NCBI GenBank assembly: GCA_028752905.1
Contig: JAQNBH010000142.1
Span: forward strand, 62,001-126,000
Direction of reading: 5' to 3'
DNA: 64,000 nucleotides
DNA from: Cladorhizidae sp. MBARI D1340-BT2
Lineage: Eukaryota > Porifera > Demospongiae > Poecilosclerida > Cladorhizidae
Position numbers and translations under genes: made by a program. The notes under the pieces were generated by a model. It did no database searches. It was not told the DNA's origin and saw only the letters and a list, made by a program, of their open reading frames with translations. The number at the start of each line of letters is the position of its first letter. Position 1 is the stretch's first letter. Below, one piece after another: positions 1 to 64,000 of this stretch.

Positions 1-1688
1 AAACAATTCTGAAGTGGCACAGTCAACTTCTTGTAGTTGCCACACCTCCACAGTCATGAAAATGTTAGCCAGGACACATTTCGATGAATCAGACCTGCTG
101 AGTGTCCCATGGTTTGTTGCGGTGTTGAAACCGGTACGATCGTTTGTATGGATCTGTGTCACATCTGTCATGGGATTACATTGAAAACATCATGTGGGAT
201 CTGTACACAATGAAGATCGTGTTGCCACATATTTCAACACGGAAAATGGATCCAAACTCAATTGTGGGCTGGTCGCTGCACGGGTATTGTATTGGCTGTC
301 GACGGAGACACTGCCGGCACCACCCTATTAGACATGATTAGTCAACAGATGGGCCTCGGGTTGTCTTTGTCACGAGTCACTGTGTCAAATGACAGTGATA
401 TGGCCCGGTTGATGGAGTTTCTTTTATCCCAAGTCGACCGGGTATCCTTGTTGAGTCGGCGAAGCAGTATCAATCTAGAGATTCACGGAGCTTCGATGGC
501 TGCACTGTTTTTACTCGACCTGATCGACATTTCCACTGGACGTTTTACCCAGGATGCCTTCTTTTCCTCTATCATACTCGACGATGGTTTTTGGAAAACT
601 GTCTTGAGACCCCTGTTTTTGAAGTTGTCTCCTCCTTATGATTTTGGTTTCACTCGTGGGGATGGGTACGAGATTACCACGCAGTCCTTGCTTCGATGCA
701 AAACTCTATACCATTTGGAAAAAAAATCGACAGCTGTGACGAATGTGGTGTTTTCGTCGACACAAAAAACTACCGAAAGAAAATTCTTATTACAAACCAG
801 AACATTTCTCGGCTGGGAATAATCAACTCGGAGGCCATCCATCTCGTACCCCGATACAATGATGAGAGTGAAACTGCTGAAATACAGACCAATCTGTGCA
901 TGGAAATTTTCTTGCCTGTCACACCGAGAGCTCCGGGAACATGCACTCTAGCATCTATCAATTTGGCCCAGTTGCCATGTACCAACTGTGCTGAGTTTGG
1001 AGTGGAATTGGAAAAAAACACCAAGCCGACTTGCACACTTCTTCTCTGTGTGAACAACCGAGAAATCCAACACACACCATGGGCCGCTGCGGCCATCAAG
1101 AAATAATGTCCCTTCGGTATTGGGATTCAGAATTAGACACTCGCGTGGTTGCACAGATCACCATTCCTTTCTTCCTCGGAGTTCATCCATCAGACATGCA
1201 AAGATATCTTGGAGACTGCGAAATATGGACAGACATAGGAGGATGAACATTTCACTCTAAAATCTTTCTTGCCACCATTCCACTATACTACCACACAGAT
1301 GCCGGCCACGAAAACCTCGATCAAGTGTGGTGCTGCCCCCGGTGGCTGTCACGTGTCTTTGTCACCAACAGAGCCATAACAGAAGAATTTGAACCTTTTT
1401 TGAGTGAATATGTGAATGGTTTTTACAATGCGAGGCCTTGGTACCTTTGGTATCCAGAGAATTCGTCAGACACAGCCGACCAGGTCTGTCCAGCAGCTAT
1501 CCTGCAAGAGAATATCGATCAGGGTTATTCTGTGCATTATCGGTGCCATGTGCAGCCAGACAAGGAACTGTGTGTTCTTCTGAAATCCGTTAGGGGTACA
1601 AAAAAAAATCAAAACAGTCTTGTACTACTGGTTCAACACGGCAAGAGGGAGACGTCAGATGAGTCAAAATTGCGGTTGTGAAGTGTAG
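1..1688 (+). pseudogene. Ribonucleotide reductase large subunit (class I, R1), virus-like, 5'-partial and frame-disrupted
   Basis: R1 reduces ribonucleotides to deoxyribonucleotides together with a small subunit; large DNA viruses often carry it. Seen here: a Cys codon at 277-279 in the context where R1 has its N-terminal redox Cys; a segment around 460-610 matching the R1 EPWH/FLDL region and the following ARDLFFALWIPD-like stretch; N-x-C-x-E (NLCMEI, 891-905) carrying the catalytic thiyl Cys, Asn and Glu; the partner Cys at 942-944 in CTLASINL; an EEFEPF stretch near 1385-1400 matching the R1 region after the PTASTSQ loop; a TVLYYW stretch near 1620 like the KTGMYYLR motif; and a Cys-Gly-Cys tail (1671-1679) before TAG at 1686-1688. 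About 560 codons are present, so roughly the first 200 lie outside. The reading frame changes about five times, including at A runs near 720 and 1600. It is either a decaying endogenous copy or an intact gene with homopolymer errors. The viral origin is inferred from its neighbours. Confidence 0.8.
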
Positions 1689-1694
1689 AACCAA

Positions 1695-2768
1695 TCACGG
1701 TAAGTGCCATTGGTGTCGGATTGACACGTTCGCTAATTTTTTTTTTATGAGATGGGCATCGATGTAAAAAATCATGTTGTAGAAGAACTGATGCATAAAG
1801 CAAAAGTGTGGCGTGTCATTCTGGGCAATGGATGATTTCCATGCTTTGAAGCTTGGAAACATAATTGTGACTTCCACTCTAGGTAAGGATGGAGATGAGG
1901 TAATAGGATATCACCCAGGCCAGTACCTGCCCCATGCGTGCCCGATCCTGGTCTCGATGCCCCATGTTCAGATCTGGGGGGTCAACTCTGGGGAGTGTTG
2001 GCATTCCACGGATGAAGAACCCCGTACTGTTGAGTCTCCGTAAAACTTGGTAAGTAATCTGATCTAGACCCATCCAGAACAGACAGCAACCCACAGGGTC
2101 TGATATATTTGCAGCCAGTCTACCAGGAGTTGTGTGGGTGGTGTGTGTCCAAGTGAAATACCCAAAAGATACCCCCAAAACCGTTCTCGGAAGTGATCCA
2201 AAATCCTCTATGAGCAAATTCTCTGTTTTTCCACAGATTTCATCAATTTTCTGCCTTGCTCATACACTAGTAGTACCAGACGATCGGAGTCATGGCTGGT
2301 TGATACTGACCCGGGTAGAAACAAACACCCAAACTAGATGTGACTGGGAGCAGAGGATACAAAATGCCCATTATTTTTCCCCATAAACACGCCACTTCCG
2401 AGAGAATCAATTCGTCTTGTGACAACTCGGGGGATAAGTTCAATGGGTTTTTTTCGAGTCTTTTCCCGATTAAACTGCCATGTTGTTGGAGGGAGATTCC
2501 TGTGGGGATAGATTCACGCAGACACCCTTCCACCTGAGACCACCCGCCTTGTGGAAAACATCAACTCAATGAATGTGCCAGTCAGGTACTCTATCCGATT
2601 GGTCATGTGTTTGGAGAACAGTCCACCGAGTCCGCTGTCCTGTCGAATCAATTCGGAGAGAAAGACCCGGTGGTGGTTCTCAGCTGGATTCATTTTTGAA
2701 AGAAAATTCTTACACCAAATGTTATCTGTGCTAACAATGAGAATCTCGCTGTAATTCCACGTCACCAT
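1695..2768 (-). pseudogene. Unrecognised virus-like gene, frame-disrupted
   Basis: Four overlapping minus-strand open stretches (2514-2768, 2267-2533, 1879-2217, 1695-1877) follow one another in the same direction and together look like one protein of roughly 350 residues split by frame changes, one in the T9 run at 1739-1747. The likely start is ATG at 2768-2766, because it lies only 20 bases from the divergent ATG of the nuclease gene at 2789. The last stretch ends in TGA at 1697-1695, six bases from the stop of the R1 gene, so the two genes are tail to tail. I see no signal peptide, transmembrane helix or catalytic motif and do not recognise the family. The packing resembles a viral genome. 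Whether all four pieces belong to one gene is inference. Confidence 0.45.
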
Positions 2769-2788
2769 CACAATTTGTGCCGTTTTAG

Positions 2789-3638
2789 ATGAGAAAATTC
2801 AATTTTATCACACTTCTCAGATAGTTCCAGGCATACTGGAATGGGTTGCATACCAAAAGAAAAGTCTCAGCATAGGAGCCAGTACAATCAGGTTGATGGA
2901 ACAAGGGGACGGTGAGATGATGAATGCCATGATCGGGTCAAACTCAGTTTAACAATGAGACGGCTACACCCGGTTTGGCTCTCTTATTCGGCAATGTCGT
3001 CGAGGAGTTTGCACGCAAATGTCTGGTTGATTTGTTACAAAGACCAATTGATTGGTTAGGCAAAGGACGGGTATTTATCTGCTTCTCCGGATGGTGTGTG
3101 TCGTCTGTCGAACCAAAAAGAGAAATATTTACTGATCGATCTCAAGACCTCCTGTGGGAGGTATGTCCGCCGACACCCACGTAGGTATAGTTTTCGATAT
3201 CAGTACCAGGTATTACAGGGAATGGAAATCTACGACGATCTCGTTGAACATGGACTTCTGTTCGAGCACGAACTCTTTATCTGCAATTCTGAAGAGGCAA
3301 CCACGGGGGGGGGGGGGGGGGGGGGGGGGGGGGAATGCCAAAATATGCACTATCCAGGGTATCACAACCGGTTGCAACAACAGTATGGGATGTGTATACT
3401 GTTTATCTCACCACAACAACAAACAACCCCAATAGAAGACATTCTGGGAGTCGATGACCAATCTGTTCACTCCGATCTTTCATCCAAGAATTGTCAGTCG
3501 ATGATAAAGAGAAAAATTATGTGGACCTCACATCTCATTGGGTACTATCTGAATGATGAAGAGGTCATCACACAAAAAAAATATAGACAAATTCTCTCAA
3601 TTGCGGAAACTCCACAAGATTTGATAATTGAGTTCTAA
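2789..3638 (+). pseudogene. YqaJ / lambda-exonuclease / alkaline-nuclease-like gene, frame-disrupted
   Basis: These PD-(D/E)xK nucleases resect DNA ends during viral or phage recombination and genome maturation. Visible in order: SIGAST (from 2869) at the place of the N-terminal SxxxA-type motif; a FGNVVEEFAR stretch (about 2986-3015) matching the conserved 'G..EE.AR' helix; SPDG with the catalytic Asp at 3090-3092; IDLKT with Asp 3138-3140 and Lys 3144-3146, the D/ExK pair; then an aromatic YQYQVLQ-like segment near 3205-3225 matching the family's Y-x-x-Q-x-Q motif. The motifs fall in three frames: frame 1 until about 2940, frame 2 until about 3070, then frame 3 to TAA at 3636-3638. A further shift near 2815 is needed to use the ATG at 2789. 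Between the core and the C-terminal part lies a run of 29 G. Its 3' end faces the next minus-strand gene. Herpesvirus alkaline nucleases belong to this fold, but I cannot place it in a virus family. Confidence 0.68.
3305..3333 (+). repeat. Homopolymer run of 29 G inside the nuclease-like ORF
   Basis: An uninterrupted run of 29 guanines. In the frame of the downstream nuclease segment it reads as a polyglycine stretch joining the catalytic core to the C-terminal part. G runs of this length can form quadruplexes and are unstable in replication and hard to sequence, so the true length may vary. Confidence 0.95.
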
Positions 3639-3690
3639 CCACGCTGATAAACCCTGTCGTAGTTCTACTTGACTCCACTGCACCATTTTT

Positions 3691-4561
3691 TTAGAGGTGG
3701 TAGATAGACGATTTCTTTTTTCTTGTCTGGAATATCAGACGTGTCGAGCTGTCGATCCAACTAGAAAAATGATCACAGGCTCTGGTAGTACCAGTATCAA
3801 TTGAAGAAAATTCCTGTTCCACGTACTCCAAACCGAGGTGTGTTTGTGGATGACTCCCGTATCGGACACTTGAACTGTGGCTGCATAATTCATAAATATC
3901 CAACCCTGTCATTCAAGTTTCGTCAAGGTGTCATTCGGAATCTCATCGGTGTCATGCCCCAATGCTGTCAAAAACAACGAGAGAACCTTTGTCATTACTG
4001 TCCAGGTCAAAGGTCCCTGTCAAACCGCCTCGCTGTGGGGGTACAGTGATTCAAAACAAAAACAACTTTGACGTCGGACAACTCACAAAAAGAGAGAAAG
4101 GAGAAAATCTCTTCTTCTGGGGGTTAATAGACATCATTTTGTAGTATTCTGTTGAGTTCTTTGGTGCACTTATCCAAGATGAATGAAAAATCACCGAGAA
4201 TACTTTATGCCAACTAGGTTTAATCATTGAAATGGCCGCTTTGACGTTTAGTCGCTGTTGGCCCGGAAGATGTTCCAGGCAATTGTAGATCTGAATTCTC
4301 CCATTCGACTCCATCTAATGCCAGTAAATGTCGCAACAGAGCACTCATACGAAAATCGGTGTTGATAGATCTGGATATGGTCAGTAGATTATCGACCCAC
4401 TCAGCATTCGATTCGGTTGTTCCACCACTAGCTATAACGACATCCTTCGTGGTTTTTCAATTCAGTTTTTTCTCACTGACAAAAAAAATTCCCACAGACA
4501 CCGGGTCTGTCATATTTGAATCTTTGAGGATTATCTTTAATTGATCAAATCGTAAACCCAT
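3691..4561 (-). pseudogene. Unrecognised virus-like gene next to the 51-bp satellite, frame-disrupted
   Basis: Minus-strand open stretches run from a possible ATG at 4561-4559 (reads MGLRFDQLKII) through a roughly 80-codon stretch between about 4465 and 4225 without its own ATG, then 4314-4051 and 3912-3691. The first two pieces are joined by a frame change near an A run at 4478-4485. The composition is protein-like (acidic and hydrophobic residues alternate, with one Leu-rich segment, SALLRHLLALDG), but I do not recognise a family. It is tail to tail with the nuclease-like gene (gap about 50 bases). The presumed start lies 54 bases from the first satellite unit, so the satellite occupies its upstream region. 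That these stretches form one gene is inference. Confidence 0.4.
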
Positions 4562-4614
4562 GTTACAAAAAAAATTTTTTGAATTTTTTTAATGGACTGG
4601 GTTCTCTCCATAAG

Positions 4615-7600
4615 TAATCTCATTGGAATGGACCAAGAGAACACACCATGTCTGGTCAACAAAACTGATCTCATTGGAATGGACCAAGAGAACACACCAT
4701 GTCTGGTCAACAAAACTAATCTCATTGGAATGGACCAAGAGAACACACCATGTCTGGTCAACAAAACTAATCTCATTGGAATGGACCAAGAGAACACACC
4801 ATGTCTGGTCAACAAAACTAATCTCATTGGAATGGACCAAGAGAACACACCATGTCTGGTCAACAAAACTAATCTCATTGGAATGGACCAAGAGAACACA
4901 CCATGTCTGGTCAACAAAACTAATCTCATTGGAATGGACCAAGAGAACACACCATGTCTGGTCAACAAAACTAATCTCATTGGAATGGACCAAGAGAACA
5001 CACCATGTCTGGTCAACAAAACTAATCTCATTGGAATGGACCAAGAGAACACACCATGTCTGGTCAACAAAACTAATCTCATTGGAATGGACCAAGAGAA
5101 CACACCATGTCTGGGCAACAAAACTAATCTCATTGGAATGGACCAAGAGAACACACCATGTCTGGGCAACAAAACTAATCTCATTGGAATGGACCAAGAG
5201 AACACACCATGTCTGGGCAACAAAACTAATCTCATTGGAATGGACCAAGAGAACACACCATGTCTGGTCAACAAAACTAATCTCATTGGAATGGACCAAG
5301 AGAACACACCATGTCTGGGCAACAAAACTAATCTCATTGGAATGGACCAAGAGAACACACCATGTCTGGTCAACAAAACTAATCTCATTGGAATGGACCA
5401 AGAGAACACACCATGTCTGGTCAACAAAACTAATCTCATTGGAATGGACCAAGAGAACACACCATGTCTGGGCAACAAAACTAATCTCATTGGAATGGAC
5501 CAAGAGAACACACCATGTCTGGGCAACAAAACTAATCTCATTGGAATGGACCAAGAGAACACACCATGTCTGGTCAACAAAACTAATCTCATTGGAATGG
5601 ACCAAGAGAACACACCATGTCTGGTCAACAAAACTAATCTCATTGGAATGGACCAAGAGAACACACCATGTCTGGTCAACAAAACTAATCTCATTGGAAT
5701 GGACCAAGAGAACACACCATGTCTGGTCAACAAAACTAATCTCATTGGAATGGACCAAGAGAACACACCATGTCTGGTCAACAAAACTAATCTCATTGGA
5801 ATGGACCAAGAGAACACACCATGTCTGGTCAACAAAACTAATCTCATTGGAATGGACCAAGAGAACACACCATGTCTGGTCAACAAAACTAATCTCATTG
5901 GAATGGACCAAGAGAACACACCATGTCTGGTCACCAAAACTAATCTCATTGGAATGGACCAAGAGAACACACCATGTCTGGTCAACAAAACTAATCTCAT
6001 TGGAATGGACCAAGAGAACACACCATGTCTGGGCAACAAAACTAATCTCATTGGAATGGACCAAGAGAACACACCATGTCTGGTCAACAAAACTAATCTC
6101 ATTGGAATGGACCAAGAGAACACACCATGTCTGGTCAACAAAACTAATCTCATTGGAATGGACCAAGAGAACACACCATGTCTGGTCAACAAAACTAATC
6201 TCATTGGAATGGACCAAGAGAACACACCATGTCTGGGCAACAAAACTAATCTCATTGGAATGGACCAAGAGAACACACCATGTCTGGTCAACAAAACTAA
6301 TCTCATTGGAATGGACCAAGAGAACACACCATGTCTGGTCAACAAAACTAATCTCATTGGAATGGACCAAGAGAACACACCATGTCTGGTCAACAAAACT
6401 AATCTCATTGGAATGGACCAAGAGAACACACCATGTCTGGTCAACAAAACTAATCTCATTGGAATGGACCAAGAGAACACACCATGTCTGGGCAACAAAA
6501 CTAATCTCATTGGAATGGACCAAGAGAACACACCATGTCTGGTCAACAAAACTAATCTCATTGGAATGGACCAAGAGAACACACCATGTCTGGTCAACAA
6601 AACTAATCTCATTGGAATGGACCAAGAGAACACACCATGTCTGGTCAACAAAACTAATCTCATTGGAATGGACCAAGAGAACACACCATGTCTGGTCAAC
6701 AAAACTAATCTCATTGGAATGGACCAAGAGAACACACCATGTCTGGTCAACAAAACTAATCTCATTGGAATGGACCAAGAGAACACACCATGTCTGGTCA
6801 ACAAAACTAATCTCATTGGAATGGACCAAGAGAACACACCATGTCTGGTCAACAAAACTAATCTCATTGGAATGGACCAAGAGAACACACCATGTCTGGG
6901 CAACAAAACTAATCTCATTGGAATGGACCAAGAGAACACACCATGTCTGGTCAACAAAACTAATCTCATTGGAATGGACCAAGAGAACACACCATGTCTG
7001 GTCAACAAAACTAATCTCATTGGAATGGACCAAGAGAACACACCATGTCTGGTCAACAAAACTAATCTCATTGGAATGGACCAAGAGAACACACCATGTC
7101 TGGGCAACAAAACTAATCTCATTGGAATGGACCAAGAGAACACACCATGTCTGGTCAACAAAACTAATCTCATTGGAATGGACCAAGAGAACACACCATG
7201 TCTGGTCAACAAAACTAATCTCATTGGAATGGACCAAGAGAACACACCATGTCTGGTCAACAAAACTAATCTCATTGGAATGGACCAAGAGAACACACCA
7301 TGTCTGGTCAACAAAACTAATCTCATTGGAATGGACCAAGAGAACACACCATGTCTGGTCAACAAAACTAATCTCATTGGAATGGACCAAGAGAACACAC
7401 CATGTCTGGTCAACAAAGCTAATCTCATTGGAATGGACCAAGAGAACACACCATGTCTGGTCAACAAAACTAATCGCATTGGAATGGACCAAGAGAACAC
7501 ACCATGTCTGGTCAACAAAACTAATCTCATTGGAATGGACCAAGAGAACACACCATGTCTGGGCAACAAAACTAATCTCATTGGAATGGACCAAGAGAAC

Positions 7601-10600
7601 ACACCATGTCTGGTCAACAAAACTAATCTCATTGGAATGGACCAAGAGAACACACCATGTCTGGTCAACAAAACTAATCTCATTGGAATGGACCAAGAGA
7701 ACACACCATGTCTGGGCAACAAAACTAATCTCATTGGAATGGACCAAGAGAACACACCATGTCTGGTCAACAAAACTAATCTCATTGGAATGGACCAAGA
7801 GAACACACCATGTCTGGTCAACAAAACTAATCTCATTAATGGACCAAGAGAACACACCATGTCTGGTCAACAAAACTAATCTCATTGGAATGGACCAAGA
7901 GAACACACCATGTCTGGTCAACAAAACTAATCTCATTGGAATGGACCAAGAGAACACACCATGTCTGGGCAACAAAACTAATCTCATTGGAATGGACCAA
8001 GAGAACACACCATGTCTGGTCAACAAAACTAATCTCATTGGAATGGACCAAGAGAACACACCATGTCTGGTCAACAAAACTAATCTCATTGGAAATGGAC
8101 CAAGAGAACACACCATGTCTGGTCAACAAAACTAATCTCATTGGAATGGACCAAGAGAACACACCATGTCTGGTCAACAAAACTAATCTCATTGGAATGG
8201 ACCAAGAGAACACACCATGTCTGGTAAACAAAACTAATCTCATTGGAATGGACCAAGAGAACACACCATGTCTGGGCAACAAAACGAATCTCATTGGAAT
8301 GGACCAAGAGAACACACCATGTCTGGTCAACAAAAACTAATCTCATTGGAATGGACCAAGAGAACACACCATGTCTGGTCAACAAAACTAATCTCATTGG
8401 AATGGACCAAGAGAACACACCATGTCTGGGCAACAAAACTAATCTCATTGGAATGGACCAAGAGAACACACCATGTCTGGTCAACAAAACTAATCTCATT
8501 GGAATGGACCAAGAGAACACACCATGTCTGGTCAACAAAACTAATCTCATTGGAATGGACCAAGAGAACACACCATGTCTGGGCAACAAAACTAATCTCA
8601 TTGGAATGGACCAAGAGAACACACCATGTCTGGGCAACAAAACTAATCTCATTGGAATGGACCAAGAGAACACACCATGTCTGGGCAACAAAACTAATCT
8701 CATTGGAATGGACCAAGAGAACACACCATGTCTGGTCAACAAAAACTAATCTCATTGGAATGGACCAAGAGAACACACCATGTCTGGTCAACAAAAACTA
8801 ATCTCATTGGAATGGACCAAGAGAACACACCATGTCTGGGCAACAAAACTAATCTCATTGGAATGGACCAAGAGAACACACCATGTCTGGGCAACAAAAC
8901 TAATCTCATTGGAATGGACCAAGAGAACACACCATGTCTGGTCAACAAAACTAATCTCATTGGAATGGACCAAGAGAACACACCATGTCTGGGCAACAAA
9001 ACTAATCTCATTGGAATGGACCAAGAGAACACACCATGTCTGGGCAACAAAACTAATCTCATTGGAATGGACCAAGAGAACACACCATGTCTGGTCAACA
9101 AAACTAATCTCATTGGAATGGACCAAGAGAACACACCATGTCTGGTCAACAAAACTAATCTCATTGGAATGGACCAAGAGAACACACCATGTCTGGTCAA
9201 CAAAACTAATCTCATTGGAATGGACCAAGAGAACACACCATGTCTGGGCAACAAAACTAATCTCATTGGAATGGACCAAGAGAACACACCATGTCTGGTC
9301 AACAAAACTAATCTCATTGGAATGGACCAAGAGAACACACCATGTCTGGTCAACAAAACTAATCTCATTGGAATGGACCAAGAGAACACACCATGTCTGG
9401 TCAACAAAACTAATCTCATTGGAATGGACCAAGAGAACACACCATGTCTGGTCAACAAAACTAATCTCATTGGAATGGACCAAGAGAACACACCATGTCT
9501 GGGCAACAAAACTAATCTCATTGGAATGGACCAAGAGAACACACCATGTCTGGTCAACAAAACTAATCTCATTGGAATGGACCAAGAGAACACACCATGT
9601 CTGGTCAACAAAACTAATCTCATTGGAATGGACCAAGAGAACACACCATGTCTGGTCAACAAAACTAATCTCATTGGAATGGACCAAGAGAACACACCAT
9701 GTCTGGGCAACAAAACTAATCTCATTGGAATGGACCAAGAGAACACACCATGTCTGGTCAACAAAACTAATCTCATTGGAATGGACCAAGAGAACACACC
9801 ATGTCTGGTCAACAAAACTAATCTCATTGGAATGGACCAAGAGAACACACCATGTCTGGTCAACAAAACTAATCTCATTGGAATGGACCAAGAGAACACA
9901 CCATGTCTGGTCAACAAAACTAATCTCATTGGAATGGACCAAGAGAACACACCATGTCTGGGCAACAAAACTAATCTCATTGGAATGGACCAAGAGAACA
10001 CACCATGTCTGGTCAACAAAACTAATCTCATTGGAATGGACCAAGAGAACACACCATGTCTGGTCAACAAAACTAATCTCATTGGAATGGACCAAGAGAA
10101 CACACCATGTCTGGTCAACAAAACTAATCTCATTGGAATGGACCAAGAGAACACACCATGTCTGGGCAACAAAACTAATCTCATTGGAATGGACCAAGAG
10201 AACACACCATGTCTGGTCAACAAAACTAATCTCATTGGAATGGACCAAGAGAACACACCATGTGTGGTCAACAAAACTAATCTCATTGGAATGGACCAAG
10301 AGAACACACCATGTCTGGTCAATAAAACTAATCTCATTGGAATGGACCAAGAGAAACACACCATGTCTGGTCAACAAAACTAATCTCATTGGAATGGACC
10401 AAGAGAACACACCATGTCTGGTCAACAAAACTAATCTCATTGGAATGGACCAAGAGAACACACCATGTCTGGTCAACAAAACTAATCTCATTGGAATGGA
10501 CCAAGAGAACACACCATGTCTGGTCAACAAAACTAATCTCATTGGAATGGACCAAGAGAACACACCATGTCTGGTCAACAAAACTAATCTCATTGGAATG

Positions 10601-13600
10601 GACCAAGAGAACACACCATGTCTGGGCAACAAAACTAATCTCATTGGAATGGACCAAGAGAACACACCATGTCTGGTCAACAAAACTAATCTCATTGGAA
10701 TGGACCAAGAGAACACACCATGTCTGGTCAACAAAACTAATCTCATTGGAATGGACCAAGAGAACACACCATGTCTGGTCAACAAAACTAATCTCATTGG
10801 AATGGACCAAGAGAACACACCATGTCTGGTCAACAAAACTAATCTCATTGGAATGGACCAAGAGAACACACCATGTCTGGTCAACAAAACTAATCTCATT
10901 GGAATGGACCAAGAGAACACACCATGTCTGGTCAACAAAACTAATCTCATTGGAATGGACCAAGAGAACACACCATGTCTGGTCAACAAAACTAATCTCA
11001 TTGGAATGGACCAAGAGAACACACCATGTCTGGTCAACAAAACTAATCTCATTGGAATGGACCAAGAGAACACACCATGTCTGGTCAACAAAACTAATCT
11101 CATTGAATGGACCAAGAGAACACACCATGTCTGGTCAACAAAACTAATCTCATTGGAATGGACCAAGAGAACACACCATGTCTGGTCAACAAAACTAATC
11201 TCGTTGGAATGGACCAAGAGAACACACCATGTCTGGTCAACAAAACTAATCTCATTGGAATGGACCAAGAGAACACACCATGTCTGGTCAACAAAACTAA
11301 TCTCATTGGAATGGACCAAGAGAACACACCATGTCTGGTCAACAAAACTAATCTCATTGGAATGGACCAAGAGAACACACCATGTCTGGTCAACAAAACT
11401 AATCTCGTTGGAATGGACCAAGAGAACACACCATGTCTGGTCAACAAAACTAATCTCATTGGAATGGACCAAGAGAACACACCATGTCTGGGCAACAAAA
11501 CTAATCTCATTGGAATGGACCAAGAGAACACACCATGTCTGGGCAACAAAACTAATCTCATTGGAATGGACCAAGAGAACACACCATGTCTGGTCAACAA
11601 AACTAATCTCATTGGAATGGACCAAGAGAACACACCATGTATGGTCAACAAAACTAATCTCATTGGAATGGACCAAGAGAACACACCATGTCTGGGCAAC
11701 AAAACTAATCTCATTGGAATGGACCAAGAGAACACACCATGTCTGGTCAACAAAACTAATCTCATTGGAATGGACCAAGAGAACACACCATGTCTGGTCA
11801 ACAAAACTAATCTCATTGGAATGGACCAAGAGAACACACCATGTATGGTCAACAAAACTAATCTCATTGGAATGGACCAAGAGAACACACCATGTCTGGG
11901 CAACAAAACTAATCTCATTGGAATGGACCAAGAGAACACACCATGTCTGGTCAACAAAACTAATCTCATTGGAATGGACCAAGAGAACACACCATGTCTG
12001 GTCAACAAAACTAATCTCATTGGAATGGACCAAGAGAACACACCATGTCTGGTCAACAAAACTAATCTCATTGGAATGGACCAAGAGAACACACCATGTC
12101 TGGTCAACAAAACTAATCTCATTGGAATGGACCAAGAGAACACACCATGTCTGGTCAACAAAACTAATCTCATTGGAATGGACCAAGAGAACACACCATG
12201 TCTGGTCAACAAAACTAATCTCATTGGAATGGACCAAGAGAACACACCATGTCTGGGCAACAAAACGAATCTCATTGGAATGGACCAAGAGAACACACCA
12301 TGTCTGGTCAACAAAACTAATCTCATTGGAATGGACCAAGAGAACACACCATGTCTGGTCAACAAAACTAATCTCATTGGAATGGACCAAGAGAACACAC
12401 CATGTCTGGTCAACAAAACTAATCTCATTGGAATGGACCAAGAGAACACACCATGTCTGGGCAACAAAACGAATCTCATTGGAATGGACCAAGAGAACAC
12501 ACCATGTCTGGTCAACAAAACTAATCTCATTGGAATGGACCAAGAGAACACACCATGTCTGGTCAACAAAACTAATCTCATTGGAATGGACCAAGAGAAC
12601 ACACCATGTCTGGTCAACAAAACTAATCTCATTGGAATGGACCAAGAGAACACACCATGTCTGGTCAACAAAACTAATCTCATTGGAATGGACCAAGAGA
12701 ACACACCATGTCTGGTCAACAAAACTAATCTCATTGGAATGGACCAAGAGAACACACCATGTCTGGTCAACAAAACTAATCTCATTGGAATGGACCAAGA
12801 GAACACACCATGTCTGGTCAACAAAACTAATCTCATTGGAATGGACCAAGAGAACACACCATGTCTGGTCAACAAAACGAATCTCATTGGAATGGACCAA
12901 GAGAACACACCATGTCTGGGCAACAAAACTAATCTCATTGGAATGGACCAAGAGAACACACCATGTCTGGTCAACAAAACTAATCTCATTGGAATGGACC
13001 AAGAGAACACACCATGTCTGGTCAACAAAACTAATCTCATTGGAATGGACCAAGAGAACACACCATGTCTGGTCAACAAAACTAATCTCATTGGAATGGA
13101 CCAAGAGAACACACCATGTCTGGGCAACAAAACTAATCTCATTGGAATGGACCAAGAGAACACACCATGTCTGGTCAACAAAACTAATCTCATTGGAATG
13201 GACCAAGAGAACACACCATGTCTGGTCAACAAAACTAATCTCATTGGAATGGACCAAGAGAACACACCATGTCTGGTCAACAAAACTAATCTCATTGGAA
13301 TGGACCAAGAGAACACACCATGTCTGGTCAACAAAACTAATCTCATTGGAATGGACCAAGAGAACACACCATGTCTGGTCAACAAAACTAATCTCATTGG
13401 AATGGACCAAGAGAACACACCATGTCTGGTCAACAAAACTAATCTCATTGGAATGGACCAAGAGAACACACCATGTCTGGGCAACAAAACTAATCTCATT
13501 GGAATGGACCAAGAGAACACACCATGTCTGGTCAACAAAACTAATTTCATTGGAATGGACCAAGAGAACACACCATGTCTGGTCAACAAAACTAATCTCA

Positions 13601-15734
13601 TTGGAATGGACCAAGAGAACACACCATGTCTGGTCAACAAAACTAATCTCATTGGAATGGACCAAGAGAACACACCATGTCTGGTCAACAAAACTAATCT
13701 CATTGGAATGGACCAAGAGAACACACCATGTCTGGTCAACAAAACTAATCTCATTGGAATGGACCAAGAGAACACACCATGTCTGGTCAACAAAACTAAT
13801 CTCATTGGAATGGACCAAGAGAACACACCATGTCTGGGCAACAAAACGAATCTCATTGGAATGGACCAAGAGAACACACCATGTCTGGTCAACAAAACTA
13901 ATCTCATTGGAATGGACCAAGAGAACACACCATGTCTGGTCAACAAAACGAATCTCATTGGAATGGACCAAGAGAACACACCATGTCTGGTCAACAAAAC
14001 TAATCTCATTGGAATGGACCAAGAGAACACACCATGTCTGGGCAACAAAACGAATCTCATTGGAATGGACCAAGAGAACACACCATGTCTGGTCAACAAA
14101 ACTAATCTCATTGGAATGGACCAAGAGAACACACCATGTCTGGTCAACAAAACTAATCTCATTGGAATGGACCAAGAGAACACACCATGTCTGGTCAACA
14201 AAACTAATCTCATTGGAATGGACCAAGAGAACACACCATGTCTGGTCAACAAAACTAATCTCATTGGAATGGACCAAGAGAACACACCATGTCTGGTCAA
14301 CAAAACTAATCTCATTGGAATGGACCAAGAGAACACACCATGTCTGGGCAACAAAACTAATCTCATTGGAATGGACCAAGAGAACACACCATGTCTGGTC
14401 AACAAAACTAATCTCATTGGAATGGACCAAGAGAACACACCATGTCTGGTCAACAAAACTAATCTCATTGGAATGGACCAAGAGAACACACCATGTCTGG
14501 TCAACAAAACTAATCTCATTGGAATGGACCAAGAGAACACACCATGTCTGGGCAACAAAACTAATCTCATTGGAATGGACCAAGAGAACACACCATGTCT
14601 GGTCAACAAAACTAATCTCATTGGAATGGACCAAGAGAACACACCATGTCTGGTCAACAAAACTAATCTCATTGGAATGGACCAAGAGAACACACCATGT
14701 CTGGTCAACAAAACTAATCTCATTGGAATGGACCAAGAGAACACACCATGTCTGGTCAACAAAACTAATCTCATTGGAATGGACCAAGAGAACACACCAT
14801 GTCTGGTCAACAAAACTAATCTCATTGGAATGGACCAAGAGAACACACCATGTCTGGTCAACAAAACTAATCTCATTGGAATGGACCAAGAGAACACACC
14901 ATGTCTGGTCAACAAAACTAATCTCATTGGAATGGACCAAGAGAACACACCATGTCTGGTCAACAAAACTAATCTCATTGGAATGGACCAAGAGAACACA
15001 CCATGTCTGGTCAACAAAACTAATCTCATTGGAATGGACCAAGAGAACACACCATGTCTGGGCAACAAAACTAATCTCATTGGAATGGACCAAGAGAACA
15101 CACCATGTCTGGTCAACAAAACTAATCTCATTGGAATGGACCAAGAGAACACACCATGTCTGGTCAACAAAACTAATCTCATTGGAATGGACCAAGAGAA
15201 CACACCATGTCTGGTCAACAAAACTAATCTCATTGGAATGGACCAAGAGAACACACCATGTCTGGTCAACAAAACTAATCTCATTGGAATGGACCAAGAG
15301 AACACACCATGTCTGGTCAACAAAACTAATCTCATTGGAATGGACCAAGAGAACACACCATGTCTGGTCAACAAAACTAATCTCATTGGAATGGACCAAG
15401 AGAACACACCATGTCTGGGCAACAAAACTAATCTCATTGGAATGGACCAAGAGAACACACCATGTCTGGTCAACAAAACTAATCTCATTGGAATGGACCA
15501 AGAGAACACACCATGTCTGGTCAACAAAACTAATCTCATTGGAATGGACCAAGAGAACACACCATGTCTGGTCAACAAAACTAATCTCATTGGAATGGAC
15601 CAAGAGAACACACCATGTCTGGTCAACAAAACTAATCTCATTGGAATGGACCAAGAGAACACACCATGTCTGGTCAACAAAACTAATCTCATTGGAATGG
15701 ACCAAGAGAACACACCATGTCTGGTCAACAAAAC
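4615..15734. repeat. 51-bp minisatellite array, about 218 tandem copies
   Basis: The unit reads aatctcattggaatggacc, then aagagaacacaccatgtctg, then gtcaacaaaact: 51 bases. Copies are more than 95 percent identical by eye. The main polymorphism is T or G in ctggtcaac/ctgggcaac; rarer variants are aacgaatctc (for example 8285, 12266, 12470, 13848, 13949, 14050), gtatggtc (11641, 11845) and tgtgtggtc (10261). Length changes are few: minus 2 near 7838, plus 1 near 8094, 8337, 8742, 8794 and 10354, minus 1 near 11104. There are no spacers, so it is not a CRISPR array. Because 51 is 3 x 17 and four of six frames lack stops, very long ORFs cross it. The T/G variant changes the amino acid in both plus-strand frames (Val/Gly, Ser/Ala), which argues against coding. 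The flanks are virus-like sequence on both sides. Confidence 0.97.
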
Positions 15735-16651
15735 GGATAACAGTGTCTCACACGAACAGATTTCTCCGGGGGAGCTATTGGAGAGAAAAAACAATCACAC
15801 GAGAGGACAAAAAATCTGTGAATTGTTGTTGTTCCTGTCGATGTACGACTCGGGCAGTCACAGCATATATCGATGAGGTGATCTGATAGTGTGGTTTGGT
15901 GTTTTTACTCAGTGGGTCTCGGAAATGCAGATTCCTTTAAATCCGAACTGGAGAATGACCGACCATACACTGCAACGACGATTGTGATGTTCTAGAGTTA
16001 CACCACAGCCTGCCAATCACTCACCTCACCGACAACAATAACAACATTCCCGTCGAGATATGGATCAGTCAATATTACTTGTATTTGTCCATGCTCCGTG
16101 TATCTGGGTTGACTCTGGTTAAAAAAACAGACAATATCTGCTGGGGGGGTTCTGAAAAGCACACTCACCACCTTCACATTCGGTGACAAACTTCTAGAAA
16201 TGGATCAACCGTATGGGTTGTTGAATCGGAGAGATAATCTTCCAATGGGACATCACCGACATCCTACTATCCATTGACCAACGTGAACACACTTGGATTC
16301 ATCAACATCTCTGTGACCCCGAAGATCCAACAGATGTACATTACTGGGCTCATTGACCAAGTGGAACAAAAAAAGAACGTGCACTGGTTGTGCTGAATAA
16401 AACTTTCTCAACAGTATTCTTTCGAGAGGCCCAACCCTGCTTATAAAATCATCACACAGGACATTCAGACCATACAAGAAGCCTCTTACTCCTTTTCGCG
16501 ATACGACAGTTTGAAGACCATAACCATCGTTGATGGCTTTTTTGCAATGACAGATGATTCTCCGGGTGACTCCTTTCAGATCCGGGGTATGCTGTTGATC
16601 GAAACACTCGGTTCTAGATTGCACGAATCGTCCATTCGATGTTGTTCCTAA
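15735..16651 (+). pseudogene. Unrecognised virus-like coding remnant, several frame changes
   Basis: No long intact frame exists, but protein-like stretches occur in plus-strand frames: 15735-15876 (open, continuing directly out of the satellite), about 15910-15990, about 16005-16105, 16240-16395 and finally 16397-16648, ending in TAA at 16649-16651. The last stretch (reads DGFFAMTDDSPGDSF in its middle) is the most convincing. Frame changes sit near A or C/G runs (about 16120-16128, 16143-16149, 16370-16376). A 123-codon minus-strand ORF (16253-16624) overlaps the best part; its His/Cys/Arg-rich composition looks like an antisense shadow, but I cannot exclude it. The family is not recognised. 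The damage resembles that left of the satellite, so I take both as parts of one inserted viral segment. Confidence 0.35.
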
Positions 16652-16690
16652 TTCCGTGTACCCAAACTAAATTATACTGGCTCACTGTGA

Positions 16691-17116
16691 ATGCTGTTTG
16701 CTGCAGTTATTGTAGTGTCTATGATACAGGCAGCTCCTTTGCCGAGTAATGTCCAGCCATCGACCCGACACATGCGCGATACCGTCTTGTTGGGATTGGA
16801 TTTGGTTGTGGAAGGGGACTCCGGGTATTATATTTTATGTAATCGACATGCTGCCGAATACGACGCCTTTTTGTCTGGTCACAAAGTCGTGGCTTCGACA
16901 TCTGTTCTTGTTGTCATTACAAAAGTCACAACTATGGATCACACCAAGCACAGTCTGAGAATAGCAACAGGTGGAAGCCCAGCCATGCCAGAGACATGCC
17001 ACATGTGGGACTGATTTCACAGTGCTATACTCAGAGTGTTCGACAATCCGAGTGTGTACATGATTGGAATGGTGACCACCTCCATGAGTGTTACAGTGAT
17101 GGGTGTACAGGTGTAA
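16691..17116 (+). CDS. Small putative secreted or membrane-targeted protein, with in-frame TGA at 17012
   Basis: ATG at 16691 opens a 107-codon frame to TGA at 17012-17014. The N-terminus MLFAAVIVVSMIQAAPLP looks like a signal peptide with cleavage possible after the AA at about residue 15. In the same frame after the TGA, 33 more codons stay open to TAA at 17114-17116 and look protein-like (FDNPSVYMIGMVTTSMSV), so the original product was probably about 141 residues and the TGA may be a lesion. Three or four Cys and several His are present, but there is no recognised domain. It starts 39 bases after the stop of the preceding remnant in the same direction, as in compact viral genomes. I do not know its function. 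Confidence 0.4.
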
Positions 17117-17708
17117 CCGATTTTGTGATAAGTATCTCGACTGAGTAATCACGGTCATGGTTTTTTCTTGGGTGAAATGGACCAAATAACATGTATGGGT
17201 ATTACTCAAACAGTGTTTTTCTTTTTTTCCTTTTTTTTTTTATCGCCAAGGGTTCACAGCACTCAATCGTTACAACGCCGACACAGAGAAAAAAATCGAA
17301 TTCCTTGTTTTTGTCTGGTAGATATATAGAGATGTAGTATATTATATAGTCTTAGTACTTTGGAATGGTAGAAAAGGGTTTTCAGAAATAAAATACGCGT
17401 CAAGAAATAAAAAGCATGGACGGAAAAACACACAAAAAACAGCCAAAAAACACACACAAAACGAACATCAACAATAGACACCCAATTTGCACTGCACACC
17501 AACACACAAGATGGCACCAGGACACTCCAACTATCAATTCTATTATCAAAAACTCACTTACACTGCACACCAAAGACATCACAGGTGTGTGCGTGGTCGA
17601 TTTTTTCCCCAACGTGTCTGATGAGAACAGGACAATCGGACACGTCTAAAAAAACATCCAGACCCCGAAAAATGACAAATTTGAATAGTTAACATAGAAA
17701 ATCCGCTA
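17117..17708. other. AT- and AC-rich stretch without a supported gene
   Basis: It contains a T-rich tract (about 17215-17241, almost only T), an AT-rich part (17320-17350) and an A/C-rich part (about 17420-17470). A 77-codon plus-strand ORF (17416-17649) lies in the A/C-rich part; its Lys/Asn/Thr/His-rich composition mirrors the base bias, so I do not call it a gene. This may be the transition between the virus-like segment and ordinary host DNA. Confidence 0.6.
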
Positions 17709-18233
17709 GGCCCCAGGAACTAAAAACAATTTGGGCCTCTTTATGGCCCCAGGAACTAAAAGCAATTTGGGCCTCTTTACGGCCCCAGGAACTAAAAACA
17801 ATTTGGGCCTCTTTACGGCCCCAGGAACTAAAATTAATTTAGCTCTTTACGGCCCCAGGAACTACAATTAATTTAGGCCTCTTTACGGCCCCAGGAACTA
17901 AAATTAATTTGAGCCTCTTTACGGCCCCAGGAACTAAAAGCAATTTGGGCCGCTTTATGGCCCCAGGAACTAAAATTAATTTGGGCCTCTTTACGGCCCC
18001 AGGAACTAAAAGCAATTTGGGCCGCTTTACGGCCCCAATAACTAAAATTAATTTGGGCCTCTTTACGGCCCCAGGAACTAAAATCAATTTGGGTCTCTTT
18101 ACAGCCCCAGGAACTAAAATTAATTTGGGCCTCTTTACGGCCCGAGGAACTAATATCAATTTAGCTCTTTACGGCCCCAGGAACTAAAATTAATTTGAGC
18201 CTCTTTACGGCCCCAGGAACTAAAATTAATTTT
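17709..18233. repeat. 36-bp minisatellite, about 15 copies
   Basis: The unit begins ggccccaggaactaaaa and ends atttgggcctctttac (36 bases); two or three copies are a few bases shorter through loss in the gggcctc part (about 17840 and 18162). Unit starts are near 17709, 17745, 17781, 17817, then regularly to 18173 and 18209. Between units, gggcc-tctttac-ggccc forms a 5-bp stem with a 7-base loop. Divergence between copies is higher than in the two large satellites (a/g/t changes in aaaaacaat, aaaattaat, aaaagcaat), so it is older or less homogenised. Open frames on both strands are again due to a period divisible by 3. Confidence 0.95.
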
Positions 18234-18439
18234 ACTGGACATGCATTGCACCTGCATTATTATGAACCACATCGCTGAGTTTCATATGGGCGTGGCTCCC
18301 AGGATTCTCAAAGCGTATGATGTCATAATTGGTGTATTATATTTTCCTCCAGCTGCTCTGGTAATTCATACCAGCATTGTGTGGCAGAGGAGAGCTGTTG
18401 TATGAACTTGGCAATTAAGTTATAAAATTGCACTACAGA

Positions 18440-18445
18440 TTTATT
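18440..18445 (-). promoter_or_regulatory. Candidate polyadenylation signal AATAAA
   Basis: The plus strand reads tttatt, which is AATAAA on the minus strand, about 180 bases downstream of the stop codon of the six-exon gene. Position and orientation fit, but the motif is short and may occur by chance. Confidence 0.35.
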
Positions 18446-18480
18446 TCATATCGCCAATTAACTAGCTGGTGCTGGGGGTG

Positions 18481-18514
18481 GCTTGGAAGAAGAGTCAGGG
18501 TTGTTCTTCCAAGC
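18481..18514. repeat. Perfect inverted repeat, 11-bp arms, 12-base loop
   Basis: The arms gcttggaagaa (18481-18491) and ttcttccaagc (18504-18514) are exact reverse complements. The hairpin lies in the presumed 3' flank of the minus-strand gene. Function unknown; it could be an RNA hairpin or the remnant of a small inverted-repeat element. Confidence 0.8.
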
Positions 18515-18626
18515 TGTGCAGTTACAAAGATCAGACAAACATTTCCATCAGAAAACTGCAGTGGATTCAAGTACCCTGATATTTAACTTACATGTATGTT
18601 GTGAATGGATTGATTTAGTAATAGAG

Positions 18627-18793
18627 CTATGGTAAGTTAAAGTGACTTCTGTGGTTCTGCACTGCTTCCTTTTTATCAGGCCTTTCATAATCACTGCAAA
18701 GAGGTTTAGGCATATCCTCTGCATGAGCATCTTTGCTTCCAACTCCACTCTGATAAACTAACACAGTTTCATCGATGACGTCATCTACGTATC
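18627..18793 (-). other. Last exon, intact, ending in TAG
   Basis: Acceptor AG at 18795-18794. It reads YVDDVIDETVLVYQSG and later CSDYERPDKKEAV, ending NLP then TAG at 18629-18627. The join to the previous exon is TAT-G|GA-TAC (TYGYVDD), the expected family sequence. No lesion. The intron before it is 140 bases, the longest of the five. Confidence 0.82.
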
Positions 18794-18933
18794 CTGTAAT
18801 GAGAAGACAATCATATAATTAAATATGTGTGTGCTGTTAGGAGTGTTGTGTATGTATGTAGGTAGCATGTGGCAGGAGCATGTATTGTGTGTTGTGCATG
18901 TAGCTACAGTGTTGGGGAGTGGCCATATCTTAC

Positions 18934-19086
18934 CATAAGTTGGGTTCACTGTAACCTTCTTCACTATGTAGCCACCCTTTTTGTGCTTGGGGAAAACGAC
19001 ATCATAACGCTCATCACCCTGACTGACTTGTTACAGCTTGCTCCCGACCAGGATTTTCATTATAATGTAGAGCGGCTAATTGCATC
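18934..19086 (-). other. Exon carrying MQLAALHYNENPG and FPKHKKGGYIV
   Basis: Acceptor AG at 19088-19087, donor GTAAGA at 18933-18928. An exact 4-bp tandem duplication (ctgactga on the plus strand, 19019-19026) shifts the frame between the two halves. Confidence 0.82.
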
Positions 19087-19153
19087 CTGTAGCAAGAAAT
19101 AAAGCACAAATGCTTGGACTTATGCATAATGTATCGTGCACAACAGTATGCAC

Positions 19154-19295
19154 CTGCATCTCATCCCATTGTACGTAATTACGCTGTGGAAGGATTCCAG
19201 TGAGGATGTTTGAAAACATGGTGAAAGGTGCTTGATGTCATTACAAAGCATAGTTTTAGTCAGTAACTCTGTTAACTTCTCACTTGCTTTAGTAT
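19154..19295 (-). other. Exon carrying KASEKLTELL and LESFHS
   Basis: Acceptor AG at 19297-19296 after TATTTCATT; donor GTGCAT at 19153-19148, a weak consensus that is supported because the join TGC-AG|G-ATG gives the expected CRMQLAAL. The frame is intact throughout. Compared with relatives, a few residues between FHSVI and YNGM appear missing. Confidence 0.82.
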
Positions 19296-19356
19296 CTAAT
19301 GAAATAGTTAGTAAAGTATCAATACAAAATGATGATAAAGGCAAACAGTCACTTAC

Positions 19357-19617
19357 ACCTTTTAAACCATTTTTTCTTTTGTCCCCTTCCAGTAAGTGGC
19401 TGATGGGCACACACAGGAAACTTCTCACCATGGTTGGTTTTGATGCACATTTTGAATGTGATTTACCAGAGACAACCACTTAGCTTTGATCATTTCTCCA
19501 TCACCGATTGGTGTTGACGATGCACACCAGTAAAGCTGATTGATGATTTCTTGCTCGCATTCAACCACTAATTTGCATTATTTGTTCTTAGCTAAAGCTG
19601 CACTTTCTTCCTCACAC
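19357..19617 (-). other. Exon carrying YWCASSTP and NHGEKFPVCAHQ
   Basis: Acceptor AG at 19619-19618, donor GTAAGT at 19356-19351. Lesions: a one-base frame change near 19597; an in-frame TAA at 19578-19580; and an exact 4-bp tandem duplication (ggttggtt on the plus strand, 19432-19439) that shifts the frame between NHIQNVHQ and NHGEKF. Confidence 0.82.
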
Positions 19618-19684
19618 CTAGAAGAAATAGTAACTAGTAAGTAAGTAATGCTGCATATAGTATAAGTATTAGTACTAGTAATAC

Positions 19685-19872
19685 TTTTTGCTACGTGCCA
19701 GACATCAAGTAATGCTTGAGGTCTGGGAAGTTATCCCGCAACCATTTGGCTATTTGTCGATGTCTGTCTGTCTGTGTTCAGTGAAAACAGTAAATGAATT
19801 TTCACTCAGAAACTGCATCACTTGAGAAAGACCTTCCTTCTCCATGTGATAAGATCCTCCAACTTCATTACT
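19685..19872 (-). other. Exon carrying SNEVGGSYHMEKEG, TDRHRQ and DVWHVAKS
   Basis: Acceptor AG at 19874-19873, donor GT at 19684-19683; the join to the upstream exon is phase 0 (CAG|AGT). Two frame changes: at the CAGA tetranucleotide run (19761-19774), and near 19706-19710 where two bases seem missing between the KHY and DVWH parts. The upstream intron (19873-19937) is 65 bases and contains a perfect 10-bp tandem repeat gcactaatca (19881-19900). Confidence 0.8.
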
Positions 19873-19937
19873 CTGCACCAGCACTAATCAGCACTAATCA
19901 CCATAAGTCCCTCAACAATTTCTTTAGTTACACTCAC

Positions 19938-20086
19938 CTGAACAATTTTGAAATTCAATACTTTGTTGTTCATTAATTCAATAAAGGAGTACGTTCCAAA
20001 ATTGGCGCTGTGACCAGGACTGTCTGCTCTTCCATCACTTGCAACAATCAAACCTTGATTCTCTTCTTTCAGCTGAGCAAATAACC
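19938..20086 (-). other. Exon carrying DGRADSPGH, fused to the satellite
   Basis: It reads RRLFAQLKEENQG, then SDGRADSPGHSANFGTYSF and onward to KIVQ, then a GTGAGT donor at 19937-19932. Its 5' side (higher coordinates) passes without a break into the first satellite unit at about 20072-20090. It is the only part of the pre-DGR coding region preserved outside the array. Confidence 0.85.
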
Positions 20087-23000
20087 TTCTCTGGTGCTTC
20101 ACCCAAACAAGTATTGCTAACAGCTGGTTGTAAGTAATCTTCTCTGGTGCTTCACCCAAACAAGTATTGCTAACAGCTGGTTGTAAGTAACCTTCTCTGG
20201 TGCTTCACCCAAACAAGTATTGCTAACAGCTGGTTGTAAGTAACCTTCTCTGGTGCTTCACCCAAACAAGTATTGCTAACAGCTGGTTGTAAGTAACCTT
20301 CTCTGGTGCTTCACCCAAACAAGTATTGCTAACAAGTAGCTGGTTGTAAGTAATCTTCTCTGGTGCTTCACCCAAACAAGTATTGCTAACAGCTGGTTGT
20401 AAGTAATCTTCTCTGGTGCTTCACCCAAACAAGTATTGCTAACAGCTGGTTGTAAGTAATCTTCTCTGGTGCTTCACCCAAACAAGTATTGCTAACAGCT
20501 GGTTGTAAGTAACCTTCTCTGGTGCTTCACCCAAACAAGTATTGCTAACAGCTGGTTGTAAGTAACCTTCTCTGGTGCTTCACCCAAACAAGTATTGCTA
20601 ACAGCTGGTTGTAAATAACCTTCTCTGGTGCTTCACCCAATCAAGTATTGCTAACAGCTGGTTGTAAGTAATCTTCTCTGGTGCTTCACCCAAACAAGTA
20701 TTGCTAACAGCTGGTTGTAAGTAACCTTCTCTGGTGCTTCACCCAAACAAGTATTGCTAACAGCTGGTTGTAAGTAACCTTCTCTGGTGCTTCACCCAAA
20801 CAAGTATTGCTAACAGCTGGTTGTAAGTAATCTTCTCTGGTGCTTCACCCAAACAAGTATTGCTAACAGCTGGTTGTAAGTAATCTTCTCTGGTGCTTCA
20901 CCCAAACAAGTATTGCTAACAGCTGGTTGCAAGTAACCTTCTCTGGTGCTTCACCCAAACAAGTATTGCTAACAGCTGGTTGTAAATAATCTTCTCTGGT
21001 GCTTCACCCAAACAAGTATTGCTAACAAGTAGCTGGTTGCAAGTAACCTTCTCTGGTGCTTCACCCAAACAAGTATTGCTAACAGCTGGGCAAATAACCT
21101 TCTCTGGTGCTTCACCCAAACAAGTATTGCTAACAGCTGGTTGTAAGTAACCTTCTCTGGTGCTTCACCCAAACAAGTATTGCTAACAAGTAGCTGGTTG
21201 TAAGTAACCTTCTCTGGTGCTTCACCCAAACAAGTATTGCTAACAGCTGGTTGTAAGTAACCTTCTCTGGTGCTTCACCCAAGTATTGCTAACAGCTGGT
21301 TGTAAGTAACCTTCTCTGGTGCTTCACCCAAGTATTGCTAACAGCTGGTTGTAAGTAATCTTCTCTGGTGCTTCACCCAAACAAGTATTGCTAACAGCTG
21401 GTTGTAAGTAATCTTCTCTGGTGCTTCACCCAAACAAGTATTGCTAACAGCTGGTTGTAAGTAACCTTCTCTGGTGCTTCACCCAAACAAGTATTGCTAA
21501 CAGCTGGTTGTAAGTAACCTTCTCTGGTGCTTCACCCAAACAAGTATTGCTAACAGCTGGTTGTAAGTAACCTTCTCTGGTGCTTCACCCAAACAAGTAT
21601 TGCTAACAGCTGGTTGTAAGTAATCTTCTCTGGTGCTTCACCCAAACAAGTATTGCTAACAGCTGGTTGTAAGTAACCTTCTCTGGTGCTTCACCCAAAC
21701 GAGTATTGCTAACAGCTGGTTGTAAGTAACCTTCTCTGGTGCTTCACCCAAACAAGTATTGCTAACAAGTAGCTGGTTGCAAGTAACCTTCTCTGGTGCT
21801 TCACCCAAACAAGTATTGCTAACAGCTGGTTGTAAGTAACCTTCTCTCGTGCTTCACCCAAACAAGTATTGCTAACAGCTGGTTGTAAGTAACCTTCTCT
21901 GGTGCTTCACCCAAACAAGTATTGCTAACAGCTGGGCAAATAACCTTCTCTGGTGCTTCACCCAAACAAGTATTGCTAACAGCTGGTTGTAAGTAACCTT
22001 CTCTGGTGCTTCACCCAAACAAGTATTGCTAACAAGTAGCTGGTTGTAAGTAACCTTCTCTGGTGCTTTACCCAAACAAGTATTGCTAACAGCTGGTTGT
22101 AAGTAACCTTCTCTGGTGCTTCACCCAAGTATTGCTAACAGCTGGTTGTAAGTAACCTTCTCTGGTGCTTCACCCAAGTATTGCTAACAGCTGGTTGTAA
22201 GTAATCTTCTCTGGTGCTTCACCCAAACAAGTATTGCTAACAGCTGGTTGTAAGTAATCTTCTCTGGTGCTTCACCCAAACAAGTATTGCTAACAGCTGG
22301 TTGTAAGTAACCTTCTCTGGTGCTTCACCCAAACAAGTATTGCTAACAGCTGGTTGTAAGTAACCTTCTTTGGTGCTTCACCCAAACAAGTATTGCTAAC
22401 AGCTGGTTGTAAGTAACCTTCTCTGGTGCTTCACCCAAACAAGTATTGCTAACAAGTAGCTGGTTGCAAGTAACCTTCTCTGGTGCTTCACCCAAACAAG
22501 TATTGCTAACAGCTGGTTGTAAGTAACCTTCTCTGGTGCTTCACCCAAACAAGTATTGCTAACAGCTAACAGCTGGGCAAATAACCTTCTCTGGTGCTTC
22601 ACCCAAACAAGTATTGCTAACAGCTGGTTGTAAGTAACCTTCTCTGGTGCTTCACCCAAACAAGTATTGCTAACAAGTAGCTGGTTGTAAGTAACCTTCT
22701 CTGGTGCTTCACCCAAACAAGTATTGCTAACAGCTGGTTGTAAGTAACCTTCTCTGGTGCTTCACCCAAGTATTGCTAACAGCTGGTTGTAAGTAACCTT
22801 CTCTGGTGCTTCACCCAAGTATTGCTAACAGCTGGTTGTAAGTATCTTCTCTGGTGCTTCACCCAAACAAGTATTGCTAACAGCTGGTTGTAAGTAATCT
22901 TCTCTGGTGCTTCACCCAAACAAGTATTGCTAACAGCTGGTTGTAAGTAACCTTCTCTGGTGCTTCACCCAAACAAGTATTGCTAACAGCTGGTTGTAAG

Positions 23001-26000
23001 TAACCTTCTCTGGTGCTTCACCCAAACAAGTATTGCTAACAGCTGGTTGTAAGTAACCTTCTCTGGTGCTTCACCCAAACAAGTATTGCTAACAGCTGGT
23101 TGTAAGTAATCTTCTCTGGTGCTTCACCCAAACAAGTATTGCTAACAGCTGGTTGTAAGTAACCTTCTCTGGTGCTTCACCCAAACAAGTATTGCTAACA
23201 GCTGGTTGTAAGTAATCTTCTCTGGTGCTTCACCCAAACAAGTATTGCTAACAGCTGGTTGTAAGTAATCTTCTCTGGTGCTTCACCCAAACAAGTATTG
23301 CTAACAGCTGGTTGTAAGTAACCTTCTCTGGTGCTTCACCCAAACAAGTATTGCTAACAGCTGGTTGTAAGTAATCTTCTATGGTGCTTCACCCAAACAA
23401 GTATTGCTAACAGCTGGTTGTAAGTAACCTTCTCTGGTGCTTCACCCAAACAAGTATTGCTAACAGCTGGTTGTAAGTAACCTTCTCTGGTGCTTCACCC
23501 AAACAAGTATTGCTAACAAGTAGCTGGTTGCAAGTAACCTTCTCTGGTGCTTCACCCAAACAAGTATTGCTAACAGCTGGTTGTAAGTAACCTTCTCTGG
23601 TGCTTCACCCAAACAAGTATTGCTAACAGCTGGGCAAATAACCTTCTCTGGTGCTTCACCCAAACAAGTATTGCTAACAGCTGGTTGTAAGTAACCTTCT
23701 CTGGTGCTTCACCCAAACAAGTATTGCTAACAAGTAGCTGGTTGTAAGTAACCTTCTCTGGTGCTTCACCCAAACAAGTATTGCTAACAGCTGGTTGTAA
23801 GTAACCTTCTCTGGTGCTTCACCCAAACAAGTATTGCTAACAGCTGGTTGCAAGTAACCTTCTCTGGTGCTTCACCCAAACAAGTATTGCTAACAGCTGG
23901 TTGTAAGTAACCTTCTCTGGTGCTTCACCCAAACAAGTATTGCTAACAGATGGTTGTAAGTAACCTTCTCTGGTGCTTCACCCAAACAAGTATTGCTAAC
24001 AGCTGGTTGTAAGTAACCTTCTCTGGTGCTTCACCCAAACAAGTATTGCTAACAGCTGGTTGTAAGTAACCTTCTCTGGTGCTTCACCCAAACAAGTATT
24101 GCTAACAAGTAGCTGGTTGCAAGTAACCTTCTCTGGTGCTTCACCCAAACAAGTATTGCTAACAGCTGGTTGTAAATAATCTTCTCTGGTGCTTCACCCA
24201 AACAAGTATTGCTAACAGCTGGTTGTAAGTAACCTTCTCTGGTGCTTCACCCAAACAAGTATTGCTAACAGCTGGTTGTAAGTAACCTTCTCTGGTGCTT
24301 CACCCAAACAAGTATTGCTAACAGCTGGTTGTAAGTAACCTTCTCTGGTGCTTCACCCAAACAAGTATTGCTAACAGCTGGTTGTAAGTAATCTTCTCTG
24401 ATGCTTCACCCAAACAAGTATTGCTAACAGCTGGTTGTAAGTAACCTTCTCTGGTGCTTCACCCAAACAAGTATTGCTAACAGCTGGTTGTAAGTAATCT
24501 TCTTTGGTGCTTCACCCAAACAAGTATTGCTAACAGCTGGTTGTAAGTAACCTTCTCTGGTGCTTCACCCAAACAAGTATTGCTAACAGCTGGTTGTAAG
24601 TAACCTTCTCTGGTGCTTAACCCAAACAAGTATTGCTAACAGCTGGTTGTAAGTAACCTTCTCTGGTGCTTCAACCAAACAAGTATTGCTAACAGCTGGT
24701 TGTAAGTAACCTTCTCTGGTGCTTCACCCAAACAAGTATTGCTAACAGCTGGTTGTAAGTAACCTTCTCTGGTGCTTCACCCAAACAAGTATTGCTAACA
24801 GCTGGTTGTAAGTAACCTTCTCTGGTGCTTCACCCAAACAAGTATTGCTAACAGCTGGTTGTAAGTAACCTTCTCTGGTGCTTCACCCAAACAAGTATTG
24901 CTAACAGCTGGTTGTAAGTAACCTTCTCTGGTGCTTCACCCAAACAAGTATTGCTAACAGCTGGGCAAATAACCTTCTCTGGTGCTTCACCCAAACAAGT
25001 ATTGCTAACAGCTGGTTGTAAGTAACCTTCTCTGGTGCTTCACCCAAACAAGTATTGCTAACAGCTGGTTGTAAGTAACCTTCTCTAGTGCTTCACCCAA
25101 ACAAGTATTGCTAACAGCTGGTTGTAAGTAACCTTCTCTGGTGCTTCACCCAAACAAGTATTGCTAACAGCTGGTTGTAAGTAACCTTCTCTGGTGCTTC
25201 ACCCAAACAAGTATTGCTAACAAGTAGCTGGTTGTAAGTAACCTTCTCTGGTGCTTCACCCAAACAAGTATTGCTAACATCTGGTAGTAAGTAACCTTCT
25301 CTGGTGCTTCACCCAAGTATTGCTAACAGCTGGTTGTAAGTAACTTTCTCTGGTGCTTCACCCAAACAAGTATTGCTAACAGCTGGTTGTAAGTAACCTT
25401 CTCTGGTGCTTCACCCAAACAAGTATTGCTAACAGCTGGTTGTAAGTAACCTTCTCTGGTGCTTCACCCAAGTATTGCTAACAGCTGGTTGTAAGTAACC
25501 TTCTCTGGTGCTTCACCCAAACAAGTATTGCTAACAGCTGGTTGTAAGTAACCTTCTCTGGTGCTTCACCCAAACAAGTATTGCTAACAGCTGGTTGTAA
25601 GTAATCTTCTCTGGTGCTTCACCCAAACAAGTATTGCTAACAGCTGGTTGTAAGTAACCTTATCTGGTGCTTCACCCAAACAAGTATTGCTAACAGCTGG
25701 TTGTAAGTAACCTTCTTTGGTGCTTCAACCAAACAAGTATTGCTAACAGCTGGTTGTAAGTAACCTTCTCTGGTGCTTCACCCAAACAAGTATTGCTAAC
25801 AAGTAGCTGGTTGCAAGTAACCTTCTCTGGTGCTTCACCCAAACAAGTATTGCTAACAGCTGGTTGTAAGTAACCTTCTCTGGTGCTTCACCCAAACAAG
25901 TATTGCTAACAGCTGGGCAAATAACCTTCTCTGGTGCTTCACCCAAACAAGTATTGCTAACAGCTGGTTGTAAGTAACCTTCTCTGGTGCTTCACCCAAA

Positions 26001-29000
26001 CAAGTATTGCTAACAAGTAGCTGGTTGTAAGTAACCTTCTCTGGTGCTTCACCCAAACAAGTATTGCTAACAGCTGGTTGTAAGTAACCTTCTCTGGTGC
26101 TTCACCCAAGTATTGCTAACAGCTGGTTGTAAGTAACCTTCTCTGGTGCTTCACCCAAGTATTGCTAACAGCTGGTTGTAAGTATCTTCTCTGGTGCTTC
26201 ACCCAAACAAGTATTGCTAACAGCTGGTTGTAAGTAATCTTCTCTGGTGCTTCACCCAAACAAGTATTGCTAACAGCTGGTTGTAAGTAACCTTCTCTGG
26301 TGCTTCACCCAAACAAGTATTGCTAACAGCTGGTTGTAAGTAACCTTCTCTGGTGCTTCACCCAAACAAGTATTGCTAACAGCTGGTTGTAAGTAACCTT
26401 CTCTGGTGCTTCACCCAAACAAGTATTGCTAACAGCTGGTTGTAAGTAACCTTCTCTGGTGCTTCACCCAAACAAGTATTGCTAACAGCTGGTTGTAAGT
26501 AACCTTCTCTGGTGCTTCACCCAAACAAGTATTGCTAACAGCTGGTTGTAAGTAACCTTCTCTGGTGCTTCACCCAAACAAGTATTGCTAACAGCTGGTT
26601 GTAAGTAACCTTCTCTGGTGCTTCACCCAAACAAGTATTGCTAACAGCTGGTTGTAAGTAATCTTCTCTGGTGCTTCACCCAAACAAGTATTGCTAACAG
26701 CTGGTTGTAAGTAATCTTCTCTGGTGCTTCACCCAAACAAGTATTGCTAACAGCTGGTTGTAAGTAATCTTCTCTGGTGCTTCACCCAAACAAGTATTGC
26801 TAACAGCTGGTTGTAAGTAACCTTCTCTGGTGCTTCACCCAAACAAGTATTGCTAACAGCTGGTTGTAAGTAACCTTCTCTGGTGCTTCACCCAAACAAG
26901 TATTGCTAACAAGTAGCTGGTTACAAGTAACCTTCTCTGGTGCTTCACCCAAACAAGTATTGCTAACAAGTAGCTGGTTACAAGTAACCTTCTCTGGTGC
27001 TTCACCCAAACAAGTATTGCTAACAGCTGGTTGTAAGTAACCTTCTCTGGTGCTTCACCCAAACAAGTATTGCTAACAGCTGGGCAAATAACCTTCTCTG
27101 GTGCTTCACCCAAACAAGTATTGCTAACAGCTGGTTGTAAGTAACCTTCTCTGGTGCTTCACCCAAACAAGTATTGCTAACAAGTAGCTGGTTGTAAGTA
27201 ACCTTCTCTGGTGCTTCACCCAAACAAGTATTGCTAACAGCTGGTTGTAAGTAACCTTCTCTGGTGCTTCACCCAAACAAGTATTGCTAACAGCTGGTTG
27301 CAAGTAACCTTCTCTGGTGCTTCACCCAAACAAGTATTGCTAACAGCTGGTTGTAAGTAACCTTCTCTGGTGCTTCACCCAAACAAGTATTGCTAACAGC
27401 TGGTTGTAAGTAATCTTCTCTGGTGCTTCACCCAAACAAGTATTGCTAACAGCTGGTTGTAAGTAACCTTCTCTGGTGCTTCACCCAAACAAGTATTGCT
27501 AACAGCTGGTTGTAAGTAATCTTCTCTGGTGCTTCACCCAAACAAGTATTGCTAACAGCTGGTTGTAAGTAATCTTCTCTGGTGCTTCACCCAAACAAGT
27601 ATTGCTAACAGCTGGTTGTAAGTAACCTTCTCTGGTGCTTCACCCAAACAAGTATTGCTAACAGCTGGTTGTAAGTAATCTTCTCTGGTGCTTCACCCAA
27701 ACAAGTATTGCTAACAGCTGGTTGTAAGTAACCTTCTCTGGTGCTTCACCCAAACAAGTATTGCTAACAGCTGGTTGTAAGTAACCTTCTCTGGTGCTTC
27801 ACCCAAACAAGTATTGCTAACAAGTAGCTGGTTGCAAGTAACCTTCTCTGGTGCTTCACCCAAACAAGTATTGCTAACAGCTGGTTGTAAGTAACCTTCT
27901 CTGGTGCTTCACCCAAACAAGTATTGCTAACAGCTGGGCAAATAACCTTCTCTGGTGCTTCACCCAAACAAGTATTGCTAACAGCTGGTTGTAAGTAACC
28001 TTCTCTGGTGCTTCACCCAAACAAGTATTGCTAACAAGTAGCTGGTTGTAAGTAACCTTCTCTGGTGCTTCACCCAAACAAGTATTGCTAACAGCTGGTT
28101 GTAAGTAACCTTCTCTGGTGCTTCACCCAAACAGGTATTGCTAACAGCTGGTTGCAAGTAACCTTCTCTGGTGCTTCACCCAAACAAGTATTGCTAACAG
28201 CTGGTTGTAAGTAACCTTCTCTGGTGCTTCACCCAAACAAGTATTGCTAACAGCTGGTTGTAAGTAACCTTCTCTGGTGCTTCACCCAAACAAGTATTGC
28301 TAACAGCTGGTTGTAAGTAACCTTCTCTGGTGCTTCACCCAAACAAGTATTGCTAACAGCTGGTTGTAAGTAACCTTCTCTGGTGCTTCACCCAACAAGT
28401 ATTGCTAACAAGTAGCTGGTTGCAAGTAACCTTCTCTGGTGCTTCACCCAAACAAGTATTGCTAACAGCTGGTTGTAAATAATCTTCTCTGGTGCTTCAC
28501 CCAAACAAGTATTGCTAACAGCTGGTTGTAAGTAACCTTCTCTGGTGCTTCACCCAAACAAGTATTGCTAACAGCTGGTTGTAAGTAACCTTCTCTGGTG
28601 CTTCACCCAAACAAGTATTGCTAACAGCTGGTTGTAAGTAACCTTCTCTGGTGCTTCACCCAAACAAGTATTGCTAACAGCTGGTTGTAAGTAATCTTCT
28701 CTGGTGCTTCACCCAAACAAGTATTGCTAACAGCTGGTTGTAAGTAACCTTCTCTGGTGCTTCACCCAAACAAGTATTGCTAACAGCTGGTTGTAAGTAA
28801 TCTTCTCTGGTGCTTCACCCAAACAAGTATTGCTAACAGCTGGTTGTAAGTAACCTTCTCTGGTGCTTCACCCAAACAAGTATTGCTAACAGCTGGTTGT
28901 AAGTAACCTTCTCTGGTGCTTAACCCAAACAAGTATTGCTAACAGCTGGTTGTAAGTAACCTTCTCTGGTGCTTCAACCAAACAAGTATTGCTAACAGCT

Positions 29001-32000
29001 GGTTGTAAGTAACCTTCTCTGGTGCTTCACCCAAACAAGTATTGCTAACAGCTGGTTGTAAGTAACCTTCTCTGGTGCTTCACCCAAACAAGTATTGCTA
29101 ACAGCTGGTTGTAAGTAACCTTCTCTGGTGCTTCACCCAAACAAGTATTGCTAACAGCTGGTTGTAAGTAACCTTCTCTGGTGCTTCACCCAAACAAGTA
29201 TTGCTAACAGCTGGTTGTAAGTAACCTTCTCTGGTGCTTCACCCAAACAAGTATTGCTAACAGCTGGGCAAATAACCTTCTCTGGTGCTTCACCCAAACA
29301 AGTATTGCTAACAGCTGGTTGTAAGTAACCTTCTCTGGTGCTTCACCCAAACAAGTATTGCTAACAGCTGGTTGTAAGTAACCTTCTCTGGTGCTTCACC
29401 CAAACAAGTATTGTTAACAGCTGGTTGTAAGTAACCTTCTCTGGTGCTTCACCCAAACAAGTATTGCTAACAGCTGGTTGTAAGTAACCTTCTCTGGTGC
29501 TTCACCCAAACAAGTATTGCTAACAGCTGGTTGTAAGTAATCTTCTCTGGTGCTTCACCCAAACAAGTATTGCTAACAGCTGGTTGTAAGTAACCTTCTC
29601 TGGTGCTTCACCCAAACAAGTATTGCTAACAGCTGGTTGTAAGTAATCTTCTCTGGTGCTTCACCCAAACAAGTATTGCTAACAGCTGGTTGTAAGTAAC
29701 CTTCTCTGGTGCTTCACCCAAACAAGTATTGCTAACAGCTGGTTGTAAGTAACCTTCTCTGGTGCTTCACCCAAACAAGTATTGCTAACAAGTAGCTGGT
29801 TGCAAGTAACCTTCTCTGGTGCTTCACCCAAACAAGTATTGCTAACAGCTGGGCAAATAACCTTCTCTGGTGCTTCACCCAAACAAGTATTGCTAACAGC
29901 TGGTTGTAAGTAACCTTCTCTGGTGCTTCACCCAAACAAGTATTGCTAACAAGTAGCTGGTTGTAAGTAACCTTCTCTGGTGCTTCACCCAAACAAGTAT
30001 TGCTAACAGCTGGTTGTAAGTAACCTTCTCTGGTGCTTCACCCAAGTATTGCTAACAGCTGGTTGTAAGTAATCTTCTCTGGTGCTTCACCCAAACAAGT
30101 ATTGCTAACAGCTGGTTGTAAGTAATCTTCTCTGGTGCTTCACCCAAACAAGTATTGCTAACAGCTGGTTGTAAGTAACCTTCTCTGGTGCTTCACCCAA
30201 ACAAGTATTGCTAACAGCTGGTTGTAAGTAACCTTCTCTGGTGCTTCACCCAAACAAGTATTGCTAACAGCTGGTTGTAAGTAACCTTCTCTGGTGCTTC
30301 ACCCAAACAAGTATTGCTAACAGCTGGTTGTAAGTAACCTTCTCTGGTGCTTCACCCAAACAAGTATTGTTAACAGCTGGTTGTAAGTAACCTTCTCTGG
30401 TGCTTCACCCAAACAAGTATTGCTAACACGTAGCTGGTTGTAAGTAATCATCTCTGGTGCTTCACCCAAACAAGTATTGCTAACAGCTGGTTGTAAGTAA
30501 TCTTCTCTGGTGCTTCACCCAAACAAGTATTGCTAACAGCTGGTTGTAAGTAATCTTCTCTGGTGCTTCACCCAAACAAGTATTGCTAACAGCTGGTTGT
30601 AAGTAACCTTCTCTGGTGCTTCACCCAAACAAGTATTGCTAACAGCTGGTTGTAAGTAACCTTCTCTGGTGCTTCACCCAAACAAGTATTGCTAACAGCT
30701 GGTTGTAAGTAACCTTCTCTGGTGCTTCACCCAAACAAGTATTGCTAACAGCTGGTTGTAAGTAATCTTCTCTGGTGCTTCACCCAAACAAGTATTGCTA
30801 ACAGCTGGTTGTAAGTAACCTTCTCTGGTGCTTCACCCAAACAAGTATTGCTAACAGCTGGTTGTAAGTAACCTTCTCTGGTGCTTCACCCAAACAAGTA
30901 TTGCTAACAGCTGGTTGTAAGTAACCTTCTCTGGTGCTTCACCCAAACAAGTATTGCTAACAGCTGGTTGTAAGTAACCTTCTCTGGTGCTTCACCCAAA
31001 CAAGTATTGCTAACAGCTGGTTGTAAGTAATCTTCTCTGGTGCTTCACCCAAACAAGTATTGCTAACAGCTGGTTGTAAGTAATCTTCTCTGGTGCTTCA
31101 CCCAAACAAGTATTGCTAACAGCTGGTTGTAAGTAACCTTCTCTGGTGCTTCACCCAAACAAGTATTGCTAACAAGTAGCTGGTTGCAAGTAACCTTCTC
31201 TGGTGCTTCACCCAAACAAGTATTGCTAACAAGTAGCTGGTTGCAAGTAACCTTCTCTGGTGCTTCACCCAAACAAGTATTGCTAACAGCTGGGCAAATA
31301 ACCTTCTCTGTTGCTTCACCCAAACAAGTATTGCTAACAGCTGGTTGTAAGTAACCTTCTCTGGTGCTTCACCCAAACAAGTATTGCTAACAAGTAGCTG
31401 GTTGTAAGTAACCTTCTCTGGTGCTTCACCCAAACAAGTATTGCTAACAGCTGGTTGTAAGTAACCTTCTCTGGTGCTTCACCCAAGTATTGCTAACAGC
31501 TGGTTGTAAGTAACCTTCTCTGGTGCTTCACCCAAGTATTGCTAACAGCTGGTTGTAAGTAATCTTCTCTGGTGCTTCACCCAAACAAGTATTGCTAACA
31601 GCTGGTTGTAAGTAATCTTCTCTGGTGCTTCACCCAAACAAGTATTGCTAACAGCTGGTTGTATGTAAGTAACCTTCTCTGGTGCTTCACCCAAACAAGT
31701 ATTGCTAACAGCTGGTTGTAAGTAACCTTCTCTGGTGCTTCACCCAAACAAGTATTGCTAACAGCTGGTTGTAAGTAACCTTCTCTGGTGCTTCACCCAA
31801 ACAAGTATTGCTAACAGCTGGTTGTAAGTAATCTTCTCTGGTGCTTCACCCAAACAAGTATTGCTAACAGCTGGTTGTAAGTAACCTTCTCTGGTGCTTC
31901 ACCCAAACGAGTATTGCTAACAGCTGGTTGTAAGTAACCTTCTCTGGTGCTTCACCCAAACAAGTATTGCTAACAAGTAGCTGGTTGCAAGTAACCTTCT

Positions 32001-35000
32001 CTGGTTCTTCACCCAAACAAGTATTGCTAACAGCTGGTTGTAAGTAACCTTCTCTGGTGCTTCACCCAAACAAGTATTGCTAACAGCTGGGCAAATAACC
32101 TTCTCTGGTGCTTCACCCAAACAAGTATTGCTAACAGCTGGTTGTAAGTAACCTTCTCTGGTGCTTCACCCAAACAAGTATTGCTAACAAGTAGCTGGTT
32201 GTAAGTAACCTTCTCTGGTGCTTCACCCAAACAAGTATTGCTAACAGCTGGTTGTAAGTAACCTTCTCTGGTGCTTCACCCAAGTATTGCTAACAGCTGG
32301 TTGTAAGTAACCTTCTCTGGTGCTTCACCCAAGTATTGCTAACAGCTGGTTGTAAGTAATCTTCTCTGGTGCTTCACCCAAACAAGTATTGCTAACAGCT
32401 GGTTGTAAGTAATCTTCTCTGGTGCTTCACCCAAACAAGTATTGCTAACAGCTGGTTGTAAGTAACCTTCTCTGGTGCTTCACCCAAACAAGTATTGCTA
32501 ACAGCTGGTTGTAAGTAACCTTCTTTGGTGCTTCACCCAAACAAGTATTGCTAACAGCTGGTTGTAAGTAACCTTCTCTTGTGCTTCACCCAAACAAGTA
32601 TTGCTAACAAGTAGCTGGTTGCAAGTAACCTTCTCTGGTGCTTCACCCAAACAAGTATTGCTAACAGCTGGTTGTAAGTAACCTTCTCTGGTGCTTCACC
32701 CAAACAAGTATTGCTAACAGCTGGGCAAATAACCTTCTCTGGTGCTTCACCCAAACAAGTATTGCTAACAGCTGGTTGTAAGTAACCTTCTCTGGTGCTT
32801 CACCCAAACAAGTATTGCTAACAAGTAGCTGGTTGTAAGTAACCTTCTCTGGTGCTTCACCCAAACAAGTATTGCTAACAGCTGGTTGTAAGTAACCTTC
32901 TCTGGTGCTTCACCCAAGTATTGCTAACAGCTGGTTGTAAGTAACCTTCTCTGGTGCTTCACCCAAGTATTGCTAACAGCTGGTTGTAAGTATCTTCTCT
33001 GGTGCTTCACCCAAACAAGTATTGCTAACAGCTGGTTGTAAGTAATCTTCTCTGGTGCTTCACCCAATCAAGTATTGCTAACAGCTGGTTGTAAGTAATC
33101 TTCTCTGGTGCTTCACCCAAACAAGTATTGCTAACAGCTGGTTGTAAGTAACCTTCTCTGGTGCTTCACCCAAACAAGTATTGCTAACAGCTGGTTGTAA
33201 GTAACCTTCTCTGGTGCTTCACCCAAACAAGTATTGCTAACAGCTGGTTGTAAGTAATCTTATCTGGTGCTTCACCCAAACAAGTATTGCTAACAGCTGG
33301 TAGTAAGTAATCTTCTCTGGTGCTTCACCCAAACAAGTATTGCTAACAGCTGGTTGCAAGTAACCTTCTCTGGTGCTTCACCCAAACAAGTATTGCTAAC
33401 AGCTGGTTGTAAATAATCTTCTCTGGTGCTTCACCCAAACAAGTATTGCTAACAAGTAGCTGGTTGCAAGTAACCTTCTCTGGTGCTTCACCCAAACAAG
33501 TATTGCTAACAGCTGGGCAAATAACCTTCTCTGGTGCTTCACCCAAACAAGTATTGCTAACAGCTGGTTGTAAGTAACCTTCTCTGGTGCTTCACCCAAA
33601 CAAGTATTGCTAACAAGTAGCTGGTTGTAAGTAACCTTCTCTGGTGCTTCACCCAAACAAGTATTGCTAACAGCTGGTTGTAAGTAACCTTCTCTGGTGC
33701 TTCACCCAAGTATTGCTAACAGCTGGTTGTAAGTAACCTTCTCTGGTGCTTCACCCAAGTATTGCTAACAGCTGGTTGTAAGTAATCTTCTCTGGTGCTT
33801 CACCAAAACAAGTATTGCTAACAGCTGGTTGTAAGTAATCTTCTCTGGTGCTTCACCCAAACAAGTATTGCTAACAGCTGGTTGTAAGTAACCTTCTCTG
33901 GTGCTTCACCCAAACAAGTATTGCTAACAGCTGGTTGTAAGTAACCTTCTCTGGTGCTTCACCCAAACAAGTATTGCTAACAGCTGGTTGTAAGTAATCT
34001 TCTCTGGTGCTTCACCCAAACAAGTATTGCTAACAGCTGGTTGTAAGTAACCTTCTCTGGTGCTTTACCCAAACGAGTATTGCTAACAGCTGGTTGTAAG
34101 TAACCTTCTCTGGTGCTTCACCCAAACAAGTATTGCTAACAAGTAGCTGGTTGCAAGTAACCTTCTCTGGTGCTTCACCCAAACAAGTATTGCTAACAGC
34201 TGGTTGTAAGTAACCTTCTCTGGTGCTTCACCCAAACAAGTATTGCTAACAGCTGGTTGTAAGTAACCTTCTCTGGTGCTTCACCCAAACAAGTATTGCT
34301 AACAGCTGGGCAAATAACCTTCTCTGGTGCTTCACCCAAACAAGTATTGCTAACAGCTGGTTGTAAGTAACCTTCTCTGGTGCTTCACCCAAACAAGTAT
34401 TGCTAACAAGTAGCTGGTTGTAAGTAACCTTCTCTGGTGCTTTACCCAAATAAGTATTGCTAACAGCTGGTTGTAAGTAACCTTCTCTGGTGCTTCACCC
34501 AAGTATTGCTAACAGCTGGTTGTAAGTAACCTTCTCTGGTGCTTCACCCAAGTATTGCTAACAGCTGGTTGTAAGTAATCTTCTCTGGTGCTTCACCCAA
34601 ACAAGTATTGCTAACAGCTGGTTGTAAGTAATCTTCTCTGGTGCTTCACCCAAACAAGTATTGCTAACAGCTGGTTGTAAGTAATCTTCTCTGGTGCTTC
34701 ACCCAAACAAGTATTGCTAACAGCTGGTTGTAAGTAACCTTCTCTGGTGCTTCACCCAAACAAGTATTGCTAACAGCTGGTTGTAAGTAACCTTCTTTGG
34801 TGCTTCACCCAAACAAGTATTGCTAACAAGTAGCTGGTTGTAAGTAACCTTCTCTGGTGCTTCACCCAAACAAGTATTGCTAACAAGTAGCTGGTTGCAA
34901 GTAACCTTCTCTGGTGCTTCACCCAAACAAGTATTGCTAACAGCTGGTTGTAAGTAACCTTCTCTGGTGCTTCACCCAAACAAGTATTGCTAACAGCTGG

Positions 35001-38000
35001 GCAAATAACCTTCTCTGGTGCTTCACCCAAACAAGTATTGCTAACAGCTGGTTGTAAGTAACCTTCTCTGGTGCTTCACCCAAACAAGTATTGCTAACAA
35101 GTAGCTGGTTGTAAGTAACCTTCTCTGGTGCTTCACCCAAACAAGTATTGCTAACAGCTGGTTGTAAGTAACCTTCTCTGGTGCTTCACCCAAGTATTGC
35201 TAACAGCTGGTTGTAAGTAACCTTCTCTGGTGCTTCACCCAAGTATTGCTAACAGCTGGTTGTAAGTATCTTCTCTGGTGCTTCACCCAAACAAGTATTG
35301 CTAACAGCTGGTTGTAAGTAATCTTCTCTGGTGCTTCACCCAAACAAGTATTGCTAACAGCTGGTTGTAAGTAACCTTCTCTGGTGCTTCACCCAAACAA
35401 GTATTGCTAACAGCTGGTTGTAAGTAATCTTCTCTGGTGCTTCACCCAAACAAGTATTGCTAACAGCTGGTTGTAAGTAACCTTCTCTGGTGCTTCACCC
35501 AAGTATTGCTAACAGCTGGTTGTAAGTATCTTCTCTGGTGCTTCACCCAAACAAGTATTGCTAACAGCTGGTTGTAAGTAATCTTCTCTGGTGCTTCACC
35601 CAATCAAGTATTGCTAACAGCTGGTTGTAAGTAATCTTCTCTGGTGCTTCACCCAAACAAGTATTGCTAACAGCTGGTTGTAAGTAACCTTCTCTGGTGC
35701 TTCACCCAAACAAGTATTGCTAACAGCTGGTTGTAAGTAACCTTCTCTGGTGCTTCACCCAAACAAGTATTGCTAACAGCTGGTTGTAAGTAATCTTATC
35801 TGGTGCTTCACCCAAACAAGTATTGCTAACAGCTGGTTGTAAGTAATCTTCTCTGGTGCTTCACCCAAACAAGTATTGCTAACAGCTGGTTGCAAGTAAC
35901 CTTCTCTGGTGCTTCACCCAAACAAGTATTGCTAACAGCTGGTTGTAAATAATCTTCTCTGGTGCTTCACCCAAACAAGTATTGCTAACAAGTAGCTGGT
36001 TGCAAGTAACCTTCTCTGGTGCTTCACCCAAACAAGTATTGCTAACAGCTGGGCAAATAACCTTCTCTGGTGCTTCACCCAAACAAGTATTGCTAACAGC
36101 TGGTTGTAAGTAACCTTCTCTGGTGCTTCACCCAAACAAGTATTGCTAACAAGTAGCTGGTTGTAAGTAACCTTCTCTGGTGCTTCACCCAAACAAGTAT
36201 TGCTAACAGCTGGTTGTAAGTAACCTTCTCTGGTGCTTCACCCAAGTATTGCTAACAGCTGGTTGTAAGTAACCTTCTCTGGTGCTTCACCCAAGTATTG
36301 CTAACAGCTGGTTGTAAGTAATCTTCTCTGGTGCTTCACCCAAACAAGTATTGCTAACAGCTGGTTGTAAGTAATCTTCTCTGGTGCTTCACCCAAACAA
36401 GTATTGCTAACAGCTGGTTGTAAGTAACCTTCTCTGGTGCTTCACCCAAACAAGTATTGCTAACAGCTGGTTGTAAGTAACCTTCTCTGGTGCTTCACCC
36501 AAACAAGTATTGCTAACAGCTGGTTGTAAGTAACCTTCTCTGGTGCTTCACCCAAACAAGTATTGCTAACAGCTGGTTGTAAGTAATCTTCTCTGGTGCT
36601 TCACCCAAACAAGTATTGCTAACAGCTGGTTGTAAGTAACCTTCTCTGGTGCTTCACCCAAACGAGTATTGCTAACAGCTGGTTGTAAGTAACCTTCTCT
36701 GGTGCTTCACCCAAACAAGTATTGCTAACAAGTAGATGGTTGCAAGTAACCTTCTCTGGTGCTTCACCCAAACAAGTATTGCTAACAGCTGGTTGTAAGT
36801 AACCTTCTCTGGTGCTTCACCCAAACAAGTATTGCTAACAGCTGGTTGTAAGTAACCTTCTCTGGTGCTTCACCCAAACAAGTATTGCTAACAGCTGGGC
36901 AAATAACCTTCTCTGGTGCTTCACCCAAACAAGTATTGCTAACAGCTGGTTGTAAGTAACCTTCTCTGGTGCTTCACCCAAACAAGTATTGCTAACAAGT
37001 AGCTGGTTGTAAGTAACCTTCTCTGGTGCTTTACCCAAACAAGTATTGCTAACAGCTGGTTGTAAGTAACCTTCTCTGGTGCTTCACCCAAGTATTGCTA
37101 ACAGCTGGTTGTAAGTAACCTTCTCTGGTGCTTCACCCAAGTATTGCTAACAGCTGGTTGTAAGTAATCTTCTCTGGTGCTTCACCCAAACAAGTATTGC
37201 TAACAGCTGGTTGTAAGTAATCTTCTCTGGTGCTTCACCCAAACAAGTATTGCTAACAGCTGGTTGTAAGTAACCTTCTCTGGTGCTTCACCCAAACAAG
37301 TATTGCTAACAGCTGGTTGTAAGTAACCTTCTTTGGTGCTTCACCCAAACAAGTATTGCTAACAGCTGGTTGTAAGTAACCTTCTCTGGTGCTTCACCCA
37401 AACAAGTATTGCTAACAAGTAGCTGGTTGCAAGTAACCTTATCTGGTGCTTCACCCAAACAAGTATTGCTAACAGCTGGTTGTAAGTAACCTTCTCTGGT
37501 GCTTCACCCAAACAAGTATTGCTAACAGCTGGGCAAATAACCTTCTCTGGTGCTTCACCCAAACAAGTATTGCTAACAGCTGGTTGTAAGTAACCTTCTC
37601 TGGTGCTTCACCCAAACAAGTATTGCTAACAAGTAGCTGGTTGTAAGTAACCTTCTCTGGTGCTTCACCCAAACAAGTATTGCTAACAGCTGGTTGTAAG
37701 TAACCTTCTCTGGTGCTTCACCCAAGTATTGCTAACAGCTGGTTGTAAGTAACCTTCTCTGGTGCTTCACCCAAGTATTGCTAACAGCTGATTGTAAGTA
37801 TCTTCTCTGGTGCTTTACCCAAACAAGTATTTCTAACAGCTGGTTGTAAGTAATCTTCTCTGGTGCTTCACCCAAACAAGTATTGCTAACAGCTGGTTGT
37901 AAGTAACCTTCTCTGGTGCTTCACCCAAACAAGTATTGCTAACAGCTGGTTGTAAGTAACCTTCTCTGGTGCTTCACCCAAACAAGTATTGCTAACAGCT

Positions 38001-41000
38001 GGTTGTAAGTAACCTTCTCTGGTGCTTCACCCAAACAAGTATTGCTAACAGCTGGTTGTAAGTAATCTTCTCTGGTGCTTCACCCAAACAAGTATTGCTA
38101 ACAGCTGGTTGTAAGTAACCTTCTCTGATGCTTCACCCAAACAAGTATTGCTAACAGCTGGTTGTAAGTAATCTTCTCTGGTGCTTCACCCAAACAAGTA
38201 TTCCTAACAGCTGGTTGTAAGTAATCTTCTCTGGTGCTTCACCCAAACAAGTATTGCTAACAGCTGGTTGTAAGTAACCTTCTCTCGTGCTTCACCCAAA
38301 CAAGTATTGCTAACAGCTGGTTGTAAGTAACCTTCTCTGGTGCTTCACCCAAACAAGTATTGCTAACAGCTGGTTGTAAGTAACCTTCTCTGGTGCTTCA
38401 CCCAAACAAGTATTGCTAACAGCTGGTTGTAAGTAACCTTCTCTGGTGCTTCACCCAAACAAGTATTGCTAACAAGTAGCTGGTTGCAAGTAACCTTCTC
38501 TGGTGCTTCACCCAAACAAGTATTGCTAACAGCTGGGCAAATAACCTTCTCTGGTGCTTCACCCAAACAAGTATTGCTAACAGCTGGTTGTAAGTAACCT
38601 TCTCTGGTGCTTCACCCAAACAAGTATTGCTAACAAGTAGCTGGTTGTAAGTAACCTTCTCTGGTGCTTTACCCAAACAAGTATTGCTAACAATGGTTGT
38701 AAGTAACCTTCTCTGGTGCTTCACCCAAGTATTGCTAACAGCTGGTTGTAAGTAACCTTCTCTGGTGCTTCACCCAAGTATTGCTAACAGCTGGTTGCAA
38801 GTAACCTTCTCTGGTGCTTCACCCAAACAAGTATTGCTAACAGCTGGTTGTAAATAATCTTCTCTGGTGCTTCACCCAAACAAGTATTGCTAACAGCTGG
38901 TTGTAAGTAACCTTCTCTGGTGCTTCACCCAAACAAGTATTGCTAACAGCTGGTTGTAAGTAATCTTCTCTGGTGCTTCACCCAAACAAGTATTGCTAAC
39001 AGCTGGTTGTAAGTAACCTTCTCTGGTGCTTCACCCAAACAAGTATTGCTAACAGCTGGTTGTAAGTAACCTTCTCTGGTGCTTCACCCAAACAAGTATT
39101 GCTAACAGCTGGTTGTAAGTAACCTTCTCTGGTGCTTCACCCAAACAAGTATTGCTAACAGCTGGTTGTAAGTAACCTTCTCTGGTGCTTCACCCAAACA
39201 AGTATTGCTAACAGCTGGTTGTAAGTAACCTTCTCTGGTGCTTCACCCAAACAAGTATTGCTAACAGCTGGTTGTAAGTAACCTTCTCTGGTGCTTCACC
39301 CAAACAAGTATTGCTAACAGCTGGTTGTAAGTAACCTTCTCTGGTGCTTCACCCAAACAAGTATTGCTAACAGCTGGTTGTAAGTAACCTTCTCTGGTGC
39401 TTCACCCAAACAAGTATTGCTAACAGCTGGTTGTAAGTAACCTTCTCTGGTGCTTCACCCAAACAAGTATTGCTAACAGCTGGTTGTAAGTAACCTTCTC
39501 TGGTGCTTCACCCAAACAAGTATTGCTAACAGCTGGGCAAATAACCTTCTCTGGTGCTTCACCCAAACAAGTATTGCTAACAGCTGGTTGTAAGTAACCT
39601 TCTCTGGTGCTTCACCCAAACAAGTATTGCTAACAGCTGGTTGTAAGTAACCTTCTCTGGTGCTTCACCCAAGTATTGCTAACAGCTGGTTGTAAGTAAC
39701 CTTCTCAGGTGCTTCACCCAAACAAGTATTGCTAACAGCTGGTTGTAAGTAACCTTCTCTGGTGCTTCACCCAAACAAGTATTGCTAACAGCTGGTTGTA
39801 AGTAACCTTCTCTGGTGCTTCACCCAAACAAGTATTGCTAACAGCTGGTTGTAAGTAACCTTCTCTGGTGCTTCACCCAAACAAGTATTGCTAACAAGTA
39901 GCTGGTTGCAAGTAACCTTCTCTGGTGCTTCACCCAAACAAGTATTCCTAACAGCTGGTTGTAAATAATCTTCTCTGGTGCTTCACCCAAACAAGTATTG
40001 CTAACAGCTGGTTGTAAGTAACCTTCTCTGGTGCTTCACCCAAACAAGTATTGCTAACAGCTGGTTGTAAGTATCTTCTCTGGTGCTTCACCCAAACAAG
40101 TATTGCTAACAGCTGGTTGTAAGTAATCTTCTCTGGTGCTTCACCCAAACAAGTATTGCTAACAGCTGGTTGTAAGTAACCTTCTCTGGTGCTTCACCCA
40201 AACAAGTATTGCTAACAGCTGGTTGTAAGTAATCTTCTCTGGTGCTTCACCCAAACAAGTATTGCTAACAGCTGGTTGTAAGTAACCTTCTCTGGTGCTT
40301 CACCCAAGTATTGCTAACAGCTGGTTGTAAGTATCTTCTCTGGTGCTTCACCCAAACAAGTATTGCTAACAGCTGGTTGTAAGTAATCTTCTCTGGTGCT
40401 TCACCCAATCAAGTATTGCTAACAGCTGGTTGTAAGTAATCTTCTCTGGTGCTTCACCCAAACAAGTATTGCTAACAGCTGGTTGTAAGTAACCTTCTCT
40501 GGTGCTTCACCCAAACAAGTATTGCTAACAGCTGGTTGTAAGTAACCTTCTCTGGTGCTTCACCCAAACAAGTATTGCTAACAAGTAGCTGGTTGTAAGT
40601 AACCTTCTCTGGTGCTTCACCCAAACAAGTATTGCTAACAGCTGGTTGTAAGTAATCTTCTCTGGTGCTTCACCCAAACAAGTATTGCTAACAAGTAGCT
40701 GGTTGCAAGTAACCTTCTCTGGTGCTTCACCCAAACAAGTATTGCTAACAGCTGGGCAAATAACCTTCTCTGGTGCTTCACCCAAACAAGTATTGCTAAC
40801 AGCTGGTTGTAAGTAACCTTCTCTGGTGCTTCACCCAAACAAGTATTGCTAACAAGTAGCTGGTTGTAAGTAACCTTCTCTGGTGCTTCACCCAAACAAG
40901 TATTGCTAACAGCTGGTTGTAAGTAACCTTCTCTGGTGCTTAACCCAAGTATTGCTAACAGCTGGTTGTAAGTAACCTTCTCTGGTGCTTCACCCAAGTA

Positions 41001-44000
41001 TTGCTAACAGCTGGTTGTAAGTAATCTTCTCTGGTGCTTCACCCAAACAAGTATTGCTAACAGCTGGTTGTAAGTAATCTTCTCTGGTGCTTCACCCAAA
41101 CAAGTATTGCTAACAGCTGGTTGTAAGTAACCTTCTCTGGTGCTTCACCCAAACAAGTATTGCTAACAGCTGGTTGTAAGTAACCTTCTCTGGTGCTTCA
41201 CCCAAACAAGTATTGCTAACAGCTGGTTGTAAGTAACCTTCTCTGGTGCTTCACCCAAACAAGTATTGCTAACAGCTGGTTGTAAGTAATCTTCTCTGGT
41301 GCTTCACCCAAACAAGTATTGCTAACAGCTGGTTGTAAGTAACCTTCTCTGGTGCTTCACCCAAACGAGTATTGCTAACAGCTGGTTGTAAGTAACCTTC
41401 TCTGGTGCTTCACCCAAACAAGTATTGCTAACAAGTAGATGGTTGCAAGTAACCTTCTCTGGTGCTTCACCCAAACAAGTATTGCTAACAGCTGGTTGTA
41501 AGTAACCTTCTCTGGTGCTTCACCCAAACAAGTATTGCTAACAGCTGGTTGTAAGTAACCTTCTCTGGTGCTTCACCCAAACAAGTATTGCTAACAGCTG
41601 GGCAAATAACCTTCTCTGGTGCTTCACCCAAACAAGTATTGCTAACAGCTGGTTGTAAGTAACCTTCTCTGGTGCTTCACCCAAACAAGTATTGCTAACA
41701 AGTAGCTGGTTGTAAGTAACCTTCTCTGGTGCTTTACCCAAACAAGTATTGCTAACAGCTGGTTGTAAGTAACCTTCTCTGGTGCTTCACCCAAGTATTG
41801 CTAACAGCTGGTTGTAAGTAACCTTCTCTGGTGCTTCACCCAAGTATTGCTAACAGCTGGTTGTAAGTAATCTTCTCTGGTGCTTCACCCAAACAAGTAT
41901 TGCTAACAGCTGGTTGTAAGTAATCTTCTCTGGTGCTTCACCCAAACAAGTATTGCTAACAGCTGGTTGTAAGTAACCTTCTCTGGTGCTTCACCCAAAC
42001 AAGTATTGCTAACAGCTGGTTGTAAGTAACCTTCTTTGGTGCTTCACCCAAACAAGTATTGCTAACAGCTGGTTGTAAGTAACCTTCTCTGGTGCTTCAC
42101 CCAAACAAGTATTGCTAACAAGTAGCTGGTTGCAAGTAACCTTCTCTGGTGCTTCACCCAAACAAGTATTGCTAACAGCTGGTTGTAAGTAACCTTCTCT
42201 GGTGCTTCACCCAAACAAGTATTGCTAACAGCTGGGCAAATAACCTTCTCTGGTGCTTCACCCAAACAAGTATTGCTAACAGCTGGTTGTAAGTAACCTT
42301 CTCTGGTGCTTCACCCAAACAAGTATTGCTAACAAGTAGCTGGTTGTAAGTAACCTTCTCTGGTGCTTCACCCAAACAAGTATTGCTAACAGCTGGTTGT
42401 AAGTAACCTTCTCTGGTGCTTCACCCAAGTATTGCTAACAGCTGGTTGTAAGTAACCTTCTCTGGTGCTTCACCCAAGTATTGCTAACAGCTGGTTGTAA
42501 GTATCTTCTCTGGTGCTTTACCCAAACAAGTATTGCTAACAGCTGGTTGTAAGTAATCTTCTCTGGTGCTTCACCCAAACAAGTATTGCTAACAGCTGGT
42601 TGTAAGTAACCTTCTCTGGTGCTTCACCCAAACAAGTATTGCTAACAGCTGGTTGTAAGTAACCTTCTCTGGTGCTTCACCCAAACAAGTATTGCTAACA
42701 GCTGGTTGTAAGTAACCTTCTCTGGTGCTTCACCCAAACAAGTATTGCTAACAGCTGGTTGTAAGTAATCTTCTCTGGTGCTTCACCCAAACAAGTATTG
42801 CTAACAGCTGGTTGTAAGTAACCTTCTCTGATGCTTCACCCAAACAAGTATTGCTAACAGCTGGTTGTAAGTAATCTTCTCTGGTGCTTCACCCAAACAA
42901 GTATTGCTAACAGCTGGTTGTAAGTAATCTTCTCTGGTGCTTCACCCAAACAAGTATTGCTAACAGCTGGTTGTAAGTAACCTTCTCTCGTGCTTCACCC
43001 AAACAAGTATTGCTAACAGCTGGTTGTAAGTAATCTTCTCTGGTGCTTCACCCAAACAAGTATTGCTAACAGCTGGTTGTAAGTAACCTTCTCTGGTGCT
43101 TCACCCAAACAAGTATTGCTAACAGCTGGTTGTAAGTAACCTTCTCTGGTGCTTCACCCAAACAAGTATTGCTAACAAGTAGCTGGTTGCAAGTAACCTT
43201 CTCTGGTGCTTCACCCAAACAAGTATTGCTAACAGCTGGTTGTAAGTAACCTTCTCTGGTGCTTCACCCAAACAAGTATTGCTAACAGCTGGGCAAATAA
43301 CCTTCTCTGGTGCTTCACCCAAACAAGTATTGCTAACAGCTGGTTGTAAGTAACCTTCTCTGGTGCTTCACCCAAACAAGTATTGCTAACAAGTAGCTGG
43401 TTGTAAGTAACCTTCTCTGGTGCTTCACCCAAACAAGTATTGCTAACAGCTGGTTGTAAGTAACCTTCTCTGGTGCTTCACCCAAGTATTGCTAACAGCT
43501 GGTTGTAAGTAACCTTCTCTGGTGCTTCACCCAAACAAGTATTGCTAACAGCTGGTTGTAAGTAACCTTCTCTAGTGCTTCACCCAAACAAGTATTGCTA
43601 ACAGCTGGTTGTAAGTAACCTTCTCTGGTGCTTCACCCAAACAAGTATTGCTAACAGCTGGTTGTAAGTAACCTTCTCTGGTGCTTCACCCAAACAAGTA
43701 TTGCTAACAAGTAGCTGGTTGCAAGTAACCTTCTCTGGTGCTTCACCCAAACAAGTATTGCTAACAGCTGGTTGTAAATAATCTTCTCTGGTGCTTCACC
43801 CAATTCACCCAAACAAGTATTGCTAACAAGTAGCTGGTTGTAAGTAACCTTCTCTGGTGCTTCACCCAAACAAGTATTGCTAACAGCTGGTTGTAAGTAA
43901 CCTTCTCTGGTGCTTCACCCAAGTATTGCTAACAGCTGGTTGTAAGTAACCTTCTCTGGTGCTTCACCCAAACAAGTATTGCTAACAGCTGGTTGTAAGT

Positions 44001-47000
44001 AACCTTCTCTGGTGCTTCACCCAAACAAGTATTGCTAACAGCTGGTTGTAAGTAACCTTCTCTGGTGCTTCACCCAAACAAGTATTGCTAACAGCTGGTT
44101 GTAAGTAACCTTCTCTGGTGCTTCACCCAAACAAGTATTGCTAACAAGTAGCTGGTTGCAAGTAACCTTCTCTGGTGCTTCACCCAAACAAGTATTGCTA
44201 ACAGCTGGTTGTAAATAATCTTCTCTGGTGCTTCACCCAAACAAGTATTGCTAACAGCTGGTTGTAAGTAACCTTCTCTGGTGCTTCACCCAAACAAGTA
44301 TTGCTAACAGCTGGTTGTAAGTAACCTTCTCTGGTGCTTCACCCAAACAAGTATTGCTAACAGCTGGTTGTAAGTAACCTTCTCTGGTGCTTCACCCAAA
44401 CAAGTATTGCTAACAGCTGGTTGTAAGTAATCTTCTCTGGTGCTTCACCCAAACAAGTATTGCTAACAGCTGGTTGTAAGTAACCTTCTCTGGTGCTTCA
44501 CCCTAACAAGTATTGCTAACAGCTGGTTGTAAGTAATCTTCTCTGGTGCTTCACCCAAACAAGTATTGCTAACAGCTGGTTGTAAGTAACCTTCTCTGGT
44601 GCTTCACCCAAACAAGTATTGCTAACAGCTGGTTGTAAGTAACCTTCTCTGGTGCTTCACCCAAACAAGTATTGCTAACAGCTGGTTGTAAGTAACCTTC
44701 TCTGGTGCTTCACCCAAACAAGTATTGCTAACAGCTGGTTGTAAGTAACCTTCTCTGGTGCTTCACCCAAACAAGTATTGCTAACAGCTGGTTGTAAGTA
44801 ACCTTCTCTGGTGCTTCACCCAAACAAGTATTGCTAACAGCTGGTTGTAAGTAACCTTCTCTGGTGCTTCACCCAAACAAGTATTGCTAACAGCTGGTTG
44901 TAAGTAACCTTCTCTGGTGCTTCACCCAAACAAGTATTGCTAACAGCTGGTTGTAAGTAACCTTCTCTGGTGCTTCACCCAAACAAGTATTGCTAACAGC
45001 TGGGAAAATAACCTTCTCTGGTGCTTCACCCAAACAAGTATTGCTAACAGCTGGTTGTAAGTAACCTTCTCTGGTGCTTCACCCAAACAAGTATTGCTAA
45101 CAGCTGGTTGTAAGTAACCTTCTCTGGTGCTTCACCCAAACAAGTATTGCTAACAGCTGGTTGTAAGTAACCTTCTCTGGTGCTTCACCCAAACAAGTAT
45201 TGCTAACAGCTGGTTGTAAGTAACCTTCTCTGGTGCTTCACCCAAGTATTGCTAACAGCTGGTTGTAAGTAACCTTCTCTGGTGCTTCACCCAAGTATTG
45301 CTAACAGCTGGTTGTAAGTAATCTTCTCTGGTGCTTCACCCAAACAAGTATTGCTAACAGCTGGTTGTAAGTAATCTTCTCTGGTGCTTCACCCAAACAA
45401 GTATTGCTAACAGCTGGTTGTAAGTAACCTTCTCTGGTGCTTCACCCAAACAAGTATTGCTAACAGCTGGTTGTAAGTAACCTTCTTTGGTGCTTCACCC
45501 AAACAAGTATTGCTAACAGCTGGTTGTAAGTAACCTTCTCTGGTGCTTCACCCAAACAAGTATTGCTAACAAGTAGCTGGTTGCAAGTAACCTTCTCTGG
45601 TGCTTCACCCAAACAAGTATTGCTAACAGCTGGTTGTAAGTAACCTTCTCTGGTGCTTCACCCAAACAAGTATTGCTAACAGCTGGGCAAATAACCTTCT
45701 CTGGTGCTTCACCCAAACAAGTATTGCTAACAGCTGGTTGTAAGTAACCTTCTCTGGTGCTTCACCCAAACAAGTATTGCTAACAAGTAGCTGGTTGTAA
45801 GTAACCTTCTCTGGTGCTTCACCCAAACAAGTATTGCTAACAGCTGGTTGTAAGTAACCTTCTCTGGTGCTTCACCCAAGTATTGCTAACAGCTGGTTGT
45901 AAGTAACCTTCTCTGGTGCTTCACCCAAGTATTGCTAACAGCTGGTTGTAAGTATCTTCTCTGGTGCTTTACCCAAACAAGTATTGCTAACAGCTGGTTG
46001 TAAGTAATCTTCTCTGGTGCTTCACCCAAACAAGTATTGCTAACAGCTGGTTGTAAGTAACCTTCTCTGGTGCTTCACCCAAACAAGTATTGCTAACAGC
46101 TGGTTGTAAGTAACCTTCTCTGGTGCTTCACCCAAACAAGTATTGCTAACAGCTGGTTGTAAGTAACCTTCTCTGGTGCTTCACCCAAACAAGTATTGCT
46201 AACAGCTGGTTGTAAGTAATCTTCTCTGGTGCTTCACCCAAACAAGTATTGCTAACAGCTGGTTGTAAGTAACCTTCTCTGATGCTTCACCCAAACAAGT
46301 ATTGCTAACAGCTGGTTGTAAGTAATCTTCTCTGGTGCTTCACCCAAACAAGTATTGCTAACAGCTGGTTGTAAGTAATCTTCTCTGGTGCTTCACCCAA
46401 ACAAGTATTGCTAACAGCTGGTTGTAAGTAACCTTCTCTCGTGCTTCACCCAAACAAGTATTGCTAACAGCTGGTTGTTAGTAATCTTCTCTGGTGCTTC
46501 ACCCAAACAAGTATTGCTAACAGCTGGTTGTAAGTAACCTTCTCTGGTGCTTCACCCAAACAAGTATTGCTAACAGCTGGTTGTAAGTAACCTTCTCTGG
46601 TGCTTCACCCAAACAAGTATTGCTAACAAGTAGCTGGTTGCAAGTAACCTTCTCTGGTGCTTCACCCAAACAAGTATTGCTAACAGCTGGTTGTAAGTAA
46701 CCTTCTCTGGTGCTTCACCCAAACAAGTATTGCTAACAGCTGGGCAAATAACCTTCTCTGGTGCTTCACCCAAACAAGTATTGCTAACAGCTGGTTGTAA
46801 GTAACCTTCTCTGGTGCTTCACCCAAACAAGTATTGCTAACAAGTAGCTGGTTGTAAGTAACCTTCTCTGGTGCTTCACCCAAACAAGTATTGCTAACAG
46901 CTGGTTGTAAGTAACCTTCTCTGGTGCTTCACCCAAGTATTGCTAACAGCTGGTTGTAAGTAACCTTCTCTGGTGCTTCACCCAAACAAGTATTGCTAAC

Positions 47001-48060
47001 AGCTGGTTGTAAGTAACCTTCTCTGGTGCTTCACCCAAACAAGTATTGCTAACAGCTGGTTGTAAGTAACCTTCTCTGGTGCTTCACCCAAACAAGTATT
47101 GCTAACAGCTGGTTGTAAGTAACCTTCTCTGGTGCTTCACCCAAACAAGTATTGCTAACAAGTAGCTGGTTGCAAGTAACCTTCTCTGGTGCTTCACCCA
47201 AACAAGTATTGCTAACAGCTGGTTGTAAATAATCTTCTCTGGTGCTTCACCCAAACAAGTATTGCTAACAGCTGGTTGTAAGTAACCTTCTCTGGTGCTT
47301 CACCCAAACAAGTATTGCTAACAGCTGGTTGTAAGTAACCTTCTCTGGTGCTTCACCCAAACAAGTATTGCTAACAGCTGGTTGTAAGTAACCTTCTCTG
47401 GTGCTTCACCCAAACAAGTATTGCTAACAGCTGGTTGTAAGTAATCTTCTCTGGTGCTTCACCCAAACAAGTATTGCTAACAGCTGGTTGTAAGTAACCT
47501 TCTCTGGTGCTTCACCCAAACAAGTATTGCTAACAGCTGGTTGTAAGTAATCTTCTCTGGTGCTTCACCCAAACAAGTATTGCTAACAGCTGGTTGTAAG
47601 TAACCTTCTCTGGTGCTTCACCCAAACAAGTATTGCTAACAGCTGGTTGTAAGTAACCTTCTCTGGTGCTTCACCCAAACAAGTATTGCTAACAGCTGGT
47701 TGTAAGTAACCTTCTCTGGTGCTTCACCCAAACAAGTATTGCTAACAGCTGGTTGTAAGTAACCTTCTCTGGTGCTTCACCCAAACAAGTATTGCTAACA
47801 GCTGGTTGTAAGTAACCTTCTCTGGTGCTTCACCCAAACAAGTATTGCTAACAGCTGGTTGTAAGTAACCTTCTCTGGTGCTTCACCCAAACAAGTATTG
47901 CTAACAGCTGGTTGTAAGTAACCTTCTCTGGTGCTTCACCCAAACAAGTATTGCTAACAGCTGGTTGTAAGTAACCTTCTCTGGTTCTTCACCCAAACAA
48001 GTATTGCTAACTGCTGGGAAAATAACCTTCTCTGGTGCTTCACCCAAACAAGTATTGCTA
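20072..48060. repeat. Satellite domain A: higher-order blocks marked by 51-bp junction units
   Basis: Units with gggcaaataacc recur at about 21093, 21935, 22573, 23632, 24963, 25915, 27082, 27934, 29273, 29849, 31292, 32091, 32723, 33515, 34308, 34999, 36051, 36899, 37531, 38535, 39534, 40753, 41600, 42234 and 43291, and further at 45685 and 46742; decayed forms (gggaaaataacc) lie at about 45002 and 48015. Most are followed by one 53-bp unit, a 57-bp unit and often two 49-bp units. The spacing of 0.6-1.7 kb indicates amplification of multi-unit blocks, with longer repeats such as the 2536-bp offset between about 33060-33660 and 35600-36190. Confidence 0.85.
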
Positions 48061-49999
48061 ACAGCTGGTTGTAAGTAACCTTCTCTGGTGCTTCACCCAA
48101 ACAAGTATTGCTAACAGCTGGTTGTAAGTAACCTTCTCTGGTGCTTCACCCAAACAAGTATTGCTAACAGCTGGTTGTAAGTAACCTTCTCTGGTGCTTC
48201 ACCCAAACAAGTATTGCTAACAGCTGGTTGTAAGTAACCTTCTCTGGTGCTTCACCCAAACAAGTATTGCTAACAAGTAGCTGGTTGTAAGTAACCTTCT
48301 CTGGTGCTTCACCCAAACAAGTATTGCTAACATCTGGTAGTAAGTAACCTTCTCTGGTGCTTCACCCAAGTATTGCTAACAGCTGGTTGTAAGTAACTTT
48401 CTCTGGTGCTTCACCCAAACAAGTATTGCTAACAGCTGGTTGTAAGTAACCTTCTCTGGTGCTTCACCCAAACAAGTATTGCTAACAGCTGGTTGTAAGT
48501 AACCTTCTCTGGTGCTTCACCCAAACAAGTATTGCTAACAGCTGGTTGTAAGTAATCTTCTCTGGTGCTTCACCCAAACAAGTATTGCTAACGGCTGGTT
48601 GTAAGTAATCTTCTCTGGTGCTTCACCCAAACAAGTATTGCTAACAGCTGGTTGTAAGTAACCTTCTCTGGTGCTTCACCCAAACAAGTATTGCTAACAG
48701 CTGGTTATAAGTAATCTTCTCTGGTGCTTCATCCAAACAAGTATTGCTAACAGCTGGTTGTAAGTAACCTTCTCTGGTGCTTCACCCAAACAAGTATTGC
48801 TAACAGCTGGTTGTAAGTAACATTCTCTGGTGCTTCACCCAAACAAGTATTGCTAACAGCTGGTTGTAAGTAACCTTCTCTGGTGCTTCACCCAAACAAG
48901 TATTGCTAACAGCTGGTTGTAAGTAACCTTCTCTGGTGCTTCACCCAAACAAGTATTGCTAACAGCTGATTGTAAGTAACCTTCTCTGGTGCTTCACCCA
49001 AACAAGTATTGCTAACAGCTGGTTGTAAGTAACCTTCTCTGGTGCTTCACCCAAACAAGTATTGCTAACAGCTGGTTGTAAGTAACCTTCTCTGGTGCTT
49101 CACCCAAACAAGTATTGCTAACAGCTGGTTGTAAGTAACCTTCTCTGGTGCTTCACCCAAACAAGTATTGCTAACAGCTGGTTGTAAGTAACCTTCTCTG
49201 GTGCTTCACCCAAACAAGTATTGCTAACAGCTGGTTGTAAATAACCTTCTCTGGTGCTTCACCCAAACAAGTATTGCTAACAGCTGGTTGTAAGTAACCT
49301 TCTCTGGTGCTTCACCCAAACAAGTATTGCTAACAAGTAGCTGGTTGTAAGTAACCTTCTCTGGTGCATCACCCAAACAAGTATTGCTAACAGCTGGTTG
49401 TAAGTAACCTTCTCTGGTGCTTCACCCAAACAAGTATTGCTAACAAGTAGCTGGTTGTAAGTAACCTTCTCTGGTGCTTCACCCAAACAAGTATTGCTAA
49501 CAGCTGGTTGTAAGTAACCTTCTCTGGTGCTTCACCCAAACAAGTATTGCTAACAAGTAGCTGGTTGTAAGTAACCTTCTCTGGTGCTTCACCCAAACAA
49601 GTATTGCTAACAGCTGGTTGTAAGTAACCTTCTCTGGTGCTTCACCCAAACAAGTATTGCTAACAGCTTGTTGTAAGTAATCTTCTCTGGTGCTTCACCC
49701 AAACAAGTATTGCTAACGGCTGGTTGTAAGTAATCTTCTCTGGTGCTTCACCCAAACAAGTATTGCTAACAGCTGGTTGTAAGTAACCTTCTCTGGTGCT
49801 TCACCCAAACAAGTATTGCTAACAGCTGGTTGTAAGTAATCTTCTCTGGTGCTTCATCCAAACAAGTATTGCTAACAGCTGGTTGTAAGTAACCTTCTCT
49901 GGTGCTTCACCCAAACAAGTATTGCTAACAGCTGGTTGTAAGTAACATTCTCTGGTGCTTCACCCAAACAAGTATTGCTAACAGCTGGTTGTAAGTAAC

Positions 50000-52900
50000 C
50001 TTCTCTGGTGCTTCACCCAAACAAGTATTGCTAACAGCTGGTTGTAAGTAACCTTCTCTGGTGCTTCACCCAAACAAGTATTGCTAACAGCTGATTGTAA
50101 GTAACCTTCTCTGGTGCTTCACCCAAACAAGTATTGCTAACAGCTGGTTGTAAGTAACCTTCTCTGGTGCTTCACCCAAACAAGTATTGCTAACAGCTGG
50201 TTGTAAGTAACCTTCTCTGGTGCTTCACCCAAACAAGTATTGCTAACAGCTGGTTGTAAGTAACCTTCTCTGGTGCTTCACCCAAACAAGTATTGCTAAC
50301 AGCTGGTTGTAAGTAGAACTTCTCTGGTGCTTCACCCAAACAAGTATTGCTAACAGCTGGTTGTAAGTAACCTTCTCTGGTGCTTCACCCAAACAAGTAT
50401 TGCTAACAGCTGGTTGTAAGTAACCTTCTCTGGTGCTTCACCCAAACAAGTATTGCTAACAGCTGGTTGTAAGTAACCTTCTCTGGTGCTTCACCCAAAC
50501 AAGTATTGCTAACAGCTGGTTGTAAGTAACCTTCTCTGGTGCTTCACCCAAACAAGTATTGCTAACAGCTGGTTGTAAGTAATCTTCTCTGGTGCTTCAC
50601 CCAAACAAGTATTGCTAACAGCTGGTTGTAAGTAACCTTCTCTGGTGCTTCACCCAAACAAGTATTGCTAACAGCTGGTTGTAAGTAACCTTCTCTGGTG
50701 CTTCACCCAAGTATTGCTAACAGCTGGTTGTAAGTAACCTTCTCTGGTGCTTCACCCAAACAAGTATTGCTAACAGCTGGTTGTAAGTAACCTTCTCTGG
50801 TGCTTCACCCAAGTATTGCTAACAGCTGGTTGTAAGTAACCTTCTCTGGTGCTTCACCCAAACAAGTATTGCTAACAGCTGGTTGTAAGTAATCTTCTCT
50901 GGTGCTTCACCCAAACAAGTATTGCTAACAGCTGGTTGTAAGTAACCTTCTCTGGTGCTTCACCCAAACAAGTATTGCTAACAGCTGGTTGTAAGTAACC
51001 TTCTCTGGTGCTTCACCCAAACAAGTATTGCTAACAGCTGGTTGTAAGTAACCTTCTCTGGTGCTTCAGCCAAACAAGTATTGCTAACAGCTGGTTGTAA
51101 GTAACCTTCTCTGGTGCTTCACCCAAACAAGTATTGCTAACAGCTGGTTGTAAGTAACCTTCTCTGGTGCTTCACCCAAACAAGTATTGCTAACAGCTGG
51201 TTGTAAGTAACCTGCTCTGGTGCTTCACCCAAACAAGTATTGCTAACAGCTGGTTGTAAGTAACCTTCTCTGGTGCTTCACCCAAACAAGTATTGCTAAC
51301 AGCTGGTTGTAAGTAACCTTCTCTGGTGCTTCACCCAAACAAGTATTGCTAACAGCTGGTTGTAAGTAACCTTCTCTGGTGCTTCACCCAAACAAGTATT
51401 GCTAACAGCTGGTTGTAAGTAACCTTCTCTGGTGCTTCACCCAAACAAGTATTGCTAACAGCTGGTTGTAAGTAACCTTCTCTGGTGCTTCACCCAAACA
51501 AGTATTGCTAACAAGTAGCTGGTTGTAAGTAACCTTCTCTGGTGCTTCACCCAAACAAGTATTGCTAACAGCTGGTTGTAAGTAACCTTCTCTGGTGCTT
51601 CACCCAAACAAGTATTGCTAACAGCTTGTTGTAAGTAATCTTCTCTGGTGCTTCACCCAAACAAGTATTGCTAACGGCTGGTTGTAAGTAATCTTCTCTG
51701 GTGCTTCACCCAAACAAGTATTGCTAACAGCTGGTTGTAAGTAACCTTCTCTGGTGCTTCACCCAAACAAGTATTGCTAACAGCTGGTTGTAAGTAATCT
51801 TCTCTGGTGCTTCATCCAAACAAGTATTGCTAACAGCTGGTTGTAAGTAACCTTCTCTGGTGCTTCACCCAAACAAGTATTGCTAACAGCTGGTTGTAAG
51901 TAACATTCTCTGGTGCTTCACCCAAACAAGTATTGCTAACAGCTGGTTGTAAGTAACCTTCTCTGGTGCTTCACCCAAACAAGTATTGCTAACAGCTGGT
52001 TGTAAGTAACCTTCTCTGGTGCTTCACCCAAACAAGTATTGCTAACAGCTGATTGTAAGTAACCTTCTCTGGTGCTTCACCCAAACAAGTATTGCTAACA
52101 GCTGGTTGTAAGTAACCTTCTCTGGTGCTTCACCCAAACAAGTATTGCTAACAGCTGGTTGTAAGTAACCTTCTCTGGTGCTTCACCCAAACAAGTATTG
52201 CTAACAGCTGGTTGTAAGTAACCTTCTCTGGTGCTTCACCCAAACAAGTATTGCTAACAGCTGGTTGTAAGTAACCTTCTCTGGTGCTTCACCCAAACAA
52301 GTATTGCTAACAGCTGGTTGTAAATAACCTTCTCTGGTGCTTCACCCAAACAAGTATTGCTAACAGCTGGTTGTAAGTAACCTTCTCTGGTGCTTCACCC
52401 AAACAAGTATTGCTAACAAGTAGCTGGTTGTAAGTAACCTTCTCTGGTGCATCACCCAAACAAGTATTGCTAACAGCTGGTTGTAAGTAACCTTCTCTGG
52501 TGCTTCACCCAAACAAGTATTGCTAACAAGTAGCTGGTTGTAAGTAACCTTCTCTGGTGCTTCACCCAAACAAGTATTGCTAACAGCTGGTTGTAAATAA
52601 CCTTCTCTGGTGCTTCACCCAAACAAGTATTGCTAACAGCTGGTTGTAAGTAACCTTCTCTGGTGCTTCACCCAAACAAGTATTGCTAACGCTGGTTGTA
52701 AGTAACCTTCTCTGGTGCTTCACCCAAACAAGTATTGCTAACAGCTGGTTGTAAGTAACCTTCTCTGGTGCTTCAGCCAAACAAGTATTGCTAACAGCTG
52801 GTTGTAAGTAACCTTCTCTGGTGCTTCACCCAAACAAGTATTGCTAACAGCTGGTTGTAAGTAACCTTCTCTGGTTCTTCACCCAAACAAGTATTGCTAA

Positions 52901-55900
52901 CAGCTGGTTGTAAGTAATCTTCTCTGGTGCTTCACCCAAACAAGTATTGCTAACAGCTGGTTGTAAGTAACCTTCTCTGGTGCTTCACCCAAACAAGTAT
53001 TGCTAACAGCTGGTTGTAAGTAACCTTCTCTGGTGCTTCAGCCAAACAAGTATTGCTAACAGCTGGTTGTAAGTAACCTTCTCTGGTGCTTCAGCCAAAC
53101 AAGTATTGCTAACAGCTGGTTGTAAGTAACCTTCTCTGGTGCTTCACCCAAACAAGTATTGCTAACAGCTGGTTGTAAGTAACCTTCTCTGGTGCTTCAC
53201 CCAAACAAGTATTGCTAACAGCTGGTTGTAAGTAACCTTCTCTGGTGCTTCACCCAAACAAGTATTGCTAACAGCTGGTTGTAAGTAACCTTCTCTGGTG
53301 CTTCACCCAAACAAGTATTGCTAACAGCTGGTTGTAAGTAACCTTCTCTGGTGCTTCACCCAAACAAGTATTGCTAACAGCTGGTTGTAAGTAACCTTCT
53401 CTGGTGATTCACCCAAACAAGTATTGCTAACAGCTGGTTGTAAGTAACCTTCTCTGGTGCTTCACCCAAACAAGTATTGCTAACAGCTGGTTGTAAGTAA
53501 CCTTCTCTGGTGCTTCAGCCAAATAAGTATTGCTAACAGCTGGTTGTAAGTAACCTTCTCTGGTGCTTCACCCAAACAAGTATTGCTAACAGCTGGTTGT
53601 AAGTAATCTTCTCTGGTGCTTCACCCAAACAAGTATTGCTAACAGCTGGTTGTAAGTAACCTTCTCTGGTGCTTCACCCAAACAAGTATTGCTAACAGCT
53701 GGTTGTAAGTAACCTTCTCTGGTGCTTCAGCCAAACAAGTATTGCTAACAGCTGGTTGTAAGTAACCTTCTCTGGTGCTTCACCCAAACAAGTATTGCTA
53801 ACAGCTGGTTGTAAGTAACCTTCTCTGGTGCTTCACCCAAACAAGTATTGCTAACAGCTGGTTGTAAGTAACCTTCTCTGGTGCTTCACCCAAACAAGTA
53901 TTGCTAACAGCTGGTTGTAAGTAACCTTCTCTGGTGCTTCACCCAAACAAGTATTGCTAACAGCTGGTTGTAAGTAACCTTCTCTGGTGCTTCACCCAAA
54001 CAAGTATTGCTAACAGCTGGTTGTAAGTAATCTTCTCTGGTGCTTCACCCAAACAAGTATTGCTAACAGCTGGTTGTAAGTAACCTTCTCTGGTGCTTCA
54101 CCCAAACAAGTATTGCTAACAGCTGGTTGTAAGTAACCTTCTCTGGTGCTTCACCCAAGTATTGCTAACAGCTGGTTGTATGTAAGTAACCTTCTCTGGT
54201 GCTTCACCCAAACAAGTATTGCTAACAGCTGGTTGTAAGTAGAACTTCTCTGGTGCTTCACCCAAACAAGTATTGCTAACAGCTGGTTGTAAGTAACCTT
54301 CTCTGGTGCTTCACCCAAACAAGTATTGCTAACAGCTGGTTGTAAGTAACCTTCTCTGGTGCTTCACCCAAACAAGTATTGCTAACAGCTGGTTGTAAGT
54401 AACCTTCTCTGGTGCTTCACCCAAACAAGTATTGCTAACAGCTGGTTGTAAGTAACCTTCTCTGGTGCTTCACCCAAACAAGTATTGCTAACAGCTGGTT
54501 GTAAGTAATCTTCTCTGGTGCTTCACCCAAACAAGTATTGCTAACAGCTGGTTGTAAGTAACCTTCTCTGGTGCTTCACCCAAACAAGTATTGCTAACAG
54601 CTGGTTGTAAGTAACCTTCTCTGGTGCTTCACCCAAGTATTGCTAACAGCTGGTTGTAAGTAACCTTCTCTGGTGCTTCACCCAAACAAGTATTGCTAAC
54701 AGCTGGTTGTAAGTAACCTTCTCTGGTGCTTCACCCAAGTATTGCTAACAGCTGGTTGTAAGTAACCTTCTCTGGTGCTTCACCCAAACAAGTATTGCTA
54801 ACAGCTGGTTGTAAGTAATCTTCTCTGGTGCTTCACCCAAACAAGTATTGCTAACAGCTGGTTGTAAGTAACCTTCTCTGGTGCTTCACCCAAACAAGTA
54901 TTGCTAACAGCTGGTTGTAAGTAACCTTCTCTGGTGCTTCACCCAAACAAGTATTGCTAACAGCTGGTTGTAAGTAACCTTCTCTGGTGCTTCAGCCAAA
55001 CAAGTATTGCTAACAGCTGGTTGTAAGTAACCTTCTCTGGTGCTTCACCCAAACAAGTATTGCTAACAGCTGGTTGTAAGTAACCTTCTCTGGTGCTTCA
55101 CCCAAACAAGTATTGCTAACAGCTGGTTGTAAGTAACCTGCTCTGGTGCTTCACCCAAACAAGTATTGCTAACAGCTGGTTGTAAGTAACCTTCTCTGGT
55201 GCTTCACCCAAACAAGTATTGCTAACAGCTGGTTGTAAGTAACCTTCTCTGGTGCTTCACCCAAACAAGTATTGCTAACAGCTGGTTGTAAGTAACCTTC
55301 TCTGGTGCTTCACCCAAACAAGTATTGCTAACAGCTGGTTGTAAGTAACCTTCTCTGGTGCTTCACCCAAACAAGTATTGCTAACAGCTGGTTGTAAGTA
55401 ACCTTCTCTGGTGCTTCACCCAAACAAGTATTGCTAACAAGTAGCTGGTTGTAAGTAACCTTCTCTGGTGCTTCACCCAAACAAGTATTGCTAACAGCTG
55501 GTTGTAAGTAACCTTCTCTGGTGCTTCACCCAAACAAGTATTGCTAACAGCTTGTTGTAAGTAATCTTCTCTGGTGCTTCACCCAAACAAGTATTGCTAA
55601 CGGCTGGTTGTAAGTAATCTTCTCTGGTGCTTCACCCAAACAAGTATTGCTAACAGCTGGTTGTAAGTAACCTTCTCTGGTGCTTCACCCAAACAAGTAT
55701 TGCTAACAGCTGGTTGTAAGTAATCTTCTCTGGTGCTTCATCCAAACAAGTATTGCTAACAGCTGGTTGTAAGTAACCTTCTCTGGTGCTTCACCCAAAC
55801 AAGTATTGCTAACAGCTGGTTGTAAGTAACATTCTCTGGTGCTTCACCCAAACAAGTATTGCTAACAGCTGGTTGTAAGTAACCTTCTCTGGTGCTTCAC

Positions 55901-57850
55901 CCAAACAAGTATTGCTAACAGCTGGTTGTAAGTAACCTTCTCTGGTGCTTCACCCAAACAAGTATTGCTAACAGCTGATTGTAAGTAACCTTCTCTGGTG
56001 CTTCACCCAAACAAGTATTGCTAACAGCTGGTTGTAAGTAACCTTCTCTGGTGCTTCACCCAAACAAGTATTGCTAACAGCTGGTTGTAAGTAACCTTCT
56101 CTGGTGCTTCACCCAAACAAGTATTGCTAACAGCTGGTTGTAAGTAACCTTCTCTGGTGCTTCACCCAAACAAGTATTGCTAACAGCTGGTTGTAAGTAA
56201 CCTTCTCTGGTGCTTCACCCAAACAAGTATTGCTAACAGCTGGTTGTAAATAACCTTCTCTGGTGCTTCACCCAAACAAGTATTGCTAACAGCTGGTTGT
56301 AAGTAACCTTCTCTGGTGCTTCACCCAAACAAGTATTGCTAACAAGTAGCTGGTTGTAAGTAACCTTCTCTGGTGCATCACCTAAACAAGTATTGCTAAC
56401 AGCTGGTTGTAAGTAACCTTCTCTGGTGCTTCACCCAAACAAGTATTGCTAACAAGTAGCTGGTTGTAAGTAACCTTCTCTGGTGCTTCACCCAAACAAG
56501 TATTGCTAACAGCTGGTTGTAAATAACCTTCTCTGGTGCTTCACCCAAACAAGTATTGCTAACAGCTGGTTGTAAGTAACCTTCTCTGGTGCTTCACCCA
56601 AACAAGTATTGCTAACGCTGGTTGTAAGTAACCTTCTCTGGTGCTTCACCCAAACAAGTATTGCTAACAGCTGGTTGTAAGTAACCTTCTCTGGTGCTTC
56701 AGCCAAACAAGTATTGCTAACAGCTGGTTGTAAGTAACCTTCTCTGGTGCTTCACCCAAACAAGTATTGCTAACAGCTGGTTGTAAGTAACCTTCTCTGG
56801 TGCTTCACCCAAACAAGTATTGCTAACAGCTGGTTGTAAGTAATCTTCTCTGGTGCTTCACCCAAACAAGTATTGCTAACAGCTGGTTGTAAGTAACCTT
56901 CTCTGGTGCTTCACCCAAACAAGTATTGCTAACAGCTGGTTGTAAGTAACCTTCTCTGGTGCTTCAGCCAAACAAGTATTGCTAACAGCTGGTTGTAAGT
57001 AACCTTCTCTGGTGCTTCAGCCAAACAAGTATTGCTAACAGCTGGTTGTAAGTAACCTTCTCTGGTGCTTCACCCAAACAAGTATTGCTAACAGCTGGTT
57101 GTAAGTAACCTTCTCTGGTGCTTCACCCAAACAAGTATTGCTAACAGCTGGTTGTAAGTAACCTTCTCTGGTGCTTCACCCAAACAAGTATTGCTAACAG
57201 CTGGTTGTAAGTAACCTTCTCTGGTGCTTCACCCAAACAAGTATTGCTAACAGCTGGTTGTAAGTAACCTTCTCTGGTGCTTCACCCAAACAAGTATTGC
57301 TAACAGCTGGTTGTAAGTAACCTTCTCTGGTGATTCACCCAAACAAGTATTGCTAACAGCTGGTTGTAAGTAACCTTCTCTGGTGCTTCACCCAAACAAG
57401 TATTGCTAACAGCTGGTTGTAAGTAACCTTCTCTGGTGCTTCAGCCAAATAAGTATTGCTAACAGCTGGTTGTAAGTAACCTTCTCTGGTGCTTCACCCA
57501 AACAAGTATTGCTAACAGCTGGTTGTAAGTAATCTTCTCTGGTGCTTCACCCAAACAAGTATTGCTAACAGCTGGTTGTAAGTAACCTTCTCTGGTGCTT
57601 CACCCAAACAAGTATTGCTAACAGCTGGTTGTAAGTAACCTTCTCTGGTGCTTCAGCCAAACAAGTATTGCTAACAGCTGGTTGTAAGTAACCTTCTCTG
57701 GTGCTTCACCCAAACAAGTATTGCTAACAGCTGGTTGTAAGTAACCTTCTCTGGTGCTTCACCCAAACAAGTATTGCTAACAGCTGGTTGTAAGTAACCT
57801 TCTCTGGTGCTTCACCCAAACAAGTATTGCTAACAGCTGGTTGTAAATAA
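50000..57850. repeat. Large tandem duplication within the satellite, offset 3926 bp
   Basis: Rare variants repeat at exactly the same spacing: aagtagaact at 50311 and 54237, cctgctctgg at 51211 and 55137, the agcttgttg/aacggctgg pair near 51622 and 55550, and agccaaataag near 53517 and 57443. The boundaries are approximate. A tgtatgtaag variant at about 54178 occurs only in the second copy, so the copies have begun to diverge. Confidence 0.85.
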
Positions 57851-60379
57851 CCTTCTCTGGTGCTTCACCCAAACAAGTATTGCTAACAGCTGGTTGTAAG
57901 TAATCTTCTCTGGTGCTTCACCCAAACAAGTATTGCTAACAGCTGGTTGTAAGTAACCTTCTCTGGTGCTTCACCCAAACAAGTATTGCTAACAGCTGGT
58001 TGTAAATAACCTTCTCTGGTGCTTCACCCAAACAAGTATTGCTAACAGCTGGTTGTAAGTAACCTTCTCTGGTGCTTCACCCAAACAAGTATTGCTAACA
58101 AGTAGCTGGTTGTAAGTAACCTTCTCTGGTGCATCACCCAAACAAGTATTGCTAACAGCTGGTTGTAAGTAACCTTCTCTGGTGCTTCACCCAAACAAGT
58201 ATTGCTAACAAGTAGCTGGTTGTAAGTAACCTTCTCTGGTGCTTCACCCAAACAAGTATTGCTAACAGCTGGTTGTAAATAACCTTCTCTGGTGCTTCAC
58301 CCAAACAAGTATTGCTAACAGCTGGTTGTAAGTAACCTTCTCTGGTGCTTCACCCAAACAAGTATTGCTAACAGCTGGTTGTAAGTAACCTTCTCTGGTG
58401 CTTCACCCAAACAAGTATTGCTAACAGCTGGTTGTAAGTAACCTTCTCTGGTGCTTCACCCAAACAAGTATTGCTAACAGCTGGTTGTAAGTAACCTTCT
58501 CTGGTGCTTCACCCAAACAAGTATTGCTAACAGCTGGTTGTAAGTAACCTTCTCTGGTGCTTCACCCAAACAAGTATTGCTAACAGCTGGTTGTAAGTAA
58601 CCTTCTCTGGTGCTTCACCCAAACAAGTATTGCTAACAGCTGGTTGTAAGTAACCTTCTCTGGTGATTCACCCAAACAAGTATTGCTAACAGCTGGTTGT
58701 AAGTAACCTTCTCTGGTGCTTCACCCAAACAAGTATTGCTAACAGCTGGTTGTAAGTAACCTTCTCTGGTGCTTCAGCCAAATAAGTATTGCTAACAGCT
58801 GGTTGTAAGTAACCTTCTCTGGTGCTTCACCCAAACAAGTATTGCTAACAGCTGGTTGTAAGTAATCTTCTCTGGTGCTTCACCCAAACAAGTATTGCTA
58901 ACAGCTGGTTGTAAGTAACCTTCTCTGGTGCTTCACCCAAACAAGTATTGCTAACAGCTGGTTGTAAGTAACCTTCTCTGGTGCTTCAGCCAAACAAGTA
59001 TTGCTAACAACTGGTTGTAAGTAACCTTCTCTGGTGCTTCACCCAAACAAGTATTGCTAACAGCTGGTTGTAAGTAACCTTCTCTGGTGCTTCACCCAAA
59101 CAAGTATTGCTAACAGCTGGTTGTAAGTAACCTTCTCTGGTGCTTCACCCAAACAAGTATTGCTAACAGCTGGTTGTAAATAACCTTCTCTGGTGCTTCA
59201 CCCAAACAAGTATTGCTAACAGCTGGTTGTAAGTAATCTTCTCTGGTGCTTCACCCAAACAAGTATTGCTAACAGCTGGTTGTAAGTAACCTTCTCTGGT
59301 GCTTCACCCAAACAAGTATTGCTAACAGCTGGTTGTAAGTAACCTTCTCTGGTGCTTCACCCAAACAAGTATTGCTAGCAGCTGGTTGTAAGTAACCTTC
59401 TCTGGTGCTTCAGCCAAACAAGTATTGCTAACAGATGGTTGTAAGTAACCTTCTCTGGTGCTTCACCCAAACAAGTATTGCTAACAGCTGGTTGTAAGTA
59501 ACCTTCTCTGATGCTTCACCCAAACAAGTATTGCTAACAGCTGGTTGTAAGTAACCTGCTCTGGTGCTTCACCCAAACAAGTATTGCTAACAGCTGGTTG
59601 TAAGTAACCTTCTCTGGTGCTTCACCCAAACAAGTATTGCTAACAGCTGGTTGTAAGTAACCTTCTCTGGTGCTTCAGCCAAACAAGTATTGCTAACAGC
59701 TGGTTGTAAGTAACCTTCTCTGGTGCTTCACCCAAACAAGTATTGCTAACAGCTGGTTGTAAGTAACCTTCTCTGGTGCTTCACCCAAACAAGTATTGCT
59801 AACAGCTGGTTGTAAGTAACCTTCTCTGGTGCTTCACCCAAACAAGTATTGCTAACAGCTGGTTGTAAGTAACCTTCTCTGGTGCTTCACCCAAACAAGT
59901 ATTGCTAACAGCCGGTTGTAAGTAACCTTCTCTGGTGCTTCACCCAAACAAGTATTGCTAACAGCTGGTTGTAAGTAACCTTCTCTGGTGCTTCACCCAA
60001 ACAAGTATTGCTAACAGCTGGTTGTAAGTAACCTTCTCTGGTGCTTCACCCAAACAAGTATTGCTAACAGCTGGTTGTAAGTAACCTTCTCTGGTGCTTC
60101 ACCCAAACAAGTATTGCTAACAGCTGGTTGTAAGTAACCTTCTCTGGTGCTTCACCCAAACAAGTATTGCTAACAGCTGGTTGTAAGTAACCTTCTCTGG
60201 TGCTTCACCCAAACAAGTATTGCTAACAGCTGGTTGTAAGTAACCTTCTCTGGTGCTTCACCCAAACAAGTATTGCTAACAGCTGGTTGTAAGTAACCTT
60301 CTCTGGTGCTTCACCCAAACAAGTATTGCTAACAGCTGGTTGTAAGTAACCTTCTCTGGTGCTTCACCCAAACAAGTAT

Positions 60380-63300
60380 TGCTAACAAGTAGCTGGTTGT
60401 AAGTAACCTTCTCTGGTGCTTCACCCAAACAAGTATTGCTAACAGCTGGTTGTAAGCAACCTTCTCTGGTGCTTCACCCAAACAAGTATTGCTAACAGCT
60501 TGTTGTAAGTAATCTTCTCTGGTGCTTCACCCAAACAAGTATTGCTAACGGCTGGTTGTAAGTAATCTTCTCTGGTGCTTCACCCAAACAAGTATTGCTA
60601 ACAGCTGGTTGTAAGTAACCTTCTCTGGTGCTTCACCCAAACAAGTATTGCTAACAGCTGGTTGTAAATAACCTTCTCTGGTGCTTCACCCAAACAAGTA
60701 TTGCTAACAGCTGGTTGTAAATAATCTTCTCTGGTGCTTCACCCAAACAAGTATTGCTAACAGCTGGTTGTAAGTAACCTTCTCTGGTGCCTCACCCAAA
60801 CAAGTATTGCTAACAGCTGGTTGTAAGTAACCTTCTCTGGTGCTTCACCCAAACAAGTATTGCTAACAAGTAGCTGGTTGTAAGTAACCTTCTCTGGTGC
60901 TTCACCCAAACAAGTATTGCTAACAGCTGGTTGTAAGTAACCTTCTCTGGTGCTTCACCCAAACAAGTATTGCTAACAGCTGGTTGTAAGTAACCTTTCT
61001 CTGGTGCTTCACCCAAACAAGTATTGCTAACAAGTAGTTGGTTGTAAGTAACCTTCTCTGGTGCTTCACCCAAACAAGTATTGCTAACAGCTGGTTGTAA
61101 ATAACCTTCTCTGGTGCTTCACCCAAACAAGTATTGCTAACAGCTGGTTGTAAATAATCTTCTCTGGTGCTTCACCCAAACAAGTATTGCTAACAGCTGG
61201 TTGTAAGTAACCTTCTCTGGTGCTTCACCCAAACAAGTATTGCTAACAGCTGGTTGTAAGTAACCTTCTCTGGTGCTTCACCCAAGTATTACTAACAGCT
61301 GGTTGTAAGTAACCTTCTCTGGTGCTTCACCCAAACAAGTATTGCTAACAGCTGGTTGTAAATAACCTTCTCTGGTGCTTCACCCAAACAAGTATTGCTA
61401 ACAGCTGGTTGTAAGTAACCTTCTCTGGTGCTTCACCCAAACAAGTATTGCTAACAGCTGGTTGTAAGTAACCTTCTCTGGTGCTTCACCCAAACAAGTA
61501 TTGCTAACAGCTGGTTGTAAGTAACCTTCTCTGGTGCTTCACCCAAACAAGTATTGCTAACAGCTGGTTGTAAGTAACCTTTTCTGGTGCTTCACCCAAA
61601 CAAGTATTGCTAACAGCTGGTTGTAAGTAACCTTCTCTGGTGCTTCACCCAAACAAGTATTGCTAACAGCTGGTTGTAAGTAACCTTCTCTGGTGCTTCA
61701 CCCAAACAAGTATTGCTAACAGCTGGTTGTAAGTAACCTTCTCTGGTGCGTCACCCAAACAAGTATTGCTAACAGCTGGTTGTAAGTAACCTTCTCTGGT
61801 GCTTCAGCCAAACAAGTATTGCTAACAGCTGGTTGTAAGTAACCTTCTCTGGTGCTTCACCCAAACAAGTATTGCTAACAGCTGGTTGTAAGTAATCTTC
61901 TCTGGTGCTTCACCCAAACAAGTATTGCTAACAGCTGGTTGTAAGTAACCTTCTCTGGTGCTTCACCCAAACAAGTATTGCTAACAGCTGGTTGTAAGTA
62001 ACCTTCTCTGGTGCTTCACCCAAACAAGTATTGCTAACAAGTAGCTGGTTGTAAGTAACCTTCTCTGGTGCTTCACCCAAACAAGTATTGCTAACAGCTG
62101 GTTGTAAGCAACCTTCTCTGGTGCTTCACCCAAACAAGTATTGCTAACAGCTTGTTGTAAGTAATCTTCTCTGGTGCTTCACCCAAACAAGTATTGCTAA
62201 CGGCTGGTTGTAAGTAATCTTCTCTGGTGCTTCACCCAAACAAGTATTGCTAACAGCTGGTTGTAAGTAACCTTCTCTGGTGCTTCACCCAAACAAGTAT
62301 TGCTAACAGCTGGTTGTAAATAACCTTCTCTGGTGCTTCACCCAAACAAGTATTGCTAACAGCTGGTTGTAAATAATCTTCTCTGGTGCTTCACCCAAAC
62401 AAGTATTGCTAACAGCTGGTTGTAAGTAACCTTCTCTGGTGCTTCACCCAAACAAGTATTGCTAACAGCTGGTTGTAAGTAACCTTCTCTGGTGCTTCAC
62501 CCAAACAAGTATTGCTAACAAGTAGCTGGTTGTAAGTAACCTTCTCTGGTGCTTCACCCAAACAAGTATTGCTAACAGCTGGTTGTAAGTAACCTTCTCT
62601 GGTGCTTCACCCAAACAAGTATTGCTAACAGCTGGTTGTAAGTAACCTTTCTCTGGTGCTTCACCCAAACAAGTATTGCTAACAAGTAGTTGGTTGTAAG
62701 TAACCTTCTCTGGTGCTTCACCCAAACAAGTATTGCTAACAGCTGGTTGTAAATAACCTTCTCTGGTGCTTCACCCAAACAAGTATTGCTAACAGCTGGT
62801 TGTAAATAATCTTCTCTGGTGCTTCACCCAAACAAGTATTGCTAACAGCTGGTTGTAAGTAACCTTCTCTGGTGCTTCACCCAAACAAGTATTGCTAACA
62901 GCTGGTTGTAAGTAACCTTCTCTGGTGCTTCACCCAAGTATTACTAACAGCTGGTTGTAAGTAACCTTCTCTGGTGCTTCACCCAAACAAGTATTGCTAA
63001 CAGCTGGTTGTAAATAACCTTCTCTGGTGCTTCACCCAAACAAGTATTGCTAACAGCTGGTTGTAAGTAACCTTCTCTGGTGCTTCACCCAAACAAGTAT
63101 TGCTAACAGCTGGTTGTAAGTAACCTTCTCTGGTGCTTCACCCAAACAAGTATTGCTAACAGCTGGTTGTAAGTAACCTTCTCTGGTGCTTCACCCAAAC
63201 AAGTATTGCTAACAGCTGGTTGTAAGTAACCTTTTCTGGTGCTTCACCCAAACAAGTATTGCTAACAGCTGGTTGTAAGTAACCTTCTCTGGTGCTTCAC

Positions 63301-63680
63301 CCAAACAAGTATTGCTAACAGCTGGTTGTAAGTAACCTTCTCTGGTGCTTCACCCAAACAAGTATTGCTAACAGCTGGTTGTAAGTAACCTTCTCTGGTG
63401 CGTCACCCAAACAAGTATTGCTAACAGCTGGTTGTAAGTAACCTTCTCTGGTGCTTCAGCCAAACAAGTATTGCTAACAGCTGGTTGTAAGTAACCTTCT
63501 CTGGTGCTTCACCCAAACAAGTATTGCTAACAGCTGGTTGTAAGTAATCTTCTCTGGTGCTTCACCCAAACAAGTATTGCTAACAGCTGGTTGTAAGTAA
63601 CCTTCTCTGGTGCTTCACCCAAACAAGTATTGCTAACAGCTGGTTGTAAGTAACCTTCTCTGGTGCTTCAGCCAAACAAG
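60380..63680. repeat. Recent tandem duplication within the satellite, offset 1652 bp
   Basis: Rare variants recur at identical spacing: aagcaacc at 60454 and 62106, aacctttctctgg near 60993 and 62645, agtattactaac near 61289 and 62940, ccttttctgg near 61580 and 63232, gtgcgtcacc near 61749 and 63401, gcttcagcc near 61805 and 63457. I saw no difference between the copies over this stretch, so the event is recent or is an assembly duplication. Confidence 0.85.
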
Positions 63681-64000
63681 TATTGCTAACAGCTGGTTGT
63701 AAGTAACCTTCTCTGGTGCTTCACCCAAACAAGTATTGCTAACAGCTGGTTGTAAGTAACCTTCTCTGGTGCTTCACCCAAACAAGTATTGCTAACAGCT
63801 GGTTGTAAGTAATCTTCTCTGGTGCTTCACCCAAACAAGTATTGCTAACAGCTGGTTGTAAGTAACCTTCTCTGGTGCTTCACCCAAACAAGTATTGCTA
63901 ACAGCTGGTTGTAAGTAACCTTCTCTGGTGCTTCACCCAAACAAGTATTGCTAACAGATGGTTGTAAGTAACCTTCTCTGGTGCTTCAGCCAAACAAGTA

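What the first reader, a model, noticed from the sequence alone, without database searches (positions are those of the whole stretch)
19938..64000. A 44-kb satellite born from a coding exon
The satellite abuts an exon of the DGRxDSPGH family, and its unit is that exon's own sequence. On the minus strand the 49-bp version of the unit reads in frame YLQPAVSNTWVKHQRRL; the surviving exon starts with QRRLFAQLKEENQG and continues to DGRADSPGH. Relatives have a YLxPxVxxxWxxHQ-type segment exactly there. The 49-bp unit begins with GGTTACTTAC, and the exon continues after RR with GGTTATTTGC, so slippage between two GGTTA sites 49 bases apart explains the first duplication. The sequence thus preserves founder, junction and amplified product side by side.
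Basis: partly seen in the sequence, partly recalled or inferred. Interest (0 to 1): 0.92.

Follow-up and report, generated by a model that had tools for sequence, protein, structure and literature searches.

The report
Satellite born inside a transposase-like exon
The repeat unit of a 45-kb satellite is a slightly altered copy of a 49-50-base piece of one exon of a predicted transposase-type gene; it likely began by slippage between two five-base words in that exon, and one-copy, three-copy and roughly 850-copy versions sit in the same genome.

Summary
Confirmed: the array from 20082 to the window's end is built of an exon's own sequence, and that exon's 3' half abuts it. It runs on to contig C47:127,623 (about 45.5 kb) and ends in another satellite. 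C8 holds three units between both exon halves; C34 and C32 keep the 5' half.

Not supported: slippage between two GGTTA sites. All six loci found with the 5' half read AGAAGTTC(T/C)ACTTAC, and C5 has no GGTTA nearby. C5 instead has AGAAG twice, 50 bp apart, and CCAGCTG twice, 47 bp apart. The junction predicted from AGAAG occurs 1,618 times genome-wide (reversed control 0), though in only 2 of the window's 827 units; the CCAGCTG junction accounts for the 51-bp units. The commonest unit (GGTTA/GATTA + CTTAC) joins the exon's two edges and needs a second exchange.

The family is distantly Mutator-like. Satellites from transposon coding sequence are known; unusual is founder-like copy, both edges, a short array and long arrays in one assembly.

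The parts
19938..20081 (-). Surviving 3' half of the founder exon (RRLFAQLKEENQGLIVASDGRADSPGHSANFGTYSFIELMNNKVLNFKIVQ), ending at a CAG|GTGAGT splice donor
   Evidence: the same exon with one copy of the segment in C5 and C1
20082..64000 (-). Satellite array, mostly 53-bp units; continues outside the window to C47:127,623
21263..21311 (-). Example of a 49-bp unit without the TTTG insertion
   Evidence: 45 of 827 units have 49 bp
21080..21099 (-). Junction of a 51-bp unit: GGTTATTTGC of the exon's 3' continuation fused at CCAGCTG to the unit (27 of 827 window units)
18430..19937 (-). Remnant of the rest of the gene (intron and later exons); window 18430-20082 matches C8 (97.4%), C5 (90.3%) and C1 (84-85%) by BLAST
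18342..18396 (-). Segment present once here and in C8 but expanded to ten 54-bp copies at C5; no match in the two C1 loci held

Best explanation
The 53-bp satellite at 20082-64000 is built of altered copies of a 49-50-bp piece of one exon of a predicted Mutator-like transposase gene, and it most likely began as a tandem duplication between two AGAAG words 50 bp apart in that exon. Shown: one-copy loci (C5, C1 twice), a three-unit locus with both exon halves (C8), loci with only the 5' half (C34, C32) or only the 3' half (C47 = window, C11, C13 twice, C36, C38, C40, C223), and array contigs on which the capped lists show neither half (C44, C48, C50, C51, C224). Inferred, step 1: slippage or a template switch between the AGAAG words gave the junction AGAGAAG|TTCTACTTAC. 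Inferred, step 2: once two copies existed, exchange between inner units and the exon's 3' edge at TA gave the now dominant junction AGAAG(A/G)TTA|CTTAC (49 bp), and a separate exchange at the 7-bp word CCAGCTG gave the 51-bp unit (47 + 4). Inferred, step 3: two 4-bp insertions (TTTG, ACTT) made the 53- and 57-bp units; duplication of blocks of many units expanded the array; segmental copying likely spread it to the distal parts of some chromosome-size contigs and to unplaced contigs.
For: C5:17628059-17628379 encodes the whole exon with one segment copy, 139-codon open frame. 17 of 17 protein relatives found carry the segment once at that place. Direct repeats of 4 or more bases at 44-55 bp spacing in the 150-bp stretch of C5: CCAGCTG (47), AGAAG (50), CAGA (48), no others. 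One duplication at AGAAG or at CCAGCTG reproduces two observed junctions. The AGAAG junction occurs 872 + 746 times in the genome, reversed control 0; exact C5 50-mers lie in arrays of C223, C36, C44, C11 and C48, and 3 of 12 units of C34, next to the 5' half, have this junction. 5' half: 6 places found in the genome, all AGAAGTTC(T/C)A. The 8 array-edge loci plus C8 are split from C5 and C1 by a branch with 100/99 support. In the window a 41-unit block repeats at a lag of 74 units, and a module with the 51-bp unit recurs.
Against: The dominant 49/53-bp junction is not produced by AGAAG slippage alone. AGAAG-junction units are rare in the exon-3'-edge arrays (3 of 1,142 units, 2 of 827 in the window), and the short arrays of C8 (2 of 2 inner units) and C32 (19 of 19), which keep the 5' half, have only the GTTA junction. 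If the 49-bp duplication came first, AGAAG units could be later exchanges with the 5' edge. C8 is not a clean ancestral stage: its units carry both derived insertions, so it may be a contracted array. C5 is the nearest single-copy paralogue found, not the founder locus. Transposase kinship rests on distant relatives.
Confidence: 0.72

Rival explanations
1. One reading: the first duplication was slippage between two GGTTA sites 49 bases apart.
For: The commonest 49-bp unit does begin GGTTACTTAC and the window exon continues GGTTATTTGC.
Against: No GGTTA on the 5' side in 6 of 6 loci found that keep it; the three single copies have GATTA on the 3' side.
Confidence: 0.05
2. A 49-bp duplication with only TA at the breakpoints (TTCTA|CTTAC to GATTA|TTTGC) came first; AGAAG-type units were added later by exchange with the exon's 5' edge.
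For: 49-bp-register units dominate the 1,593 units sorted; the window has 12 exact GATTACTTAC 49-bp units; C8 and C32 have only this register.
Against: 2-bp homology against 5 bp; exact C5 50-mers with the AGAAG junction persist on five contigs.
Confidence: 0.25
3. Reverse direction: a pre-existing satellite unit was captured into the exon.
For: None found.
Against: The segment is part of the protein in 17 of 17 relatives at 39-87% identity and in divergent paralogues, several of which read YLQPSIFSVW or close to it at the same place.
Confidence: 0.02
4. Assembly artefact.
For: Long satellites are hard to assemble; several array contigs are short and unplaced.
Against: The same edges recur in independent contigs, on chromosome-size contigs C8, C11 and C13 too, with private substitutions.
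Confidence: 0.02

Closest known systems
Satellites derived from coding parts of transposable elements (examples in PMC9659126, section 6, read whole: chicken HinfI/CR1 ORF2, Phodopus PROsat/L1 ORF2, rye E900/GAG)
   Same: The unit comes from a protein-coding stretch of an element-type gene; later amplification and spread.
   Different: Here single-copy paralogues, both exon edges, a short array and long arrays lie in one assembly, so candidate founding junctions can be read; the unit is a short piece inside one exon.
Satellites grown from tandem repeats inside elements (DINE-TR1 of a Helitron, passage of PMC6947457; PisTR-A in the Ogre 3'UTR, PMC9659126 section 6)
   Same: A short tandem duplication inside an element copy expands to a satellite; this gene family has other internal tandem repeats too.
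   Different: The segment is not repeated in its single-copy relatives; the start is a new duplication.
De novo satellite birth by replication slippage followed by dissemination (general model, passage of PMC5615363, section 3.4)
   Same: Duplication at a unique site, then expansion and spread.
   Different: Here three junction classes can be tied to named short words or edges of a founder-like sequence.

Membership tests
Satellite DNA | Long head-to-tail arrays of near-identical units | tested here: met
   827.6 copies, 95% matches
Satellite DNA | Arrays at several chromosomal places | tested here: met
   Matches on C11, C13, C36, C38, C40, C43, C44, C47, C48, C50, C51, C223, C224 and others (lists capped); stretches read on C11, C36, C43, C44, C47, C48, C50, C223, C38 are arrays
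Satellite DNA | Heterochromatic or centromeric location | not testable with these tools
   Listed array matches lie in the last 2.6 Mb of C11 and the last 0.82 Mb of C13 (capped lists). Eight contig ends read (C11, C13, C36, C44, C47, C48, C50, C223) hold at most one TTAGGG; other telomere motifs were not tried. No cytology.
Higher-order repeat satellite | Regular multi-unit period across the array | tested here: inconclusive
   Blocks of up to 41 units repeat (lag 74) and a module recurs in roughly the exon-proximal 530 units, but the best single lag gives 34% unit identity against a 27% baseline
Mutator-like transposase (PF20700) | Match to the Pfam model above its cut-off | tested here: inconclusive
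   Founder-type exon: no match. Of five relatives scanned, P0018 matches at 37.7 bits (cut-off 26.5), P0003 at 19.5, below it; P0002, P0007 and P0013 do not
Mutator-like transposable element | Terminal inverted repeats and target-site duplication | not tested
   Element ends were not mapped; the two C1 copies match each other over the whole 9.8 kb compared, so no border was seen

The most novel reading that the evidence does not exclude
The satellite was not made by one duplication but fed from the two broken edges of its founder exon: arrays of the 3'-edge class carry exon-3' letters (GATTA in 221 and TTTGCCCAGCTG in 31 of 1,142 units, the AGAAG junction in 3), other arrays carry 5'-edge letters (AGAAG|TTCTA in 73 of 561 units, TTTGCCC in 0, GATTA in 8). 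Edge imprinting would let the history of a satellite be read from its units.
Probability: 0.35. Interest if true: 0.7.

Novelty: new member of a known kind. Interest (0 to 1): 0.55.

Why it matters
How a new satellite starts is mostly inferred from mature arrays whose founder is lost (general knowledge). Here a single-copy paralogue, both edges of the split exon, a three-unit locus and long arrays are all in one genome, so the founding junction, later edge exchanges and block duplications can be ordered and tested in relatives.

Tried and rejected
GGTTA slippage: rejected on 6 of 6 5' sides found. Exon captured from the satellite: rejected. Array coding for protein: unit lengths 53 and 49 are not multiples of 3, and the array's listed ORFs of at least 100 aa are four of 102-120 aa. 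C8 as a true early intermediate: not accepted, since its units carry both derived 4-bp insertions. 5' half at the far end of the window's array: not there. Pfam on the exon: no Mutator match; one weak hit below cut-off. First protein search (59-residue region of P0001): nothing. Papers: eight searches seen as listings; and the motif search found no paper; three papers seen as passages, of one of them section 6 whole. The organism was not identified.

Left unanswered: whole-genome counts of the 49-bp and 51-bp junctions and the DNA search for 3' exon halves. The A/B split of arrays was drawn after seeing the unit types; one stretch put in B (C11:40.123 Mb) looks like A and was left in B. Left out of both groups: C8 (2 units), C34 (12), C32 (19) and the C38 edge (3). 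In one search the B count included two overlapping stretches (L045, L046); one search repeats it without the overlap and with four more stretches.

Full report
What is there. The window is C47:62001-126000 of an 857-Mb, 325-contig assembly of an unnamed organism. From 20082 to its end it is one tandem array of period 53, 827.6 copies. On the minus strand 827 whole units can be cut out: 655 of 53 bp, 79 of 57, 45 of 49, 28 of 51, 9 of 48 and 11 others, of 89 different sequences. Beyond the window the array runs to C47:127,623 and gives way to a 39-bp satellite, so it is about 45.5 kb long. At its low end it abuts the 3' half of an exon that ends in a CAG|GTGAGT donor at 19938.

A founder-like sequence exists. 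A protein search of the same genome finds the exon whole at C5:17628059-17628379, 139 codons open, and in two near-identical copies on C1 with one TAA each. The C5 exon reads FFRYQKFYLQPAVSNTWVKHQRRLFAQLKEENQGLIVAGDGRADSPGHSAKFG, with exactly one copy of the segment. Seventeen database proteins (39-87% identity) all have one copy at that place, and divergent paralogues here have the segment too, for example YLQPSIFSVW. So the segment is old coding sequence and the array is derived.

Both edges of the split exon are in the genome. The 5' half was found at six places: the three single-copy loci, C8, C34 and C32. C8 has three 57-bp units between intact 5' and 3' halves. C34 and C32 have the 5' half and short arrays (12 and 19 whole units) that end in a sequence found downstream of the gene at C8. 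The 3' half alone borders arrays at C47 (window), C11, C13 (twice), C36, C38, C40 and C223; these counts are lower bounds, as only the best candidates are scored. In a tree of the 3' flank the eight array-edge loci and C8 are separated from C5 and C1 by a branch with 100/99 support; without gaps, window-C8 identity is 97.7%, window-C5 95.5%, window-C1 90.6-90.9%. One origin, after the split from C5, is the simplest reading; inside the clade the branches are poorly resolved.

How the duplication started. In 6 of 6 loci found with the 5' half the segment is preceded by AGAAGTTC(T/C)A; no GGTTA lies near it in C5, and the 3' side of the three single-copy loci is GATTA. In the 150 bp around it in C5 the direct repeats of four or more bases at 44-55 bp spacing are CCAGCTG (47), AGAAG (50) and CAGA (48). 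Copying the span between the two AGAAG words predicts AGAGAAG|TTCTACTTACAACC, and copying between the CCAGCTG words predicts TTATTTGC|CCAGCTGTTAGC. Both occur. The first is found 872 + 746 times in the genome against 0 for the reversed control, and arrays on C223, C36, C44, C11 and C48 hold units identical to the C5 50-mer. The second is the 51-bp unit: 27 of 827 in the window, 4 of 72 at the end of C11; 51 is 47 plus the 4-bp TTTG insertion. The dominant junction, AGAAG(A/G)TTA|CTTAC (49 bp, 53 with TTTG), joins the exon's 3' letters to its 5' letters at TA. I infer that it came second, by exchange between an inner unit and the exon-side edge, but the order is not proven. Against it: the AGAAG junction is in only 2 of the window's 827 units and in none of the inner units of C8 (0 of 2) and C32 (0 of 19), though in 3 of 12 of C34.

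Edge signatures. In nine stretches that I call A (those at 3' edges plus C47:126k, C43 and the end of C11), 3 of 1,142 units have the AGAAG junction, 31 the 51-bp junction and 221 begin GATTA. In fourteen other stretches (B) it is 73 of 561, 0 and 8. C8, C34, C32 and the C38 edge (36 units in all) were in neither group. Grouping was done after seeing the data, units within an array are not independent, and one B stretch (C11:40.123 Mb, 0 AGAAG junctions, 5 GATTA) looks like A. The pattern fits arrays fed from different edges of the exon.

Growth. In the window, blocks of up to 41 units repeat exactly (lag 74), and a module holding the 51-bp unit recurs through roughly the exon-proximal 530 units; no 51-bp unit of that type is seen beyond. 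Listed array stretches lie in the last 2.6 Mb of C11 and the last 0.82 Mb of C13, and the C8 locus 0.2 Mb from its contig end, while the single copies are interior (C5 17.6 of 34.4 Mb; C1 28.9 and 30.0 of 38.8 Mb); the lists are capped, so arrays elsewhere are not excluded. Whether these ends are telomeric or centromeric was not settled: eight contig ends read hold at most one TTAGGG, and other telomere motifs were not tried.

Perhaps not a lone case. The same gene family shows other segment growth: a 54-bp piece present once in the window and in C8 is in ten copies at C5 (no match in the C1 loci), and a 39-bp piece, open in one frame as 13 codons, has about 6 copies at C5, 7 at each C1 locus, 21 at C8, 17 and 16 at C34 and C32.

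What the gene is. The founder-type exon itself has no Pfam match to a transposase. Its relative P0018 matches Mutator-like transposase PF20700 above cut-off (37.7 against 26.5 bits), P0003 below it (19.5), and P0002, P0007 and P0013 do not; the other 12 relatives were not scanned by me, and in the search listing only P0018 carries that domain. I call it Mutator-like as a prediction. C1, C8, C34, C32 and some of the divergent copies carry stops; in C8, C34 and C32 the stop reported lies at or next to the first array unit.

Literature. PMC9659126 (section 6 read whole, other passages) lists satellites from transposon ORFs and states that any part of an element can serve; PMC6947457 and PMC5615363 (passages) give the general models. 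So the kind is known; the completeness of the series is the interest here. I make no claim that nothing similar is in print.

Noticed in passing
4615-15734: A second satellite, 51-bp unit, 218 copies, 98% matches; 51 is 17 codons, so very long open frames occur on both strands. Its founder is unknown.
   Followed up: no
1-4600 and 15735-17050: Around the 51-bp satellite lie short protein-like frames; of six scanned, one has a ribonucleotide reductase large-chain match (696-1103, 26.8 bits, cut-off 23.9). A run of 29 G lies at 3305-3333. Perhaps an inserted foreign element.
   Followed up: partly
17709-18232: 36-bp minisatellite (14.7 copies) also found beside the gene at C5 (24.7 copies).
   Followed up: partly
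18430 and 19066-19238: C5 and C8 have about 1.6 kb at window 18430 that the window lacks; seven other array-edge copies share a gap of about 172 bp (19066-19238) that the window and C8 do not have.
   Followed up: partly
G000:C47:127624-366560 (L013, L014, L047-L057, L067): Beyond the array come 39-bp, 34-bp and 61-bp satellites, and the same 53-bp satellite again in the three stretches read between 331.8 kb and the contig end, with 15 of 96 units of the AGAAG junction.
   Followed up: partly
G000:C44: Matches to the satellite in alternating orientation (+ and -) along the contig.
   Followed up: no
G000:C5:17627255-17627524 (L009:3756-4025); C8 (L012:5561-6419): A 39-bp tandem repeat upstream in the same gene, open in one frame as GVQAMPSRSSDSV, about 6-7 copies in the single-copy loci and 16-21 beside arrays.
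   Followed up: partly
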